From positions 434,001-498,000 of the forward strand of contig NZ_RDSD01000001.1 in assembly GCF_003712195.1 (NCBI RefSeq): 64,000 nucleotides of DNA, written 5' to 3'. The translations under genes and the position numbers were made by a program. Positions 1 to 64,000 of this stretch are shown here, piece by piece. Origin of the DNA: Proteiniphilum sp. X52. GTDB taxonomy: Bacteria; Bacteroidota; Bacteroidia; Bacteroidales; Dysgonomonadaceae. The notes beneath the pieces are model-generated. The model worked only from the letters and a program-made list of their open reading frames with translations, had not been told where the DNA came from and did no database searches. Every line of letters starts with the position of its first letter. The first letter of the stretch is position 1.

Positions 1-506
1 CGGCCGATACGTTCCGTGCGGCCGCGGTAGAACAACTCGGCATCTGGGGTGAACGGGTAGGTGTGCCGGTGATCAAGCAAAAAATGGGTTCCGATCCCGC
101 TTCTGTGGCCTTTGACGCGGTCAGCTCGGCCAAAGCGCATGATGCCGATGTGGTAATCATAGATACCGCCGGCCGCCTGCATAACAAGGTTAACCTGATG
201 AACGAGCTGACCAAGATAAAAAATGTGATGGGGAAGATCGTTCCCGGGGCTCCCGATGAAGTACTTCTCGTCCTTGACGGCTCTACCGGACAAAACGCTT
301 TTGAACAGGCCAAGCAGTTTACAGCGGCGACAGAAGTGACCGCTCTTGCCATCACCAAACTCGACGGAACTGCCAAGGGGGGGGTGGTGATCGGTATCTC
401 CGACCAGTTCAGGATACCGGTAAAGTATATTGGCCTGGGTGAAGGAATAGAGGATCTGCAAGTGTTCCGCAGGCGCGAATTTGTGGATTCCCTGTTTGGT
501 GAGTGA
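1..506 (+). CDS. ftsY: FtsY, signal recognition particle receptor GTPase, C-terminal part
   Basis: This is the C-terminal half of the SRP receptor GTPase, which docks ribosome-SRP complexes at the inner membrane. The frame is open from base 3 to the TGA at 504-506, so the 5' end lies outside the window. Visible SRP-GTPase landmarks are ADTFRAAAVEQL at the left edge, the G3 region DTAGRLHNKVNLMNEL, and the G4/G5 region TKLDGTAKGG, followed by the family's usual ending (IGLGEGIEDLQVF). It ends 15 bases before rimO on the same strand, so the two are probably co-transcribed. Nothing looks broken. The identification is firm; only completeness is limited by the window edge. Confidence 0.96.
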   Translation, partial: ADTFRAAAVEQLGIWGERVGVPVIKQKMGSDPASVAFDAVSSAKAHDADVVIIDTAGRLHNKVNLMNELTKIKNVMGKIVPGAPDEVLLVLDGSTGQNAFEQAKQFTAATEVTALAITKLDGTAKGGVVIGISDQFRIPVKYIGLGEGIEDLQVFRRREFVDSLFGE

Positions 507-521
507 TGAATAGGAGAATAT

Positions 522-1820
522 ATGGTGAATAACAAGATAGATGTCGTTACGCTGGGTTGTTCAAAGAATCTTGTCGATTCGGAATTGCTGATGAGGCAAC
601 TCATTGCCAACGGGTATACTGTGGAACATGATCCTGAAACACCTCGCGGCGATATTGCCGTGATCAATACCTGTGGATTTATCGGCGATGCGAAAGAGGA
701 ATCGATCAATATGATCCTTTCTTTTGCCGAAGCCAAAAAACGGAACAAACTCAAAAAACTGTTCGTGATGGGTTGCCTTTCGGAACGCTACAGGGAAGAA
801 TTGTTGGAAGAGATACCCGAAGTGGACGGGTTTTACGGTAAATTCGACTGGAAAAGCCTTATTACTGATCTGGGTAAATCCTATTATAAGGAGTGGGAGT
901 TCGACCGGTCATTGTCGACTCCGTCCCATTATGCCTATGTGAAAATAGCGGAAGGATGCGACAGGACCTGTGCATACTGCTCCATCCCGTTGATCACCGG
1001 AAAATACAGGTCTCGCCCCATCGAAGAGGTCGAGGAAGAGATCCGGCGATTCGTGGGCAAAGGAGTGAAAGAATTCCAGTTTATCGCGCAGGATTTAACC
1101 TATTACGGCCTTGACCTGTACCGACAGATGAAATTGCCCGAACTGGTAGAACGTGTCTCAGATATGGAAGGCGTGGAATGGATCCGTCTTCATTATGCCT
1201 ATCCCACTCATTTTCCAACCGACCTGTTACGGGTGATACGCGAACGCGACAATGTGTGCAACTATCTTGACATTGCCCTACAGCATATCAGCGACCATAT
1301 GCTGAAAACCATGCGACGCAATATTACCAGGCAACAGACGATTGAGCTGATTCAACGTTTTCGTGAAGAAGTGCCGGGTATCCATCTGCGTACTACCATG
1401 ATGGTGGGACATCCCGGAGAAACCGAACAGGATTACCTGGAACTACTTGAATTCGTCGAAAAGACCCGGTTCGAACGGCTTGGCGCTTTTCCCTATTCGC
1501 ACGAGGAAGATACGCATAGTTACAGGCATTATTCCGATGACGTGCCTGCGGAGGTGAAACAGGAAAGGATGCACAAGCTGATGCAACTGCAGGAGGGGAT
1601 CGCCCTGTCGGTGAATGAAGCGAAAGTGGGGGAGACCCTGAAAGTGATCGTCGACCGGGAAGATCCCGAGTATTACGTCGGTCGAACCGAATTTGACTCG
1701 CCGGAAGTGGATGGGGAGGTGTTGATCGATAAGTCGAGAGTATTGGAGATTGGCCGGTTCTGCCATGTGAAAATCAATGCTGCCATGCCTTTCGACTTGA
1801 TGGGAACGGTGAGTGTTTGA
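522..1820 (+). CDS. rimO: RimO, ribosomal protein S12 methylthiotransferase
   Basis: A radical-SAM enzyme of the MTTase family that adds a methylthio group to an aspartate of ribosomal protein S12. The 432 residues match the family length. The N-terminal domain carries the three cluster cysteines (C13 in LGCSKN, C51 in NTCGF, C85 in GCLSERY). The radical-SAM motif CDRTCAYC gives C146, C150 and C153, and a C-terminal TRAM domain follows from about residue 365. The opening LGCSKNLVDSE favours RimO over MiaB, which usually reads GCQMN. It starts with ATG 15 bases after ftsY, which suggests one transcription unit. Confidence 0.96.
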   Translation: MVNNKIDVVTLGCSKNLVDSELLMRQLIANGYTVEHDPETPRGDIAVINTCGFIGDAKEESINMILSFAEAKKRNKLKKLFVMGCLSERYREELLEEIPEVDGFYGKFDWKSLITDLGKSYYKEWEFDRSLSTPSHYAYVKIAEGCDRTCAYCSIPLITGKYRSRPIEEVEEEIRRFVGKGVKEFQFIAQDLTYYGLDLYRQMKLPELVERVSDMEGVEWIRLHYAYPTHFPTDLLRVIRERDNVCNYLDIALQHISDHMLKTMRRNITRQQTIELIQRFREEVPGIHLRTTMMVGHPGETEQDYLELLEFVEKTRFERLGAFPYSHEEDTHSYRHYSDDVPAEVKQERMHKLMQLQEGIALSVNEAKVGETLKVIVDREDPEYYVGRTEFDSPEVDGEVLIDKSRVLEIGRFCHVKINAAMPFDLMGTVSV

Positions 1821-1877
1821 TTTTCGAATAGTTGAATTTTGAATCTGGAAATTTGATTACACAATACCTTGGTTGAT

Positions 1878-2588
1878 ATGACTCATGAAGATTTTATTGC
1901 TGAAGTGGCGAGACGGCTTGAATGGCCGGAAGAAAAGATATCCGGCGTCATTGAAACGATACTGGAGGTGGTGAGCACAGAATTGAAGATGAACAATCCT
2001 GTGATCCTCGATGATTTTGGCAGTTTGAAAACCGACATTCAGCCGGAATATATCCTGGTGAATCCGGAAACCAAAGAACGGCATTTGATGCCTCCCGCCG
2101 TTGAGATCGTTTTTGAAGCCTTCTTTCACGAAAACGGAGAAAACACATTGTTCTATGCCGGTTTTACGCCGGATGAAACATTATATGATGAAGTGAACAG
2201 CTCTTTCTCCCAGTTCGAACCCACACCATTGAATGAGGGTGTAGAGTTTCCCGGAATTCTCGAAATAGTTGTCGGGGAACAGGAAACAGACGATAAAATC
2301 CCGGAGTCGTCGCTTTCGCGGGAAGAACAAAATGTTTTGCCTGGGGAAATTTCTCATCCTGAACTTGAAGTTGAGACTCCTGTAGTTCCGAACGAATCCC
2401 AAAGAAGGATCGCTTCAGTTGAAGTTACCGAACCGGATAAAAGTCCGGAGCAGTCTCCTCCCCGATACCGCTCCCATCGAGGATTGAGAAACAATAAAAG
2501 AACATCATCTGTCTGGATCCCGATTGCGGGAGGGATAGCCATTGTAGTGGCATCACTTTTTTTTTCAAAGGGGAATAAGGACAGGTAA
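1878..2588 (+). CDS. HU/CCDC81-like DNA-binding domain protein with C-terminal membrane anchor
   Basis: About the first 90 residues resemble the divergent HU-like domain found in Bacteroidota (EDFIAEVARRLEWPEEK, then NPVILDDFGSLKTDIQPEYI). An acidic, Ser/Pro-rich linker follows. Near the C-terminus a single hydrophobic segment (WIPIAGGIAIVVASLFF) is followed by a short basic tail, so the protein is probably tail-anchored with the HU-like domain in the cytoplasm. Related proteins often end in a SPOR domain; none is seen here. I chose ATG 1878; a TTG at 1869 would add three residues. Its position after ftsY-rimO suggests a chromosome- or envelope-related role, but that is inference. Confidence 0.7.
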   Translation: MTHEDFIAEVARRLEWPEEKISGVIETILEVVSTELKMNNPVILDDFGSLKTDIQPEYILVNPETKERHLMPPAVEIVFEAFFHENGENTLFYAGFTPDETLYDEVNSSFSQFEPTPLNEGVEFPGILEIVVGEQETDDKIPESSLSREEQNVLPGEISHPELEVETPVVPNESQRRIASVEVTEPDKSPEQSPPRYRSHRGLRNNKRTSSVWIPIAGGIAIVVASLFFSKGNKDR

Positions 2589-2754
2589 GGCGCCCCCCAA
2601 TCGGTAGCCAAAGCAAAATCCCTCGGAGATGAGATACTGATGAGGTTTTAGCGAACCATAGTCATTTAAAGTGCGTGTTGTGGCTTTTCATGAAGGTAAG
2701 ACGGATATAAAAAATGGTATGGATTTATATTATCAACGTTAAATAAAAAATCTT

Positions 2755-4182
2755 ATGCAAAAACAACTGACAACCTTTGCCATACTGCTGGCAATCATTT
2801 TCCTGCCCGGCTGTACCAACGGTACGCGGGGGACAAAAGGACAAGAGGGGAAGTGCCAACCCATCCGCACCGAAGTGCCCGCCCGGCCGTCGGGACAGAA
2901 AGACGTGCTGGGGCTGGTGACCGAAAAACTGGACACCGTGCGCGTCGGCTTTATCGGGCTGGGCATGCGCGGCCCGGGCGCCGTGCAGCGTTTCACCCAC
3001 ATCCCGGGGACGAGGATCGTGGCCCTGTGCGACCTGCACGAAGACAGGGTGGAGAAGGCCCAGGGAATCCTCCAGAGGGCCGGCTTGCCCCGCGCCGCCT
3101 CCCACAGCGGCGGTGAAGAGGCCTGGAAGGAGCTCTGCCGGCGTGACGACATCGACCTGGTCTATATCGCCACCGACTGGAAACGTCACGCCCCGATGAT
3201 GGTCTACGCCATGGAGCAGGGCAAGCATGTGGCCTGCGAGGTGCCCGCCGCCATGACCCTGGAAGAGATCTGGGAGGTGGTGAACACCGCCGAACGGACG
3301 CAGAAACACTGCATGCAGCTGGAGAACTGCGTGTACGACTTCTTTGAGCTGACCACGCTGAACATGGCCCAACAGGGCCTTTTCGGTGAAGTGCTCCATG
3401 CCGAGGGAGCCTATATCCACGACCTGAGCGATTTCTGGGGTTATTACGAAGGGGACTGGCGCCTGCAGTACAACCGGGAGTTCCGGGGTGACGTGTATGC
3501 CACCCATGGCATGGGGCCGGCAGCGCAGGTGCTCGACATCCACCGTGGCGACAAGATGAACACCCTGGTGGCGATGGACACCAAACCGGTGAACATCCCC
3601 GAATACCTGATCGAACAGAGGGGCGTGGACCGCGACAGCGCCTACCGGTTTGCCAACGGCCAGCACACGATGACGATGATCCGCACTGAAAAGGGCAGGA
3701 CGATCCATATCCAGCACGACGTGGCTTCACCGCGTCCCTACAGCCGGATGTACCAGGTGAGCGGCACCAAGGGCTTTGCCAACAAGTACCCGACGCCGGG
3801 TTACGCCCTCCAGGGTGATGTGCTGGCCGAAGGGGATGTGCCCGACCATGAGAACCTGAGCGCCCATAATTATGTGCCGCAGGAAGTGCGTGACGCCTTG
3901 ATGGACAGGTACAAGCACCGCATCCACCGCGAGCTGGAGGAGAAAGCCAAGGAAGTGGGCGGCCATGGGGGAATGGACTTTATCATGGATTACCGGTTGA
4001 TCTACTGTCTCCGCAACGGACTACCGTTGGACATGGATGTGTATGACCTGGCGGAATGGTGCAGCCTGGCCGAGTTGAGCCGTATCTCGATAGAGAACGA
4101 CAACTCTGCGGTGGAGGTGCCCGACTTCACCCGCGGCAACTGGAATAAAATCCGGGGATTCAGGCATGCATTCGTCGATTGA
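2755..4182 (+). CDS. Gfo/Idh/MocA-fold lipoprotein of the GH109 type
   Basis: A 475-residue protein with a lipoprotein signal (lipobox FLPGC, Cys20), so it should be lipid-anchored outside the cytoplasm. The Rossmann dinucleotide motif GFIGLGMRG lies at about 65-73. The downstream blocks ENCVYDFFEL and ATHGMGPAAQ (His about 251) are typical of GH109 alpha-N-acetylgalactosaminidases, which use NAD in a redox-assisted hydrolysis. The family assignment comes from recalled motifs and the substrate is inferred. The gene is visibly richer in G and C than its neighbours, enough to create long spurious antisense frames. It stands alone between the HU-like gene and sucD and ends at a shared terminator. 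Confidence 0.8.
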   Translation: MQKQLTTFAILLAIIFLPGCTNGTRGTKGQEGKCQPIRTEVPARPSGQKDVLGLVTEKLDTVRVGFIGLGMRGPGAVQRFTHIPGTRIVALCDLHEDRVEKAQGILQRAGLPRAASHSGGEEAWKELCRRDDIDLVYIATDWKRHAPMMVYAMEQGKHVACEVPAAMTLEEIWEVVNTAERTQKHCMQLENCVYDFFELTTLNMAQQGLFGEVLHAEGAYIHDLSDFWGYYEGDWRLQYNREFRGDVYATHGMGPAAQVLDIHRGDKMNTLVAMDTKPVNIPEYLIEQRGVDRDSAYRFANGQHTMTMIRTEKGRTIHIQHDVASPRPYSRMYQVSGTKGFANKYPTPGYALQGDVLAEGDVPDHENLSAHNYVPQEVRDALMDRYKHRIHRELEEKAKEVGGHGGMDFIMDYRLIYCLRNGLPLDMDVYDLAEWCSLAELSRISIENDNSAVEVPDFTRGNWNKIRGFRHAFVD

Positions 4183-4204
4183 ACAAACCGAAAAGCGTAA
4201 AACC

Positions 4205-4240
4205 AAAAAAGCGAGTTCCCATTACAGGCTCGCTTTTTTA
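4205..4240. terminator. Bidirectional terminator between the GH109-like gene and sucD
   Basis: An A-run, stem AGCGAG, a 13-base loop, stem CTCGCT and a T-run form a symmetric hairpin that can terminate the convergent transcripts from both sides. Confidence 0.85.
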
Positions 4241-4251
4241 TGTATGCGGGG

Positions 4252-5118
4252 TTATCTTCTTCTTTTTAACAACTCCGGGATCTGACTCGGTTCTTTTGCT
4301 ACCGGCACACCTGCTGCCTCGAAAGCCGCGATCTTTTCGGCTGCGGTGCCGCTTCCACTGGAAATGATGGCACCCGCATGCCCCATTTGTTTTCCGGGGG
4401 GCGCCTGCTGACCGGCAATGAATACGGCTACCGGCTTGGTTATATGTTCCCTGATATATGCTGCGGCACGTTCTTCGGCATCACCCCCGATCTCGCCGAT
4501 CAGCACGATGGAATCGGTCTCGGGATCCTTCTCGAACATTTCAAGTAACTCTATAAAATAGAGGCCTACCACCGGATCACCGCCCACACCCACTGCGGTG
4601 GATTGTCCAATCCCTTTTTGGGTGAGATTGTAAACTACTTCATAAGTAAGCGTGCCACTGCGGCTGATCACACCGGTGCCTCCCTGTTTGAAGATCATGG
4701 AAGGCATGATCCCTACCAGGCTCTTTTCCGGCGAAATCAATCCGGGACAATTGGGGCCGATGAGATGGGCGCCCTTGCGTCTGATGTAATGGTATGCTTC
4801 TATCACATCCAGAGTGGGCACACCTTCAGTAATGGTGACGATCAGTTTTATCCCGGCATCGGCAGCTTCCATCATGGCGTCTTTCGCAAAGGGAGCCGGG
4901 ACAAAGATGACTGATGTGTCGGCCCCGGTTTCCGCTACTGCATCCCTTACCGTATTAAACACAGGAATTCCGTCTGCAAATTCCCCCGCTTTGCCGGGTG
5001 ATGTCCCTCCCACCATATGGGTTCCGTAGGCCTTCATTTTTGATGCGTGGAATCCGCCATCGCGGCCGGTTATCCCCTGCACGATCACTCGGGTATTGCT
5101 ATCTATCAGGATACTCAT
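4252..5118 (-). CDS. sucD: SucD, succinyl-CoA synthetase alpha subunit
   Basis: The CoA-binding, phosphohistidine-bearing subunit of the TCA-cycle ligase that interconverts succinyl-CoA and succinate with nucleotide phosphorylation. Visible motifs are [17 protein letters not shown] at the N-terminus, [11 protein letters not shown], and the active-site GHAGAIIS (histidine of that motif is phosphorylated). The start is placed at ATG 5118 because [12 protein letters not shown] is the normal N-terminus; an upstream ATG at 5160 would prepend residues encoded by AT-rich spacer. It lies downstream of sucC on the same strand, separated by a 26-base tandem repeat. Confidence 0.97.
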
Positions 5119-5157
5119 ATTTTGTAAATTAAAAGTGAAAAGTGAAAAATTAAATTT

Positions 5158-5235
5158 CATTATTCACATTAGCCTTATTGACACATTATTCACATTAGCC
5201 TTATTGGCACATTATTCACATTAGCCTTATTGGCA
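5158..5235. repeat. Three tandem 26-base units between sucC and sucD
   Basis: The unit reads cattattcacattagcctt followed by attggca. The copies are 5158-5183, 5184-5209 and 5210-5235, nearly identical (one base differs in the first). The third unit runs over the sucC stop codon (5227-5229) and contributes its last codons. Related words recur between cydC and cydD at 62.43-62.50 kb. Confidence 0.9.
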
Positions 5236-6372
5236 CATTGGGTGGCACATCGAGACCGCTTTTTCGGTAGCTTCTCCCATCGTTTCGGCCACATGAAGGC
5301 CGCTACCCTGTAATAGCGCGCGTCCCTCTTTTTCATTGGTTCCGGTAAGCCGTATCACAACGGGAATAGCTGTCTTTATCTGTTTGATGGCTTCCAGCAA
5401 TCCTTTTGCCACGTCGTCACACCGGGTGATGCCACCGAAGATATTGATCAATACCACTTTCACATTCTGGTCGCTTAGCAGCAGTTTCATTGCTTCAATC
5501 ACTTTTGTAGGGTTGGAGCTTCCTCCTATGTCAAGGAAGTTGGCCGGGTTGCCGCCATAGAGCTTGATCAGATCCATGGTGGCCATTGCCAGGCCGGCAC
5601 CATTTACCATGCATCCTATCTCCCCTCCCAGATTCACATAACTGAATCCTTTGTTTTTGGCATTCTGCTCTTTTTTCTCCTCTTCTGTCGGCTCATTGAG
5701 TGTCGCTATTTTGGGATGCCTGAAGAGTGCATTGTCGTCGAATGTCATCTTCGCGTCGATGGCCATGATCTCTCCTTCTTTGGTAAGTACCAGCGGGTTG
5801 ATCTCTGCCAGAGAGGCATCGGTACTCATGAACAATTTATAGAGCTTTTGGAGGATTACGGCAGCCTGGCGCACCTGTTTGATGTCGTCAAATAGTTTAA
5901 ACGCAGCCTCGCGGGCCAGATAATCGGGCATACCTGTCGAAGGGTCGATCTCGATCTTATGGATCTTTTCGGGTGAGGTGCGGGCCACCTCTTCAATGTC
6001 CATTCCCCCCTCTTTGCTTGACATGAGGATCGCCGATTTCGACTTTCTGTCGATGACGTAACTCACATAATACTCTTTTTCAATGTTGATTGCCTGGCCT
6101 ACCAGGATACGGTCGACAGTGAATCCCTTGATATCCATCCCGAGAATTGCGGCGGCATGCTTGCGTAATTCCACTTCTCCGTTAGCCAGCCTCACTCCCC
6201 CGGCCTTTCCCCTGCCTCCGGTATGTACCTGTGCTTTTACGATTACCTTTTGTGAATCCAGTTGGCTGTACGCCTTGACTGCATCCTCCACTGAACGGCA
6301 CACAATACTCCTGTCGACGGGTATTCCATATGTCGCAAATAATTCTTTTGCCTGATATTCATGAATTTTCAT
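5227..6372 (-). CDS. sucC: SucC, succinyl-CoA synthetase beta subunit
   Basis: The nucleotide-binding ATP-grasp subunit of succinyl-CoA synthetase. The 381 residues begin MKIHEYQAKELFATYGIPV, the family's standard N-terminus, and include KAQVHTGGRGKAGGV and the C-terminal blocks NIFGGITRCDDVA and RLTGTNEKEGRALL. The ATG at 6372 is therefore secure. The last residues (MCHPMCQ) are encoded inside the tandem repeat that separates it from sucD. The pair links to the 2-oxoacid:ferredoxin oxidoreductase operon near 28-31 kb, which may supply an acyl-CoA substrate. That link is inference. Confidence 0.97.
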   Translation of the reverse strand: MKIHEYQAKELFATYGIPVDRSIVCRSVEDAVKAYSQLDSQKVIVKAQVHTGGRGKAGGVRLANGEVELRKHAAAILGMDIKGFTVDRILVGQAINIEKEYYVSYVIDRKSKSAILMSSKEGGMDIEEVARTSPEKIHKIEIDPSTGMPDYLAREAAFKLFDDIKQVRQAAVILQKLYKLFMSTDASLAEINPLVLTKEGEIMAIDAKMTFDDNALFRHPKIATLNEPTEEEKKEQNAKNKGFSYVNLGGEIGCMVNGAGLAMATMDLIKLYGGNPANFLDIGGSSNPTKVIEAMKLLLSDQNVKVVLINIFGGITRCDDVAKGLLEAIKQIKTAIPVVIRLTGTNEKEGRALLQGSGLHVAETMGEATEKAVSMCHPMCQ

Positions 6373-6640
6373 ACGATTATCTTATTTTTTTTTCGGTATA
6401 TGGAACCTTTGATGCGCAAAATATTCATTCCCTTGGGCTGTGTAATGATTATTGTAAACATGCCGGTTTCATATGAATTATTTTATTGTTTCATTGTCAT
6501 GCTCGTTCCATGGGACCTTTTCATATATAATTTTATGATGATTAAAAATTGTTGTAAAGCTATTAAGAAATCCAACAGTGTTAATGGAGAACGCTTCATT
6601 GCGTTAATTTGTTTAACAAAATAAGGAGTTTCTGGTTCAA

Positions 6641-7243
6641 CTAAAGATCTATATCCTCAATGGAGATGATTTTCTTGGAAATAGCGTAGATGGTGAGTCC
6701 CGACTGACTGCGGATCCCCGTTTTCATTGCGATGTTCTTCCTATGCCTTACCACTGTGTGGATACTGATGTTCAGCGCATCGGCAATTTCCTTGTTCAAC
6801 ATTCCGTTGACAAGGCCGGTCAGCACCTCGACCTCTCTCCTGGTGAGGTTCTCTTCTCCCTCTTTTTCGTTTGAATGGGATTGGCTCTTTTTGTCGAGTT
6901 TCAGGAGCAGGTGCAAAATATGTTCGGATGAATCGTAAAGAGTAAAAGTGACATCGGTCAGTGTGGACGGTTTGTGCATCATGCCGAAATCGATGCCTGC
7001 AATGGACAGGGAAGGATAACTCTTCCTGATCTTCCTGATTTCCTTTTCCCGGTTTACAAACTGTAACGGATTGGCTATTAGTATGTCAACCGGATTGGAT
7101 TCGAGGAGTTCGATTAACTCGTCCAAGGTTCCCAACCTGCGGATCCGGCAATCCATGTCCGATTGATAAAGAATGGCCTGTATACCTTCGCAGATGATTT
7201 TCGAAGATTCCAAAATAGCTATGTGGAGTGTGGACTTATTCAT
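6641..7243 (-). CDS. LuxR-type regulator with degenerate receiver-like N-terminus
   Basis: About 200 residues. The C-terminal third is a LuxR/GerE helix-turn-helix (LTRREVEVLTGLVNGMLNKEIADALNIS...TVVRHRKNI). The N-terminal 120 residues have the layout of a CheY-like receiver (LHIAILESSKIICEGIQAIL), but I see no clear acidic pocket or phospho-acceptor aspartate, so control by phosphorylation is doubtful. The start is placed at ATG 7243, where MNKSTLHIAI begins; it overlaps the end of the hemerythrin gene by 8 bases, which implies translational coupling. Such pairing with a hemerythrin-domain protein suggests sensing of oxygen, NO or iron-related stress by the partner. Confidence 0.8.
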   Translation of the reverse strand: MNKSTLHIAILESSKIICEGIQAILYQSDMDCRIRRLGTLDELIELLESNPVDILIANPLQFVNREKEIRKIRKSYPSLSIAGIDFGMMHKPSTLTDVTFTLYDSSEHILHLLLKLDKKSQSHSNEKEGEENLTRREVEVLTGLVNGMLNKEIADALNISIHTVVRHRKNIAMKTGIRSQSGLTIYAISKKIISIEDIDL

Positions 7244-7949
7244 TTTGTTCCCTTTCAATATCCACCCCCGAGGGAATCAGGATGGTTTCCTCTATCAGAG
7301 AGTGAATGTACAGATCGAACTCCAGCTCATAAAGCGACATGAACAATTTACGACGAAGATCCAAATCGTTATCGATCGTTATATATTTGAGCAGGAGGTT
7401 TTTCAGGTCCTTCAGCTTCAACTCTATATCGGTGTGATGGTCGCTGTATTCCCTGGAGGAATAAACTTGCCGGTCGTTCTTATATTTATCGTCGCCTAAG
7501 AGTGTGATGAAATAGGGAAAAGCCACTTCATCTTCGTAATCGAGATGTTCCCTGACCTCCGTGAAATATTCATTGAAGAATTTCTCCAACAACTTCAATT
7601 CTTTTTCGGGATGATTTTCCTGAAGTTGACGAATATAGGCGCTGATTTGCGGATATTTATCGAATCTGTAATAGTTGTGGCTGCTCTTCAGAAAATCGAT
7701 CACCTGCAGCAGATCCTTCCTGGTGAAGGGTTGCTCTCCTCCGGTTCCGGATCCATTATAAAGATTGGCAATGCTGAGGAACAGCCGCTCGCTGATACCA
7801 TACTGATGGCAAAGCTGCAACAGGGTGCGATCGCTTACCCGGAAGTCGATGTTGAAATGTTGCAACATAAGCAACAGGTAAGGGTTGCCGTCAATCAGAT
7901 CGGCCATTTTCATATGTGGCTTTACTCTTGTTCTTGAAGAATGATACAT
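7236..7949 (-). CDS. Hemerythrin (HHE cation-binding) domain protein
   Basis: A 237-residue cytoplasmic protein with the spaced His/Glu residues of a di-iron hemerythrin bundle: SSHNYY, EHLDYEDE, SDHHTD and YIHSLIEE at roughly 117-225. The N-terminal 80 residues resemble the extra domain of RIC/ScdA-like iron-sulfur repair proteins. Likely roles are O2/NO sensing or iron handling; which one cannot be decided from sequence. It is the first gene of a two-gene unit with the LuxR-type regulator and is divergent from a nitroreductase gene. Confidence 0.82.
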   Translation of the reverse strand: MYHSSRTRVKPHMKMADLIDGNPYLLLMLQHFNIDFRVSDRTLLQLCHQYGISERLFLSIANLYNGSGTGGEQPFTRKDLLQVIDFLKSSHNYYRFDKYPQISAYIRQLQENHPEKELKLLEKFFNEYFTEVREHLDYEDEVAFPYFITLLGDDKYKNDRQVYSSREYSDHHTDIELKLKDLKNLLLKYITIDNDLDLRRKLFMSLYELEFDLYIHSLIEETILIPSGVDIEREQNE

Positions 7950-8209
7950 ACCTTGGAGTCTGTTTTTTCCACTAAAGTTAGCATGTTTGAATTATATCCC
8001 ACTATTTCCGGCTCTGTTCTTTGGCGGAAACATTTAAAATAGATTTTGTCTCTGCCTCCATTGGGTGAAATAGTCGTGCAAAAATAGTAAAAAAAAGAAG
8101 GTAATTTAGAATGGTTCTATATGAATATTGGGTAATCCGTCTCTATTTTCCGGAAAATAATACTTTATCCCGGATTTTTTTGTATCATTGCGTTCCTAAT
8201 TAAAAAAAA

Positions 8210-8758
8210 ATGTTCGATTTTCAAAGTTTATTGCTCCGGCGCCGCAGTATCCGGAAATTCAGTGCGGAATTGTTATCTCCCGATGAGATCCGGAAAATTA
8301 TGGAGGCGGCCCTGCTTTCACCTACTTCCAAGAACAGGCACTCATGGGAGTTTATCGCGGTGGAAGAGAAAGAAACCTTGGCCAAATTATCGGTTTGTAA
8401 GCCCGGTAGTGCTTCATTCATTGCCGATGCCGTTCTCTCCATTGTGGTTTTGGGAAACCCCCTGATAAGTGATGCTTGGGTGGAAGATGCCTCCATCGCC
8501 GCAATGAACATGCAGTTGCAGGCTGAAGAGTTGGGTGTGGGGAGTTGCTGGGTGCAGGTCAGGAATCGGAATTATTCCGACACCATGTCGGCAGGTGAAT
8601 ATATCAATCAACTGCTGGAGATCCCCATGCCATTGGAAGTATTGTGCGTGATAGCCTTTGGTAAAAAAGAGAAGGAGAGAACTCCGGCCGATCTGGAGAA
8701 CCTTCATTGGGAAAAAGTACATATCGGAACATATAGGCCGATGAGAATTGAAAATTGA
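8210..8758 (+). CDS. Nitroreductase-family flavoprotein
   Basis: A 182-residue member of the FMN-dependent nitroreductase family. The start of the fold is clear: LLLRRRSIRKFSAELLSPDEI, then AALLSPTSKNRHSWEFIAVE, which contribute to the FMN site. The middle block ASIAAMNMQLQAEELGVGSCWV and the ending around VIAFGKKEKER are also typical. The substrate cannot be inferred. The stop codon sits inside a short-word repeat (gaaaattgaaagttgacaat) that continues into the intergenic space. Confidence 0.87.
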   Translation: MFDFQSLLLRRRSIRKFSAELLSPDEIRKIMEAALLSPTSKNRHSWEFIAVEEKETLAKLSVCKPGSASFIADAVLSIVVLGNPLISDAWVEDASIAAMNMQLQAEELGVGSCWVQVRNRNYSDTMSAGEYINQLLEIPMPLEVLCVIAFGKKEKERTPADLENLHWEKVHIGTYRPMRIEN

Positions 8759-8838
8759 AAGTTGACAATTGATGCCGAAAAGGAGAATTAGCTGATTTCC
8801 TTTTGCTGATTAGTCATTAGTAATTATAATTGAATGTG

Positions 8839-9981
8839 ATGATCGATTTTTCTAAAATACCCTCTCCCTGTTTTGTGATGGAAGAGGAACTCCTTCGCGA
8901 CAATCTCCGGTTGATACGATCGGTACAGGAGCGCGCCGGCGTGCGGATTATTCTGGCTTTCAAGGCATTTGCCATGTGGAAGTCATTTCCTATCATACGG
9001 GAATATATAGGGCATTCCACTGCCAGTTCTGTGGCTGAAGCACAGTTGGCGTTCGAAGAGATGGGGAGCCCCGCCCACACTTATGCGCCCGCTTATACTG
9101 ATTCCGATTTTCCATCCTTCCTGAAATATAGCAGCCATATTACCTTTAATTCCCTATCCCAGTTCGAGCGCTTCTATCCGCGGGTACGAGCGTCGGGAAA
9201 GAAAATAGAATGCGGAATAAGGATTAATCCTGAATTTTCGGTGGTGGATACAGACCTGTACAATCCCAGCGCCCCCGGCTCGCGACTCGGTGTCACCTCC
9301 GACAGGATTGGGGCAGAGTTGCCCGAGGGTATCACAGGATTACACCTGCATAATCTGTGTGAGAATAACTCTTACGATCTGGAGAAGACACTGGAGGTGG
9401 TGGAGCAAAAGTTCGGGCACCTTTTCCGGCAGATACAGTGGCTTAATCTTGGCGGAGGACACCTGATCACGCATAAGAAGTATGATGTGGAACACCTGAT
9501 ACGGGTACTGACCGGCTTGAAGGAACGTTACCCTCATCTGGAAATTATTATGGAACCCGGCAGTGCTTTCGCCTGGGAAACCGGCGTATTGGTGGCGACG
9601 GTGGCGGATATTGTGGAAAACAGAGAGATCAAGACCGCCATGCTGAATGTGTCATTCGCCTGTCATATGCCCGACTGCCTGGAGATGCCTTATAAGCCGC
9701 GCATCCGCGGAGCCAGCCAAGACCCCGTTCCCGGCAAACCCACCTACCGGATGGGAGGAAACAGTTGTCTGAGCGGTGATTTTATGGGGGACTGGTCTTT
9801 CGACGAGCCGCTGCAGGTGGGCGACCGGATAGTTTTCGAGGATATGATCCATTATACGATCGTGAAGACTACTATGTTCAATGGTGTGTCTCACCCTTCC
9901 ATCGGACTTTGGACTACAGAAGGAGAGTTCGAACTCTATCGTCGGTTCGGTTATGAGGATTATAAACAGAGGATGAGCTAA
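8839..9981 (+). CDS. nspC: NspC, carboxynorspermidine decarboxylase
   Basis: A PLP-dependent fold-III decarboxylase of the alternative spermidine/norspermidine route used by many Bacteroidota. The PLP lysine lies in ILAFKAFAMW (about Lys42). Later blocks include LGGGHLITHKKYD, EPGSAFAWETG and GNSCLSGDFMGDW, the last with the active-site Cys and Asp region. The length, about 380, matches the family. I prefer ATG 8839 (MIDFSKIPSPCFV); a TTG at 8830 gives three more residues. No carboxynorspermidine dehydrogenase gene is adjacent. Confidence 0.94.
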   Translation: MIDFSKIPSPCFVMEEELLRDNLRLIRSVQERAGVRIILAFKAFAMWKSFPIIREYIGHSTASSVAEAQLAFEEMGSPAHTYAPAYTDSDFPSFLKYSSHITFNSLSQFERFYPRVRASGKKIECGIRINPEFSVVDTDLYNPSAPGSRLGVTSDRIGAELPEGITGLHLHNLCENNSYDLEKTLEVVEQKFGHLFRQIQWLNLGGGHLITHKKYDVEHLIRVLTGLKERYPHLEIIMEPGSAFAWETGVLVATVADIVENREIKTAMLNVSFACHMPDCLEMPYKPRIRGASQDPVPGKPTYRMGGNSCLSGDFMGDWSFDEPLQVGDRIVFEDMIHYTIVKTTMFNGVSHPSIGLWTTEGEFELYRRFGYEDYKQRMS

Positions 9982-10094
9982 ATCAACCGGTGTGTTCGCT
10001 TGTCGAAAACAAGGATATTTTTAAACAATTTCCAGACTGATAACGTTTAACAAATTGAGAAACTTGATTTCATATGATTCAAAGATTTATTTTC

Positions 10095-10128
10095 AACGGT
10101 TTTATATGGAATCCCGGCATAGCGGGAC
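10095..10128 (+). promoter_or_regulatory. Shared stress-gene upstream element, copy 1 (upstream of glsB-like gene)
   Basis: AACGGTTTTAT, five bases, then ATCCCG, a short loop and CGGGA. The same layout lies upstream of the stress-type genes starting at 51340, 57237 and 57984. It ends about 95 bases before the start codon, so it may be a promoter with a hairpin at the start of the transcript, or an operator. Confidence 0.55.
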
Positions 10129-10222
10129 AAGTTTCGATTTTAAAGGATTCTGGTGTGAGAAAAGCTCTCATGCTGTTTTATTCAATTAATTAAAAAATTA
10201 TTAACATTAAAAACAATTAGTT

Positions 10223-10471
10223 ATGAGTTGGTTATGGTGGATTATTGTAGGTGCTGTTGCCGGTTGGCTGGCGGGTAATTTGATGAGAGGCGGAGGTTTC
10301 GGTTTTCTGGTGAACCTCCTGGTAGGCATCGTGGGTGCCGTCATTGGGGGCTGGGTCTTCGGCCTGTTGGGAATCAGTACCGGAAGTGGCGTGATAGGCA
10401 GCCTTGTTACGGCGCTTGTAGGTGCTATATTGCTGCTCTGGATCGTTTCCCTCTTTAAAAAGAACAGGTGA
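10223..10471 (+). CDS. GlsB/YeaQ/YmgE family small membrane protein
   Basis: 82 residues, almost all hydrophobic and glycine-rich, with three predicted membrane helices. The sequence MSWLWWIIVGAVAGWLAG, later IVGAVIGGWVFGLLG, is the signature of the transglycosylase-associated (GlsB/YeaQ) family. Despite the family name these are general-stress inner-membrane proteins without a proven enzymatic role. A hairpin terminator follows 22 bases downstream, so it is a monocistronic gene. The shared upstream element at 10095-10128 links it to the stress island at 51-58 kb. Confidence 0.88.
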   Translation: MSWLWWIIVGAVAGWLAGNLMRGGGFGFLVNLLVGIVGAVIGGWVFGLLGISTGSGVIGSLVTALVGAILLLWIVSLFKKNR

Positions 10472-10492
10472 GGGAACACCTGGGAAATAATA

Positions 10493-10529
10493 AAAAAATC
10501 GATGTGTAAGTGTATGCACATCGGTTTTT
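10493..10529. terminator. Hairpin terminator after glsB-like gene
   Basis: Stem CGATGTG (10500-10506) pairs with CACATCG (10517-10523), with an A-run before it and a T-run after it. Confidence 0.8.
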
Positions 10530-10552
10530 CTGTTTAAATGATACCCCGATTT

Positions 10553-11143
10553 ATGCAAAAACAGCGTATTGGTATTTTTTGCGGATCATTCAATCCTGTT
10601 CATGCCGGGCATCTCATTCTGGCAAACTATCTCTGCGAATTCACCGATTTGGATGAGGTGTGGTTCGTGGTCACACCGCACAATCCGCTCAAAGAGCCCG
10701 GAAATCTGTTGGATGATGACATGCGCCTGGAGATGGTGCGCCTGGCTCTGGAGGGATTCGATCATATGACTGTCTCTGATGTGGAATTTCATATGCCTCG
10801 CCCTTCCTATACCATAGATACTTTGACAAAACTGACGAAGATGTATCCGGATAAAGACTTCACCCTTATCATCGGCGGCGATAACTGGAAGCAGTTCCAC
10901 AGATGGAAAGAGGCCGGCCGGCTGATGAAAAACTATCGGATCGTTGTTTATCCGAGACTGAGTGAAGAGGTGGTGATACCGGATGAATTTGCTCTGTCTG
11001 TCCGGCTTGTGGAAGCTCCCATAGTTGAACTCTCTTCCACATTTATCCGTGAAAGTATCCGCGACGGAAAAAACATGCGCGCTTTTCTTCCTCCCAAAGT
11101 GTATGATTTTATAATCCAAAACCGACTATACCGAAAGAAATAA
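10553..11143 (+). CDS. nadD: NadD, nicotinate-nucleotide adenylyltransferase
   Basis: Adenylates nicotinate mononucleotide in NAD synthesis. The N-terminal nucleotidyltransferase motif GIFCGSFNPVHAGHL (GxFxPxHxGH) and the C-terminal ELSSTFIRESIRDG (the ISSTxIR motif) are both present. The 196 residues match the family. I place the start at ATG 10553, nine residues before the motif; an ATG at 10538 would add five residues. It converges on the TPR gene with an 11-base gap. Confidence 0.94.
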   Translation: MQKQRIGIFCGSFNPVHAGHLILANYLCEFTDLDEVWFVVTPHNPLKEPGNLLDDDMRLEMVRLALEGFDHMTVSDVEFHMPRPSYTIDTLTKLTKMYPDKDFTLIIGGDNWKQFHRWKEAGRLMKNYRIVVYPRLSEEVVIPDEFALSVRLVEAPIVELSSTFIRESIRDGKNMRAFLPPKVYDFIIQNRLYRKK

Positions 11144-11154
11144 GACAGGTGGCT

Positions 11155-13374
11155 TTATCCTTCCTTGTCGTACCTTATCTTGTCCAGAATGATCGGTAAT
11201 ATGGTAGTGTCTACCCCTGCCTCTTTCAATTCCTTCTTATCTTCGTCGAGCATCGATTCAAATATCTCAAAACTGCCCGCTTTCTCGAGCGAGAGTTTAT
11301 ACATCTCGACCGATCTTTTCGTCTGTTCGAGGCATAGAGCCACATGGCCGGCATTGAGATAATCATGAGCATTGGGTTTAGCTTCCAATATGCGGGAGTA
11401 ATATCTCTCCGCCACATCGAGTTTGCGCGACAGGAAAGCACACCAGGCAATGGAGCGCCACGCGCGGGTATTATTGCTGTTGATCATCTCCACCTTGAAG
11501 TAATAGTTGAGCGCTTTTTCATACTCTTTCAATTCCAAGTGGCAATGTCCGATATTGAGTTGAATATTCAGGTCGTCGGGACGAAACTGTTCCACACGGC
11601 GGTAGTATTCCAGGGCGGTGATGGGTTCTTTCAGCACCCTGTAGCAATAGGCAATGCGGTTTAGCACCCATGTGTTGTTCCCTTCTATCAGATCGGCATG
11701 CAGGTAGGCCTCTAATGCCCCTTTCATATCAGCCAGCATCTGCCGGCAATAGCCTATTTTCTGCCATATCTCACTCTTGCCGCTTCCCGTTTCTGCCAGT
11801 AGGGCATAGGCACTGAGAGCTTCGTTGAAATTATTTTTCTCGAAATAATAGAGAGCTATCTTTTCTAAATGATTGGGCTGCATTACTACCGGTTGAAATG
11901 CCGGCAAACGATGGTAGTTGAGGGGCAGTTCAAAGATATCGGGGAATTCGCCGCGGCGGGGGAAGAGTTTAAAGAAGCGGTAAAGATCCTGGATATACTG
12001 CTTGATCATCGTTTCCTCTTTTCGGAAAGGCTTGAGTGCCTCTTCCTCTGTCTGCATCTTTTTCAGCTCATCGCTTTCGGCCCCTAGTTGGGAAGCCATC
12101 ATCTTCCGGTAATTTTCAGGCATCATCATTATGCTAAGGCAGAATGAGTATTTATCGGAATTGCAGATAAGGGACGATCCTGAAAGCGCTTCCACGAGCG
12201 AATCTTTTTCGGAACGGTTGGCCAAGAATGGTTGAATGCTGCTGTGCCGCGGTGTGAACGGAAGGAACCAATTACTCATTTGCTGAAAGAAGGGGTAAGA
12301 CTTCAGATTTGAAAAAGTAGAATGAAAGACGTCGGCACCTTCCAACTGCAATTCGGTAAATTCCTGTAATTTATCCGTCAGCCCGGTTTCATCCAGTATC
12401 TTTTGCCATTCGGGATTCTTCTCATCGAAGCCGGTTTCACCCATCCATTCGTCTAATTTTATCTTTTTACCGATCATCGGACTCAGTTTCATCATTTCGG
12501 GAAGGATCTCCTCGGTCAGTTTTTTTGTGATCTTTTCCGTCTCATGCGCCTGAATGAAGCCGATAATAGCCGCGATAAAACGATGTCCGAAGGTTTTGTC
12601 ATCCGACAGCAGTTTCAGCCGGTCGCAGCACCCCGAATACAGTTCTAACCGGGAGTTATATATCTGGAATATGGGGATGATGCCTGTTATCGCCCGGAGA
12701 GCCAATTCCGTTTCCGGGTGGTTGCAGAGGTCGAGCAGCAATTCAATTTTCCGGGCGTCGAAGCGTTGCAGGATATTCATCATTAGTGCCGCGATAAACA
12801 GCGCTTTATCCTGCCGCGGGACCGATCGGTCTTCCATGAAATTACGGCACGAGGTGATGAAATCGCCGTTTGCCCTGGGAGAGACAAAGACCGTATAGAA
12901 CAGATCTTGTTGCGTGTTTTCGCGTGTGATGGTGGTCTGCCTTATACGGGACTCTTTCTCGGGCCCATCCTCCAGCAGATCGATGAAAGAGAGGGTGTCT
13001 GCCTGTTTGGTGATAAGAATCCTGTACTCCTCTATCGTCACAGGCGCGCGCGCGTTCATCAATCTTGTTTTATCGAAGAAAAGGGATGAACTTTCCTGCA
13101 GGAGCAGTTGTTCGGCTGCATCTTCCGCCAAAGTATATATATCGCGGGTCAATTTGTTGTAAACACGTTTTTGTTCCGGGTCTTTTTTACCTTCAATCAG
13201 ATAGTGCAGCATGAATTGATAATTGGTCGTCAGCTCGGCTATTTTTTCCGAAACCGCCCAACTCTGCTGTATGGTGGAAAGCTCTTTGATACCCTCAAGG
13301 GCATCTTTCAGTTGCTTGTGTTCGATATATGAGTAGATGGTTGCCAGTTTTTTCCTTATATCGGATGGATTCAT
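11155..13374 (-). CDS. Large TPR-repeat protein
   Basis: About 739 residues, soluble, with no signal peptide. The first two thirds are helical and unrecognised. From about residue 510 to 690 there are several consecutive tetratricopeptide repeats (for example YYFEKNNFNEALSAYALLAETG, ALEAYLHADLIEGNNTWVLN, ALEYYRRVEQFRPDDLNI, ALNYYFKVEMINSNNTRAW). It is probably a protein-interaction scaffold. Proteins of this layout are common hypotheticals in Bacteroidales; no function is known to me. The start is ATG 13374 (MNPSDIRKKL); a GTG at 13398 is less likely. Confidence 0.75.
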   Translation of the reverse strand: MNPSDIRKKLATIYSYIEHKQLKDALEGIKELSTIQQSWAVSEKIAELTTNYQFMLHYLIEGKKDPEQKRVYNKLTRDIYTLAEDAAEQLLLQESSSLFFDKTRLMNARAPVTIEEYRILITKQADTLSFIDLLEDGPEKESRIRQTTITRENTQQDLFYTVFVSPRANGDFITSCRNFMEDRSVPRQDKALFIAALMMNILQRFDARKIELLLDLCNHPETELALRAITGIIPIFQIYNSRLELYSGCCDRLKLLSDDKTFGHRFIAAIIGFIQAHETEKITKKLTEEILPEMMKLSPMIGKKIKLDEWMGETGFDEKNPEWQKILDETGLTDKLQEFTELQLEGADVFHSTFSNLKSYPFFQQMSNWFLPFTPRHSSIQPFLANRSEKDSLVEALSGSSLICNSDKYSFCLSIMMMPENYRKMMASQLGAESDELKKMQTEEEALKPFRKEETMIKQYIQDLYRFFKLFPRRGEFPDIFELPLNYHRLPAFQPVVMQPNHLEKIALYYFEKNNFNEALSAYALLAETGSGKSEIWQKIGYCRQMLADMKGALEAYLHADLIEGNNTWVLNRIAYCYRVLKEPITALEYYRRVEQFRPDDLNIQLNIGHCHLELKEYEKALNYYFKVEMINSNNTRAWRSIAWCAFLSRKLDVAERYYSRILEAKPNAHDYLNAGHVALCLEQTKRSVEMYKLSLEKAGSFEIFESMLDEDKKELKEAGVDTTILPIILDKIRYDKEG

Positions 13375-13410
13375 ACGATTAAAACTATTTATTTTCACTA
13401 AAGTTAGACT

Positions 13411-13525
13411 ATTTGAGTCGCCTTCGCTCCTCTTCTTGTCAATTGAGTCGCCTTGGCTCCTCTTCCTGTCAATTGAGTCGCCTTGGCTCCTCTTCCTGTC
13501 AATTGAGTCGCCTTCGCTCCTCTAT
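13411..13525. repeat. Four tandem 30-base units upstream of the TPR gene
   Basis: The unit is roughly gagtcgccttggctcctctt plus cctgtcaatt. The copies begin near 13414, 13444, 13474 and 13504; the outer two carry one base change (cttcgctcc) and the last degenerates after 13524. Uniform 30-base spacing without spacers excludes a CRISPR array. Confidence 0.88.
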
Positions 13526-13657
13526 TTTCAATTCTCGCTATGACATGGTAGAGGCAAGCTTCTCCCAGCTCATTTAGCTTAACGGAAAAATTCAAAAGTA
13601 TCGTATGGAACTCGCATTTAATCATGAACTTGGGTGAGAACGATTATCATGCTCGTT

Positions 13658-14569
13658 TCATAGTTGGATTGAATTTGTCGCCTCTTTGATGATCAGCGTC
13701 GACGGGAGACAATCTGTCCACGGCAGTGGGGTACAGATCAATTTACTCCATCCTTCCGTGCCGATGATAACAAGATCCTGCTCCTTAATAAAGTCGCACC
13801 CTATCTTTTTGTCATTGTCCCATAAGTAAATCCGTCCTTCGCTCTTCTTTGCGATGAACTGGTAGAGTTTCTGCATTTTCGCATCTGATTCAATGATGCC
13901 GATCGCATCCCAGATCATGATCTTCACATTCTCCTGCTGGGCAATCCGGTAAAGATAAGTGAAGATATGGATATCGGATTTCTGCAGGAGGGGAATGAAT
14001 AACTTCCTGAACTGCGTGATCCCGCAGTCTATGAACAGACCGGCAGCTACCGTATTGCGACTGAACAGGGCGTTGATACTTTTCAGGCTTCCGGCTTCCT
14101 TCTCTTCGAATTGTTCGAGGATGAAGGAGTCGGAGTACTTGGGGTCACTTTTGAGTTGCCCGTACTTTTTCATCAAGCTGGAGTTAAACTCATTGTTATG
14201 GATACCCAATAAAATCAGATTGGATTTCTGCTCTTCAGAGATCCTTATGATATCCGCATAATAATCGTCGGAGGATCGAATGAACAGGCGAAGGGTGATC
14301 CTCTCCCTCTCTTCCGCGGAGATAAGGCCGGAGATGATCTTGTGCTTGTATTCGTCCATCTCTTCACTGAGTCGCATCTCCTCCGATTTGTCGATAAAAT
14401 AGAGAAGGGTGATGGACGATTTTTCCGATTTCGACCGGATCATTCGGGTGGCCAGCCCGGTCAATATTTTACCTGTTTCCAACATGGAGAAACAGATCAA
14501 TGCGCTATTGTTTTTTTTCATTTCCGCCTCGCCGTCGAAGCGATTTAATAACATCTCTGCAAAATCCAT
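13658..14569 (-). CDS. Stand-alone USP-like protein resembling the cytosolic tail of CPA2 cation/proton antiporters
   Basis: 303 residues, no membrane segment. Two alpha/beta halves are visible: ALICFSMLETGKILTGLATR...ITLLYFID, with SNLILLGIHNN closing the first, and a second half ending KEQDLVIIGTEGWSKL...PSTLIIKEA. Order and spacing recall the universal-stress-like C-terminal half of Bacteroidales cation:proton antiporters (FxxxLIxxTN/VxVCR, then LxLPPxAE). Here there is no transporter domain in frame or upstream, where serB begins. It could be a free regulatory subunit or a leftover of a once-longer gene. The start is ATG 14569; ATG 14521 (MKKNNSALI) is an alternative. The homology is recalled, not computed. 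Confidence 0.5.
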   Translation of the reverse strand: MDFAEMLLNRFDGEAEMKKNNSALICFSMLETGKILTGLATRMIRSKSEKSSITLLYFIDKSEEMRLSEEMDEYKHKIISGLISAEERERITLRLFIRSSDDYYADIIRISEEQKSNLILLGIHNNEFNSSLMKKYGQLKSDPKYSDSFILEQFEEKEAGSLKSINALFSRNTVAAGLFIDCGITQFRKLFIPLLQKSDIHIFTYLYRIAQQENVKIMIWDAIGIIESDAKMQKLYQFIAKKSEGRIYLWDNDKKIGCDFIKEQDLVIIGTEGWSKLICTPLPWTDCLPSTLIIKEATNSIQL

Positions 14570-14593
14570 ACCACCCTGTTTTTAGTGAACAAA

Positions 14594-15826
14594 TTAACTG
14601 TTGATAATTTCGCTGTCGAGCATAGAGTCCTTGTATCCAAGGAAATAGAGGATGCCGTCAATCCCTACCGTGGAGAGAGATTGATCTGCGTTTCGTTTCA
14701 CCTTTGGTTTGGCATGAAAAGCGATGCCCAGGCCGGCTATTCCCAGCATGGGCAGATCATTGGCCCCGTCGCCAACGGCCACCGTTTGCCGAAGATCGAT
14801 CCTTTCCACCTGGGCAATGAGCCTTAATAACTCCGCTTTCCTTTTGCCATCGACAATGTCACCCAGATAGTCTCCGGTGAGTTTCCCATGCTCAATTTCC
14901 AATTCGTTGGCATACATGTAATCGAATCCGTATTTCTCTTTCAGATAATTGCCAAAGTAACTGAATCCACCTGACAATATGGCGGTTTTAAATCCTACTT
15001 TTTGTAATACTTTCACCAACCGGTCCACACCCTCGGTGATGGGCAGATTCTCGGCAATCTCTTTCATCACGGAAACATCCAGGCCTTTTAGCAATTTTAC
15101 GCGCTGCCGGAAACTTACATTGAAATCAATTTCACCCTGCATAGCCTGCTCGGTAATGGCTCTTACCTGGCTGCCCACACCCGCTCTTTCGGCCAGTTCA
15201 TCTATCACCTCCGTTTGAATGAGGGTAGAGTCCATGTCGAAACAGATAAGCCTGCGCATGCGCCTGAACATACTCTCTTCCTGAAAGGATATGTCGAAGT
15301 TGAGCGAAGAGGCGAGTTCCAAAAATGCTTGCTGCATCTGTTGGCGGTCGACCGGTGTGCCTCTTACCGACAGTTCCACACATGACTGTGCCGCCCGCTG
15401 TTTCTCGTCAAGGGGCATGCGGCCGGTCAGGCGCACTATATTGTCGATATTGAGATTCTGCTCAGCTATAATCTTCGAGACGGCGGCGATCTGTTTAGCC
15501 GTAAGTATTCTTCCCAGCAGCGTGATGATATAACGGTTCTTGCCCTGCAGTCCCACCCAGTTGGAGTATTCTTCGTCCGAGATAGGTGTGAACCGGACAT
15601 TCACATCCATCTCATAGGCTTTGAACAGCAAATCTTTCATGATCTCTCCGGAAATGGTGGTCTTTGATCTGAATAAGATGCCCAGTGACAGATTCCGGTG
15701 GATATCCGACTGTCCGATGTCGAGAATAAATGCCCCGTGCCTAGCCAGGATTTCTGTCAGGGCGGCTGTCAGGCCAGGTTTGTCTTCTCCGTTGATATTG
15801 AGTAAAATGATTTCTGATTTTTCCAT
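14594..15826 (-). CDS. serB: SerB, phosphoserine phosphatase with N-terminal ACT domains
   Basis: The last step of serine synthesis. The first 180 residues form two ACT-like regulatory domains (IILLNINGEDKPGLTAALTEIL, then IITLLGRILTAKQIAAVSKII). The HAD phosphatase follows with FDMDSTL (nucleophile about Asp197), the second motif ILSGGFS, and GDGANDLPML. The length of 410 fits two-ACT SerB proteins. It sits 24 bases upstream of the USP-like gene on the same strand and may share a transcript with it. Confidence 0.95.
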   Translation of the reverse strand: MEKSEIILLNINGEDKPGLTAALTEILARHGAFILDIGQSDIHRNLSLGILFRSKTTISGEIMKDLLFKAYEMDVNVRFTPISDEEYSNWVGLQGKNRYIITLLGRILTAKQIAAVSKIIAEQNLNIDNIVRLTGRMPLDEKQRAAQSCVELSVRGTPVDRQQMQQAFLELASSLNFDISFQEESMFRRMRRLICFDMDSTLIQTEVIDELAERAGVGSQVRAITEQAMQGEIDFNVSFRQRVKLLKGLDVSVMKEIAENLPITEGVDRLVKVLQKVGFKTAILSGGFSYFGNYLKEKYGFDYMYANELEIEHGKLTGDYLGDIVDGKRKAELLRLIAQVERIDLRQTVAVGDGANDLPMLGIAGLGIAFHAKPKVKRNADQSLSTVGIDGILYFLGYKDSMLDSEIINS

Positions 15827-15885
15827 TATTACGATAATATTGTACTGTTATGGCAATGAACCTCGTCGCCGGTCTCTTTCCCGTT

Positions 15886-16728
15886 TTAAATGACAGGCAT
15901 AGATACCTGTGAATAAATATCTTCAATGTCCTGTTGGCTGATTTTTTCAAAATCCTCCTCTCTTACACAGATCATCATTCCGGCCATATCGAGCGCGCCC
16001 GGGCTGACGAGTAACTGTTTTTTCCCTTTCTCGTAATAATGTCCCGGACGGTGTGCTTTACGCGGAAAGATGTGGAGTTTATACTTGTTATCCTCCGTAA
16101 AAGCGATCACGTTCATCATCGGCTCCGTCTCTTCCGGCTGAAGATGATGGAGGTACTGGTATACATCCTCGAAAAGTTCCTGGGTTTCGTTTTTGTTTTC
16201 ACTTTCGATTTGCAGACAGGAACGAAGTTCGTTATCACCCTGCATAAGCAAAGGAACTTTGAGCCCTGCCTGCAAGTGGAAGTGGTCGGGGGCGGAAGCA
16301 CCGCATTGGGGACCATTATAAAAGACCAGGTAATCGGGGAGTTGTTCCGCCAGCGTGAGCATGTCTGCTGTTTTTTTACGGATACGTTGCGGCACATGCG
16401 AATGGAGAGGGATTGTGAGATGGTTTCTCAGAATGGGAAATGGATTACAGAGAATGATATATTTTCCCATAAAAGGAACTCCCCTTTGTTGAGCGGGCCG
16501 GTTGGCCTCACATAGAAAACAGGGGCGCTTTTCAATCGCCTCCTTGCTGATTGTTGCCGCCGTGGAAACCATCCGTGCCGGATTGAACTGTAGTCTTACC
16601 CGGTAATCGTCGCCCCATGCAAACTCTTTTTCCCGCAGGTTGTCCAACTGTGAAATACCATCTCTTAATTGTTCCCAATCTCTCTGTTGTGCAGAAAACA
16701 AATGGCTTATTTCCCTTTGAAGATCCAT
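15886..16728 (-). CDS. DUF4922 (HIT-like nucleotidyltransferase fold) protein
   Basis: 280 residues, soluble. The active-site-like segment APDHFHLQAG and the zinc-type pair CFLC (RPCFLCEANRP) recall ATP adenylyltransferase/GalT-like HIT folds. The overall sequence matches what is annotated DUF4922 in Bacteroidales, where a sugar- or nucleotide-phosphorylase role has been proposed but not shown. It lies 59 bases from serB with the same orientation. The fold is fairly safe, the substrate unknown. Confidence 0.72.
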   Translation of the reverse strand: MDLQREISHLFSAQQRDWEQLRDGISQLDNLREKEFAWGDDYRVRLQFNPARMVSTAATISKEAIEKRPCFLCEANRPAQQRGVPFMGKYIILCNPFPILRNHLTIPLHSHVPQRIRKKTADMLTLAEQLPDYLVFYNGPQCGASAPDHFHLQAGLKVPLLMQGDNELRSCLQIESENKNETQELFEDVYQYLHHLQPEETEPMMNVIAFTEDNKYKLHIFPRKAHRPGHYYEKGKKQLLVSPGALDMAGMMICVREEDFEKISQQDIEDIYSQVSMPVI

Positions 16729-16819
16729 TCAGTACCGATTTTTTTATAAAAGCAAAGATAAGGATATTTTCTTTTACTCTCTATGGAAGTGCCGGGAAAT
16801 AAAAATAGTGGGGTCGCTG

Positions 16820-16850
16820 TTTGATTATCACCTTAATTTTTATACCTTTG
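16820..16850 (+). promoter_or_regulatory. Bacteroides-type promoter for the DUF4348 lipoprotein
   Basis: -33 TTTG (16820-16823), a spacer of exactly 19 bases, then -7 TACCTTTG (16843-16850), matching TAnnTTTG. It lies 32 bases before the start codon at 16883. Confidence 0.8.
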
Positions 16851-16882
16851 TGTAATAAATAACAGAAAATGTCTACTCAACA

Positions 16883-17380
16883 ATGAAAATTTCGGAGCAT
16901 ATCTTTTTCTGCTTGCTCGCCCTTTTCCTTTTCTCCTGTGCGGAGTCTACGGAAAAGAAAGGCCGTATGGCGGGTAAAGGAAGGGCTGAAACGGAAACTA
17001 GTAGGGCAGACAGCCGAGAGGAAACCATCTCAGGAGAGGAGAATTTCGACCAGTTTATCCGTAAGTTCAGCACGCAGGAGTCTTTCCAGCTGGAGCGGAT
17101 CAAATTTCCGATCAACGTGATCGTCCCTGATGATGAGGATGAAGGAATGGCTCCCGTCGAAGAGACGATCGGGAGATATGAATGGGAACTGCTTGACCTT
17201 ACCTATGACAGCACTTATCTGACACGCCCTTACGATCAGTATTATCAAGGCGTGCGCTACGGGAGAGATACCGCTGTGGTGGAGATCCGTGGGATCAATA
17301 ACGGTATTTATGCCGATTACTACTTTACCCTGATCGATAAGAAGTGGTATCTGGTGACACTCTATGAAGCGTCATTTTAA
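16883..17380 (+). CDS. DUF4348-type lipoprotein
   Basis: 165 residues with a clear lipoprotein signal (CLLALFLFSC, lipobox LFSC), then a short charged linker rich in Lys, Arg and Glu. The globular part starts near residue 55 with FDQFIRKFSTQESFQLERIKFP, typical of the DUF4348 family in Bacteroidales, and ends with YYFTLIDKKWYLVTLYEASF. The domain is related in style to small secreted NTF2-like or DUF3828-like folds; its function is unknown. Its last 9 bases overlap the end of the convergent cdd gene. Confidence 0.78.
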   Translation: MKISEHIFFCLLALFLFSCAESTEKKGRMAGKGRAETETSRADSREETISGEENFDQFIRKFSTQESFQLERIKFPINVIVPDDEDEGMAPVEETIGRYEWELLDLTYDSTYLTRPYDQYYQGVRYGRDTAVVEIRGINNGIYADYYFTLIDKKWYLVTLYEASF

Positions 17381-17851
17381 CATCTCATCTCCGAAACTGA
17401 GCGGTAGCAGGTCTTTTGCACTCTCCAGCACATAGACGGCTTCGTTGCCATACATCAATATCTTTATTGACGCGTTGAAGCGGTTCTCCGTCTCTAACAA
17501 CACCTGCCGGCAACCACCACAGGGGGTGATCACTTCATCGGTGAACCGACCGTTATACCAGGCGGCGACAGCGATGGCTTCAATTTTCTGATCAGGATAG
17601 GTGGCATTGGCGAAAAAAACGGTAGTCCTTTCAGCACATAATCCCGACGGATAAGCGGCGTTTTCCTGATTATTGCCGGAGATAATTTCACCGTTTCCCA
17701 ACAAGACAGCGGCACCTACTCTGAACCCCGAATAAGGTGCATAGGCTTTTTTTGTTGCCTCTTTCGCCGCCTCGATAAGTTTTTTTTCCATTTCGGAGCA
17801 TTCCACTAACGGATAAACAGCTATCTTTGTGGTTAAATTGATTTCTCTCAT
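17372..17851 (-). CDS. cdd: Cdd, cytidine deaminase
   Basis: Zinc-dependent hydrolytic deaminase of the pyrimidine salvage pathway. The motif CAERTTVFF supplies the catalytic Glu and one zinc Cys; PCGGCRQVL supplies the other two cysteines. The start YAPYSGFRVGAAVL is the standard substrate loop. The length of 159 matches the homotetrameric class. It converges on the DUF4348 gene with a 9-base overlap. Confidence 0.95.
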   Translation of the reverse strand: MREINLTTKIAVYPLVECSEMEKKLIEAAKEATKKAYAPYSGFRVGAAVLLGNGEIISGNNQENAAYPSGLCAERTTVFFANATYPDQKIEAIAVAAWYNGRFTDEVITPCGGCRQVLLETENRFNASIKILMYGNEAVYVLESAKDLLPLSFGDEMLK

Positions 17852-17967
17852 AGAATTGTTTTTTTAATGAAGGGAGCACAGAATAATCAGATGTTTACTG
17901 ATTTATCTATTTGCAAATCAATGAATTATATATTGTCAAATCAGCACATCAAACGAGTCTCTTTAAA

Positions 17968-18945
17968 ATGGGTTACATGCTTGATTATCGCATATCACAG
18001 AATTTTTTTCACAAATATAGATATATTTTACCGCTCTTTGTCGTTTTCTCCTTTTTATTTGCGCCCGCTCATCACCTGTCGGCACAGGTCAGGGTGAGCA
18101 CTTATGAGGATTATATTCGTAAATACAGTGATCTGGCGGTAGAGCATATGGAGAAATACAGAATCCCTGCATCCATCACACTGGCGCAGGGGATTCTCGA
18201 ATCGGGAGCAGGATTGAGTGATCTGGCCCGGCGCTCCAATAACCATTTCGGGATTAAATGCCACCGGGGATGGAATGGGGGAACGGTATATGCTGCCGAT
18301 GACACGCCCCGCGATTGCTTTCGGAAGTATAAAAGCGTGGAGGATTCTTATCAGGACCACTCTGAGTTTTTGGCCTATGGCAGTCGTTATAAAGCTTTGT
18401 TCGCTCTCTCTATTACTGATTATAAAGGATGGGCAAGAGGATTGCAAAAATCGGGTTATGCCACCGACAGGGCGTACGCCAACAAATTGATAAAGCTGAT
18501 AGAGGATTACGAGTTGTATCGTTTTGATGATGCGAAGTATCGTAAAGGGGTCAGTCGCAGGGAACGGAATGAGCAGCGCGAAAGAGAGGCGGAGCGGGTA
18601 ACCTGGACGCACCAGCCCTATATCACACACGGTTTGGTATATGTGATTGCTGTCGATGGCGATACCTTCAGCAGTATCGCCCGGGAGTTCGGGTTCAAGG
18701 AAAAAGAGCTGTTGAAATTCAACGAAGTGCCTGAAGATTTTCCGTTGAGCCAAGGTGATATGGTCTATTTTCAAAAGAAGAAAACGCGTGCTGATAAGCC
18801 GTATGAGTTCCATACCGTACAAGTGGGAGAATCCATGTACAGTATCTCACAAAAATATGGCATTCAACTGCGTAATTTATACCGGCTTAATAAAAAAAGC
18901 TATGAATATGTCCCCGAAGAGGGTGATATTCTGAAGTTGAGGTGA
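17968..18945 (+). CDS. Secreted glucosaminidase with two LysM domains
   Basis: A cell-wall hydrolase of the mannosyl-glycoprotein endo-beta-N-acetylglucosaminidase-like (FlgJ-type) family. It has an N-terminal signal sequence with cleavage after HLSA. The catalytic domain starts with EHMEKYRIPASITLAQGILESGAG (the Glu of ILESG is catalytic in the family) and has NNHFGIKC and YATDRAYANKLIKLIEDY. Two LysM modules follow, near residues 225-270 and 285-325, that would bind peptidoglycan. I chose ATG 17968; an ATG at 17911 would put 19 residues before the signal peptide. Confidence 0.9.
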   Translation: MGYMLDYRISQNFFHKYRYILPLFVVFSFLFAPAHHLSAQVRVSTYEDYIRKYSDLAVEHMEKYRIPASITLAQGILESGAGLSDLARRSNNHFGIKCHRGWNGGTVYAADDTPRDCFRKYKSVEDSYQDHSEFLAYGSRYKALFALSITDYKGWARGLQKSGYATDRAYANKLIKLIEDYELYRFDDAKYRKGVSRRERNEQREREAERVTWTHQPYITHGLVYVIAVDGDTFSSIAREFGFKEKELLKFNEVPEDFPLSQGDMVYFQKKKTRADKPYEFHTVQVGESMYSISQKYGIQLRNLYRLNKKSYEYVPEEGDILKLR

Positions 18946-19117
18946 TTTTAAGGTGGAAAGGTGGAAAGGTGACTTGATATCCCGGCTTGTCGGCTATGAT
19001 TATGTGTTTATCAAGTGGAAATCCGCCGAACTGTTCATTAACGATATATAAAAAAATAAAACCGGGTGCCAGTATAGATTTCTGGTGCTTCCGGATAAAT
19101 AATAAAGTAATACAGAG

Positions 19118-19711
19118 ATGCAATACAACACACAAATGAAAAAGCTGGCGCTGCCGGAGTATGGACGCAATATCCAGAATATGGTAGATCACTGCGTGGC
19201 CATTGAAGACCCCGAAGAACGCAAAAAATGCGCCTATACTGTTATCGATATTATGGGGAGTATGTTCCCGCACCTTCGTGATGTGAACAATTTCAAACAT
19301 ATTCTATGGGATCATCTGGCTATTATGTCGGACTTTAAACTCGATATCGAATATCCCTATGAAGTGATCACCAGGGAGGAGCTGAATACTCTTCCCGGAC
19401 ACCTCGATTACAGCCGCCCCACAATGCAGTACCGCCATTATGGCAAAATCATGGAAAGGATGATCAGGATCGCTGCCAATATGGAGGAAGGCGATAAGAA
19501 AAACTACCTGGTGAAGTTATTACTCAGCCAGATGAAACGCTCCTATTCCCAATGGAACAAGGAGCCGGATGATCAGAAGATATTTCACGACCTGCACCTA
19601 TTGTCGGAAGGCAAAATAAAGATCGACACCCAAGAGTATGTGATCCCCGAGGTAAAAGTAAATGCCAACCGGGATAAATTGAAAAATATCAAGTATCAAC
19701 GCAGAAAATAA
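19118..19711 (+). CDS. DUF4290 domain protein
   Basis: 197 residues, soluble. It begins MQYNTQMKKLALPEYGRNIQNMVDHCV, the hallmark opening of the DUF4290 family, which is confined to Bacteroidota. The gene regularly precedes rimM in this group, and does so here with a 6-base gap. Its function is unknown. Conservation and neighbourhood suggest a housekeeping role linked to ribosome assembly or isoprenoid genes, but that is inference. Confidence 0.88.
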   Translation: MQYNTQMKKLALPEYGRNIQNMVDHCVAIEDPEERKKCAYTVIDIMGSMFPHLRDVNNFKHILWDHLAIMSDFKLDIEYPYEVITREELNTLPGHLDYSRPTMQYRHYGKIMERMIRIAANMEEGDKKNYLVKLLLSQMKRSYSQWNKEPDDQKIFHDLHLLSEGKIKIDTQEYVIPEVKVNANRDKLKNIKYQRRK

Positions 19712-19717
19712 CAAAGG

Positions 19718-20239
19718 GTGATTTCCGGAAAAGATATCCTTCGGGTGGGAAGTACACAGAAACCTCACGGAATAAAGGGTGAAATGATTATCCGGTTTCG
19801 TAAGGCGGAGTATGCCGATGTGGAAACAGAATATTATTTTCTGGAAATAGAGGGTATTCCCGTACCCTTCTTTGTGGAGGAGTTTACTTATTCAACCGAT
19901 GTTACCGCCCGGGTAAAGTTTGAAGATGTCGACGATGAGATAGCGGCGGCTCGATACGTCAACACCGATGTTTATCTGTCGCGGGAATTGGTGAAATCAC
20001 AGGAAGAGCAAACAATGGCCGGTTGGGATTACTTCACCGGATTCACTGTTGTCGATCACCATGGAGTAAAATTAGGGGTCATAGAGGAGGTGGACGATTC
20101 CACCCTGAATGTGCTCTTTGTGGTGAGAAAAGATGGAAAGGAACACCTGATCCCGGCTACGGAGGATTTTATCGTTGCTATCGATGAAGAGAACAACCTG
20201 ATTGAAATGTATCTCCCGGAAGGATTGGTCGATGAATGA
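19718..20239 (+). CDS. rimM: RimM, 16S rRNA processing/30S maturation factor
   Basis: 173 residues with both RimM domains: the N-terminal barrel (LRVGSTQKPHGIKGEMIIRF) and the PRC-like C-terminal barrel (GWDYFTGFTVVDHHGVKLGVIEEVDDS...LIPATEDFIVAID). The start must be GTG 19718, because an in-frame TAA (the DUF4290 stop) lies three codons upstream and the family's first motif follows right away. It overlaps no neighbour but is close enough to DUF4290 to be in the same operon. Confidence 0.93.
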   Translation: MISGKDILRVGSTQKPHGIKGEMIIRFRKAEYADVETEYYFLEIEGIPVPFFVEEFTYSTDVTARVKFEDVDDEIAAARYVNTDVYLSRELVKSQEEQTMAGWDYFTGFTVVDHHGVKLGVIEEVDDSTLNVLFVVRKDGKEHLIPATEDFIVAIDEENNLIEMYLPEGLVDE

Positions 20240-20307
20240 ACCCGGTATGCCCGGAATAATCGTAAACTCCTTGCCCGATCCGGGAAAAAACAACCCTGAA
20301 TTTTTAT

Positions 20308-20315
20308 TATCTTTG
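20308..20315 (+). promoter_or_regulatory. Candidate -7 box for dxr
   Basis: TATCTTTG matches the Bacteroides -7 consensus TAnnTTTG, 29 bases before the dxr start codon. No convincing -33 TTTG is seen at the usual spacing. Confidence 0.45.
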
Positions 20316-20344
20316 CATGCTTTACCGCAGATGATCATTTCCCT

Positions 20345-21517
20345 ATGGAAGATGGAAAACGAAATATCGCCATTTTAGGTTCCACTGGTTCCATTGGAAC
20401 ACAGGCCCTGGAGGTTATATCACGTCATCCCGACCGATTCGGGGCATATGCCTTGGTGGCTAATAACCGGGTCGAGTTGCTTATCGCACAGGCACGCGCC
20501 TTTCTCCCCGAAGTGGTGGTGATTGCCAACGAGTCGAAATATGAGCAGTTGAGGGATGCCCTGAGTGATCTGCCCATCAAGGTGTGGTGTGGAAGCAAAG
20601 CCGTTGAGCAGGTGGTGCAGGACGAACAGATTGACATGGTTCTTACGGCCATGGTCGGTTTCTCGGGTTTGCAACCTACCATAAACGCAATAAAAGCGGG
20701 AAAGACCATCGCGCTGGCAAATAAGGAGACGCTCGTGGTAGCTGGTGAGCTGATCACTTTGTTGGCGTTGAAACATAGAACGCCTATTTTGCCGGTCGAC
20801 TCGGAACATTCCGCTATCTTTCAATGCTTGAACGGTGAAGGCGACAATAAGGTGGAGAAAATATTGCTTACGGCTTCGGGAGGTCCTTTCCGCACGCTGT
20901 CGAAAAAGCAATTATGGCACGTCACCCGCAACGAAGCGTTGGCCCATCCCAATTGGAGTATGGGTGAAAAGGTCACCGTCGACTCATCCACCCTTATCAA
21001 CAAGGGATTAGAGATGATCGAGGCCAAATGGTTGTTTGGAGTGGAACCGACGCAAATCGAAGTGCTCGTCCATCCTCAGTCGATCATTCACTCCATGGTG
21101 CAGTTCGAAGACCGCTCCGTGATAGCCCAATTGGGAGACCCCGACATGCGTATGCCTATCCAGTACGCCTTTTCCTATCCGGTAAGGCTCAGGTCGGATG
21201 TCAGGCCACTGAATTTCCTCGAACTGTCGCAGTTGACTTTTGAAGCACCTGATACGGATAGATTTCCCGGTCTTTTGTTTGCTTATGAGGCGATTGCGGC
21301 AGGCGGGAATATGCCCTGTATACTGAACGCTGCCAACGAAGTGGCGGTGGAACTGTTTTTACAGGAAAAAATAGGCTATATGCAAATGAGCCATTTGATA
21401 GAAAAAACCATGCGGAAAGTATCGTTCGTGCAATCACCGTCGTTAAGCGACTATCTGCAAAGCGATGCCGAAGCAAGGGTGATAGCGAGAGAACAAATAA
21501 TTGAATTTACTAATTGA
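20345..21517 (+). CDS. dxr: Dxr (IspC), 1-deoxy-D-xylulose 5-phosphate reductoisomerase
   Basis: Second enzyme of the non-mevalonate isoprenoid pathway. The NADPH-binding motif ILGSTGSIGTQALEVI is at the N-terminus. Also visible are ANKETLVVAGE, the catalytic-loop region PVDSEHSAIFQCLNGE, and the substrate block SWMGEK-like NWSMGEKVTVDSSTLINKGLE. The 390 residues are normal. It is followed after 41 bases by rseP, an arrangement common in bacteria. Confidence 0.97.
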   Translation: MEDGKRNIAILGSTGSIGTQALEVISRHPDRFGAYALVANNRVELLIAQARAFLPEVVVIANESKYEQLRDALSDLPIKVWCGSKAVEQVVQDEQIDMVLTAMVGFSGLQPTINAIKAGKTIALANKETLVVAGELITLLALKHRTPILPVDSEHSAIFQCLNGEGDNKVEKILLTASGGPFRTLSKKQLWHVTRNEALAHPNWSMGEKVTVDSSTLINKGLEMIEAKWLFGVEPTQIEVLVHPQSIIHSMVQFEDRSVIAQLGDPDMRMPIQYAFSYPVRLRSDVRPLNFLELSQLTFEAPDTDRFPGLLFAYEAIAAGGNMPCILNAANEVAVELFLQEKIGYMQMSHLIEKTMRKVSFVQSPSLSDYLQSDAEARVIAREQIIEFTN

Positions 21518-21558
21518 TAAAACAGCACCACCGGCAAGGTGTGTGCGATAATAACTGA

Positions 21559-22881
21559 ATGGAGACATTTTTAATTAAGGCGTCACAACTCATCTTGAGT
21601 TTGTCGATATTGGTGATTGTACACGAATTCGGGCATTATATCTTCGCGAGGCTGTTCAAGATAAGGGTGGAGAAATTTTATCTTTTCTTTGATCCCTGGT
21701 TCGCACTCTTCCGCCACAAACCCAAAAACAGCCATACTGAATATGGTGTCGGTTGGTTACCCTTGGGCGGTTATGTGAAAATAGCAGGGATGATCGACGA
21801 GTCGATGGACAGGGAGCAGATGTCGCGTCCCGCGGAGCCGTGGGAATTCCGCTCTAAACCTGCGGGCCAGCGGCTGCTGGTAATGCTGGCGGGTGTGGTG
21901 TTTAACCTGTTGCTGGCATTTTTTATCTACTCCATGGTGCTCTTCACCTGGAATGACACCTATCTTCCCCTGAAAAATGTGACGCAAGGGATGGAGTTCA
22001 GCCAGGCGGCACACCGGGCCGGCTTTCAGGACGGGGATATTTTGCTCCGGGCCGACAATAAGGAACTGGAACGCTTCGGTGTGCGCACATTGCTGGATGT
22101 GGCCAATGCCGAAAAGGTGACCGTGCTGCGTAATGGCGAGGAGGTGCAACTGACCATGCAGGAAGGGTTGATGGAAAACCTGCTGAAAGATAAAGAAGGG
22201 TTTGCCGTTGAGAGGATTCCTACCGTGGTATATCAGACAATAGAGGGAAGAGCTGCCCAACGGGCCGGGTTGGTTACCGGTGATAGTATTGTGGGAGTCA
22301 ACGGTGTGTCCACACCCGCTTTTAGCGATCTGCGGGCAGTTCTTGACCACCATCGAAACCAACAGGTTACCCTCGATTATTACCGGAACGGAACATTACA
22401 AACCGCAACCATAGAGGTGGATTCGGCCGGAACTTTAGGTTTCTACGCAATGGGATTGGGACAGCTTTATCAGACCGTTACGGTTGAGTATGGATTCTTC
22501 GAGTCATTCCCGGCAGGGATAAGATTGGGCATACAGACATTAAAAGATTATGTGGCACAATTTAAATATGTCTTCACCAAAGCGGGCGCTTCTTCCTTAG
22601 GTGGATTCGGAGCGATCGGAAACCTCTTCCCCGCCCAGTGGAACTGGCAGGCATTCTGGATGATGACTGCTTTCCTGTCGGTAATCCTTGCCTTTATGAA
22701 TATCCTGCCTATTCCGGCACTCGACGGTGGCCATGTCATGTTCCTTATTTATGAGGTGATCACCCGGCGGAAGCCCAACGAGAAATTTATGGAATACGCC
22801 CAGGTGGCAGGGATGATCCTGCTCTTAGGACTGGTGCTGTACGCCAACGGGATGGATGTGGTCAGGGCTATTTTTAATTGA
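21559..22881 (+). CDS. rseP: RseP-type site-2 membrane metalloprotease
   Basis: An intramembrane zinc protease that cleaves anti-sigma factors or signal-peptide remnants. HEFGH at 22-26 gives the zinc ligands and catalytic Glu. The third ligand lies in NILPIPALDGGH near residue 390. Two PDZ domains lie between the membrane helices (GFQDGDILLRADNKELERFGVRT and RAGLVTGDSIVGVNGVSTP). The membrane segments at 85-110 (LLVMLAGVVFNLLLAFFIYSM) and the C-terminus complete the family layout. Confidence 0.95.
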   Translation: METFLIKASQLILSLSILVIVHEFGHYIFARLFKIRVEKFYLFFDPWFALFRHKPKNSHTEYGVGWLPLGGYVKIAGMIDESMDREQMSRPAEPWEFRSKPAGQRLLVMLAGVVFNLLLAFFIYSMVLFTWNDTYLPLKNVTQGMEFSQAAHRAGFQDGDILLRADNKELERFGVRTLLDVANAEKVTVLRNGEEVQLTMQEGLMENLLKDKEGFAVERIPTVVYQTIEGRAAQRAGLVTGDSIVGVNGVSTPAFSDLRAVLDHHRNQQVTLDYYRNGTLQTATIEVDSAGTLGFYAMGLGQLYQTVTVEYGFFESFPAGIRLGIQTLKDYVAQFKYVFTKAGASSLGGFGAIGNLFPAQWNWQAFWMMTAFLSVILAFMNILPIPALDGGHVMFLIYEVITRRKPNEKFMEYAQVAGMILLLGLVLYANGMDVVRAIFN

Positions 22882-22958
22882 CACTCTGGGGTATGATTTA
22901 GTCGCAAATTTGAAAATCAACAAATGAGAAAATCAATAAATCATCAAATCAATGTAAG

Positions 22959-23909
22959 ATGAGGGTCTCGGAATTAATTAAAAATACAAGGAACACTGCT
23001 TTTTCATTCGAACTATTGCCCCCGTTGAAGGGGAACAGTATTCAGCAAGTGTACAATGCTATCGACCGCCTGAAAGAGTTCGACCCGAAATATATCAATA
23101 TTACGACGCACCACAGTGAAAGTATCTATAAGGAAGATGAAAACGGTGCTTACCGGAAAGTAAATGTGCGAAGACGTCCCGGTTCAGTGGCTATTGCCGC
23201 CGCCATACAGAACAAGTATGGAATACGGGCAGTGCCTCATATTATCTCCCAGGGCTTTTCGAAGGAAGAGACCGAGTATGCGCTGATCGACCTCTCCTTT
23301 TTGGGAGTTACCGATCTGCTGCTGCTGAGAGGTGATACCAAGAAACTGGATGCCGAGCAACGGAAAATGGATTGCCATCCATATGCTACCGGCCTTCAGG
23401 AACAGGTGAACAATTTCAATAAAGGAGTCACGTTCGACGGTTCTTCTTTTACGCCTCCCGAAGAGTCGTTTTCTTATGGGATGGCTTGCTACCCCGAAAA
23501 ACATGAGGAGTCGCCCAATATGGAGTCGGAGATCTATTATACCAAGATGAAGGTGGATAATGGTGCCGAATATCTTGTGACACAGATGTTTTTCGATAAC
23601 AGCAAATATTTTGACTTCGTGAAACGTTGTCGCGATGTGGGAATTACCGTTCCCATTATTCCCGGGATCAAACCCATCCACATGAAAAACCAACTCACGG
23701 TCTTGCCTCGTATTTTCCGAACTGATATTCCCGAAGAACTGGCCACGGCACTTCGTAAATGTAAAAATGATGAGGATGCGAAACAGGTGGGTGTGGAATG
23801 GTGCGTCGAACAATGTAAGGAACTGATCCGGAACAACGTTCCAAGTATCCATTTCTATTCATTGATGGCTACCGAAAGTGTCCGGAGGGTAGCAGGGGAG
23901 ATATACTGA
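22959..23909 (+). CDS. metF: MetF, 5,10-methylenetetrahydrofolate reductase
   Basis: FAD-dependent TIM-barrel enzyme supplying methyl-THF to methionine synthesis. Landmarks are FSFELLPPLKG near residue 16 (catalytic Glu), NITTHHSE, GVTDLLLLRGD, and QMFFDNSKYFDFVKRCRDVGI...PIIPGIKP. The 316 residues fit. Its TGA (23907-23909) overlaps the ATG of holB by one base (TGATG), so the two are translationally coupled. Confidence 0.95.
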   Translation: MRVSELIKNTRNTAFSFELLPPLKGNSIQQVYNAIDRLKEFDPKYINITTHHSESIYKEDENGAYRKVNVRRRPGSVAIAAAIQNKYGIRAVPHIISQGFSKEETEYALIDLSFLGVTDLLLLRGDTKKLDAEQRKMDCHPYATGLQEQVNNFNKGVTFDGSSFTPPEESFSYGMACYPEKHEESPNMESEIYYTKMKVDNGAEYLVTQMFFDNSKYFDFVKRCRDVGITVPIIPGIKPIHMKNQLTVLPRIFRTDIPEELATALRKCKNDEDAKQVGVEWCVEQCKELIRNNVPSIHFYSLMATESVRRVAGEIY

Positions 23910-25018
23910 TGTATTTTCGAGATGTCATAGGGCTCCACGATGTAAAAGAACACCTGATCAATTCGGTGCGGCAGGGGCTTATTCCCCATGCCCGCATCTT
24001 TTACGGTCCGGAAGGAGTGGGCAAGTTGCCCTTGGCCATTGCTTACGCCAGATATCTGAATTGCACTAACCGGCGCGCCGAAGATGCCTGCGGAGAATGC
24101 CCCTCGTGTCATAAGTTCGATAAGCTGGCTCATCCCGACCTTCATTTCGTTTTCCCTGTGGTGAAATCAAAGGTGAGTGACCAGTATCTGGCGGAATGGC
24201 GTGAATTCCTGTCCCAACACCGCTATTTCAATCTCAACGACTGGCTTAACTTTATTGACGCACAAAATGCGCAGGGAATCATCTACTCGAAAGAGAGTGA
24301 TGAAATCATCCGCAAACTCAATCTTAAGGTATATGAAGCGCATTATAAGATCATGATAGTATGGCTGCCTGAAAAGATGCACGAGGCATGCGCCAATAAA
24401 CTGTTAAAGCTGGTCGAGGAACCCCCCGAACATACGATCTTTCTCCTGATCTCGGAGGACCGGGAAAATGTACTGCAGACCATCTGGTCGCGATGCCAGC
24501 CATTGCATATCCGTGCTATCGAAAAGGATGAGATGGTGATGGCTCTGCAACAGAAATTCGGGCTGGATCCGGAAAAGGCCCGGTCGACAGCCCATATAGC
24601 CAACGGCAGTTTCACCAAAGCCATTGAGATCATACAGGTTTCCCAACATACGGAGTATTTTTTTGAACTCTTCAGGCAAATGACGCGTAATGCTTTTGCC
24701 GGTAAGATCAAAGCCATAAAAGAGATAGCCAATGAGATCGCCGGAATTGGGCGGGAGATGCAGAAAAGTTTTTTGCTCTATTCGCTGCGGCTGTTCAGGG
24801 AATATTTTGTGAGTAACCTCCATGAACCCGAAATGGTCTACCTGAACAGTGACGAATGGCAGTTCGGCGAGCGTTTCGCCCCCTTTGTCAACGAAAAAAA
24901 TATAGAAGCGTTGAGCGATGAGTTTTCGCTTGCTTACCGTCAGATTGAACAAAATGGTAACGCGAAAATTATTTTCCTTGATCTTTGTCTGAAAGTGACG
25001 ATGCTTTTAAGAAAATAA
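23909..25018 (+). CDS. holB: HolB-like DNA polymerase III delta-prime subunit
   Basis: Clamp-loader subunit. The N-terminus MYFRDVIGLHDVKEHLINSVRQGLIPHARIF and the P-loop-like GPEGVGKLPLAIAYA are typical, followed by the zinc finger CGECPSCHKFDKLAHPDLHFVFP. The region KMHEACANKLLKLVEEPPEHTIFLLIS and then TIWSRCQPL matches the delta-prime/gamma family. The C-terminal third is divergent, as is usual in Bacteroidota. It is coupled to metF by a TGATG overlap. Confidence 0.9.
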   Translation: MYFRDVIGLHDVKEHLINSVRQGLIPHARIFYGPEGVGKLPLAIAYARYLNCTNRRAEDACGECPSCHKFDKLAHPDLHFVFPVVKSKVSDQYLAEWREFLSQHRYFNLNDWLNFIDAQNAQGIIYSKESDEIIRKLNLKVYEAHYKIMIVWLPEKMHEACANKLLKLVEEPPEHTIFLLISEDRENVLQTIWSRCQPLHIRAIEKDEMVMALQQKFGLDPEKARSTAHIANGSFTKAIEIIQVSQHTEYFFELFRQMTRNAFAGKIKAIKEIANEIAGIGREMQKSFLLYSLRLFREYFVSNLHEPEMVYLNSDEWQFGERFAPFVNEKNIEALSDEFSLAYRQIEQNGNAKIIFLDLCLKVTMLLRK

Positions 25019-25097
25019 TTTTGTAACTTGCACTCTGTTTTAATTAATTATCATCAAAAGTCTCGTCTGCCGGGAGCGGTGGGACGTTTTAATATAT

Positions 25098-26318
25098 ATG
25101 GACAAAGAACAATTAGCGGATAAATTAGCGGATATCGCGCCATTGCATGCGACAACCCTGCGAAATACGAAGAGTTGCCGGGGATGTACCCCCCATAATA
25201 ACAAACTCCATGTCTACGACTGGCTACACGATTTCCCTGAGTTGCAGAAAACCACAAAGATGGTGGAGGTGCAGTTCAAAAACACCCGTAAAGGCTATTA
25301 TATCAACAGTAATGACCTTCCACTTGAACAGGGTGATATAGTGGCCGTAGAAGCCTTACCCGGACATGATATTGGTACTGTCACACTGACCGGAAAACTG
25401 GTCGAGTTGCAGATGAAGAAATACAACTTCCGGGACGACGCCAACGGAGGACTGAAGCGGATTTACCGGATAGCGCGCCATGCCGATCTGGAGAAGTACG
25501 AACAGGCGAAGGCGCGTGAACAGCCCACCATGATCCGATCCAGGGAGATAGCCGAAGAGCTGGGTTTGAAGATGAAAATAGGCGACGTGGAATACCAGGG
25601 CGACGGCAACAAAGCCATTTTCTATTATATTGCGGACGAGAGAGTCGACTTCCGCCAGCTAATCAAAGTGCTGGCCGCCGAATTCAGGGTAAAGATCGAA
25701 ATGAGGCAGATAGGCGCGCGTCAGGAAGCCGGCCGCATTGGCGGAATTGGCCCCTGCGGGCGCGAGATGTGCTGTAGCCGGTGGATGTCGAACTTCGTGT
25801 CGGTCTCCACTTCTGCCGCCAGGTGCCAGGATATCTCCATCAATCCGCAGAAACTGGCCGGACAATGCGGAAAGCTGAAGTGTTGCATGAACTACGAGGT
25901 AGATGCTTATGTGGAGGCGCAACGCGCACTGCCTTCGCGCGAAATTGTACTCGAAACCAAAGACGGCAGCTACTACCATTTCAAGACCGATGTTTTCTCC
26001 GGCAAGATGACCTATTCTTCCGACAAACACAATGCTGTCAATTTGGTGACGATCCCCAAAGATCGCGTATTCGAGATCATCAAGATGAACAAAAACGGGG
26101 AAAAACCACTGAAATTGACGATGGAGACGGAGGAGAAATCCGGCGGTGACGGAGCATATCCGGGAGACATCCTTGGAGAGCAAAGCATTACCCGTTTCGA
26201 TGACCAGGGAGAGAATCAGGGTAAGAGAAGACGCAAACCCCGTAAAAGACGGACTGATCATCTCTTGGAAAACAGAAAACCCAGAAACAGAAGATCTCCG
26301 GGTGAGAACAAAGAGTAA
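25098..26318 (+). CDS. ricT: RicT/YaaT PSP1-domain protein
   Basis: 406 residues. The PSP1 core spans about 50-310, with the Cys-rich signature GIGPCGREMCCSRWM and GQCGKLKCCMNYE that binds an iron-sulfur cluster in the RicAFT complex of Bacillus. In Bacillus this complex supports RNase Y-dependent RNA processing; in Bacteroidota the role is not established. The C-terminal 60 residues are Arg/Lys-rich (KRRRKPRKRRTDH), which suggests nucleic-acid contact. The last 17 bases overlap the presumed start of gldH. Confidence 0.88.
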   Translation: MDKEQLADKLADIAPLHATTLRNTKSCRGCTPHNNKLHVYDWLHDFPELQKTTKMVEVQFKNTRKGYYINSNDLPLEQGDIVAVEALPGHDIGTVTLTGKLVELQMKKYNFRDDANGGLKRIYRIARHADLEKYEQAKAREQPTMIRSREIAEELGLKMKIGDVEYQGDGNKAIFYYIADERVDFRQLIKVLAAEFRVKIEMRQIGARQEAGRIGGIGPCGREMCCSRWMSNFVSVSTSAARCQDISINPQKLAGQCGKLKCCMNYEVDAYVEAQRALPSREIVLETKDGSYYHFKTDVFSGKMTYSSDKHNAVNLVTIPKDRVFEIIKMNKNGEKPLKLTMETEEKSGGDGAYPGDILGEQSITRFDDQGENQGKRRRKPRKRRTDHLLENRKPRNRRSPGENKE

Positions 26319-26793
26319 TATCTCTATACTATTTGCCGGCCTGTTTTTTACCCTTCTTGCCTCCTGCTCGGGGAAAGAGGTTTACTCCCGGTTTCACCAT
26401 ATTGAGAATGGAAAGTGGTGTCGCGACTCTGTGCTTGTTTTTGAGATAGACTCATTGGCGCGCCCTTACGGCGCGGGATATGATGTGACGGTGGAGTTGA
26501 CCACCAATCGCGGTTATCTTTACCGCGATCTCTGGCTACTCATAGATCAGAATCTGACCGATTCACTTGTCCGTACCGATACGCTCCACTGTCTTCTGGC
26601 CGATGAATACGGAAAATGGCTGGGGAGCGGTGCCGGAGGATTGAACCAGTTGTCTTTGCCTTATCGAACTTTCATCCCGCGGGATTCAGTATATAACTAC
26701 CGGCTGATGATCCGCCAGGGGATGGATGAAGATCAGTTGCGCGGAGTCGAGAAAGTAGGAATTAAGATCATTGAGACGGGCGGGGAAAGTTGA
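26302..26793 (+). CDS. gldH: GldH-type gliding-motility lipoprotein
   Basis: About 163 residues with a lipoprotein signal ISILFAGLFFTLLASCSGKE (lipobox LASC). The mature part FHHIENGKWCRDSVLVFEID...VTVELTTNRGYLYRDLWL matches GldH, an outer lipoprotein of the gliding/type IX-associated set that is also kept in non-gliding Bacteroidales. The frame is open far upstream inside ricT, but a signal peptide can only start at GTG 26302, so I take that start. It overlaps ricT by 17 bases and precedes the DUF2520 gene by 21. Confidence 0.85.
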   Translation: MRTKSNISILFAGLFFTLLASCSGKEVYSRFHHIENGKWCRDSVLVFEIDSLARPYGAGYDVTVELTTNRGYLYRDLWLLIDQNLTDSLVRTDTLHCLLADEYGKWLGSGAGGLNQLSLPYRTFIPRDSVYNYRLMIRQGMDEDQLRGVEKVGIKIIETGGES

Positions 26794-26814
26794 TAATATT
26801 TTATCGGAAGTGTC

Positions 26815-27579
26815 ATGAAAGTCGTTTTTATCGGATCGGGAAATGTGGCTACCCATATGGCTTTGGCACTGAAAGAAGCGGGCAATGCGATTGTACAGGT
26901 GTATAGCCGTACGTTGGAGAATGCGAAATTGCTTGCCGATAGGGTGGGAGCTGAACCGGTTGACAATCTCAAGGATCTCAATCGCGCTGCCGACTTTTAT
27001 ATCTTTTCTGTAAAAGATGATGTGTTGCCGCGGATCGTAACCCAGATGCCGTCGACCACAGGCATATGGGCACATACGGCAGGTAGCGTTCCCGTTTCGG
27101 TGCTTTCCCCGCACACAAAGAGGGGAGCCCTTTACCCGTTACAGACATTCAGCAGGGAGAGAGAGGTGGATTTTCAGGATATCCCGCTCTTTATAGAGGG
27201 AGAAAGTGGTGAAACCGCAACGCTGTTGAAAGAACTGGCGGAAATGATATCGGCAAACGTCCGTTTCCTTTCCGGAGATAAGCGGCGTATCCTCCACCTC
27301 GCTGCCGTTTTTGCCTGTAATTTTGCCAATCATATGTATACGCTTGCCTCGGAAATAATGAGTGAGGAGGAAATTCCGTTTTATCTGCTCAATCCGTTGA
27401 TTAACGAAACAGCTGCCAAAGTGATACTCATGGAGCCTAAGGCCGCCCAGACCGGACCAGCCGTGCGGTCCGATGAGAAAGTGATGCAAAAACATCTGGA
27501 GTTGTTAAATGATCCCCTGAAGAGAGAAATTTATTCCCTTGTAAGCAGGAGTATCCATATAGTTTCTGGAAATCGATGA
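26815..27579 (+). CDS. Rossmann-like/DUF2520 domain protein
   Basis: 254 residues. The N-terminal Rossmann fold starts MKVVFIGSGNVATHMALALKEAG (GxGxxA), and a C-terminal helical DUF2520 domain follows from about residue 130 (FAEMISANV-like, AAVFACNFANHMYTLA, NPLINETAAKVI). The build is that of F420H2/NADP or pyrroline-5-carboxylate reductase-type proteins, so it is probably an NAD(P)-binding oxidoreductase of unknown substrate. It ends the run of housekeeping genes that began with DUF4290. Confidence 0.85.
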   Translation: MKVVFIGSGNVATHMALALKEAGNAIVQVYSRTLENAKLLADRVGAEPVDNLKDLNRAADFYIFSVKDDVLPRIVTQMPSTTGIWAHTAGSVPVSVLSPHTKRGALYPLQTFSREREVDFQDIPLFIEGESGETATLLKELAEMISANVRFLSGDKRRILHLAAVFACNFANHMYTLASEIMSEEEIPFYLLNPLINETAAKVILMEPKAAQTGPAVRSDEKVMQKHLELLNDPLKREIYSLVSRSIHIVSGNR

Positions 27580-27748
27580 GCGAATGCGACTCAGAATGTC
27601 AGATGAGATCCATTACCATACGTGCTGGATTGAAATTCGTTTATATTATCCATTCCCCCATAGTGGCCGATATTCAATCTTTTGAAGTTTAAAATAATGA
27701 AAACTATTTGGCGTTTGGTGCTTAAGGTGAAAAATTAACATAGAAAAA

Positions 27749-27779
27749 TTGAGTTCTTGAAAAACAACTGTTACTTTTG
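27749..27779 (+). promoter_or_regulatory. Bacteroides-type promoter for the 2-oxoacid oxidoreductase operon
   Basis: -33 TTG (27749-27751), a 20-base spacer, then -7 TACTTTTG (27772-27779), matching TAnnTTTG. It is 28 bases before the ferredoxin start at 27808. Confidence 0.7.
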
Positions 27780-27807
27780 TGACAGAGAATTAAAACCACA
27801 TCTAATA

Positions 27808-28038
27808 ATGGGTAAAGTCAAGGGTTATGTGGAGGTGAATACCGATCGTTGCAAGGGGTGTAATCTCTGCGTTGTATCATGTCCTACCGACACGTTGGAT
27901 TTACAGCCGCGCGAAGTGAACGATCGCGGTTATCACTATGCATATATGAAGAATCCCGACGAATGTATCGGATGCGCGAATTGTGGATTTGTATGTCCGG
28001 AAGGATGCATAACGGTCTATCGGAAGAAGGTGGTATGA
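27808..28038 (+). CDS. Ferredoxin-type (2x4Fe-4S) subunit of 2-oxoacid:ferredoxin oxidoreductase
   Basis: 76 residues with two 4Fe-4S motifs, CKGCNLCVVSCP and CIGCANCGFVCP. It is the delta (electron-transfer) subunit of a four-subunit 2-oxoacid oxidoreductase, as the next genes show. The start is ATG 27808 (MGKVKGYVEV); the longer open frame from 27757 has no support and would begin inside the promoter. It is the first gene of the operon. Confidence 0.92.
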   Translation: MGKVKGYVEVNTDRCKGCNLCVVSCPTDTLDLQPREVNDRGYHYAYMKNPDECIGCANCGFVCPEGCITVYRKKVV

Positions 28039-28075
28039 TCGCTTTCCGAAAGAGAATGGTAACAAAACTAATATT

Positions 28076-29158
28076 ATGTCAGAAGAAATTTCTTTGATGA
28101 AGGGAAACGAAGCGATAGCCCATGCAGCTATCCGCTATGGGGTGGATGGTTATTTCGGTTATCCCATCACTCCTCAGTCGGAAATAATTGAGACACTCAT
28201 GGAAGCCGCTCCCTGGAAAACGACAGGGATGGTGGTATTGCAGGCCGAAAGCGAGGTGGCTGCCATCAATATGGTCTATGGAGGTGCTGCCTGCGGTAAA
28301 TACGCTATGACCAGCTCTTCCAGCCCTGGTGTCAGTCTCAAGCAGGAAGGAATCTCTTATATGGCGGGAGCAGAATTGCCTTGCCTGATTGTGAACGTGC
28401 AACGGGGCGGCCCCGGTTTGGGGACGATCCAGCCATCACAGGCCGACTATTTTCAGACGGTAAAAGGGGGTGGGCATGGAGATTACAAGTTGATCACCCT
28501 TGCCCCCAACTCCGTGCAGGAGATGGCCGATTTCGTGGCGCTCGGTTTTGACCTGGCTTTCAAGTACCGCAATCCGGCTATGATACTGACCGATGGTATG
28601 ATCGGGCAAATGATGGAAAAGGTAAGACTTCCCGCGTTCCGGCCTAGACGAACTGATGACGAGGTCAGGGCGCAATGTCCGTGGGCAACCCTCGGAAAAA
28701 CACCGGACAGGGAACCCAATATCATCACATCCCTTGAACTCGATTCGGCACTGATGGAGAAGAATAACGAGCGATTCCAAGCAAAATACCGTCTCGTGGA
28801 AGAGAATGAAGTCCTTTATCAAGAGGTGAAATGCGGCGATGCCGACTACCTGTTGGTCGCTTTCGGATCCGCGGCACGTATCTGTTTAAAGACGATTGAA
28901 ATGGCGCGGGATGAAGGAATTAGGGTGGGACTTCTCAGACCCATCACTTTGTGGCCCTTCCCCGATAAGATATTGCATCGCTATGCGGATAAGGTGAAGG
29001 GAATCCTTACGGTGGAACTCAATGCCGGACAGATGGTGGAGGATGTGCGCCTTGCGGTGAACGGGAAAATACCCGTGGAACACTACGGACGATTGGGAGG
29101 AATCGTGCCCACCCCCGATAGTGTGCTTGATGCGTTGAAAGAAAAAGTGGTCAAATAG
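28076..29158 (+). CDS. vorB: 2-oxoacid:ferredoxin oxidoreductase alpha subunit (VorB type)
   Basis: 360 residues. The start MSEEISLMKGNEAIAHAAIRYGVDGYFGYPITPQSEI is the classic pyrimidine-binding half of the TPP enzyme family. ALIVNVQRGGPGLGT-like (CLIVNVQRGGPGLGT) and the C-terminal transketolase-like domain (DYLLVAFGSAARI, VGLLRPITLWPFP) follow. The four-subunit architecture is shared by VOR and KGOR enzymes. The presence of sucCD in the window would fit 2-oxoglutarate as a substrate, and the motifs fit branched-chain 2-oxoacids. Substrate remains open. Confidence 0.9.
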   Translation: MSEEISLMKGNEAIAHAAIRYGVDGYFGYPITPQSEIIETLMEAAPWKTTGMVVLQAESEVAAINMVYGGAACGKYAMTSSSSPGVSLKQEGISYMAGAELPCLIVNVQRGGPGLGTIQPSQADYFQTVKGGGHGDYKLITLAPNSVQEMADFVALGFDLAFKYRNPAMILTDGMIGQMMEKVRLPAFRPRRTDDEVRAQCPWATLGKTPDREPNIITSLELDSALMEKNNERFQAKYRLVEENEVLYQEVKCGDADYLLVAFGSAARICLKTIEMARDEGIRVGLLRPITLWPFPDKILHRYADKVKGILTVELNAGQMVEDVRLAVNGKIPVEHYGRLGGIVPTPDSVLDALKEKVVK

Positions 29159-29172
29159 ATAAATCGCAAAAA

Positions 29173-29334
29173 ATGGATCCCAAAATAAGAAATATATTCA
29201 TGGTGTTGTTCATGCTTGCATTTCTGGCGACAATAATAGTCTATTTCTCTTCTAATCAGGATGTGAGACTCACTTGGTATTTCGGGGGAGCGGCCATACT
29301 GTTTTATCTTATATATAGATTCAGTAAAAAGTGA
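29173..29334 (+). CDS. Small two-helix membrane protein inside the oxidoreductase operon
   Basis: 53 residues, starting ATG at 29173 and ending TGA at 29332-29334. Two hydrophobic stretches are visible, NIFMVLFMLAFLATIIVYF and WYFGGAAILFYLIYR, separated by a short polar turn, with a basic C-terminus (RFSKK). It lies 14 bases after vorB and before the beta subunit gene, on the same strand. I know no named family for it. Position suggests it could dock the soluble oxidoreductase to the membrane or a membrane electron acceptor; that is inference. Its stop codon is the first word of the repeat that follows. Confidence 0.7.
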   Translation: MDPKIRNIFMVLFMLAFLATIIVYFSSNQDVRLTWYFGGAAILFYLIYRFSKK

Positions 29335-29532
29335 AGAGTGAAGAGTGAAGAGTGAAGAATTAAGAATGAAGAATGAAGAGTGAAGAGTGAAGAATGAAGA
29401 ATGAAGAGTTAATTGCTATAATTCATTCTTCTTCATTTCTCCAGTTCTCCAGTTCTCCAGTTCTCCACTTCTCAGTTCCCAGTTCCCAGTTCCCAGTTCT
29501 CAGTTCCCAGTTCCCAGTTCTAAATTCTCAGT
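29332..29532. repeat. Low-complexity word repeats between the alpha and beta subunit genes
   Basis: 29332-29410 consists of repeats of gaagagt/gaagaat (for example gaagagtgaagagtgaaga). 29440-29532 consists of cagttctc and cagttccc repeats. The whole 200-base spacer is built from these words and encodes nothing. Confidence 0.9.
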
Positions 29533-29554
29533 TTCAAGTTCTAAAAAAAACAAT

Positions 29555-30316
29555 ATGAATGCAAGCGACATAGTAAGTCCCGAAAATCTGGTTTATATAA
29601 AGCCGGAGTTGATGAACGACAATCATATGCATTACTGCCCGGGGTGTTCCCACGGGGTAGTGCATAAAGTGGTGGCAGAGGTGATCAAAGAATTGGGCTT
29701 GCAGGAAAAGACCATTGGTATCGCGCCGGTGGGATGTGCTGTTTTTGCCTATAAATACCTCGATATCGACTGGCAGGAGGCGGCCCATGGACGAGCGCCC
29801 GCCTTGGCAACGGCCGTCAAACGGTTGTTACCCGACAGAATGGTATTTACTTATCAGGGCGATGGTGACCTCGCCGCTATCGGTACTGCGGAAACCATCC
29901 ATGCGGCCAATCGTGGAGAGAATATAACCATCATCTTTATTAATAATGGTATCTACGGAATGACAGGAGGACAAATGGCTCCCACCACCCTGGGCAACAT
30001 GGTGACCTCTACCAGTCCCGACGGACGTGATGTGCAAACTATGGGAGGCCCCCTGAAGATACTCGATATGCTGGCGCTCCTTGATGGCGTTTGTCTTGCT
30101 ACCCGCGTGAGTGTTCATACTGCTGCAGCTGTGAAAAAAACGAGACGGATGATCAAGCTTGCGTTTGAAAATTCAATGGCAGGGAAAGGAACCTCTATCG
30201 TGGAAGTGGTTTCTACCTGTAATGCCGGGTGGAAAATGACCCCGGCTGCGGCGAACGACTGGATGGTGGAAAATATGTTTCCGGTATTTCCTATTGGCGA
30301 TTTGAAAAACATCTAA
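29555..30316 (+). CDS. vorA: 2-oxoacid:ferredoxin oxidoreductase beta subunit (TPP-binding)
   Basis: 253 residues of the TPP-pyrophosphate-binding half: HYCPGCSHGVVHKVVAEVI at the N-terminus, IGIAPVGCAVFAYKYLDID, and the GDGDLAAIGTAETIHAANRGENITIIFINN motif that binds the TPP-magnesium site. The enzyme oxidatively decarboxylates a 2-oxoacid to acyl-CoA and reduces ferredoxin. It is separated from the alpha gene by a small membrane protein and 200 bases of repeat, but clearly belongs to the same unit. Substrate as for the alpha subunit. Confidence 0.9.
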   Translation: MNASDIVSPENLVYIKPELMNDNHMHYCPGCSHGVVHKVVAEVIKELGLQEKTIGIAPVGCAVFAYKYLDIDWQEAAHGRAPALATAVKRLLPDRMVFTYQGDGDLAAIGTAETIHAANRGENITIIFINNGIYGMTGGQMAPTTLGNMVTSTSPDGRDVQTMGGPLKILDMLALLDGVCLATRVSVHTAAAVKKTRRMIKLAFENSMAGKGTSIVEVVSTCNAGWKMTPAAANDWMVENMFPVFPIGDLKNI

Positions 30317-30333
30317 AGCAATAACAAGATAGA

Positions 30334-30888
30334 ATGTTACAGGAGATAGTCATTTCAGGTTTTGGAGGGCAGGGTGTGCTCTCTATGGGGAAGATTCTCG
30401 CCTATTCGGGAATCATGGAGGATAAAGAAGTATCATGGTTTCCGGCATACGGGCCGGAGCAACGGGGCGGTACCGCCAATGTTACTGTCATTATTTCCGA
30501 TGAACCCATCAGCTCGCCTGTGGTAAACAAGTATGATATCGCGATTGTACTGAACCAGCCTTCGCTCGAAAAATTTGAGGATAAGGTGAAACCGGGTGGA
30601 GCGTTGATCTATGACGGCTACGGTATCCACAAAAAAGTGGAACGAAATGATATTAACGTATTCCGTATAAACGCGATGGACGAGTCCATGAGAATGAACA
30701 ATACCAAAGTGTTCAATATGATCGTGTTGGGAGGGTTACTCAAAATATCACCCATGGTGGATGTTGAAAATGTGATGGAAGGGCTGAAAAAATCTCTCCC
30801 GGAACGGCATCATAAACTTTTGCCCATGAACGAAGAGGCCATCCTTCGTGGGATGGAGATCATCCAACTGGAGCAGAAAGCGGTCTGA
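30334..30888 (+). CDS. 2-oxoacid:ferredoxin oxidoreductase gamma subunit
   Basis: 184 residues: EIVISGFGGQGVLSMGKILAYSG is the signature of the gamma domain, followed by EVSWFPAYGPEQRGGTANVTVIIS and PAVV-like segments. The domain participates in CoA handling. In this enzyme type gamma is a separate protein rather than fused to alpha, as seen here. It ends the operon 17 bases after the beta gene and runs into a hairpin before the convergent helicase gene. Confidence 0.92.
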   Translation: MLQEIVISGFGGQGVLSMGKILAYSGIMEDKEVSWFPAYGPEQRGGTANVTVIISDEPISSPVVNKYDIAIVLNQPSLEKFEDKVKPGGALIYDGYGIHKKVERNDINVFRINAMDESMRMNNTKVFNMIVLGGLLKISPMVDVENVMEGLKKSLPERHHKLLPMNEEAILRGMEIIQLEQKAV

Positions 30889-30908
30889 TCAGTATTATTC
30901 CAATCTGG

Positions 30909-30935
30909 AGCCGTGCTGGTTTTGTCAGCCCGGCT
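30909..30935. terminator. Hairpin between convergent oxidoreductase operon and helicase gene
   Basis: AGCCGTGCTG pairs with CAGCCCGGCT around a 7-base loop with one mismatch. No strong T-run is seen, so its role as terminator is probable but not certain. Confidence 0.5.
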
Positions 30936-30938
30936 TCA

Positions 30939-32729
30939 TTATTTCTTGCCAAACGGCCACCAACTCCACCTTTTTGATTTCTTTCCATCAGTAGCCTGTT
31001 CCGGCTCCACATCAGCTTTTTGGGGTGTCCCCACTCGTTTTGTATCTGAGAATTTCCTCCCAGATGGACTTTTTCTGGAAGTATCTGTGGCCGGAGAATC
31101 GGAATTCCGTGGTGGCCTTTGTTTACGGGATCTTTCTGAGTTACTTTGTCCCCGGGACGATCCCTGTTCTCTTTCTCCGGATACCCCCTGTTGTTGCGGA
31201 GTTCCTTCCCTTTTAGGTCCATGCTGTTTCTGGCGTGCCCCTTGTTTTTGTGATGCTTGTCCTTGTCTCAGGTTTTTCCCGGCGCGAGGAGCCTCGTTTT
31301 GCGGTGGAGTGCCTCCGGGATGTGATACTTCGTTTTCCCGGGTTTGTCTCTCCGGGCGAGACGCTCCCTCCTCTTTCCGGACATTCCGATCCGGACGGGA
31401 TCTGTTGCTTCTTCCTGATCCCCTGTAATTTTCAGGTTTTTCCGCATTTCCGGGATCTCCTGATTTCTCCGGTTTTCCTCCCGCCAATTTTCCGCCTTTC
31501 CTACCCGATTCTTTCCCTTTTCTTCCACCTCCTTTGGATGAACGAGAGGATATGCCACCTCTTCTGTTGTCACGGACAGGGTTATATTCCGGTGTCTCGC
31601 CTAATTCCGACGGTACAGGAATGCGGTAGATTCTTTTCCCCAGAAATTCTTCGATCTTGGAGAAACGATATTGCTCATCAGGTGATACAAAGGTGATGGC
31701 CATACCCGAATCGCCGGCGCGGGCCGTACGGCCGATGCGGTGTACGTAATCTTCCGCGTCGTAAGGTACATCAAAGTTGATTACCAGGGTGATATCATCA
31801 ATGTCGATGCCACGGGCAACAATATCAGTGGCCACCAGGATATTCACCCGTTCATTCTTGAACTCATGCATCACATGGTTGCGCTGAGACTGATCCAGAT
31901 CGGAGTGCATCTCTCCTGCCGACAATCCCATGTGTGTTAATATCTTGGCGATCTCTTTCACTTTCTGTTTAGAACCGGAAAAGAGAATTACCTTATTGGG
32001 CGCTTTCTCTTTGAAGAGATACTTGACAATATTGATCTTCTGCGCCTCATGGCAGATGTAGGCCGATTGCAGGATTGTTTCAGGCGGACGCGAAATGGCA
32101 ATGGTGATGTCTGCCGGATCGCGCAGGATGCTCTTTGCCAGTTGCTGTATCTTGGGCGGCATGGTCGCCGAGAACATGATGGTCTGCCGTTCTTTGGGAA
32201 GCAGCTTTTCAATCTTCATGATATCATCATGGAATCCCATGTCCAGCATCCGGTCCGCCTCATCCAGGATAAAGTATTTCACCCCCGAAAAATCGATATT
32301 ATATAGATTGATATGCGACAGAAGCCTTCCCGGCGTGGCGATTACCACATCAGCGCCGCTCATCAATCCTCTTTTTTGTATATCCCATGCTTCTCCGTCG
32401 TTACCACCATACACAGCGACCGAGGAGAAAGGCGTGAAATAGGAAAAACCCTCCATCTGTTGGTCAATCTGCTGGGCCAGTTCTCGTGTCGGAGCCATCA
32501 CGATGGCATTGATCTTCCCTTCATCGTGCGCGTCGGTCTGCAGGTTATTCAGCAAAGGCAGCAGAAAAGCCGCGGTCTTCCCTGTGCCGGTCTGGGCGCA
32601 GGCGATTACATCCTTTTTCTCAAGGATCACGGGAATGGCCCGCTCCTGTATGGGGGTAGTCTCTCTGAAGTTCATTGCCTGCAGGCCTTCCTGCAGGGTG
32701 TCGCAAAGGGGTAGTTCGGTAAATAACAT
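30939..32729 (-). CDS. DEAD-box RNA helicase with long basic low-complexity tail
   Basis: 596 residues. The RecA-like core (about 1-370) has every motif: TTPIQERAIP (Q), AQTGTGKT (I), PTRELAQQ (Ia), DEAD, SAT, and YVHRIGRTARAG (VI). The order and linkers resemble RhlE-type helicases. From about residue 375 to the end the protein is an Arg/Lys/Gly/Gln/Ser/Pro-rich disordered tail, which probably binds RNA and supports condensate-like assembly. The C-terminus ends in WSWWPFGKK. Its promoter should lie just before 32730. Confidence 0.92.
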   Translation of the reverse strand: MLFTELPLCDTLQEGLQAMNFRETTPIQERAIPVILEKKDVIACAQTGTGKTAAFLLPLLNNLQTDAHDEGKINAIVMAPTRELAQQIDQQMEGFSYFTPFSSVAVYGGNDGEAWDIQKRGLMSGADVVIATPGRLLSHINLYNIDFSGVKYFILDEADRMLDMGFHDDIMKIEKLLPKERQTIMFSATMPPKIQQLAKSILRDPADITIAISRPPETILQSAYICHEAQKINIVKYLFKEKAPNKVILFSGSKQKVKEIAKILTHMGLSAGEMHSDLDQSQRNHVMHEFKNERVNILVATDIVARGIDIDDITLVINFDVPYDAEDYVHRIGRTARAGDSGMAITFVSPDEQYRFSKIEEFLGKRIYRIPVPSELGETPEYNPVRDNRRGGISSRSSKGGGRKGKESGRKGGKLAGGKPEKSGDPGNAEKPENYRGSGRSNRSRPDRNVRKEEGASRPERQTRENEVSHPGGTPPQNEAPRAGKNLRQGQASQKQGARQKQHGPKREGTPQQQGVSGEREQGSSRGQSNSERSRKQRPPRNSDSPATDTSRKSPSGRKFSDTKRVGTPQKADVEPEQATDGKKSKRWSWWPFGKK

Positions 32730-32831
32730 GACTCATTGATAGTTTACACAAAGATACAATGAATAATTGATTTTTTCGGAATCAGTGAAAAATAATGTGA
32801 CACAGCTGTTTTTTCTTTCCAAAAATAGTTA

Positions 32832-32839
32832 TACCTTTG
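32832..32839 (+). promoter_or_regulatory. Candidate -7 box for tRNA-Ser
   Basis: TACCTTTG matches TAnnTTTG and ends 23 bases before the first base of the mature tRNA. Confidence 0.5.
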
Positions 32840-32862
32840 CACTCGCTTTTGAGCAAAACCAA

Positions 32863-32947
32863 GGAGAGATGGCAGAGTGGTCGATTGCGGCGGTCTTGAA
32901 AACCGTTGAAGTGAGAGCTTCCGGGGGTTCGAATCCCTCTCTCTCCG
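32863..32947 (+). tRNA. tRNA-Ser (anticodon TGA)
   Basis: 85 bases. The acceptor stem GGAGAGA (32863-32869) pairs with TCTCTCC (32940-32946), with discriminator G at 32947. The anticodon stem-loop is GCGGT-CTTGAAA-ACCGT, with anticodon TGA at 32897-32899. A long variable arm and the T-loop GGTTCGAATCC fit a class II serine tRNA. Its 3' end is the insertion site of the elements that follow. Confidence 0.96.
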
Positions 32948-32950
32948 CTG
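32936..32950 (+). other. att site 1 (tRNA-Ser 3' end, left end of first element)
   Basis: CCTCTCTCTCCGCTG. The core CTCTCTCCGC is repeated at 37996-38005 and at 43793-43802. Confidence 0.65.
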
Positions 32951-32983
32951 AAACCGGCAGACCACGCCGGACAGTAACTGGAC

Positions 32984-33018
32984 AAAAGCCTACAAGTCAA
33001 TGATTTGTAGGCTTTTTT
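32984..33018 (+). terminator. Hairpin terminator after tRNA-Ser, inside element A
   Basis: AGCCTACAA (32987-32995) pairs with TTGTAGGCT (33005-33013) and is followed by a T-run. The homologous hairpin in element B is at 38041-38077, with stem changes that keep the pairing. Confidence 0.85.
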
Positions 33019-33081
33019 GTTTGTATTTTGTCCAGCATAAAAGACACCAAAAAGACCTCAAAAGACACAAATCTGTGCCTA

Positions 33082-33124
33082 AATCGTTACCGATTCCATA
33101 CCGGACAAAAACGGTAACGATTTG
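33082..33124. repeat. 12-base inverted repeat at left end of element A
   Basis: AAATCGTTACCG (33082-33093) and CGGTAACGATTT (33113-33124). This is the layout of arm-type integrase binding sites. The same pair occurs in element B at 38138-38149 and 38169-38180 (one mismatch), and a related site lies near the right end of B at 43717-43729. Confidence 0.7.
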
Positions 33125-33221
33125 TCCAAAAATGACCTCTTGCTGTCCAAATTTGTACAGCCTGTATATATCTCACAATTAATACATTAAAAGTAATTTT
33201 GTAACAATGAAAAGTGAGATT

Positions 33222-34171
33222 ATGAAAAGTACATTCAAAGTCCTTTTCTACCTGAAAAAAAGGTCGGAAAAGCGTAATGGAGAGGTGTCGATTATGACAA
33301 GAATTACCGTTGATGGAAAAATTTGCCAGTTCAGTACGAAACAAAGCATCCTTCCCGAGAACTGGAATGTGAAAGCTGGAAAAGCCACAGGAAAGTCTGC
33401 CGGACAAATCAACAAGCTACTGGACGACATCGAAGCTTCCCTCAACCAAATCTACCAGGAGCAACAGCGGCGAGACAACTACGTTACTGCCGAAAAGGTA
33501 AAGAATGAGTTCCTGGGCCATTCAGAGAATCATGCGACATTACTGGATTTGTTTGGGAAGCACAACAACGATGTGAAACAACTCATCGGTATATCCAAAT
33601 CCGCATCTACCCACCAAAAGTATGAAGTAACCCGGAAGCACCTTGAGAATTTTATAAGATACAAGTGCAATCTGTCGGATATTGCACTGCAAGAGATAAA
33701 CCTAATGTTTATCACCGATTTTGAAGTGTATCTTAAAACGATCTGCAAATGCAATTCCAACACCACAGCCAAATTTATGCAGTTTTTTAAGCGCATCGTT
33801 CTGATTGCCCGAAATAACGGAATTATTATTGGAGATCCTTTTGCGAATTACAAAATCCGGCTGCAAAAAGTGGGTAGAGGCTATCTTACGGAAGATGAAA
33901 TCAAAAAAAATACTAGAACTCAACCTTGTATCCGAAAGGTTGGAACATGTTCGTGATTTATTTATTTTTTCTTGTTTTTGTGGTTTGGCTTACATAGATG
34001 TGGCAGGTCTTAGAAAGGAGCATATCCGCAAATCGTTTGACGGCAACCTTTGGATTATGACCAAACGGGTGAAGACAGGCACAGATGTCAATGTTCCGTT
34101 ATTGGATATTCCCAAAATGATCCTGGACAAGTATAAAAACAAGCTCCCAAATGGGGAAATCCTTCCAATAA
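33222..34171 (+). pseudogene. Tyrosine recombinase (integrase) of element A, frameshifted and truncated
   Basis: The N-terminal arm and SAM-like core-binding domains read MKSTFKVLFYLKKRSEKRNG...NWNVKAGKATGKSAG through LTEDEIKK in one frame to about 33910. There a single extra base after the run of eight A's shifts the frame. The catalytic half continues in another frame: ILELNLVSERLEHVRDLFIFSCFCGLAYIDVAGLRK (box I region) to about 34165. It then stops at the IS fragment, so the HxxR and the catalytic Tyr are lost. Comparison with the copy in element B, which has the normal frame at this point, proves the frameshift. ATG 33222 is the start conserved in both copies. Confidence 0.85.
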
Positions 34172-34411
34172 TCTGTCTAACCATGTCTGCATTGGAGTTT
34201 TACCATAGCAATGTTTACCGGTATGAGGTCTTTCATTGTTATAGTATTCCAACCAGACATCCACATCGGTTTGAAGTTCTTCCAGATTGTTATAAATCTT
34301 TTTACGGAATGCCGTGGCATAGAACTCATCCTGCATAGTCCTGTGGAACCGTTCGCAAATACCATTGGTTTGGGGACTCTTGGCTTTGGTCTTACTGTGT
34401 TCTATGTCTTA
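34172..34411 (-). mobile_element. Transposase fragment (IS3/IS481-like rve domain C-terminus)
   Basis: In one frame the minus strand reads HSKTKAKSPQTNGICERFH...MQDEFYATAFRKK...WLEYYNNERPHTGK...GKTPMQTWLD, the end of a DDE integrase-core transposase. No start, no catalytic N-terminal part, and no terminal inverted repeats are visible. It truncates the element A integrase at its left and the small ORF remnant at its right. Confidence 0.8.
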
Positions 34412-34519
34412 AAGTATTGATATAATTGGAGGAACATCACGGATAATATCAGATATTTCTTGTTCTTTCTCCTGAATTACAGAAGTTAGCTCTTCCGATA
34501 TCTGATATATCCGATCCAT
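34409..34519 (-). CDS. Short ORF downstream of the UvrA-like gene, uncertain
   Basis: 36 residues (MDRIYQISEELTSVIQEKEQ..., then EISDIIRDVPPIISIL) starting 30 bases after the UvrA-like stop, same strand. It looks like an amphipathic helix. Its end coincides with the border of the transposase fragment, so it may be the truncated N-terminus of a longer protein. Confidence 0.25.
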   Translation of the reverse strand: MDRIYQISEELTSVIQEKEQEISDIIRDVPPIISIL

Positions 34520-34548
34520 CATTATTGTTATGCTTATATTTTGTTTTA

Positions 34549-36807
34549 TCAGCGATGTAAATACATATCCAAGTGCTTGCCTGTTAGCGATATTCTGTCT
34601 GTAATTATATCTTTGGGATAACCTTCGAATATAATTTCTCCACCAGCTTTACCTGCACCAAGCCCCATGTCTATAATCCAATCTGCCTGACTGATAATAT
34701 CCATGTTATGTTCGATGATAATAACCGTGTTTTTATCATCGACTAACTTTTCGAAAAGTTTAAGAAGTCTTGATATATCCGAACCATGAAGTCCTGTTGT
34801 CGGTTCATCAAAAACATATATATTCCCTTTATTCCCTAATTCGGTTGCAAGTTTCAGACGTTGGCGTTCTCCGCCTGAAAATGTGTTTAATGATTGCCCT
34901 AATGTCAGGTAATCCAATCCAACTTCACAAAGCCTGTCAAGTGGCTGTGTTATTTTCCACTCACTAAAAAAGACATTTGCTTCATTAATGGTCATTGCCA
35001 TGATATCCGTAATGCTTTTTTCTTTCAGTTTGTATTGCAATACTTCCGGTTTAAATCCACTACCGTTGCAATGCTCGCAACGTACTTCCACTGCATCTAA
35101 AAAAGCGAGATCTGTCGAAATAATACCCAAACCTTTACATTCTGGACAAGCTCCATCCGAATTATTACTGAATAGCGATTGCTTAACTCTGTTCTCTTTC
35201 GCAAACAACATCCTTATTACATCCAATATGCCTGTGTATGTTGCAATGTTTGACCTTTTACTGCCACGTATGGCACTCTGGTCTATTACAACTATATCTT
35301 TATATTGATTGGTCAATGACTTGACAAGCGAACTTTTACCTGAACCTGCGACCCCTGTAATGACTGTTAGTATCTCTTTTGGGATTTGTACCGAGATATT
35401 TTTCAAATTGTGAAGAGAACTATTCTTCACAAAAAGATAATCCGATGCTTTTCTGTATTTGTCTTTGAGATAATTCTTACGATTGAGATAATACCCTGTT
35501 GGCGTTTCTGCTTTTTTCAAGTCTTCAAAATTACCTTCATAAACAATATTACCCCCATCGTTACCTGCTCCGATTCCCATATCAACAATATGGTCGGCAA
35601 TGGCTATCACATCCGGATCATGTTCTATAATCAGGACTGTATTACCTTTGTCCCGTAATTCGATTAACAGTTTATTCAATCGTTCTACATCGTTCGGGTG
35701 TAATCCGACACTTGGCTCATCGAATATATAAGTGAGATCGGTCAAACTACTTCCTAAATGCCTGACGAGCTTAATTCGTTGCGATTCTCCACCCGACAAT
35801 GAAGATGTTTCCCTGCTTAAAGTCAAATAACCTAAACCAATAGCCATTAAGTTTTCAAGATTCTCAATAATAGCACTCAATAGTGGTGTTACAGAACTAT
35901 TGGCTAATGTTCTAATAAATTCAAGAAGATCATCGACCTGCATGTTACAACAATCTGCGATATTCTTTTCTTCTATTTTGCAGGTCAATACCTTTGGATT
36001 CAGCCGACTTCCGTTACATTCTGGACAAATACCTTGCTTTACGACTTCTCTGTATCGGGATGCGTTCTTCCCTCCAATTTCTTTCGACTCTTTTTTAAAG
36101 AAGCTACGTTCAAAACGTGGTAAAATTCCTTCATATATACCTGTTTTCGGAAATCGGGGATCAGCCTTCGTTAGCTTCAATCCATTTGCATAAACAAGAT
36201 TATACCATTCTTCTTCTGTATAATCCTTTATCTTCTTATCGTTGTCAAACAGACCTGAATATACATAACGCGTCCAACGCCATCCACCGACTTCAAATGT
36301 TGGAAACCTTATTGCTCCTTCATTTAATGACTTTTCCTTATCTATCAATTCATTCAAATCGACGATGCTCGTTTTACCCAAACCCTCGCAACAAGAACAC
36401 ATCCCTTGAGGATTGTTAAATGAGAAAACAGTGGAATGACCGACAAATGGTTTCCCTATACGAGAAAACAATAACCTTAAAAGCGAATATATATCGGTGA
36501 TTGTTCCAACAGTTGAACGGGCATTTCCTTCTATCTTTTTTTGATTGACAATAATTGCCACAGCTAAGTTTTCTAAACTATCGACATCGGGTTTCCCATA
36601 TTGCTGTAACCGATGACGAATAAAGCTATCATAAGTTTCATTCAAGAGCCTTTGCGATTCAGCAGCAATCGTATCAAACACCAATGAAGTCTTCCCTGAG
36701 CCAGATACTCCGGTAAATACGGTTATCTTCTTTTTGGGTATCCTGACTGAAACATCTTTCAGGTTATTTTCTCGTGCACCCTTGACTATGATTTCATTTT
36801 TACTCAT
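34549..36807 (-). CDS. UvrA-like ABC protein (class II UvrA/drug-resistance type)
   Basis: About 752 residues, well short of the roughly 940 of housekeeping UvrA. It has two ABC modules: Walker A GVSGSGKTSL and GVAGSGKSSL, signatures LSGGESQRIKL and FSGGERQRLKLA. It also has Cys-pair zinc motifs (CPECNGSRLNPKVLTC, CPECKGLGI, CEHCNGSGF). The shorter form without the UvrB-binding insert is typical of UvrA2/DrrC-like proteins, some of which protect against DNA-binding drugs. The start is ATG 36807 (MSKNEIIVKGARENNL); an upstream ATG at 36876 adds leader sequence. It is divergent from the HxlR regulator and probably controlled by it. Confidence 0.88.
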   Translation of the reverse strand: MSKNEIIVKGARENNLKDVSVRIPKKKITVFTGVSGSGKTSLVFDTIAAESQRLLNETYDSFIRHRLQQYGKPDVDSLENLAVAIIVNQKKIEGNARSTVGTITDIYSLLRLLFSRIGKPFVGHSTVFSFNNPQGMCSCCEGLGKTSIVDLNELIDKEKSLNEGAIRFPTFEVGGWRWTRYVYSGLFDNDKKIKDYTEEEWYNLVYANGLKLTKADPRFPKTGIYEGILPRFERSFFKKESKEIGGKNASRYREVVKQGICPECNGSRLNPKVLTCKIEEKNIADCCNMQVDDLLEFIRTLANSSVTPLLSAIIENLENLMAIGLGYLTLSRETSSLSGGESQRIKLVRHLGSSLTDLTYIFDEPSVGLHPNDVERLNKLLIELRDKGNTVLIIEHDPDVIAIADHIVDMGIGAGNDGGNIVYEGNFEDLKKAETPTGYYLNRKNYLKDKYRKASDYLFVKNSSLHNLKNISVQIPKEILTVITGVAGSGKSSLVKSLTNQYKDIVVIDQSAIRGSKRSNIATYTGILDVIRMLFAKENRVKQSLFSNNSDGACPECKGLGIISTDLAFLDAVEVRCEHCNGSGFKPEVLQYKLKEKSITDIMAMTINEANVFFSEWKITQPLDRLCEVGLDYLTLGQSLNTFSGGERQRLKLATELGNKGNIYVFDEPTTGLHGSDISRLLKLFEKLVDDKNTVIIIEHNMDIISQADWIIDMGLGAGKAGGEIIFEGYPKDIITDRISLTGKHLDMYLHR

Positions 36808-36860
36808 ATTATGAACTTTATTTTTGTAAAGGTAGCACGTTCTAATCTCTTGAACAATAA

Positions 36861-36895
36861 GGGATAAATCTTTCACCCCATGATAAATTTATCCC
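36861..36895. promoter_or_regulatory. Inverted repeat in the UvrA-like/HxlR divergent promoter
   Basis: GGGATAAAT (36861-36869) and ATTTATCCC (36887-36895) form a perfect 9-base inverted repeat with a 17-base spacer, between the two start codons. It is a candidate operator for the HxlR-family protein. Confidence 0.5.
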
Positions 36896-36914
36896 TATTT
36901 GACTAATAAATGAT

Positions 36915-36922
36915 TATCTTTG
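36915..36922 (+). promoter_or_regulatory. -7 box for the HxlR regulator
   Basis: TATCTTTG matches TAnnTTTG; the ATG is at 36953 and an AAGAAGG ribosome-binding site precedes it. Confidence 0.55.
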
Positions 36923-36952
36923 TAATAGAATAAATAACAAAGAAGGAATTTT

Positions 36953-37306
36953 ATGTATGTAAAGAAAAATCCGATGGATTATTCCGATTGTTCAGTACGT
37001 ATTGCAATCGATATTTTATCCTCAAGTTGGAATGCGTGGCTGATATCGGAAATAGATAAAGGAGTTGCAAGACCATGCGACTTACAACGCAGTATAAGTG
37101 TTGCCCCCAAACGTGTATTGACAAAGCAATTAGGGGAATTAGAAAAGATGGGGATATTGAAAAAGAAAATATATCCGGTACTGCCGATGAAGGTAGAATA
37201 TTATCTGACTGAAGCAGGTAAAGAGTTGATCCCAATCATTGACCAGTTATGGCAATGGGGTGATAAATACAAAGAAGGTTTTCTTAAAAGAACTGAAAGT
37301 AAATGA
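36953..37306 (+). CDS. HxlR-family winged-helix regulator
   Basis: 117 residues. The HxlR fold begins DYSDCSVRIAIDILSSSWNAWLISEID and the recognition region reads RSISVAPKRVLTKQLGELEKMGILKKKIYPVLPMKVEYYLTEAGKEL, as in the family. The conserved Cys (SDCSV, here Cys12) may be redox- or thiol-responsive in relatives. Divergent from the UvrA-like gene across a 145-base spacer with an inverted repeat, it most likely controls that gene. Confidence 0.92.
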   Translation: MYVKKNPMDYSDCSVRIAIDILSSSWNAWLISEIDKGVARPCDLQRSISVAPKRVLTKQLGELEKMGILKKKIYPVLPMKVEYYLTEAGKELIPIIDQLWQWGDKYKEGFLKRTESK

Positions 37307-37346
37307 TTTATAATCTATTCGATGTTTTTAAATTTCAGATATTATT

Positions 37347-37679
37347 CTAAGATAGAAGATTTTCTTTTGCACTGGGATTATGCTGAAAGATAGCCCCAAC
37401 AATTTGGCAATTATTCAATTCTTTACAATCTCCACAGGTATTAAATCCTTTTTCATCTACACATTTACGAATTTCACATAGATTGCTGCAAAATACAGTT
37501 TTTGCTCCGTCAAAACGGCATCCCATACAATTAATATGCTCTGCTGTTATTTCCGTATTGTTCAATTCACTCCATTTTTGAGCAGTTTTTTCTCTTAGCT
37601 CATTGTCATTTGTGACAGTAGCTATGCGGGCATCGCAACTTTCGCAATCTAATCCGCAACATGCAATTAATTGTTTCAT
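37347..37679 (-). CDS. DUF3795 Cys-rich small protein
   Basis: 110 residues with many Cys in pairs: IACCGLDCESCDARI, CMGCRFDGAKTVFCSNLC, CVDEKGFNTCGDC. This is the DUF3795 pattern, a likely metal- or Fe-S-binding zinc-ribbon-like protein of unknown function. I start it at 37679; the codon before is also ATG (37682). It is the last coding gene of element A and lies close to the conserved right-end hairpin. Confidence 0.8.
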   Translation of the reverse strand: MKQLIACCGLDCESCDARIATVTNDNELREKTAQKWSELNNTEITAEHINCMGCRFDGAKTVFCSNLCEIRKCVDEKGFNTCGDCKELNNCQIVGAIFQHNPSAKENLLS

Positions 37680-37747
37680 CAATTTTTATTTATTATGCAT
37701 GAAGATACTCAATCTTTCTGTTTATCCAAAGTCTAACTGCTTTGTTT

Positions 37748-37795
37748 AGTGCAAGGTGCAAGTATCTATATATAGATAAGCTTGCACCTTGCACT
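37748..37795. other. Right-end hairpin of element A
   Basis: Arms AGTGCAAGGTGCAAG (37748-37762) and CTTGCACCTTGCACT (37781-37795) are perfect complements, and the inner TATCTAT/ATAGATA extends the stem. The equivalent hairpin in element B (43545-43595) has a compensatory base-pair change. Confidence 0.85.
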
Positions 37796-37995
37796 AGCTC
37801 TAAAATATTAATAATCAAAACTCTTTTATATAAAGAAAGAATGAGTAACTTTGAACCTGAGTTTTATGGCGACAACAGCAGACTAAGAGAAGTCAGGAGC
37901 AACACTTTTTTGAGCGCTCCTAATCGTACCCCATAGACCTTAAAATAGAAATAAAATATTGAACTTCAATAGGGTGGAGGTGCTGGTTCATCGAC

Positions 37996-38005
37996 CTCTC
38001 TCCGC
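37996..38005 (+). other. att site 2 (junction of elements A and B)
   Basis: CTCTCTCCGC, preceded by GGTTCATCGAC. The identical GGTTCATCGAC precedes the third copy at 43793-43802. Confidence 0.65.
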
Positions 38006-38040
38006 TGGGAGGTCTGGACAAAACCAGACAACAAACGGAC

Positions 38041-38077
38041 AAAAACCTACAAGTCAATAACTTGTAGGTTTTTTTGT
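38041..38077 (+). terminator. Left-end hairpin terminator of element B
   Basis: AAAAACCTACAAG (38041-38053) pairs with CTTGTAGGTTTTT (38061-38073) and a T-run follows. Confidence 0.8.
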
Positions 38078-38137
38078 TTCTACTATGCCCATCATAAAGG
38101 ACACGAAAAAGCACCAAAAAGACACAGTTTTGTGCCT

Positions 38138-38180
38138 AAATCGTTACCGATTCCGTTCCGGACAAAATAGGTGACGATTT
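38138..38180. repeat. Inverted arm-type repeat at left end of element B
   Basis: AAATCGTTACCG (38138-38149) and AGGTGACGATTT (38169-38180). It corresponds to 33082-33124 in element A. Confidence 0.65.
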
Positions 38181-38278
38181 GTCCGAATTTGACCTCTCGC
38201 TGTCCAAATTTGTACAGTCTGTATATATCTCACAATTAATAGATTAAAGGTAATTTTGTAACATTAAAAAGTGAGGTT

Positions 38279-38926
38279 ATGAAGAGTACATTCAAAGTCC
38301 TTTTTTACTTGAAAAAAGGCGCAGAAAAGCGAAATGGAGAGATAATTATTATGGCAAGAGTTACCGTTGACGGGAAAGTCTGCCACTTCAGTACGAAACA
38401 AAGCATTCATCCCGACAACTGGAACGTAAAAGCCGGAAAAGCCACCGGTAAGTCATCCGTACAAATCAATAAGCTACTGGATGATATCAAGGCATCCCTG
38501 AATCAAATCTACCACGAACAGCAACGGCGTGATAACAATGGGCTTATTTAGGGCGACCCTTTTGCAAATTATAAAATCCGCTTACAAAGGGTTGACTGTG
38601 GCTATCTTACAGAAGATGAAATCAAAAAAAACCTTGAACTCGACTTGGTTTCCGAAAGACTGGAACACGTCTGGGATTTATTTATCTTTTCCTGCTTTTG
38701 CGGTTTGGCATACATCGATGTAGCCGGACTTAAAAAGGAACATATCCGTAAATCATTTGACGGAAATCTATGGATTATGACGAAACGGGTGAAGACCGGA
38801 ACGAATGTCAATGTTCCGTTGCTGGACATTCCGAAGATGATTTTGGATAAATATAAAGACCGGTTACCTCATGGTAAAATTCCGTCAATTCCGAAGGCAA
38901 AACCAATGAAGCGACCAAAAAGGTGG
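38279..38926 (+). pseudogene. Tyrosine recombinase (integrase) of element B, internally deleted
   Basis: The N-terminal part (MKSTFKVLFYLKKGAEKRNG...NWNVKAGKATGKSSV) is read to about 38545. Compared with copy A, roughly 345 bases are then missing. The middle/catalytic part continues from about 38549 with GDPFANYKIRLQRVDCGYLTEDEIKKNLELDLVSERLEHVWDLF...KILDKYKDRLPHGKIPSI. It breaks off before the catalytic HxxR and Tyr, joined to an unrelated K/E-rich tail. It is related to copy A throughout. Confidence 0.82.
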
Positions 38927-39051
38927 ATGAACCTTTGAAAAAAGGCCAGACCCAGCTTACCGAAAAACAGGTAGAGAAGCAGGAAAAAAATGAAGCCAAA
39001 GAAAATAAGCAGTCAGGAACTCCAAAGAAATCAAGGAGATACAAAATGTAA
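38904..39051 (+). pseudogene. K/E/Q-rich C-terminal tail of a conjugation-type protein
   Basis: In the frame different from the integrase the sequence reads GKTNEATKKVDEPLKKGQTQ and continues with K/E/Q-rich residues to GTPKKSRRYKM and a TAA at 39049-39051. Such tails end DUF3945/DUF4099-like and topoisomerase-like proteins of Bacteroides conjugative elements. Only the tail is left, so a deletion joined it to the integrase. Confidence 0.4.
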
Positions 39052-39127
39052 TAATTCGTATCTTTGCCACAGAAAGTTCCATTATGAATAGATTTTATCC
39101 TATCGTAATTGAGATTTTTTTGTGGTT

Positions 39128-39157
39128 AGCACCCGGTGGGAACGCTGGGTGCTGTTT
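39128..39157 (+). terminator. Hairpin before the 39.2 kb fragment
   Basis: AGCACCC (39128-39134) pairs with GGGTGCT (39147-39153) and GTTTT follows. Confidence 0.5.
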
Positions 39158-39174
39158 TAATAATGTATTGACGT

Positions 39175-39375
39175 ATGGAAACTGATAATAAATTTATAGC
39201 GTACTTCGATTTTCTGGGGTACAAAAGTTTTATAATGAATAACTCCACAGAAGAGGTCAAAAGACGGCGGGGACATATTTTCAGAGATACTGAAAATGCT
39301 ATTGGAAAAGGTAAATTGATAGAAGCTCCATATGGCTATATTGCCGATATAAATAGGTCAAAAATAAATAACAAT
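39175..39375 (+). pseudogene. Truncated hypothetical protein (N-terminal fragment)
   Basis: METDNKFIAYFDFLGYKSFI...RRGHIFRDTENAIGKGKLIE...YGYIADINRSKIN resembles the opening of a common Bacteroidales hypothetical. After SKIN (about 39372) the reading changes to unrelated sequence. It is a fragment with no domain that allows a functional call. Confidence 0.5.
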
Positions 39376-39410
39376 TTACGTTACTTTCAGCCGAAGATAA
39401 AATTCTATGT

Positions 39411-40031
39411 TTATTCCCTATGTTTTTCGGAAATTCCGTTTTTTATAATAGGCGAGATTTCGTCTGTATGAGTTATTACTAATTGGTGCATTGCTCTCGT
39501 ACATGAAATATATAACATACTTCTATCAATGTCATTTTTGTAGTTTGACTTATTTACAAAAGGGATTATTACACTATCAAATTCAAGCCCTTTCGATAAA
39601 TACGCATTTGTCAAAATAACGCCATTGGAGAATGTTGTACAGTTTGAATCAAGTAAATAAATATCCACATTTTGTTTTTTAAATTTTTCAGATAAGAAAA
39701 ATAGCTCTGTATCATTCTTGCAAATTATTGCTAGTGAGCTGTATTTTTTATTATCACAAAAACCTCTTGCTCTTTTAATTATTTCTTCAATTTCATCATT
39801 AGAATTATTAAATGATTGGATTACAGGTAACTCTCCATGCCTTTCAATGGCGATGAGGTCTTTATTATAGAATATTTTTTGAGCGAAATTTACGATTTCA
39901 TAAGTTGAACGATAGCTGTTATTTAAGCAAACTAAATCGGCATAAGGGAAGATTTTAAGCATTCCAGTTATGTCGTTCTTTGTATAAGGGTTTAATGATT
40001 GATTGAAGTCGCCCAAAAACGTCATTTTGCA
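39411..40031 (-). pseudogene. HelD/UvrD-like helicase, C-terminal fragment
   Basis: The frame starts CKMTFLGDFNQSLNPYT and includes NNSYRSTYEIVNFAQKIF, SLAIICKNDTE, NAYLSKGLEFDSVIIPF and YISCTRAMHQLVITHTDE, the last domain (motifs III-VI) of a superfamily 1 helicase of the HelD type. The N-terminal half of the same gene lies at 42183-42839 on the same strand, beyond an IS21 insertion. The middle, with the Walker A motif, is missing. Confidence 0.8.
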
Positions 40032-40171
40032 GTTAGTTGTTTTAGAGTGTAATTAGCAAATTTACAATGTACAAAAAATGGCAATGTTGAGTGTACAACT
40101 TTTGGCAATATCCAATGTACAGGTTTAACATTACATTAACTATCTCTTTTTTATTGTATTCAACTGTTTTT

Positions 40172-40924
40172 TTATTCTTTCTCAAGGAAAGTTTTCCGGT
40201 TGTCCATACGGTAACCGTTTCCCTCGAACCTGATCACCTCGCAACGATATAGCAGTCGATCCAGGATGGCTGTGGCTAACACTTCATCATCCAGTGTCTC
40301 CGCCCACTGGCTGGGTGACTTGTTAGTGGTGATGATGATCGAGCACTGCTCATGCAGGTGATTGATCAGATTGAACAGAGCCACCGCTTCACTCTTTTGC
40401 ACCGGGAACATCATGATGTCATCTATGGCAATCAGGTGTGCCTTGGTGTATCGCTTGTAGGTGCTCATTGCCGATGAGATGATTTCTTTCCTGTTGAGCA
40501 CGCCTATCAGGTCAGCCATGGTGGTAAAATAGGCCCTATAACCTTTCTTGATGGCATCATTGACCAGTCCCCCGGCCAGGTATGTTTTGCCCGTACCGCT
40601 TGGACCCATCAGCACCAGGTTGTATAGCTGATCGACCCAGAGCAGCTCCCTGAGCTGTGTCATCTGCCTTATGCCGATGCTGCCCGAGGCCTTGTGATCG
40701 TACTCGTCAAGCTCGTGTGCACGTGGCAGACGTGCCAGTTTGGTCCTGCGCCGGTAATCATTCAGCTGTCGCTGCTCTAGCTCTTTTATAAGCATGTTCT
40801 CCAGGAAGTCCGCGTATCCCGGTGTATCTATACTCGCCTGGTGAAGCATCGGCTGCAAGTTTTTGCTCAGGTATCCCAAACGAAGTATGCCGGCATATTG
40901 CTTCATGTTTTCTATCTGCTTCAT
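40172..40924 (-). CDS. istB: IstB, ATP-binding helper of IS21 transposase
   Basis: 250 residues of the DnaC-like AAA family: Walker A GPSGTGKTYLAGGL, then IAIDDIMMF (Walker B) and HEQCSIIITTNKSPSQW. It acts with IstA in target selection and transposition of IS21. Its ATG overlaps the istA stop (ATGA), the standard coupling in IS21. The gene is intact. Confidence 0.94.
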   Translation of the reverse strand: MKQIENMKQYAGILRLGYLSKNLQPMLHQASIDTPGYADFLENMLIKELEQRQLNDYRRRTKLARLPRAHELDEYDHKASGSIGIRQMTQLRELLWVDQLYNLVLMGPSGTGKTYLAGGLVNDAIKKGYRAYFTTMADLIGVLNRKEIISSAMSTYKRYTKAHLIAIDDIMMFPVQKSEAVALFNLINHLHEQCSIIITTNKSPSQWAETLDDEVLATAILDRLLYRCEVIRFEGNGYRMDNRKTFLEKE

Positions 40925-42182
40925 AGCTCCATGATTTGATCGTACCGGTTTATCTTGCTTCTCTCGGGGATGTATGCATCCGTGTCATACTGACTTGTTT
41001 GAACACCGTCATGCAACACGCTTACAACAGGCAAGGGCATCTTCTCCCGGCGTTTTAACTCCCGGTAATGTGATGCGGCTTCTTTCAGGTAAAGGGCGTT
41101 GTGGAGCCCATTGTCGAGGCAGTAATCAAGTGCGCTGCCAACGATCTCCTCACCATATTCGCCCATCACCTCCCTTGTCATTTTCAGATTGTCTCTCAGA
41201 TAACGGGGCTTATACTTGTGTATCTCCTCTATGAACAGGTGCAAAGTGTTGTTGCCCTTCCAGATCGATAGGACTTCCTGCTTGAAGACCTCGAGCCTGG
41301 AGTTCCGATCCCGTCGATAAGTTGTGCTGCCGATTACCTTGCCTTTTTCAAGACTGACGGGGTGCTCGGCCAGAAGGATGCCTTGCCGGTTGGAAAGCGA
41401 AAGGGTGCCATCCTTGACCTTGAGTAATACCTCCGGTCCCTTCCCGTTATAGGTGCCATATGGGACCCTGTAGAAGTTCCCCTTGTAACTGATTGTGTTA
41501 TCTTTTCTCACCGTGTAGGTGGGAATCTCATCCCGGGGGATTGCCGGTGAGGGGCGAAAAAAGGAGAGATGCTCCTTTTCAATCAACCACACGTCATGGG
41601 GCAGGCGCTTCGTCGTGGCATGTTTGGTGCCGTTCGCCTTGCGCTCCAACCAGCTCAGGACTTCCTCGTTGAGGCGATCCATATCGTGAAAGGTACGCGC
41701 GCGAAGAAAGTTGTTTTTCACGTATCCTACCACGTTCTCAACCCGGCCTTTGCTCTGGGGATCGGCCTTGCGGCAGAACTCAACGCTGATACCACGTTCA
41801 TCCCTGTAGCGACGAAAATCATCAGCCAGGAGATAATCGCCAAGGTTCTCACTTTTCAGAAACACCGAGTCCTGATCATAGAGAAGCTTCCCGGGGATAC
41901 CCTCTATATACCTGAAGGCCTGCTCGTGAGCCTGGACGGCTGTTTTCCCGGTGAAGGGAGTTGTTTGGAAAAACACATATTTGTAGCGACTGCGTGACAG
42001 GACAAGGGCAAAAAAATAAACCCTGCGCCTACTGCCGTCCAAACGTCGCATCTGTGCTGTACCGAAGTCAACCTGCGCCTGGCTGCCATATGCAAACTCT
42101 TCCAGGGCTTCCGTCTGGCGGATCTTCTCCGGTACAGGGATCTTCTCCTGACGCCGCACGTGCTGGACAAAGTTGTATACAG
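40921..42182 (-). pseudogene. istA: IstA transposase of IS21, N-terminus deleted
   Basis: 412 or so residues remain. FVQHVRRQEKIPVPEKIRQTE runs into the DDE core (YGSQAQVDFGTAQMRRLDGS, RRRVYFFALVLSRSRYKYV, CRKADPQSKGRVENVVGYVK), with the final Glu region NERKANG-like WLERKANGTKH. About the first 100 residues with the HTH domain are missing; reading upstream of VYNF enters helicase sequence. The catalytic part is intact but DNA binding should be lost. Confidence 0.85.
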
Positions 42183-42839
42183 TCCTTTTATAATAAGCAA
42201 TCTGGATTCTTCATTTCGAATAATCGTATTCTGGTCTTTTTGTATGGTTGAAACAATATTCTTCATTTTATCGCTAGAAGATTTACTCAACTCTTCTTGC
42301 AGAATATTATCGTAAATGTGTTCGGACGAATCAAACATAAACTCCATCTCTCCATGTTTTATTCGATATTGCCTTTTTAGGCTTATTCTTCCTTGAATTT
42401 CTCCCACCGGTGCATTGTATTTTGCTTGCCCTAATCCATAATCATAAAACATATTGCTAATCGGAGTTCTCCAATCATATATGAGATTAATGTTATTTTC
42501 AAAATTATGAAATGGACGAATGCCAATGTAGATATTTATAGAATCCGATTTACCGTTTTCCCAAAAATCAATTCTACCAAAATACGGAGAATCAACTAAT
42601 CTTTGGAGTTCCTTTAGTTTTGTGACTTTGTTTTCACCACTTTCTGCGGTAAGAGCCATAAACTGATGCATTGTTTCCTTTTCTCCTCGATTTTCTCTTA
42701 TATATTCTTTTTGTTCTATTAATTCAGATGCTTTTAGATGCGCTAATTGTTTAATCTTACTTATTGAATTTTGAATTTGCTTAATTATTTCTTCAAGATA
42801 TTTAATTTCCTGTTTTTTTGTTTCATTGAATATTTTCAT
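42183..42839 (-). pseudogene. HelD-like helicase, N-terminal fragment
   Basis: The start MKIFNETKKQEIKYLEEIIK leads a coiled-coil arm, then the family blocks YFGRIDFWENG, YIGIRPF, DWRTPISNMFYDYG and SLKRQYRIKHGEMEFMFDS. It ends RNEESRLLIIKG, just before the expected Walker A loop, where istA sequence begins. HelD proteins recycle stalled RNA polymerase and in some bacteria give rifamycin tolerance. The gene follows a TetR-type regulator and a matching operator. Confidence 0.85.
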
Positions 42840-42856
42840 ATTTTTATCGTTTTGTT

Positions 42857-42876
42857 AAATGAATATTCATTCATTA
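42857..42876. promoter_or_regulatory. Predicted TetR operator upstream of the helicase gene
   Basis: AAATGAAT, 4 bases, ATTCATTA: an 8-4-8 palindrome matching that of the regulator's own promoter at 43497-43516, with one mismatch. Confidence 0.55.
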
Positions 42877-42891
42877 ATTAGTCAAAAAAAA

Positions 42892-43476
42892 TTAAGGCTT
42901 TAATCCTTTTAATACTTGGTTTAATGCCGTATTTATTACTTCTTGGTTCAAAACAAATGCTTTTGAAGATTCTTTTTGTTCATCAAATTTTAATAACTGA
43001 TATAAAGGGGCGAAAGCTAAAGACCAGTATATTTCGAATGACACGAAAAATAACTCTTTTCTTTTTATTGACAAGTTAATCCAATTACCCAATAGATTAC
43101 CATATTGGTCATTTAGGGAGTTGGTTATTGTATTATATATAGGTGAATATCTGACTTTTTCAACAAATTGAACTTCCAGTGGAAACTTTTTATAGTAGTT
43201 ATATCTATTTTTCCACTGTAGTCTTAAACCTTCATCGAAATGCATATTCGGATTGAAGTTTTCTAAACTGGAGTCTAAGATTCTAAAACCAAGCTCCATA
43301 GAAAGCTTATACATAAAATCATCTTTATTCTTATAATATATATATATTGTTCCCGGTGAAATCTTGGCAGCTTTTGCTAATTTATTAATACCAAATCCTT
43401 CAAGTCCTTCGGCAACTACCATTTCTATGGCTTTCTGCTTTAATAAAAGCTCTTTTTGTTCGTCTTTCTGTCTCAT
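42892..43476 (-). CDS. TetR/AcrR-family regulator
   Basis: 194 residues. The N-terminal HTH reads KAIEMVVAEGLEGFGINKLAKAAKISPGTIYIYYKNKDDFMYKL, as in the family; the rest is a helical ligand domain (ENFNPNMHFDEGLRL...). It lies directly upstream of the helicase fragment, same strand. Palindromes of identical layout lie upstream of both, which argues for autoregulation and control of the helicase. The ATG (43476) is only a few bases from the -7 box, so the mRNA may be leaderless. Confidence 0.9.
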   Translation of the reverse strand: MRQKDEQKELLLKQKAIEMVVAEGLEGFGINKLAKAAKISPGTIYIYYKNKDDFMYKLSMELGFRILDSSLENFNPNMHFDEGLRLQWKNRYNYYKKFPLEVQFVEKVRYSPIYNTITNSLNDQYGNLLGNWINLSIKRKELFFVSFEIYWSLAFAPLYQLLKFDEQKESSKAFVLNQEVINTALNQVLKGLKP

Positions 43477-43480
43477 GCTG

Positions 43481-43516
43481 CAAAGATAGAAAATATAAAT
43501 GAATACCCATTCATTT
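43481..43516 (-). promoter_or_regulatory. Promoter and operator of the TetR gene
   Basis: On the minus strand TATCTTTG (43488-43481) is a perfect -7 box four bases before the ATG. The operator AAATGAAT-N4-ATTCATTT (43497-43516) lies over the -33 region. Confidence 0.65.
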
Positions 43517-43544
43517 TATGTCATTTTTTACGAATAAGTAAAAA

Positions 43545-43595
43545 ATTAGTGCGAGGTGCAAGCTATATCTATATAGACTTGCACCTCGCACTAAT
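43545..43595. other. Right-end hairpin of element B
   Basis: ATTAGTGCGAGGTGCAAG (43545-43562) and CTTGCACCTCGCACTAAT (43578-43595) are 18-base perfect complements with an inner CTATAT/ATATAG. It matches the hairpin of element A, with a G-C pair where A has A-T. Confidence 0.85.
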
Positions 43596-43792
43596 GATAA
43601 TAAGTTAATTTACAAACGGTTTTGTATCTCAAAAATATGTTGTACCTTTGAACCCAAGATATATGCAGACAAGCAGAGGTCAAAAGTGGACAAACTGGTC
43701 TCTGAAATTTGTGCCTATTTCGTTACCGGTAATAAATTTGGAAAAATAAAGCATTGACTTTTAGATACATGGAGACAAGGTTCATCGACTCT

Positions 43793-43802
43793 CTCTCTCC
43801 GC
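43793..43802 (+). other. att site 3 (right end of element B)
   Basis: CTCTCTCCGC within a longer CT run, preceded by GGTTCATCGAC. Downstream should be the original sequence next to the tRNA gene. Confidence 0.65.
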
Positions 43803-43805
43803 AAT

Positions 43806-43845
43806 AAAGGGTGTAAATCAAGAAGTTATGCGATTTACACCCTTT
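43806..43845. terminator. Hairpin after att site 3, possible original tRNA-Ser terminator
   Basis: AAAGGGTGTAAATC (43806-43819) pairs with GATTTACACCCTTT (43832-43845). If both elements were excised, this hairpin would lie directly behind tRNA-Ser. Confidence 0.6.
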
Positions 43846-43862
43846 GTTGCACCCAAATCTTT

Positions 43863-44216
43863 TTACTGGTTGAAATATAAATAATTTATGTTTTCACAGA
43901 CTTCCTTTTTCAGGCTCTTCAGAAGCAGGGTGTATTGCTCCTGTGGAAGATGAAGCACCAGTTCAAGAATGGCAGTTTCAAGAACTGTTATATCATTATG
44001 GTCCAAATAGAACTGAGCAATGAATTTCTGCTTGTCAAAAGAAAAATCATTGTTTGCAAGCCAGTCTTTGTATATTCTTTTTTCAAGGAATGCTGTTACA
44101 TGGCAGTTACATGAAATCAATGCAATAACTTCAAGAGAAAAATCAAATACATTGTTTATTAATAGATTATGAAATGATTTATTCTTTAGAAGTTTCTGAT
44201 GAGCAATATTTCCATA
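43863..44216 (-). pseudogene. Unrecognised protein remnant without a start codon
   Basis: The frame is open from a TGA at 44217-44219 to the TAA at 43863-43865 (about 117 residues: HQKLLKNKSFHNLLINNVFD...LEKRIYKDWLANNDFSFDKQ...). The only candidate start is a TTG at 44120. A 25-base direct repeat (44095-44119 and 44222-44246) lies across the N-terminal part and upstream of it. I do not recognise a domain. It looks like the C-terminal part of a decayed gene. Confidence 0.4.
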
Positions 44217-44289
44217 TCACAGTTACATGGTGGTTACATGAAATCATGCCCAATAAGGTATGTATTTGACATACCTACGGTTCTTATTC

Positions 44290-44579
44290 TCAGGGTCGGC
44301 TTCTTTGATTAAATTGATTGCCCCCAACAATTGCATAAGGAGCCACATCTTTCGTAACCGTAGAATTAGTGGCAATCATACAAAATTTACCGATAATCAA
44401 TTTGTCACCAAGAAAATCATAATGGTATTTTACATTTTTCTCGAAATTCAGAGCATCCTCAAAATCCTCGTAATAAGTATAATCACCTACGATTATGGGA
44501 TGATGTTTTTGAGAAAACATAATCTTTTTTGTCCGTTGAGCGGATATTTTTCGTTTTTATCGGGTCCCGTTCCTGTCAT
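44290..44579 (-). pseudogene. Vat-type xenobiotic acetyltransferase, frameshifted and internally deleted
   Basis: The ancestral protein is a left-handed beta-helix acetyltransferase of the streptogramin/chloramphenicol type. The start MTGTGPDKNEKYPLNGQKRL is in one frame; near 44487 the frame changes to IIVGDYTYYEDFEDALNFEK...GDKLIIGKFCMIA. The sequence then jumps directly to ATNSTVTKDVAPYAIVGGN, skipping the central repeats with the catalytic His. The two ends of the gap share a similar short sequence, as a deletion between small repeats would leave. It encodes no active enzyme. Confidence 0.72.
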
Positions 44580-44920
44580 AATTTATTCGTTATTAAAAAA
44601 TTGTCTAAATTCCAAGCCGAAATGTGTTCAATTCCCTCATTGGTGGGGATTTTATAGTCATCCATACTCACCACGTATTTATCAAAATTATCTTCAATAA
44701 GCTTCAACGAACGGTATTCTCTTTCGATGGTTTTTTCCTCAGTCAATTGAAGTGTTACTTGCAGATAAATTCGGCGTTCGCCTTTAATTGCCACAAAATC
44801 CACCTGGGTGTCTTTTATCGTTCCCACATACACTTGAAATCCGGCACGTCGCAAACTCAACTCCATGGGGTTATTGTTCCAAAAGTTGTACTTTCGTATG
44901 GAGTTAATTATTTCAATCAT
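44576..44920 (-). pseudogene. DUF4143-type AAA ATPase, only N- and C-terminal ends left
   Basis: The C-terminal part GFQVYVGTIKDTQVDFVAIKG...YLQVTLQLTEEKTIEREYRSLKLI...YVVSMDD is the ending of the ATPase/DUF4143 family (nuclease-like fold). The first 16 residues (MIEIINSIRKYNFWNN) resemble the opening of the same family. The 300 or so residues between, with the P-loop, are missing without a frameshift. Its stop overlaps the Vat start (ATGA). Confidence 0.6.
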
Positions 44921-44984
44921 GGTTGAATAATTTCCGCAAATATAATTATTTTCAAACAGAGATGAAAATATACTTGGTTTTTAT

Positions 44985-45375
44985 TCCAATTATCTTGCTA
45001 TAACTGATTAAACTTACTCCTTGCACTGGCTATTATATCGCCGGCAATGTCAATGTAGGGCGTCATCGCCTTGTAATCGCCGTGCCCGTCCATTTCCTCA
45101 CCACATTTGCCGGAATGCCGGGCGAAAGGGCGTTCAAAAAGCCCAATTGTTTGCCGATAGTACTGTTGCGCAAATCTTTTGTATCGCGTAGGAAATCAAC
45201 ACATTCTGTTAATCCTATTTCGTCGAAAAAGTAACATTCGGATTAAATGCCTTAAGATGATTTTTTACGGCTGTAAATTTCTCGTAAGTGGAATCTGTCC
45301 GGTTGTTTTGCTGGCCACATTGGCAGGCGAGGTCATAAACGTGATTTTTTTGTCCACCAGATTGGTGGCGAGACT
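44985..45375 (-). pseudogene. Third tyrosine recombinase remnant
   Basis: Reading different frames on the minus strand, STYEKFTAVKNHLKAFNPNV and LRNSTIGKQLGFL (SAM-like domain) are joined directly to ALSPGIPANVVRKWTG and, after another shift, HGDYKAMTPYIDIAGDIIAS...SKFNQL, the end of a catalytic domain around the Tyr. The middle, with the first Arg and the His, is gone. It has at least two frameshifts and one deletion. It differs from the integrases of A and B, so a third element once sat here. Confidence 0.65.
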
Positions 45376-45377
45376 AT

Positions 45378-45911
45378 TCAGATTTTTTCCTTATTTTTTC
45401 TGGATCCGTTAGTCTCCTTTTTCTCATATTGAATAAAGGAGATCCTGCCGTCGCTTTCCACAAATGCTTTTTTCACATCGCTGATATTCTCCATTCCGTT
45501 TTCCCGCAGTGAATTCATTAATTCATCCTTTGTCAGCAATTCTTTGCGCATGTTTCTCAGGTTCAAATTCCCGTCTTTGATGATCAAGAGAGGCGGATGC
45601 TCGAAAATTTTTTGAAAGAAGGTGAAGCGATATGTCAATTGATTGACCCCGTGGTTGCAAAGCAGGAAAACGAGCAACATGACAATGCCGTCGCCGAGGG
45701 TGGTGAAATCTCCCAGAGCATGCGATGCGGCTTCTGTAAGCAGCAAGACGAAAACCAAGTCCATCGCCGTGAGCTCGCCGGTGGTACGGCGGGTGAGGAT
45801 GCGAAGCATGAAGAGGATGAAAAAATAGAGCGCCATGCCACGAACAATGAGTTCCAGCACAGGGTATTCAGGGATAAAGACATCCTGCCAGTTGTCGGGT
45901 GAAAATTTCAT
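45378..45911 (-). CDS. DUF421 membrane protein (YetF type)
   Basis: 177 residues. Three membrane helices at the N-terminus (VLELIVRGMALYFFILFMLRI, TAMDLVFVLLLTEAA, DGIVMLLVFLLCN) are followed by the soluble DUF421 domain (PPLLIIKDGNLNLRNMRKELLTKDELMNSLRENG). The family is widespread and often linked to stress genes; its activity is unknown. ATG 45911 (MKFSPDNWQ) overlaps the stop of the FAD-Rieske gene (ATGA); a longer upstream frame is only the overlap. It is the last gene of the operon. Confidence 0.87.
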   Translation of the reverse strand: MKFSPDNWQDVFIPEYPVLELIVRGMALYFFILFMLRILTRRTTGELTAMDLVFVLLLTEAASHALGDFTTLGDGIVMLLVFLLCNHGVNQLTYRFTFFQKIFEHPPLLIIKDGNLNLRNMRKELLTKDELMNSLRENGMENISDVKKAFVESDGRISFIQYEKKETNGSRKNKEKI

Positions 45912-47428
45912 TCCGGGTTGAGGGGTTTCTTCAGTTTCTTTACGGCCGGGCCGGTGAGCACTTCGCCATTGATTCCGAACCGGGAACCGTGGCAAGGACA
46001 ATCCCACGATTTTTCTTCGCTGTTCCATTTGACAGTGCAGTGCAGGTGGGTGCAGTCGCTTTGCAATATATGTTCCTTGCCCGTGTCGTCCTTATATACG
46101 GCCAATGAGTATCCTTCGTAGTTGACCACTTTACCTTGTCCGTTTTCAAGGGCGGCCAGTGTCCTGATTTTGTCCACCGAAAACCGGTCAAACAGAAGAT
46201 GTTTTACTACATCTGCGCCCTCTTTCACGAAATTGGTAAACGATGCGAGCGGCTTTGTGCGGGCGGGGTCGAAGAGCTTTTTGTATATACTGTCGCCTGT
46301 GGCAACGAGGTCGGACAATGTTTTGGCGGCCAGCGTCCCGAAAATCATTCCATTACCGGTGTAGCCCGTGGCACAGTACACATTGTCGGGACTACCGGGA
46401 AGATGCCCGATGTAGGGCAGTCCGTCCGCCGACTCGTAAAATTGCGATGACCATCTGTATGCTACGCGTTCGATGTCGAAATACCGGCCTACGTAATTTA
46501 CCAATCTTTCAAAGCATTCGTTCGTATTTTCAATGTCGCCTGTTTTATGGTCTTCCCCTCCGGCAATCAGGTACTCCTCGCCATTGATGACGTGCGTGCG
46601 GTAGTAATGGTACGCTTCATACAAGTCGTAACCGAGCGCCTGCGGATAATTGTTATCCCTCAGTTTCAAGGCGACAACATAGCTGCGGTAGGGAGCGTTC
46701 CTGAAGTGCATGATGTTTTTGCCGGGCGGCAAATGAGTGGCATATATAACGTGGTCACACACGATATTGCCTTGTTGGGTGGATACCACAAGGTGATCCC
46801 CTTCTTTTTCCACCCCGGCGACTCGGCAACCTTCCACGAACCTCCCGCCATCCTTCACATATTCACCCATCAAGCTTTTTATATACTTTATGGGATGGAA
46901 TTGCGCCTGACCCGGTATTTCCACCACTTTTGTGGAGGGTATCCCAAAAGGATTTATCCCGGTTTCATTCATTTCGATGCCTGCCTTCCGGCTTCCTTCC
47001 ACCAGGTCGTCGAGGATTTTTTCCTGCTCCTCGTCCAATGAAAACAGGTAGGCCGTGCGGGGCGAATAGTCGCAATCGATATTGAATTCAACCACATTGC
47101 CGTGTATGATTTCCAGCGCTTCGCCGGCAGCCAGAGCCAGCAGTTTGGCCGCATCCAATCCAAAATCATCGATGACCTCGTCATAAGAAGCATCAAAAAA
47201 AGTATTCAGATGGGCGGTTGTGCCACTTGTAGTGCCGTGCCCCATGTTGGCGGCTTCTATTATCATACAGTCAAATCCTTTTTTCTGAAGATTCAACGCG
47301 GTGGTGACGCCTGTGATCCCGGCACCGACGATCACCACGTCAAGGTGGGTTCTATTCACGTCATTTTCGTGTCCATATACCTTGATTTCGGATTGCCAGA
47401 GGCTTTCCAATGCTCCGTCTCGTTTCAT
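45908..47428 (-). CDS. FAD-dependent oxidoreductase with C-terminal Rieske domain
   Basis: 506 residues. The DAO-like domain has LDVVIVGAGITGVTTALNLQKKG (FAD-binding GxGxxG) at about 29-50 and GYTGNGMIFGTLAAKTL near 370. A Rieske domain follows with CTHLHCTV and CPCHGSRF (two His, two Cys, 2Fe-2S ligands) and then GINGEVLTGPAVKKLKKP. The substrate is unknown; related proteins are called glycine/D-amino acid oxidase-like. It lies in the operon after the glycosidase gene (40-base gap) and is coupled to DUF421. Confidence 0.9.
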   Translation of the reverse strand: MKRDGALESLWQSEIKVYGHENDVNRTHLDVVIVGAGITGVTTALNLQKKGFDCMIIEAANMGHGTTSGTTAHLNTFFDASYDEVIDDFGLDAAKLLALAAGEALEIIHGNVVEFNIDCDYSPRTAYLFSLDEEQEKILDDLVEGSRKAGIEMNETGINPFGIPSTKVVEIPGQAQFHPIKYIKSLMGEYVKDGGRFVEGCRVAGVEKEGDHLVVSTQQGNIVCDHVIYATHLPPGKNIMHFRNAPYRSYVVALKLRDNNYPQALGYDLYEAYHYYRTHVINGEEYLIAGGEDHKTGDIENTNECFERLVNYVGRYFDIERVAYRWSSQFYESADGLPYIGHLPGSPDNVYCATGYTGNGMIFGTLAAKTLSDLVATGDSIYKKLFDPARTKPLASFTNFVKEGADVVKHLLFDRFSVDKIRTLAALENGQGKVVNYEGYSLAVYKDDTGKEHILQSDCTHLHCTVKWNSEEKSWDCPCHGSRFGINGEVLTGPAVKKLKKPLNPE

Positions 47429-47468
47429 ACAATGGTTTGTTTAATGGAAAAATGTTTCTTTGAAGTTG

Positions 47469-48644
47469 TCAACCGGATAATGGATAACCCTGAGCTGTCA
47501 TAGCATGGGTAAGACCCTCCCTTTCCGCAAATAACCGGTGTTGCTGGATAACCGCGTTGATGTACCCTGGCTCTGGAATTCTGTTCTTATTCCTGTCCAG
47601 ATCATACAAGCCGCAGTTGCTGTATCGATTCAAGTCATCCCAATCGGGCCTGTCAAGCACGGGATATATGCAAATCCCCCATATCGGGACCTGCTTCTCC
47701 AATGCTGTTAGGCATTCGTTTGTTATTTCCTCCATCCACGGAACGCGCCCTACGCCGAAATGCCCCGTTTCGGCTAAAAAGAGGGGACGTTCGTACCGGT
47801 CATAAACCTCTTGCAGGAGCTGGTGCAGGGGCACCCGTTTCTTTTCCGTTTCGGGCCAGGGAAGCGTGTCGGAATAAATGATCCACTGACAATTCCAGTA
47901 ATAATTAAGCCCCACGATATCGAGAAAGGATTCATCGCCTCCCAGTTCCGGGCACATCTTGCCCGATATCATGTCCATTGCCTGGTACGCGTATTCGTTC
48001 ACCTCATGCAGATGGCCCGGTGTGGCCGAACCGTCCCCGTGAATTTTGACCAAAGGCTCGGCCCAGATTATCCTGCAGGCCGGGATGGTTCTTTTCAGGG
48101 CTTTAACGCCGATGATTGCAGCCTTGCACAGATGATACTTCACGTCCCATCCGCTGTTTGCGGCGTAAGGAGTCGTGCCTCTGTCTTCGCCCGAGAACCA
48201 CGATAAAAAGCTTATTTCATTGATGGGAATCACCATCAGATTTTGTTTTGCGTGGGCTTTGTAAAACCGGGCGAAGGCTAGGCAGAGTTTTTCGAACCGC
48301 TCGCAGAACATTGGGTGTGTGGGGAAAAGATCGTCGGGATAGCCAAAATGGATCAAGTCCCAAATTTGTTGGATGCCGTGTCTTTCCGCTGCCGAAATGC
48401 GGCTCGAAATGTTGGAGAAATCATATTCTTCCTTGGTTTTCTCCACCTCGCTCCAGCAAATCCCTTCCCGTACAACGCGGATCCCCATATCGCTCAGTAG
48501 TTGGTAATCCTGTTCCACACGGAAGTGGTGTTCGGTTTCTTTCAAAAGATTAATCCGCTCTCCCTTGCGGTTCAACTGATCGGCACATTCAAATCCTCCC
48601 ATGAAAAAGGTTTTAAACGGATTACGCGTGAATGGGTCGATCAT
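47469..48644 (-). CDS. TIM-barrel glycosidase, GH1-like
   Basis: 391 residues, cytoplasmic. The (beta/alpha)8 elements include DMGIRVVREGICWSEVEKTKEEYDFS, IPINEISFLSWFSGEDRG (Asn-Glu, acid/base position) and RPLFLAETGHFGVGRVPWM (Glu, nucleophile position), as in clan GH-A. I do not know the substrate. The ATG overlaps the glf stop (48641-48644), so the glycosidase is made together with UDP-galactopyranose mutase. That suggests a sugar product that contains galactofuranose or is trimmed in the cell. Confidence 0.78.
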   Translation of the reverse strand: MIDPFTRNPFKTFFMGGFECADQLNRKGERINLLKETEHHFRVEQDYQLLSDMGIRVVREGICWSEVEKTKEEYDFSNISSRISAAERHGIQQIWDLIHFGYPDDLFPTHPMFCERFEKLCLAFARFYKAHAKQNLMVIPINEISFLSWFSGEDRGTTPYAANSGWDVKYHLCKAAIIGVKALKRTIPACRIIWAEPLVKIHGDGSATPGHLHEVNEYAYQAMDMISGKMCPELGGDESFLDIVGLNYYWNCQWIIYSDTLPWPETEKKRVPLHQLLQEVYDRYERPLFLAETGHFGVGRVPWMEEITNECLTALEKQVPIWGICIYPVLDRPDWDDLNRYSNCGLYDLDRNKNRIPEPGYINAVIQQHRLFAEREGLTHAMTAQGYPLSG

Positions 48645-49765
48645 TTATTCTCCTCCTTTTCGAGTTTGTCAAAAAGGTCTAAGGCATTTTTAAACGCCTG
48701 ATCCATGTTGAAGTATTTATAATTGGCCAGCCGCCCCACAAAATAAATGTCTTTCAACTTATCGGCTTCGCGTTCGTACATTTCATAAATCTCCCGGTTT
48801 TTTTTATTGGGTACCGGATAATAGGGCTCCCCTTCGTCCGTAGTGTATTCTTTCACCACCGTGGTCTTTTCGGATTTTTGATTTCCGAAATGTTTGTATT
48901 CGATAATGCGGGTGTAACCGACCTCCTTGCCGGGATAGTTAATGACCGAATTTTCCTGGAAATATTCCTGATCGATAGTTTCGGTCACAAAATTGATGGA
49001 CCGGTATTCCAGTTTTTCCTGCAGGCTGTGTCTAAAGTCGAAAAAACGGTCGATAGGGCCGGTGTAAAACAATTTCTCGCAATCACTGAATTCATCCTTC
49101 ACATCAAAATAGTCCGTATTCAACAGTACTTCAATACGGGGATGATCGAGCATTTTTTTGAAAAGGTGAGTGTATCCGCCTTTGGGCAGGGCCTGGTATT
49201 TATCGGTGAAATAGCGGTCTTCGAAATTGGTTCTCACCGGGATGCGCTCAAGCACGGATGCGTCCAATTCAGCGGGATACTTATCCCATTGCTTTACGGT
49301 GTAATATTTGAACATTTTTTCGTACAAGTATTCACCTATCTTGTTCAGCACGGCCTCTTCTCCGTTAGCCGGGGAATCTATTTTCACCCGGTTGGCTTCG
49401 AGCCAATCTTTCATTTGCTCTTCCGTTTGTATGTTTTCTCCAAGGAGCGTGTTCACGGTGGTTATATTCACCGGAACGGGCACCGTCTTATCGTCCACCC
49501 TGGCCAACACCTTGTGCTCCCACGGATACCATTCGGCAAAACGGTTCACGTATTCCCACACCGTTTCATCGTTTGTGTGAAATAAATGCGCCCCGTACTT
49601 TGAGACGAGAATACCGTTCCGGTCGACGTAGTCGAAGCAGTTGCCCCCGATATGGTCGCGTTTTTCTATCAACAACACCCGTTTTCCGATGGAGGCATAC
49701 CTCTCGGCTATGACGGATCCGGAAATGCCGGCGCCGATTATGACGATATCTGCATGTTCTTTCAT
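48641..49765 (-). CDS. glf: Glf, UDP-galactopyranose mutase
   Basis: Flavin-dependent enzyme that converts UDP-galactopyranose to UDP-galactofuranose. 374 residues starting MKEHADIVIIGAGISGSVIAERYA (FAD site), then LIEKRDHIGGNCFDYVD, GAHLFHTNDETVWEYV, VPVNITTVN and KQWDKYPAELDASVLERIP. The C-terminal KDIYFVGRLANYKYFNMDQ is typical. ATG 49765 overlaps the stop of the glycosyltransferase gene (ATGA); an earlier in-frame start would only extend into that gene. Confidence 0.96.
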   Translation of the reverse strand: MKEHADIVIIGAGISGSVIAERYASIGKRVLLIEKRDHIGGNCFDYVDRNGILVSKYGAHLFHTNDETVWEYVNRFAEWYPWEHKVLARVDDKTVPVPVNITTVNTLLGENIQTEEQMKDWLEANRVKIDSPANGEEAVLNKIGEYLYEKMFKYYTVKQWDKYPAELDASVLERIPVRTNFEDRYFTDKYQALPKGGYTHLFKKMLDHPRIEVLLNTDYFDVKDEFSDCEKLFYTGPIDRFFDFRHSLQEKLEYRSINFVTETIDQEYFQENSVINYPGKEVGYTRIIEYKHFGNQKSEKTTVVKEYTTDEGEPYYPVPNKKNREIYEMYEREADKLKDIYFVGRLANYKYFNMDQAFKNALDLFDKLEKEENK

Positions 49766-50913
49766 ACCGAAACAGTTTTCCTCATTATATCCCTCATTTT
49801 CTCCACAGTGGTCTCCCACGAAGTGTTTTTGAGTATTTCGGCGTATTCTTCAAGCATCCTCTTGTTATCGATTTTGCTGTTGGAAATGGCCTCACAAAAA
49901 TCGTCCGAAGTCTCAACCAGATTTACGCATGAGCTGTAATCCCGCACAACATCTCTTATTTTCGTCGAGATGATCGGTTTTTTTGCCGCCATGTATTCCA
50001 ATGTTTTTGTCGGGCTGATGTATCTGGTGGAATCATTCAGGGCAAAGGGCATCATGGCTATGTCAAAAGCGGCCAGATAAGCCGGAAGGTCTTCATAATC
50101 TTTCATGCCTAAATAATATATGTTTTCCAACCACGGCAAATCATTTTCCTCGATTTTCACTACCGGACCTATCATCACGAAAGCCACATGAGGACTTTTG
50201 AGAGCGGTCTCCCTTAACAAATCCAGATCAATCCGTTCGTCAATCACCCCAAAATATCCTACTATCGGATTTTTTATATGGGCTAAGTCGTCAGGAAAAT
50301 ACAGGATGTCGCACGCTTTGGAAAAATGCGTTTCGTCGACCGAACTCTTGAAACAATGTGTGTTGGGATGGTCTTTCCTTTTAGCTTCATACAACGACTT
50401 TCCGCCTGTAAACACAATCTGTGAGGCTTTCATGAGAGCCTTCTCTTGAGCGATGAGCTCCTTGGCCGCGCCCTTAAAGAGAGAAAGCTCGTCCATGCAG
50501 TCATAAACCAACATGTCGAATTGGAATGTTTCCAGCACGGGAATAAAGGCGGCCGAATAAAACCATCCGATGGGAAATCGGGTATTCGGCATGTTTCTTT
50601 CAAGCAAGGCCGGAATTTCGTCTATTCTTTTTACTCTGGGCTGCCACACGTCTATATTGGGCGCAACCCTTTTCTTATGGAAAGTATTTTCTAAGCCGGG
50701 CTCGAAATGGATGGGCTCTTCAATTACCAGGATTTTGTAATGTCGGGATAATCGGGTTATCACATGTTGGGGGCGCTGGTAGACGAAACTCCAACGCAGG
50801 TGACAGAATACAATCACATCATAACCGGTTTCGTTCTTTTTTAAAATGGAGCGAGACGCATTTTTATCCGGATAGGTGATGTTGACACCCTGTTTGTTAT
50901 TGTTAATTTTCAT
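49762..50913 (-). CDS. GT4-like glycosyltransferase
   Basis: 383 residues with a GT-B layout: YDVIVFCHLRWSFVYQRPQHVITRLSRHYKILVIEEP in the N-terminal domain, then IVGYFGVIDERIDLDLLRETA, YYLGMKDYEDLPAYLAAFDIAMMPFALND and SPTKTLEYMAAKKPIIST, the C-terminal nucleotide-sugar region. It is related to teichuronic-acid or exopolysaccharide GTs. As the first gene of the operon it could use UDP-galactofuranose made by the next gene. Confidence 0.87.
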   Translation of the reverse strand: MKINNNKQGVNITYPDKNASRSILKKNETGYDVIVFCHLRWSFVYQRPQHVITRLSRHYKILVIEEPIHFEPGLENTFHKKRVAPNIDVWQPRVKRIDEIPALLERNMPNTRFPIGWFYSAAFIPVLETFQFDMLVYDCMDELSLFKGAAKELIAQEKALMKASQIVFTGGKSLYEAKRKDHPNTHCFKSSVDETHFSKACDILYFPDDLAHIKNPIVGYFGVIDERIDLDLLRETALKSPHVAFVMIGPVVKIEENDLPWLENIYYLGMKDYEDLPAYLAAFDIAMMPFALNDSTRYISPTKTLEYMAAKKPIISTKIRDVVRDYSSCVNLVETSDDFCEAISNSKIDNKRMLEEYAEILKNTSWETTVEKMRDIMRKTVSV

Positions 50914-51106
50914 TTTTTATATAATCTTTTTAAAATATTGCAAAAATGCTATTCGTGTTTCACGGACAAATATCATGCAGTGGTAAACGATATAAGCAGA
51001 CACCTGCTTAAGGAAAGAAAGGTTTTTAAAACGGGGGGAAGCCGATTCGGAGCAAGGCCATCTTTACACTATTCCTCTCAGCCCAAGAAAATAGTTTGAG
51101 GTAAAA

Positions 51107-51135
51107 CCGAAGTATAGTTCTCCGCTATACTTCGG
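51107..51135. terminator. Hairpin downstream of the 57-residue protein
   Basis: CCGAAGTATAG (51107-51117) pairs with CTATACTTCGG (51125-51135) around a 7-base loop. A T-run follows on the plus strand and a short one on the minus strand. Confidence 0.7.
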
Positions 51136-51166
51136 CCATGTTTGTTTGATTTTTTTACATCCGGGA

Positions 51167-51340
51167 TTATCTTCCGCGAGAGTCGGATTTATCCGAATCC
51201 TTATTGCCCTTTGATCCTGAACGATCGTCGGAATCCTTTTTCGTGCTTTTGGAGTCGGATGATTTGTCGGCGCCTTTGCCTTGCTGTGAAGTAGAGCCTT
51301 GTTTACGGCCGTTGTCTTCGTTTGTTTTCTTTGAGTCCAT
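51167..51340 (-). CDS. Small Ser/Lys/Asp-rich hydrophilic protein (57 residues)
   Basis: MDSKKTNEDNGRKQGSTSQQ, then GKGADKSSDSKSTKKDSDDR and SGSKGNKDSDKSDSRGR. It has no hydrophobic core and should be disordered. It resembles in style the small stress or desiccation-protective proteins of Bacteroidota, without a family I can name. The upstream element at 51363-51395 and a terminator make it a clear monocistronic gene. Confidence 0.72.
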   Translation of the reverse strand: MDSKKTNEDNGRKQGSTSQQGKGADKSSDSKSTKKDSDDRSGSKGNKDSDKSDSRGR

Positions 51341-52070
51341 AATTGTTTTTTTTTATTTTAAAACCCGATTCGTTTCGGGATACATGTATAAAACCGTTTA
51401 TCTTCCCTTTTTGTTTTTGTCCTTACGCCCTGTTTAACCATTGTTATACATATATAACATTAAGATTTAAATGGGGTATGGAATCTCCCGCAGCATGCGG
51501 TCGGGCATCATGGAATGAAACCCCTGGAGATTAAAAAATACAAAATAACCCTAAAAAGAGGCCCCGAAAATTTGCCGGTGTCCTTTTTTATCCATACATT
51601 TGTTCCTAATATTCAAGAAGTCCTCTCTTCTCTGAGTCCATAATTGAGAAAATAGTTAGGTCTTCATGGCCCGGGTAACGGTTTTAGGCCGGATCCGGGC
51701 TTCTATTTTCCCATTAGGTATAATTAACGATTGTGTGTCCCAGCCCTTCCCTTTTTTAAATCGGTGTGCTTTTTCATTATCAGCAAATCCTCATAATTAA
51801 GCCGCATGATCTTTGATTTTCCCCTGCTAGTCATTTCGCTTAGTATTGGGATAACGCATGTGGAGGCTGAAAGTTATCATTGAAACTCATTCTGTTGAAC
51901 TCCTTAGTCAAATCATGAACCATTAAAAAACGGGGTTTGTTTCCGATGAATCGGTACCCGCATTTTAACAAATGCGCCCCCCGAGAACCGGAACATGAGA
52001 GCACCCCAGGAACATTTTTTTTTGAGGAATGTTTATCATTATGTACACGCTTAAAAGAAAGGAGTTTATT
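51341..52070. other. 730-base region without a gene
   Basis: It holds the upstream element of the 57-residue protein gene. Near 51615-51647 the minus strand has a second short frame that begins MDSEKR, next to a repeated TGAGTCCATAATTG; it may be a decayed copy of the same gene's start. A small inverted repeat (CGCATTT/AAATGCG, 51959-51976) lies before the DUF6496 gene. Otherwise I see nothing. Confidence 0.5.
51363..51395 (-). promoter_or_regulatory. Shared stress-gene upstream element, copy 2
   Basis: On the minus strand: GGTTTTAT, six bases, ATCCCGA, loop AACGAA-type, TCGGGT. It has 26 of 33 bases in common with copy 4 (57991-58023), and two stem differences are compensatory. Confidence 0.65.
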
Positions 52071-52343
52071 ATGGCAAAATATTCGAAAAAAGCACAGGAC
52101 AAGATTGGGGAAGTCATGCGCGAGTTTAAAGAGGGCAAATTAAAGACCTCGGCTGGGAAAAAAGTAACCGACAGGGATCAGGCCATCGCCATCGGAATCT
52201 CGGAGGCGAAAGATTCGGGTTACAAAGTGCCCGAAGAAAAGGAAGGAGACTCTTCGAAAAAATCCAAGAAAGAGAACAAGAAAGAGAACAAGAAAGAATC
52301 CAAGAAAGAGAACAAGAAAGAATCCAAGAAAGAGAACAAGTAA
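52071..52343 (+). CDS. DUF6496 small Lys-rich protein
   Basis: 90 residues. The domain MAKYSKKAQDKIGEVMREFK...LKTSAGKKVTDRDQAIAIGI is the DUF6496 signature. The tail is a Lys/Glu/Asn-rich repeat (KKENKKENKKESKKENKKES). A good ribosome-binding site, AAAGGAG, precedes the ATG (52071), so a longer upstream frame is not used. Its function is unknown; relatives occur in stress-response neighbourhoods. Confidence 0.85.
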   Translation: MAKYSKKAQDKIGEVMREFKEGKLKTSAGKKVTDRDQAIAIGISEAKDSGYKVPEEKEGDSSKKSKKENKKENKKESKKENKKESKKENK

Positions 52344-52408
52344 TCGGGGGGAACCGGTTTGGTTTCGGTTTAGCAACCGGTCATCAGGGTTTGCTGTGCA
52401 GTAACAAC

Positions 52409-52487
52409 GGGATATCGGGCTGTTTTGGGGGCACACGTCCCGCTCGGGCTTGCGGGCGGTTTTGTTCTCCCCGGGAATGAAATTATT
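52409..52487. repeat. Approximately 80-base direct repeat, copy 1
   Basis: It aligns without gaps to 56509-56587 (offset 4100), with roughly four bases in five identical. The two copies flank five genes on the minus strand. Confidence 0.8.
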
Positions 52488-52617
52488 TGAATCCGCATTC
52501 TCGGCAATTCCAACTCCGTGTCAATGACAAAAAATCGACAAGTTGTATGTTGTCCTCAAAAATGGGGTGGTCGTTTTCGGCTCACCGGTAAAAGTATGTT
52601 TTTCTTTTTAAAGGTAA

Positions 52618-53457
52618 TCAATATCTCTTGTTCAAGTTTTCTAAAATTTCATAATACCTCCTTGTCGCAAGTTCACTTGGAAATCCTTTTCTACAGAAAG
52701 AGAGCTTTGCCAACTTTGGCACAACACGCTCTACCACAATTTTTCCATCAACCGTTTTAGATTTGAGGGTTTCAAAGGCTTCAAGGAAACGACGGTCATT
52801 TTTGGCATAGTCATAAAAAGACAAGACATATACATATTGAAACAAATTGTAGTTTCTGAATGGGTATTCGACCTGCATAAATAGCGTACCAATTCCATAG
52901 TGGCACGGGCCGATTGGCTTGCGAATAATCCAATGCTCCAGCAAAAATTCAACAGCTCTATCCAGTGCAGGCTCATTGTTGAGATATTGACTAAAACGAA
53001 ATGCGTCAAGTGCATTGAGCGTCGGTTGCGGATTTGAATACTCGGTTTCTTCCCCATGTCCGAAAGAAAATTTATTGCACCTCCAACCGCCATCTTGATA
53101 CTGGATATCTAGGAAATGCTGAAAAGTTTTTTGAAGCCTTTTGTCCTCGGCATATCCCATGTGGCATAGCACGTTAGCGGCAATCGCTGTTTGGCAAGGA
53201 TAGATACCTCCGGTCGGGTATATTCTAAATCGCCCATTCTCCTGCCATGCACTGAAAATCAAATCCGCAGCCGCTTTCAAAATAGGCTCTTGTGGTGACA
53301 TTCCAAGTTCCAAAAGATAAAGCACACTATCAAAAGTGGAAAAGGGAGAGCCTTTAAGCAGTTTATTGTCTGGTGTTGCCCAAAGGTCTGCACCGTTATC
53401 ATGTCGGTGAGACAGTATCGCTGCAACATCTGATAGATACTGTTTTTCTATTGCCAT
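52618..53457 (-). CDS. Prenyltransferase/squalene-cyclase-like alpha/alpha barrel protein
   Basis: 279 residues. Repeats of the alpha/alpha-toroid type are visible: GIYPCQTAIAANVLCHMGYAEDKR, QYQDGGWRCNKFSFGHGEE and NPQPTLNALDAFRFSQYL. The QDGGW block is characteristic of the family; the DxDD catalytic motif of cyclases is not seen, so it is probably not a terpene cyclase. The start is ATG 53457, preceded by AAGGAGG; the frame to 53511 is an extension. Confidence 0.7.
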   Translation of the reverse strand: MAIEKQYLSDVAAILSHRHDNGADLWATPDNKLLKGSPFSTFDSVLYLLELGMSPQEPILKAAADLIFSAWQENGRFRIYPTGGIYPCQTAIAANVLCHMGYAEDKRLQKTFQHFLDIQYQDGGWRCNKFSFGHGEETEYSNPQPTLNALDAFRFSQYLNNEPALDRAVEFLLEHWIIRKPIGPCHYGIGTLFMQVEYPFRNYNLFQYVYVLSFYDYAKNDRRFLEAFETLKSKTVDGKIVVERVVPKLAKLSFCRKGFPSELATRRYYEILENLNKRY

Positions 53458-53598
53458 TTCCAAGTCCTCCTTGTAAAGAAATTTTGTCGTTGTACTGTTA
53501 TTGTAGGTCATAAATAAGACAACAGACTGTCATATTTTATACGGCTTTTGAGTCTGTTCCAAAAATAACCTGTAATAGTCAAGACTTGTTCTGACAGC

Positions 53599-54189
53599 TT
53601 ATTGTCCGATAGTACTTTTTGAGGCATTTACGCTATTTTCGTGTTTTTTGCTCCTCCACTTTTCCAAGGTGAGTTTTGTGAAGTGTTCTATGCGAAATTC
53701 ATTCATCAATGGAACTAATTTGTTGTACTCTGTATGGCTGTAAGTGAATCCACATTTTTCCTGTGCCCTTTTAGACTTTTTGTTACCGTCAAAGTAACCA
53801 CACCAAACGGCAGTCTTACGTAAATCCTCGAAGATATACCTAAGCAATTCGTTCACCGCTTCGGGAATTAGGCCTTTTCCCCAGAATGGTTCGCCAATCC
53901 AGAACCCGATCTCACACTCACTATCTGTCATCCTTGCACTGTGAATTTCACTTCTTACAGTCATTATTCCAATGCTACCAATGGCTTCACCTGTCTCTTT
54001 CAATACAACAGCGTAAGTCTCTGGGGTACTAAGGACAGTCGTGATGATCTTACGACTGTTTTCAATGCTAGTATGTGGTGGCCAACCAGCCATTGGACCA
54101 ATATTAGGATTTTGCGCATACTTGTAAAGTGATTCGGCATCACTTTCCTGCCACGGTCTTAAAATCAGTCGGTTTGTTTGTAACTTCAT
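53599..54189 (-). CDS. GNAT acetyltransferase (RimJ/RimL type)
   Basis: 196 residues. The fold begins MKLQTNRLILRPWQESDAESLYKYAQNP; the acetyl-CoA region reads IGFWIGEPFWGKGLIPEAVNELLRYIF and is followed by GYFDGNKKSKRAQEKCGF. This is the usual order for ribosomal-protein-type N-acetyltransferases that act on amino groups of proteins or drugs. I take ATG 54189 because the first motif starts there. Confidence 0.88.
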   Translation of the reverse strand: MKLQTNRLILRPWQESDAESLYKYAQNPNIGPMAGWPPHTSIENSRKIITTVLSTPETYAVVLKETGEAIGSIGIMTVRSEIHSARMTDSECEIGFWIGEPFWGKGLIPEAVNELLRYIFEDLRKTAVWCGYFDGNKKSKRAQEKCGFTYSHTEYNKLVPLMNEFRIEHFTKLTLEKWRSKKHENSVNASKSTIGQ

Positions 54190-54203
54190 ATTTCTTGGTT
54201 CTT

Positions 54204-54818
54204 TTACTTTAATAACTTTGCCGCAAGTTTGTAGGTAAAGAGAATTCGGGGATTGGACAAGTCCCATCGCTGAACCTCATCCCGTATCAATTCCGCATGC
54301 TTCTTGCTTATATCCCTCAAAGCATTACCCACGGATTTCCTTAGATACTTGCTCTCGTGCGCCTTGTGCTTGCCGATTAACGCAATGGCAATTGACGGAT
54401 TCTCGTTGAAGAACGGACGGCTTGTCCAAATCCTCAATCCTTCAGTTACGGCACGGATAACATTCGGATTGTCGTCATTCAGCCACTCTTCGATGAGCGG
54501 TAAAGACGCTTCATATCCTCCGCATTTACAAACTTCATCAAAAGCCATTGCAAGCATTTCCTGCACACGCCAATTCTTGTCTATACTGACTGTCTCTTTC
54601 AGAAAACAAAGTGCATTATTATTCTCTGTTGCCAATCTACCCAATAGCGTTGTCGCCAACATCCGGAATTGATAGGCTTCATGCCTGAACAGTTCGAGGG
54701 CAAGTTCAAAACATTGCTCCTTCGGGTATGCGGAAAGGATTTCATCAGCCCCATCAAGGATGTGGTGAAAACCATGCTCTATTTGCCGTATCTTGTTTAA
54801 TAAGTTATCGATATCCAT
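54204..54818 (-). CDS. HEAT-repeat DNA alkylation repair-like protein
   Basis: 204 residues of helical HEAT-like repeats: LALELFRHEAYQFRMLATTLLGRLA, NWRVQEMLAMAFDEVCKCGGYEASLPLIEEWLNDDNPNVIRAVTEGLRIW and YLRKSVGNALRDISKKHAELIRDEV. It is close to the AlkC/AlkD-like DNA alkylation repair group, but the aspartate-centred active site cannot be confirmed. It ends 15 bases before the GNAT gene. Confidence 0.75.
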   Translation of the reverse strand: MDIDNLLNKIRQIEHGFHHILDGADEILSAYPKEQCFELALELFRHEAYQFRMLATTLLGRLATENNNALCFLKETVSIDKNWRVQEMLAMAFDEVCKCGGYEASLPLIEEWLNDDNPNVIRAVTEGLRIWTSRPFFNENPSIAIALIGKHKAHESKYLRKSVGNALRDISKKHAELIRDEVQRWDLSNPRILFTYKLAAKLLK

Positions 54819-54837
54819 TTGTTGAGTGTAAAATTCT

Positions 54838-55476
54838 TCATTCTTCCATTTTTCTTGTCGGATGCCGGATCACAGTCCTCCGTTTTTCGGGAGCGACTTT
54901 CCGGGCATCACTGAGGTAGATTTCATGATGCATGCGCTTATCCGTAATGTCGAGGACGTAGCCCCGGCTCTCCATGTATTCGTGCATAAGTGCGACAGTA
55001 ACCGGCTCGTCGTCATAAGAACCGACATGCATGCATTGGACGCATAATCCTTCATTATAAGTGAGAAATTCAACCTTGGAAAAATCGGTTTTCTTTTTCT
55101 TCGTTGCTTCCCGGATTGCCCACTCGAAATCCGCTTTTGTCACAAAGTCCGGAAGACGGATGACCGATATCCACTTGAAGTTTTCCTTTCGGGCATAGTC
55201 GATACCTTTTATGCCATCCTGCCACCAGAAGCCTTCGAGTGGCGGCACGACATAATCGAAATACCCTTCGATGCGATGATCGCCTTTTTTGCTCATTTTG
55301 ATGGTAAACGCGATTCCATACAAAAGCCCGATCGACTGTTTGTATTCTCCCTCCTCTGCATTCGGGTCTCCCTGTCCGCGAACGGCTATGTAATTCATGC
55401 TTGGCACGGTAATGATACCGGGCTTGGTGGGGGGCATATAGAATTCCCTGTATTCTTTTTTATAGTCAAAAGCCAT
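54838..55476 (-). CDS. GyrI-like small-molecule-binding protein
   Basis: 212 residues, starting MAFDYKKEYREFYMPPTKPGIITVPSMNYIAVRGQGDPN, the typical GyrI-like N-terminus. Also visible: YVVPPLEGFWW and VQCMHVGSYDDEP...LHEYMESRGY. Such stand-alone domains bind small hydrophobic molecules or drugs. Twenty bases separate it from the HEAT-repeat gene. Confidence 0.88.
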   Translation of the reverse strand: MAFDYKKEYREFYMPPTKPGIITVPSMNYIAVRGQGDPNAEEGEYKQSIGLLYGIAFTIKMSKKGDHRIEGYFDYVVPPLEGFWWQDGIKGIDYARKENFKWISVIRLPDFVTKADFEWAIREATKKKKTDFSKVEFLTYNEGLCVQCMHVGSYDDEPVTVALMHEYMESRGYVLDITDKRMHHEIYLSDARKVAPEKRRTVIRHPTRKMEE

Positions 55477-55497
55477 TGGTTTATTCCTCCATCTTAT

Positions 55498-56037
55498 CTA
55501 TTTGTCGCTTGTTTTGATATGCATCCTTATCTTCCTCTTCGCCCAGTCGTAATGGCTTGCCGTTGTCGAGACACAGTAGGCGCCGAGCGTGGAAGTGCCT
55601 GTCCAACCGAACGCCCCCTTGGCAAAGAGTTCGTCGTTGGAGAATTGCCCTATCAGCGTCATTACCTCCTTGTGACTCTCTTTTAATTTCGCCTTTGCTT
55701 CTGTCAATGGCGTGCTTTGATGCTTCTTCCAAAACTCCGCGTTCATTGCCGGGTAGGTTTTCCAGTTGTACGGTTCTGGCAGGAAGGTCTTGTGCTCGCC
55801 GTCAAGATTGGCTTTTATCCACCTCAGTAGCAGTTGATGCCACTCGTACAGATGTACCAGCACATCACGCAGGTTCCTGTCCCTGCTCCAATGCGTTTCT
55901 TTCCCGGCCGTTGCCATTTCGTCGGCAAAGGCTGCCTTCTGCCGTTCTTCGCTCATACTGTCGATGAGTTTCCACATCTTGTCGAATTGTCCGTTGGCGG
56001 ATGCTGTCAAATCCGCTTTTGTCGTTGCCCGTGCCAT
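55498..56037 (-). CDS. ClbS/DfsB family four-helix protein
   Basis: 179 residues, MARATTKADLTASANGQFDKMWKLIDSM, then RNLRDVLVHLYEWHQLLLRWI and GAFGWTGTSTLGAYCVSTTASHYDWAKRKIRMHI. ClbS-type proteins give self-protection from genotoxins in E. coli; most homologues are uncharacterised DinB-fold proteins. It is the first gene of the block. Confidence 0.85.
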   Translation of the reverse strand: MARATTKADLTASANGQFDKMWKLIDSMSEERQKAAFADEMATAGKETHWSRDRNLRDVLVHLYEWHQLLLRWIKANLDGEHKTFLPEPYNWKTYPAMNAEFWKKHQSTPLTEAKAKLKESHKEVMTLIGQFSNDELFAKGAFGWTGTSTLGAYCVSTTASHYDWAKRKIRMHIKTSDK

Positions 56038-56508
56038 AGTCTTTATTACTTATGTCTTTTCTTTGTTTTTCTTGATAAGGCAAATATACTGATTTGTTGC
56101 AAAAAACGCCGAAGTTTTCGGGCAAAAGCTTTCTTGCCTTCTCGAAAAAGTTCCGGTGCTTTTGAGGGCTTCTTTTTGAGTTTTTTGCCCCATCGTTTTT
56201 GATTAATCGAACGCCTCCAGACTTGAAGAAACTCACACGGCAGCAACAACGGGAGTTTGCGGGCAGTCGCCCGCCTTGGTGTGTTGGGTATGGTACCCCG
56301 TGCCATTATTGAGGTGTCAAATCGCCGAATGTGCCGACATAAGCATTTTTGTCCACATAATGCACAAAGGCGAAATGCTGTTGCACCTCGTTAATACTTT
56401 GGCATTTCTTCAGGAATGGTTGACGGCATTCTTCCCGAAATTGATTTCCCTTGCTATAAATTTTGGGGAATTCCCGGATTCCGTTACCGGGCCTGGTGCG
56501 CTCACATC

Positions 56509-56587
56509 GGGATTTCCGGCTGTTTTGCGGGGACACGTCCCGCACCGGCTTGCGTGCGGTTTTGTTCTCCTGGGGAATGAAGTTATT
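56509..56587. repeat. Approximately 80-base direct repeat, copy 2
   Basis: Aligns gap-free to 52409-52487. It contains TGTTTTGCGGGGACACGTCC, compared with TGTTTTGGGGGCACACGTCC in copy 1. Part of the word (AACAACGGGA) also occurs at about 56246. Confidence 0.8.
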
Positions 56588-56595
56588 CAAGAAAA

Positions 56596-56647
56596 AAAAG
56601 ATGTTCTTTTCAACATACGGATGGGCCGTATCGAAAGAACATCTTTT
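56596..56647 (-). terminator. Terminator of the DUF892 gene
   Basis: AAAAGATGTTCTTT (56596-56609) pairs with AAAGAACATCTTTT (56634-56647), with an inner ATACGG/CCGTAT stem. On the minus strand a run of T's follows. Confidence 0.85.
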
Positions 56648-56667
56648 CCGGATCGAACCGAATCACT

Positions 56668-57237
56668 TTATTCTGCTTTTGCCTTTGGGTTTACCGACAT
56701 CATTGCCACATCGGTTAAAGAGAGGTCGGTTGATTTCTCTTCGTGCAGGGTTTCTTCCAGTATCTTTGCCACCTCGTAGAGTTCGAGGGTCTTTGCCAGT
56801 TCCGCCAGACTGCCGTATGTGGCAATTTCGTAATGCTCCACTTTTTGCGAGGCGAGGATAATGGCAACGTCACGCACCATGGTGCCTTCTTCGGTGTCTT
56901 CCAGGACGCTTTCGCCTTCCTTGAGAATTCCGTCAATGGCGTCGCATTTCTTCTTGGCGGGTTTTTGTCCCATCAAGCTGAAAATTTCCTCCAGCCTTTT
57001 AATTTGTCCTTGAGTTTGAGCGTAATGCGCATTGATACCGCTTTTCAGCTCTTTTGAGGTTGCCGCGGCCTCCATTTTCTTGAGGCCTTTAAGGATTTCG
57101 TTTTCGGCGTAGTAAATGTCTTTGAATTCTTCTATCAGGAATTCTGTGAGTTTGCCCGCGTCTTCTTGACTGAATTTTGACTGGTTTTTACTTTTTGTGG
57201 TTGAAGTCTCTTTTTTGTTTTCATTTTTTGTTGCCAT
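56668..57237 (-). CDS. DUF892 ferritin-like protein (YciE/YciF type)
   Basis: 189 residues. A basic, Lys/Thr/Ser-rich leader (about 25 residues) precedes the domain. The four-helix part starts LTEFLIEEFKDIYYAENEILKGLKKM, with helices KSGINAHYAQTQGQIKRLEEIFSLM and VEHYEIATYGSLAELAKTLEL, where the E...ExxH-type metal residues lie. In E. coli YciF is induced by general stress. Terminator and upstream element point to a one-gene unit. Confidence 0.88.
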   Translation of the reverse strand: MATKNENKKETSTTKSKNQSKFSQEDAGKLTEFLIEEFKDIYYAENEILKGLKKMEAAATSKELKSGINAHYAQTQGQIKRLEEIFSLMGQKPAKKKCDAIDGILKEGESVLEDTEEGTMVRDVAIILASQKVEHYEIATYGSLAELAKTLELYEVAKILEETLHEEKSTDLSLTDVAMMSVNPKAKAE

Positions 57238-57255
57238 AATGTTTGTGGTTTAGGG

Positions 57256-57286
57256 GTATCCGTTGGTTCGGATACTTGATTAAATG
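57256..57286 (-). promoter_or_regulatory. Shared stress-gene upstream element, copy 3
   Basis: On the minus strand CATTTAATCAAGTATCCG, AACCAA, CGGATAC. The stem CGGATAC/GTATCCG around AACCAA corresponds to TCGGGAT-type stems around AACGAA in copies 2 and 4. It ends 18 bases before the ATG of the DUF892 gene. Confidence 0.5.
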
Positions 57287-57306
57287 TATGTCTGTAGGCG
57301 CCGGGG

Positions 57307-57984
57307 TTAAATCACCGGGAATTCTTCGGCTTCTATTACCCGTTTGAAGTTTTTGATGTCGTCGCGGATAATTTTCTCCAAAGCGGGGGTAAACAGTTTG
57401 GCTATTCCGGCTCCTAAATTGCCTGCGGGAGCTTCATAGGAAATGTTCACCTGGATTATCGTCTCCGCGTGGCCCATATCCGCAAATCTGACCAATCCGG
57501 TGTTTACCACTTGTGAGTCGGGCATACTTTTCCATTTGATGGACTCATTGGGGACATCGGAGGTGATTTCGCATTTCCATTCTACCTTGCCCAGGCCGCC
57601 GGGGATCCTGGCATTCCATACCGAATGAAGGTCACTGAGTTCGCGTACCGATTCCAGGTGTTTCATAAAAAGCGGCAGGTTTTCGAGCTTGCGCCAGTAA
57701 GCATACACTTCTTCCCGCGGCTTGCTCACGGTTACGGCAGTTTCTACAAGAACGCGCTTCGGGTGTGAGGTGGTATCCATGCCCAGCGTATGGTAGAGCG
57801 GACAATGACCTCTGACCGCCCTGAGCATCAGGGAGCCGCCTGCGAAAGCTTTCAATAGTTTGTTTCTTCCGCGAAACGCTTTTGAAAACAGCCACAGGCC
57901 TGCCCCGAAGGATAGAATCCGTTCGGTGACGCCTACGTTTTGCTGCTGATCGAGTTCAAAATTTTTAATATTCATCTTTTTCAT
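57307..57984 (-). CDS. SRPBCC (polyketide-cyclase-like) protein with hydrophobic N-terminus
   Basis: 225 residues. The first 65 (VGVTERILSFGAGLWLFSKAFRG, AGGSLMLRAVRGHCPLYHTLG) are the DUF2892/YgaP-like helical hairpin. From about 75 an SRPBCC domain follows (VLVETAVTVSKPREEVYAYWRKLENLPLFMKHLESV...). Such fusions are common among Bacteroidota stress genes and bind unknown hydrophobic ligands. Start 57984 (MKKMNIKNF); ATG 57975 is also possible. It is 69 bases from the DUF892 gene, with its own element. Confidence 0.85.
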   Translation of the reverse strand: MKKMNIKNFELDQQQNVGVTERILSFGAGLWLFSKAFRGRNKLLKAFAGGSLMLRAVRGHCPLYHTLGMDTTSHPKRVLVETAVTVSKPREEVYAYWRKLENLPLFMKHLESVRELSDLHSVWNARIPGGLGKVEWKCEITSDVPNESIKWKSMPDSQVVNTGLVRFADMGHAETIIQVNISYEAPAGNLGAGIAKLFTPALEKIIRDDIKNFKRVIEAEEFPVI

Positions 57985-57990
57985 TTAAGT

Positions 57991-58023
57991 ACCTGGTTCG
58001 TTCCAAGATACATAAATAAAACC
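57991..58023 (-). promoter_or_regulatory. Shared stress-gene upstream element, copy 4
   Basis: On the minus strand GGTTTTATTTATGTATCTTG, then GAACGAACCAGGT. Compared with copy 2 it agrees at 26 of 33 positions. It ends only 7 bases before the ATG. Confidence 0.65.
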
Positions 58024-58100
58024 ATTTCCCCCTTTTTTTGTTCTTGATAAGATCTCCGTTAATCATTATTAATCATAAGTAACATTTTGAGTCGATAGAT

Positions 58101-60629
58101 TTACCTGTTGGTTCCCTCAAACAGGTCATGATTGGGGCCTTCTGCTTTTCGCTGTTGTTTGAAGTTATTGAAAGTGTAGGTTAATGTCATTGTGAACAAC
58201 GGGGAGCGTGGATAGATTTTAGTAAGCGTTTCCATTCCGATGCCGGAACGTGTGTTGATATACTTTGCCGTTGAGAGAATATCCCTGACGACAAGACTGG
58301 CCGTTAATTTTTGTTTTGGAAATTGCTGTCGGGCAGCGATATTCAGATAGAAAAATCCGTCGACCCGTCCTTGGGTGCTCACCATCGGTCCCACATAATA
58401 GGCTTCCAGCCGGACGCGCGAATTCTTTGCCACATCAAAGTTATTGTTGAGGGCTAACTGCCAGTTCCAACTTTCCTCGTCATCATCTATCTTAAACTGG
58501 TTTTTTATCCTGTAGAAATAATAACTTGTGTTTGCGTCCAGGTTCCAGTACTTATTGAATTGCAGGTTCGCAGCCAACTCCATACCGGAGGAATAGTCGT
58601 TGCCGACATTTGCCATTGAGTCGAGTGTGACACTTGAATGATAGGGGACACGGAGGCGTTCTATTTTATCTTTTCGGGCACGGTGGAAGAGCGTGGCGGA
58701 AATGGTATTGCCATTCTTAAAATTATAATGATACCCTCCCTCCACAGAATTCGTGTATTCCGGTTTGATAAACGGGTTTCCCATCTGAGCGGTGTTATAG
58801 TCCACGTATACCACATACGGCTCCATGTAAAACAGTTCCGGTTGGGTGATCCTGCGTGTATAGGCTGCCCGTATCTGTGAATGGTCATTTAAAGTATAGG
58901 AAACATGTACCGACGGGAAGAGGTCGAAACGGTGGCGGCTATGACGAGCCCATTCGAAGTTGTTGCCTAGTTTGCGATAGGTGTATTCTCCCCGTAGGCC
59001 TAACCGGTATGCGAAGCGTTCACGTACATCGGATACCAATGCATAGAGTGCATGTATATCCCGGCGAAACAGGTATTTGTTGTACAGGTCGTCACGCCTG
59101 ATAAAAGCATCCTGTTCTTGGTCAAACATGTCGATGGCATAATCCCCGTCTTCGGTGTAAGAGAACAACTGATAGCCCGATTCAAACTTTCCGGTTTCAT
59201 TATCGAAAGGGTAAACATAATCCGCATTTACCTGGCCGGTGAACCGGTACTCATACTCCCATGCGCGATGACCATTTACCTGTTTCCCCCGCATATCCCA
59301 CAGGTCGGTCTGGAAATTTTCCATTGCTCCCCCTTCGTATAATCCATACAAGGAGGCGGTCAATTTATGGCCTTCCCTTCCGGAGAAGTAATGCTCCACA
59401 CCCAGGTCGCCTCGTAAATGATATTCGTACAGGTTCACGAAGTCCTTGCCATCAAACGATCCGTATGTTTTTTCTCCTGTGGTTGCGGGCTCGTAAATGT
59501 CTTCATAATGAAGCTCCCCACCTCTCCAGCGGTCCCTGTAACCTCCTGTAATACCTGCCGACCAGGTGGTGTTCTCCTTGAACCAGTCGAATGACGAAGT
59601 GAGGTAATACCATGCCGTGTGTCTTTTCCTTAAGCCGGTGGAATGGTCTGTGGTCAATAATTCGGGAGTGATGATTCTCTTTCGTTGATCGTAATCACTC
59701 AGCACAAAACGGCGTGACGCTTCGCCTGATAATTGCCACCGGAAATCTTTTTTGCGGAGTGCCACCAGAAAATCGATATTTCTCGACCAAACGGAACTTC
59801 CCATCAGGTTGACCATTCCGCTCCATCCCTGCATATCACTTTTCTTTGTGTTGATATTGATAATACCGACCGCGCCATCCGCGTCGTTTCTGGCCGAGGG
59901 AGTCGTTAACACTTCAATATTGTCGATTTGTCCGGCCGAGATTTGTTCCAGGGTGGCAGCACCGTTCAAGGAACCCGGTTTTCCGTCGATATATACTTTA
60001 AAGCCGGAACTACCCCGGAAGGTTATTTCACCTTCTGCATCTACACGAATTGAAGGAATCTGCAGCAGAATGTCCGCGGCGGTGCCTCCCGCGGCGGAGA
60101 GAAATTCCGCCGCTTCGATCACTTGTTTGTCCAGCTTATATACGACTTGCCGCTTGCGCCCCGTTACCACCACTTCAGATAGGAGTTGCCCGCTCTCTTC
60201 TAACAGGAGATCGGGTAATACGATTTTTCTTTTTTCAGTTGAAATTTCAAATCTGTGGGTTTTGAGTGGTTCATACCCGATAAAGCTCACCGCGATGAAA
60301 TACCCTCCTTTGTCCTTAGGTGTAAGGCTGAAATTTCCTGAGATATCGGTAGCTGTATAATCGACAGGAGTGCTGTCGTTTGCATTATATAAAACAAGAC
60401 TGGCAAATTCTACGGGCGTATTGTCCGTCTTGCTGATAATCCGGCCTCTTACCTGATAGTTTGATGAAGTTCCGTTGCTTTGCGCAAAGATATGGCTGAC
60501 TGCCGGCAAGAAGAGTAATATCAGAATAACGAAAAGGGTTGATAAAAATCTATTAAGGAACCATTGCTGTAAATCCGTTGGATGACTGAACGAAAGAAGA
60601 TTGGATACTACTGCCTGAAAAATTCGCAT
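58101..60629 (-). CDS. TonB-dependent receptor-like outer-membrane protein
   Basis: 842 residues. A signal peptide (FVILILLFLPAVSHIFAQ) follows an N-terminal extension of about 30 residues. Then come a CarboxypepD_reg-like domain (VRGRIISKTDNTPVEFASLVLYNANDST, about 60-135), a plug (GRKRQVVYKLDKQVIEAAEFLSAAGGTAADILLQIPSIRVDAEG) and a beta-barrel of the OMP_b-brl_3 type (repeated Tyr-rich strands such as YHLRGDLGVEHYFSGREGH). No SusD partner or regulator is adjacent, so it is probably not a polysaccharide-utilisation transporter; substrate unknown. Confidence 0.9.
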   Translation of the reverse strand: MRIFQAVVSNLLSFSHPTDLQQWFLNRFLSTLFVILILLFLPAVSHIFAQSNGTSSNYQVRGRIISKTDNTPVEFASLVLYNANDSTPVDYTATDISGNFSLTPKDKGGYFIAVSFIGYEPLKTHRFEISTEKRKIVLPDLLLEESGQLLSEVVVTGRKRQVVYKLDKQVIEAAEFLSAAGGTAADILLQIPSIRVDAEGEITFRGSSGFKVYIDGKPGSLNGAATLEQISAGQIDNIEVLTTPSARNDADGAVGIININTKKSDMQGWSGMVNLMGSSVWSRNIDFLVALRKKDFRWQLSGEASRRFVLSDYDQRKRIITPELLTTDHSTGLRKRHTAWYYLTSSFDWFKENTTWSAGITGGYRDRWRGGELHYEDIYEPATTGEKTYGSFDGKDFVNLYEYHLRGDLGVEHYFSGREGHKLTASLYGLYEGGAMENFQTDLWDMRGKQVNGHRAWEYEYRFTGQVNADYVYPFDNETGKFESGYQLFSYTEDGDYAIDMFDQEQDAFIRRDDLYNKYLFRRDIHALYALVSDVRERFAYRLGLRGEYTYRKLGNNFEWARHSRHRFDLFPSVHVSYTLNDHSQIRAAYTRRITQPELFYMEPYVVYVDYNTAQMGNPFIKPEYTNSVEGGYHYNFKNGNTISATLFHRARKDKIERLRVPYHSSVTLDSMANVGNDYSSGMELAANLQFNKYWNLDANTSYYFYRIKNQFKIDDDEESWNWQLALNNNFDVAKNSRVRLEAYYVGPMVSTQGRVDGFFYLNIAARQQFPKQKLTASLVVRDILSTAKYINTRSGIGMETLTKIYPRSPLFTMTLTYTFNNFKQQRKAEGPNHDLFEGTNR

Positions 60630-60748
60630 ACGATATTATTCTAAGAAACTGCAAATGTAAGTAAAATTAAACTATCAAAAAATGTGATTGCGTATTTCAT
60701 CATTCTGCGCCTTTACGCATCTTCCTTTTCAATCGCTATATTAGCCCG

Positions 60749-62350
60749 CTATGGAATTCTCACCACCTTATCAACCACTCCTTCAAAGTCTTTCAGGTGG
60801 GTGGCCATCAGTATGGTGATGTCAGGATACTCTGATTTAATATTACGGAAAATATCGATTGCGTTTTCGGCACTGATACCCGCGGTGGGTTCGTCCACGA
60901 CCAGCAGTTGCGGCTCCTTGAGGAGCGCCTGTGCCAACAGTAACTTCTTCCGCTGTCCGCCGCTGAGCGTTTCGCCGTTTTCACCCAGCCAGCTTCCCAG
61001 GCCATCGGGAAGTGATGACCGCCAGCTGGAGAGATCGACTGTTTTCAACACCTGCTCAATGGCTTCATCCGGATAGCCTTCGAAATTTTCACGTAAGGTG
61101 CCGGTAAGCAGGTAGGCCTTTTGAGTGACGTAGACAGCTTCAGGCACGGGTAAATGGGTCAACTCCTTGTCACTGTTCCATGTCAATGAGCCGCCACGCC
61201 GGTACTCAGGGTAGAAAAGGCTGTTCAGCAGGGTGGTTTTCCCTTTCCCTGTTTCGCCAAAGAGTGCGATCCATTCTCCCTTTTTAATCTCTAACGACAC
61301 ATCGGCAGTGCGTACGGGCGTATCGGGGATTTTCGCGCTTACACCATCCAGGGTTAGATTTTCCAGGGCAGAACTTACCTGTGCCGTCTCAACGGGTTGT
61401 TCACCTTGCTTGATAATCGACTCCACATCGCCGATCTGATGCTTGACCGCACTTTTTTCCGATTTTCCCGAGAAAAGCATCTCCGATAATTCGGCCTGCG
61501 CCATGATGCCAAAGAATATCCCGATGGCGGAGGAAGCATCAATACCGTAATTTCCCGAATTCCAGAGCAGGAAAGCGGCTATATAGCTAAATCCGAGTCC
61601 GGCAATCAGTTGCAGATAGAATGAGTTGGTTTGCAGTTTATTTTCCAATCGTTCAAGTTGTCCCAATCTTTGCTCGTATTGCCCGATCACCTTCTCCTCC
61701 ATATTGTATTTCGAGATCTCTATCCGCCCCCGGAAACTTTGGATAAGTTCCCGGTTGTTTTCGTCCCGATATGTTTTCAGTGACTCGTAGAGTTTTCCGT
61801 TTTTCTGGAAAAAGAGTTGGGGGACAATGAACAGGAGTATGGCGGCAGAAATCAAAAACTCTAGGGCTATGACCTGTGAGAAGAGGATAAGAAAAACAAA
61901 GTAGATGACAAGGGAAACGACCAATGCCGTGAGGGGTAAAAGCCATAAGAGGACGTAATTGAGTATCTGTTCGACACCTTGGGTGCTGTTCTCCAACAAT
62001 GTCGAGTTGTTGTTGACCTGTTTTTTGAAATAGGGGAATTTGGCCACCGCCCGGAATATCCTTAATTGGATACGCTGCTGTGCGTCGAGGGTGGTTGCAT
62101 GATTCTCTATCCGATCGAAATACCTTGTCGCGGTGCGTAGCAACGCCAATAGACGGATGATGGCAGAGGGGATCAGATAGGAGAAGGTGGTGCTGGCCGT
62201 GATGAATGCCACGCTACAGACGGCCAGAAACCATCCCGAGATGGCCGGGAGGGCTATAAATGCAGCCGTCCATAGGGCGAGCAGCAAGAAACCTCTTGCC
62301 CATTTACCCGCGAAGGGCTGCAATATATGTTCTACAACAAACTTGTGCAT
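60749..62350 (-). CDS. cydC: CydC-like ABC transporter, permease-ATPase
   Basis: 533 residues. Six membrane helices fill the first 290; YFDRIENHATTL is close to the characteristic ARYxERLxxH segment of CydC. The ATPase has GETGKGKTTL (Walker A), LSGGQRKKLLLAQALL and LLVVDEPTAGIS. With CydD it exports glutathione/cysteine and is needed for cytochrome bd assembly. cydD lies upstream on the same strand, separated by a repeat spacer. Confidence 0.88.
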   Translation of the reverse strand: MHKFVVEHILQPFAGKWARGFLLLALWTAAFIALPAISGWFLAVCSVAFITASTTFSYLIPSAIIRLLALLRTATRYFDRIENHATTLDAQQRIQLRIFRAVAKFPYFKKQVNNNSTLLENSTQGVEQILNYVLLWLLPLTALVVSLVIYFVFLILFSQVIALEFLISAAILLFIVPQLFFQKNGKLYESLKTYRDENNRELIQSFRGRIEISKYNMEEKVIGQYEQRLGQLERLENKLQTNSFYLQLIAGLGFSYIAAFLLWNSGNYGIDASSAIGIFFGIMAQAELSEMLFSGKSEKSAVKHQIGDVESIIKQGEQPVETAQVSSALENLTLDGVSAKIPDTPVRTADVSLEIKKGEWIALFGETGKGKTTLLNSLFYPEYRRGGSLTWNSDKELTHLPVPEAVYVTQKAYLLTGTLRENFEGYPDEAIEQVLKTVDLSSWRSSLPDGLGSWLGENGETLSGGQRKKLLLAQALLKEPQLLVVDEPTAGISAENAIDIFRNIKSEYPDITILMATHLKDFEGVVDKVVRIP

Positions 62351-62429
62351 ACGGTTAATTTACTTTTTCGACCATAATTGAATGAGAGATCGGGCGGCTC
62401 AGTAGTCCCATTGTCCCATCAGCTTTATC

Positions 62430-62498
62430 ATTCACATTGGCACATTATCCACATCATTCACATTGGCACATTATTCACATTGGCATATTGGCACATTA
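62430..62498. repeat. Short-word tandem repeat between cydD and cydC
   Basis: Repeats of cattcacattggcacatta with small variations. The words attcacatt and ggcacatt are the same as in the sucC-sucD spacer, and the last copy crosses the cydD stop codon (62496-62498). Confidence 0.85.
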
Positions 62499-64000
62499 AA
62501 CCTGTTCCCCCCAGTTTAAGTTTAATGTGACGTCGGCCACAGCGTCGAACATTTTCTCGTGCGAAGCCACAATCACCAACCGTTCTTCGGCCAATTTAAT
62601 AATTTGAGGAAGAATGATTTCGATGGTATCGCTATCCAAATTGGACGTGGGTTCGTCCATGATCGCTACCGGCCTGGGATGCAACATCATCCGGGCAAGC
62701 GTCACCAGTTGTCTTTCTCCACCCGAAAGTTGTTTTCCGTTATGACTCAATTCGGTTTGCCACCCATCCTCCTTTTTAGCAAGTATCTTGTCCAGGAATT
62801 CAGGATACCAAGCCTGTTTGTCCGCCTCTTTCTCAAGGAAGACGTTGTATCGCAGCGTGCCGTCGAAGATGAATGGGAACTGGTTCATATAGGACGAGTG
62901 CTGTTTTAACCACAGGTGAGACCACGCATTGTCATTGCCGTTGACTGAAACCATACCCTCCTGGGGGAACAGGCTGCCTGTGCAGATTTTCAGCAGAGTG
63001 GATTTTCCTGAACCCGAAATGCCTTTCACCAATACCAATCCTCTCACAGGCAATTGCAGGTTGATATTATTCAGCACTTTGACCGGCGAGTCGGGATAGG
63101 TGAAATGTAAACCTTTGATCTCAAAGTTATTGATATTTTCATTCAGGTCGGCCGCCGCGGGGATGACCTCCCGGTTGAGTATCGGCATCAATAGTTCTGC
63201 CGAGGCCAAGGCCTTGTTCCGGTCGTGATAGGCACTTACGAATTTCCGCAAATAGAAGAAAAAATAAGGTGTGATGGTCAGCAAAAACAATGCAGTGCCG
63301 AAATCATAACCTTTCCCGTAATGGGGACCGGGCATAATCCCGAGCAAGCTCATTCCCAGGTAAATGGCGATAGCGGCAATGGCGATTGTGACGAAAAGTT
63401 CGAGCGCTGTGGACGATAGGAATGCAACCCGCATGACACTGGTGGTCGCTTTACTCAGCTCCTTACCCTTTCCCGATAAAAAGCGGTACTGCGCTTTGAA
63501 GTTGTCCAGATTGACGATCTCCGCAATGGTTTGGAGACGGTTGTAAAACACCGCCGAATATTTCAGGAAGAGATTGGTATGTTTTCTGTGAAGCGCTTCA
63601 GCGCCTATCCCGATGACCGCCATCTGCATGGGGATGACCAGCAACGATAGCAGCAATATGATCCCTACCCATCTTTCAATCCAGAAACAGACGATCAATA
63701 ACACTGTGCTGACCAAAGCCGTAGCCACAGAGTAGGGGATAAAGAAAGCGTAAAAAGGCTTCAGATCGTCGCTTATCCTTGTAACGTACAAAGCGCTTGA
63801 GGTGGAGTCCAGTTGACTGTTGTTAAGTAACAGCGGATATATTTTTTTCTTGATTTTGGAAACGATTATATTGCCGGCATTGTAGTTGCACTGCGAAGCA
63901 AAATGGGCGAAAACATACCTGCCGGTGAGAAACAGTGACGCATACAGCAGTCTATGGGGTTGCACAATCCCCTTGTCGAGCCACGCTGCGGCGAAATCCG
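62496..64000 (-). CDS. cydD: CydD-like ABC transporter, permease-ATPase, partial
   Basis: About 501 residues are visible; the N-terminus lies beyond the right edge, as the frame stays open through 64000 (DFAAAWLDKGIVQPHRLL). Membrane helices precede an ATPase domain with GISGSGKSTLL (Walker A), NGNDNAWSHLWLKQHSSYMNQFPFIFDGTLRYNV, LSGGERQLVTLARMML and VAIMDEPTSNLD. The apparent start at 63965 is an internal GTG. It forms the heterodimeric CydDC exporter with the next gene. Confidence 0.88.
   Translation of the reverse strand, partial: DFAAAWLDKGIVQPHRLLYASLFLTGRYVFAHFASQCNYNAGNIIVSKIKKKIYPLLLNNSQLDSTSSALYVTRISDDLKPFYAFFIPYSVATALVSTVLLIVCFWIERWVGIILLLSLLVIPMQMAVIGIGAEALHRKHTNLFLKYSAVFYNRLQTIAEIVNLDNFKAQYRFLSGKGKELSKATTSVMRVAFLSSTALELFVTIAIAAIAIYLGMSLLGIMPGPHYGKGYDFGTALFLLTITPYFFFYLRKFVSAYHDRNKALASAELLMPILNREVIPAAADLNENINNFEIKGLHFTYPDSPVKVLNNINLQLPVRGLVLVKGISGSGKSTLLKICTGSLFPQEGMVSVNGNDNAWSHLWLKQHSSYMNQFPFIFDGTLRYNVFLEKEADKQAWYPEFLDKILAKKEDGWQTELSHNGKQLSGGERQLVTLARMMLHPRPVAIMDEPTSNLDSDTIEIILPQIIKLAEERLVIVASHEKMFDAVADVTLNLNWGEQV

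Follow-up and report, generated by a model that had tools for sequence, protein, structure and literature searches.

Bacteroidota are not known to have RpoS or SigB, and the PM2 stress promoters of Bacteroides have as yet no settled sigma factor. A stabilising stem-loop at the 5′ terminus of a message is known from ompA. In the excerpts available of the report on PM2 in Bacteroides thetaiotaomicron, this near-palindromic motif, with its boxes at -10 and -30, is enriched at oxidative-stress genes whose expression rises in stationary phase, and Bacteroidota are reported to be without a classical sigma-70 (Ryan et al., 2020; PMC7366714). According to excerpts of another paper, SigH-1 and SigW-1 promoters match PM2, and two SigW-1 promoters carry TGTT close to -10; the SigW-1 motif itself lacked significance, and ECF114 includes two stress-linked factors of B. 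thetaiotaomicron, SigR-1 and SigH-1 (PMC12596196). An "elusive" transcriptional factor is mentioned in part of a further report (PMC11697453), and the EcfG motif of Sphingomonas appears as GGAAC-N17-20-GTT in an excerpt on that system (PMC6599016).

Here we analyse a window of 64,000 nt (the whole stretch of DNA considered) from a Proteiniphilum-like genome, for which a sequence-only reading had proposed that four copies of one upstream element place a glsB-like gene, a 57-residue hydrophilic protein gene, a DUF892 gene and an SRPBCC gene (copies 1 to 4) in one stress regulon, controlled either by an operator or by an alternative-sigma promoter followed by a 5′ hairpin. The promoter form of this proposal fits the evidence well, the glsB gene included, and differs from it in details: copies 2 and 4 belong to the element, copies 1 and 3 do not. 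Once 38 further genomes of the genus are compared, the full element reads [GA]AACA[AT], 15-16 nt, GTTnTA, about 4 nt, and a stem of 5-9 bp with a usually six-base loop.

By analogy, the promoter resembles PM2, a stress and stationary-phase motif tied to ECF sigma factors. Going by PM2's description in those excerpts and not by its letters, the likeness would lie in two spaced boxes, with GTT in the presumed -10 box, and in the genes that follow, which here (catalase, short-chain dehydrogenase, DUF892, glsB and others) would be stress-type by family. The gene sets differ, and the available excerpts describe no 5′ hairpin attached to PM2; relative to PM2, the attached hairpin is the new part. 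EcfG promoters share the AAC...GTT arrangement, and GAAC-N17-18-GTT of Proteiniphilum, counted the same way, fits the N17-20 excerpted for EcfG, but the GG of GGAAC is missing from [GA]AACA[AT], and the EcfG system, run by PhyR-NepR, belongs to another phylum, in Alphaproteobacteria. The hairpin is like that of ompA in its predicted position at the very 5′ end, and differs in that it repeats across a gene set and is tied to one promoter type. In the parts available of the literature on Bacteroidota stress sigma factors, this motif and Bacteroides stabilising stem-loops, PM2 and ECF114 were found and the element was undescribed.

Predicted promoter boxes and hairpins in the window

Three full copies of the element were found in the genome that contains the window, and copies 2 and 4 are two of them and genuine members (Table 1). 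As the sequence-only reading had stated, they match at 26 of 33 positions and differ in two stem pairs altered on both sides; their resemblance extends about 65 nt farther upstream. When up to three mismatches were allowed, GGTTTTATNNNTGTATCNNNNAACNAA matched only copies 2 and 4 in the whole genome, each with 0 mismatches, and its reversed control matched once. The shorter GGTTTTAT-N3-6-TATC had 11 matches in the same genome, all nine besides copies 2 and 4 lying within long reading frames. The earlier division into boxes has to be redrawn: GGTTTTAT does not stand alone, since its GTTTTA is the -10 box, the -35 box (GAACAA or AAACAA, 15-16 nt upstream) had been missed, and GTATC belongs to the 5′ arm of the hairpin. 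Homologues of the 57-residue protein bear the same element in three genomes (G007, G021 and G011), and a paralogue lies in the genome of the window (G000:C35). For the SRPBCC gene, the ATG at 57974, 42 nt past the -10 box, fits better than the ATG at 57984 (32 nt), because six other hairpin copies show 43-46 nt.

Table 1. Features in the 64,000-nt window, by position.
Feature	Position	Strand	Basis
-35 box AAACAA, glsB	10023..10028	+	AAAC[AT]A-N15/16-GTT in 29/30 glsB loci
-10 box GTTTAA, glsB; 16 nt past -35 box	10045..10050	+	conservation in glsB loci
Copy 1 hairpin TCCCG-GCATAG-CGGGA	10112..10127	+	fold; stretch confined to G000 and G021
glsB-like gene (Transgly_assoc)	10223..10471	+	domain match
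57-residue hydrophilic protein gene	51167..51340	-	no Pfam match
Copy 2 hairpin CCCGA-AACGAA-TCGGG	51364..51379	-	fold; pair counts over 15 copies
-10 box GTTTTA, copy 2; 16 nt past -35 box	51389..51394	-	GTT and last A invariant in 15 aligned copies
-35 box AAACAA, copy 2	51411..51416	-	alignment with 9 other copies, AACAA invariant
Candidate promoter GAACAT-N15-GTTTAT before DUF6496 gene (52071-52343)	52010..52036	+	sequence; no hairpin on folding
Candidate promoter GAACAA-N16-GTTATT before 297-residue gene (no Pfam match)	53565..53591	-	sequence; no hairpin on folding
DUF892 ferritin-like gene, 69 nt after SRPBCC	56668..57237	-	domain match
Copy 3 hairpin GTATCCG-AACCAA-CGGATAC, between SRPBCC and DUF892	57256..57275	-	fold z -4.85, 0/200 shuffles
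SRPBCC gene (YgaP-like TM and Polyketide_cyc)	57307..57984	-	domain matches
Copy 4 hairpin CTTGG-AACGAA-CCAGG	57992..58007	-	fold; pair counts
-10 box GTTTTA, copy 4; 15 nt past -35 box	58017..58022	-	alignment of copies
-35 box GAACAA, copy 4	58038..58043	-	alignment of copies

Copy 4 also carries an open frame, MVLFMYLGTNQVLK, that overlaps the SRPBCC start by ATGA and has a purine-rich stretch upstream, as a translated leader peptide would. G007 and G021, whose stem region is shorter by one base, do not keep the frame; with the frame unconserved, we rejected this reading and give it hardly any credence.

Copies 1 and 3 each fold into a stem of five to seven pairs with a six-base loop, and neither was listed by any of our three element models (R1, R2 and R3; E up to 10, filters off). 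Copy 3 is an intergenic hairpin in which inspection by eye found no recognisable -35 or -10 box, and the DUF892 gene behind it is probably co-transcribed with the SRPBCC gene. Copy 1 carries GGTTTTAT without a good -35 box by eye, and its hairpin is equalled by 9 of 200 shuffles; we rejected it as a regulon copy, its stretch occurring in two of 29 glsB leaders. The weaker look-alike suggested upstream of the DUF6496 gene was unsupported, the boxes at 52010-52036 being a closer candidate. In an Rfam search at gathering score, only a tRNA matched in the window.

The hairpin is kept by pairing

Shuffled sequences folded as well as the hairpins of copies 2 and 4 in 23 and 31 of 200 cases, respectively, and the two copies taken alone reach a fold p of only 0.06-0.08, so that support for the hairpin comes from comparison. 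Over 15 copies, its nine pairs are formed in 90.3% of cells, versus 24-40% when the alignment is slid, and the covariation score is 0.325 versus at most 0.122, with five pairs changed on both sides. Counting against the hairpin, 6 of 16 stretches 80 nt past the -10 box also out-fold their shuffles. At the third G007 copy, and at the dehydrogenase, catalase and DUF2383 genes described below, the hairpin is missing or takes another form.

Near-perfect dyads in copy 3 and in the G024 copy would suit a DNA operator, bound by a repressor or an activator, rather than an RNA structure. We consider this quite unlikely, given that the arms vary between copies (GTATCTGA, CACTTGA, GTACCCGA, GTATCTTGG) while pairing is largely retained, G-U pairs included, that the loop is mostly constant at six bases, and that the hairpins at glsB differ in sequence by clade in a similar place.

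Judged from the aligned sequences, boxes, spacing and hairpin recur in the genus before non-homologous stress-type genes, and stem pairs change in a compensatory manner. The explanation we favour, and think likely, is an ECF-sigma-type promoter whose transcript opens, within a few bases, with a protective or factor-bound stem-loop. Directed by one stress-type ECF sigma factor, RNA polymerase would begin transcription a few bases past the -10 box and give the mRNA a short leader that is nearly all hairpin. The hairpin would most likely shield the 5′ end from decay, or an RNA-binding factor would hold it, and transcripts produced as stress or stationary phase sets in would thereby last. Such a promoter class with a compensatorily kept 5′ hairpin would combine in a single cassette the start of transcription and the fate of the message.

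glsB shares the proposed promoter class

From its sequence, the glsB gene belongs to the promoter class of copies 2 and 4 through AAACAA-N16-GTTTAA at 10023-10050, and not through copy 1 as had been thought. The glsB form reads TTAAAC[AT]A, 16 nt, GTTTA. Since the boxes were selected by pattern, the invariance of AAAC and GTT is true by construction, and the evidence is the count with its controls: AAAC[AT]A-N15/16-GTT occurs in 29 of 30 glsB loci (spacer 16 in 28, spacer 15 in one), 50 shuffles of the leaders average 0.08 of 30 matches, and spacers of 10-14 and 17-22 give 0 of 30. The boxes lie about 200 nt before the gene in the genome of the window (G000) and G021 and 80-102 nt before it in the other 27 of the 29 leaders. 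Better folding than shuffles was confined to the vicinity of the -10 box (18-22 of 29 leaders at p ≤ 0.2, versus 2-5 of 29 for each of five positions used as controls); folding of the G000 leader gave no hairpin immediately past the -10 box.

In several glsB leaders, TTAAAC and GTTTAA form a perfect inverted repeat, and the boxes, separated there by about two turns of the helix, could be half-sites of a dimeric transcription factor with the start site elsewhere. That PM2 is called near-palindromic (PMC7366714, in part) and that an elusive factor is mentioned (PMC11697453, in part) point the same way. Outside glsB, however, the boxes (GAACAA and GTTnTA) are non-palindromic. Start codons follow the -10 box at promoter-like distances, 43-46 nt in six hairpin copies and three dehydrogenase genes, and 90-115 nt for DinB, catalase and DUF2383. 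The main sigma motif TAnnTTTG, which belongs at -7, was found in only one of 15 element leaders and two of 30 glsB leaders, both times far upstream in the latter. A dimeric factor thus appears unlikely to us.

The element across the genus

The scan of related genomes that had been proposed bore out the element of copies 2 and 4, which recurs far above chance across the genus. Model R1, from four copies, listed 35 matches, four of them training rows; among the best nine of the other 31, which we inspected, were three new copies (G000:C35, E = 2.9e-7; G011, 2.2e-5; G007:C239, 3.1e-5), all upstream of genes starting MDSKKTN, as in the homologues of the 57-residue protein. To build R2, a model from ten copies, we added these three and also G034, G036 and G026:C41 (E 0.08-0.47), taken in because an upstream box and hairpin were present. 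Left out were G026:C69 (near-identical to G034), G001:C207 (judged chance) and G007:C5. The last precedes another small hydrophilic protein and DUF892, and has no stable hairpin. Twelve new R2 matches were inspected and yielded five copies, two box-only genes and five matches judged chance; the five copies (G024, G029, G018, G031 and G012; E 6.5e-7 to 0.011) all precede one acidic small-protein family. Three dehydrogenase places were inspected apart from these twelve, and other weak R2 and R3 rows were left aside. R3 found 16 places at E ≤ 1e-6 in 12 of 39 genomes, 15 of them from its own training set.

Strong copies precede small hydrophilic or acidic proteins, DUF892, SRPBCC (in the window) and a DinB-type polymerase (G026). 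Other genes have the boxes but lack this hairpin: a short-chain dehydrogenase (three genomes), catalase (G008) and DUF2383 (G033), all of which score weakly in the models (E 0.02 to 2.9). Several copies stand before similar small proteins followed by DUF892 genes, as gene duplication without common regulation would leave them. Yet SRPBCC, DinB, dehydrogenase and catalase come from other families, the acidic proteins look unalike, and boxes and pairing have outlasted the divergence of spacers and flanks, all of which makes duplication without common regulation very improbable. The boxes alone are weakly specific: GAACAA-N15-17-GTTNTA has 12 matches in the genome of the window versus 9 for the reversed pattern.

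An order-level search of 393 genomes, with 13 candidates scored per genome, matched only the genome of the window and none outside the genus. Among 80 loci of DUF892 relatives in named genomes, the element was present in L187 and L208 (one MAG) and uncertain in L185 (E 0.55); L187 is probably G007 itself, because its place and score are identical to those of G007:C239. SRPBCC relatives were rejected as a footprint: they occurred in 2 of 61 genomes and, at E ≤ 1e-20, in 4 of 393, the genome of the window counted in both. The relative in G008 lies behind catalase, without the copy 4 element upstream.

A candidate sigma factor

The best candidate for the sigma factor that would read this promoter is P0001 (G000:C55), an EcfG/SigH-like protein and the only such one seen. 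It resembles SigH/SigR-type (ECF114-like) factors in that its nearest solved structures, with which it aligns best, are 5uxx and Mycobacterium tuberculosis SigH (5zx2); it differs in that no anti-sigma gene was seen adjoining it. Four other ECF factors of the same genome have as first hit SigW (two), 6in7 (one) or a SigH/SigE chimaera (one), with 5uxx far weaker.

The analysis yields a defined gene set, a fixed-spacing promoter and a candidate sigma factor. It is possible, and we suggest it tentatively, that the Proteiniphilum general stress response runs under one EcfG/SigH-like sigma factor, with a promoter-borne tag: every message would open with a short hairpin, conserved in structure rather than in sequence, to mark or preserve regulon mRNAs when growth stops.

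The strict boxes were absent upstream in ECF loci (34 Sigma70_r2 matches). A looser box pattern gave eight matches in 35 ECF loci, one of them some 40 nt upstream of an ECF gene (L122) and none with the hairpin; autoregulation is common, though not general, among ECF sigma genes, and no convincing case of it emerged among these loci. An early loose pattern search across the genus gave 30 loci, of which ten were inspected and none was judged a copy. Several of these loci precede what we take to be an isopropylmalate/homocitrate-synthase-like gene.

A conserved probable promoter-hairpin element upstream of stress-type genes

The sequence-only reading had linked four stress-type genes of the window through a shared upstream element, and its copies before the 57-residue hydrophilic protein gene (copy 2) and the SRPBCC gene (copy 4) match its description. 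In a pattern search of the whole 4.43-Mb genome from which the window derives (G000), copies 2 and 4 were the sole matches to their pattern with up to three mismatches, and their similarity extends about 65 nt farther upstream. The region 5′ of the 57-residue gene, used as a DNA query against 39 genomes of the genus, gave two good non-self matches, in G007 (1.3e-5) and G021 (4.6e-5), each upstream of a homologue of the 57-residue gene followed by DUF892. A motif model trained on these matches plus copies 2 and 4 (R1) retrieved several weak copies and three more clear ones, among them a third copy in G000, at C35. Side-by-side comparison of the copies' upstream DNA revealed a second invariant box. 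In the resulting ten-copy alignment the element reads [GA]AACAA (predicted -35 box), 15-16 nt, GTTnTA (predicted -10 box; GTTACA in one copy), TGTA, and then a stem with a six-base loop. Trained on this alignment, model R2 found five additional copies, all upstream of one acidic small-protein family. Model R3, built from 15 copies, found 16 places at a rough E ≤ 1e-6 in 12 of the 39 mutually related genomes, a total that serves as a tally rather than a test because 15 of the 16 places were its own training rows.

The nine-pair stem was formed in 90.3% of cells in the 15 aligned copies versus 24-40% with the partner slid, and five stem pairs were altered on both sides. None of 500 shuffles equaled the observed pairing or covariation score, numbers that are not probabilities because the alignment rows are related. 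The hairpin arms vary considerably between copies (CACTTGA-ACTACA-TCAAGTG in G018, GTATCTGA-ACTGCA-TCAGATAC in G024). When the aligned copies and a third G007 copy were folded (n = 16), 11-12 of the 16 folded better than 95% of shuffles directly after the -10 box, with copies 2 and 4 reaching only p 0.08 and 0.06; the two upstream controls gave 0/16 and 0/16, and those downstream 1/16 at 50 nt and 6/16 at 80 nt after the -10 box. We infer a role for this hairpin.

The predicted glsB promoter

A glsB homologue is present in 33 of the 39 genomes, and leaders were compared at 30 loci. The pair AAAC[AT]A-N16-GTT[TA][AT] lies upstream of glsB in 29 of them, once with a spacer of 15, the sole exception being the G032 leader, which has no box pair. 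Spacers of 10-14 or 17-22 and the mirror of the pattern each gave 0/30, and shuffled leaders a mean of 0.08/30 matches (maximum 1). At the 28 loci with a 16-nt spacer, TT 5′ of the -35 box, T two bases past that box and A at position 5 of the -10 box are invariant without being in the search pattern, while most inner spacer positions show 29-79% identity. The boxes lie 80-102 nt from glsB, except in G000 and G021, where the distance is about 200 nt. The copy that had been assigned to glsB (copy 1) is downstream of these boxes, in a stretch present in G021 and absent in G014, and does not hold as the glsB element. That stretch contains a hairpin with an identical five-pair stem in G000 and G021 and differing loop letters.

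Many glsB leaders also carry a hairpin after the -10 box, with a sequence that differs between clades: windows starting 0-15 nt past the box start gave 18-22/29 at p ≤ 0.2, and five control positions 2-5/29. Folding detected no hairpin directly after the -10 box in the G000 leader.

Coordinates of the predicted glsB promoter and of other observed features
Sequence	Position	Feature
Window	10023-10028	glsB -35 box
Window	10045-10050	glsB -10 box
Window	~10070-10180	glsB leader stretch of G000 and G021
Window	33074-34085; 38131-38805	diverged duplicate stretch
Window	45378-47428	DUF421 (YetF-type) and Rieske-FAD oxidoreductase genes
Window	52433-52465; 56533-56565	similar 33-base stretches
L147 (G000:C77)	2005-2031	AAACAA-N15-GTTTAC
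L185 (Bacteroidetes GWC2_46_850)	2799-2862	GAACAA-N16-GTTAAT and hairpin

Other genes and genomes carrying the boxes

In G000, G007 and G021, GAACAA-N16-GTTTTA occurs 43-45 nt upstream of a short-chain dehydrogenase gene. A G008 catalase gene, with SRPBCC, DUF892 and dehydrogenase genes as neighbors, and a G033 DUF2383 gene are preceded by the same box pair; the G021 DUF2383 gene has a looser match. Folding of the dehydrogenase, G008 catalase and G033 DUF2383 loci revealed no standard hairpin, and their rough model E-values were 0.26-0.81, 0.02-0.04 and 0.9-2.9, respectively. The box pair at L147 lies about 33 nt upstream of a gene whose protein start presumably resembles a DsbA-type oxidoreductase.

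The nearest relatives of DUF892 among named genomes are mostly Proteiniphilum (Dysgonomonadaceae, Bacteroidales), which we therefore take as the genus compared here. The order-wide search was shallow. At L185, outside the named Proteiniphilum records, the boxes are followed by a strong hairpin and a DUF892 reading frame, which may mean that the promoter-hairpin cassette is older than the genus. Directly 5′ of DUF892, a Proteiniphilum MAG (L181) has a hairpin with a six-base loop, TTTAGAC-TACGTG-GTCTAAA, which resembles copy 3 (the window's DUF892 copy) with a different sequence. AACAATTAAGGTGAA-like units are repeated 5′ of DUF892 in a Bacteroidales MAG (L186) and a Fermentimonas MAG (L188). 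In Segetibacter, Flavisolibacter and a Chitinophagales MAG (L193, L197, L199, L226), DUF892 is preceded by TGGTAC/TGGCAC and an AT-rich TTTA stretch, sigma-54-promoter-like by eye, and may be under a different sigma factor.

Probable promoter class and candidate sigma factor

The Bacteroides thetaiotaomicron promoter motif PM2 is described in part of PMC7366714. Passages of PMC12596196 cover SigH-1, SigR-1 (ECF114) and SigW-1 and attribute PM2-like promoters to SigH-1 and SigW-1; a passage of PMC11697453 calls the factor behind PM2 at gibS unknown. The EcfG motif appears in a section of PMC6599016, and related material in parts of PMC4800418 (SigP), PMC9723704 (Flavobacterium) and PMC10994844. 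Given the published PM2, SigH-1/SigW-1 and EcfG descriptions, the element's promoter is best regarded as a PM2-like ECF promoter from a genus other than Bacteroides, and the new feature as a hairpin at the message's predicted start, preserved by structure.

Sigma70_r2 had 34 matches in G000, 33 above the cut-off. No strict boxes were found at these loci; a looser pattern gave 8 matches in 35 loci, one about 40 nt upstream of an ECF gene (L122). P0001, an ECF of 172 residues, is encoded at C55, where a sodium/calcium-exchanger gene lies on one side and an Hsp90-type gene on the other, with no adjoining anti-sigma gene seen at this locus. Its closest solved structures were 5uxx (9.2e-19), listed simply as RNA polymerase sigma factor and which we take to be EcfG of Bartonella quintana, and SigH (1.4e-18), presumably that of M. 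tuberculosis. Four other ECFs matched 5uxx at 1.3e-4 to 6.7e-11, their first matches being SigW (two), 6in7 (named sigma-H factor) and a SigH/SigE chimaera. As the comparison covered 5 of the 34, P0001 and these four, P0001 is at most a candidate for the sigma factor of this promoter class.

Elsewhere in the window, a diverged stretch is duplicated about 5 kb apart with up to 32/33 bases identical. Two stretches close to gene ends share 30/33 bases (ACACGTCCCGC..CTTGCG.GCGGTTTTGT), perhaps a short repeat. The DUF421 and Rieske-FAD oxidoreductase genes lie near the stress genes.
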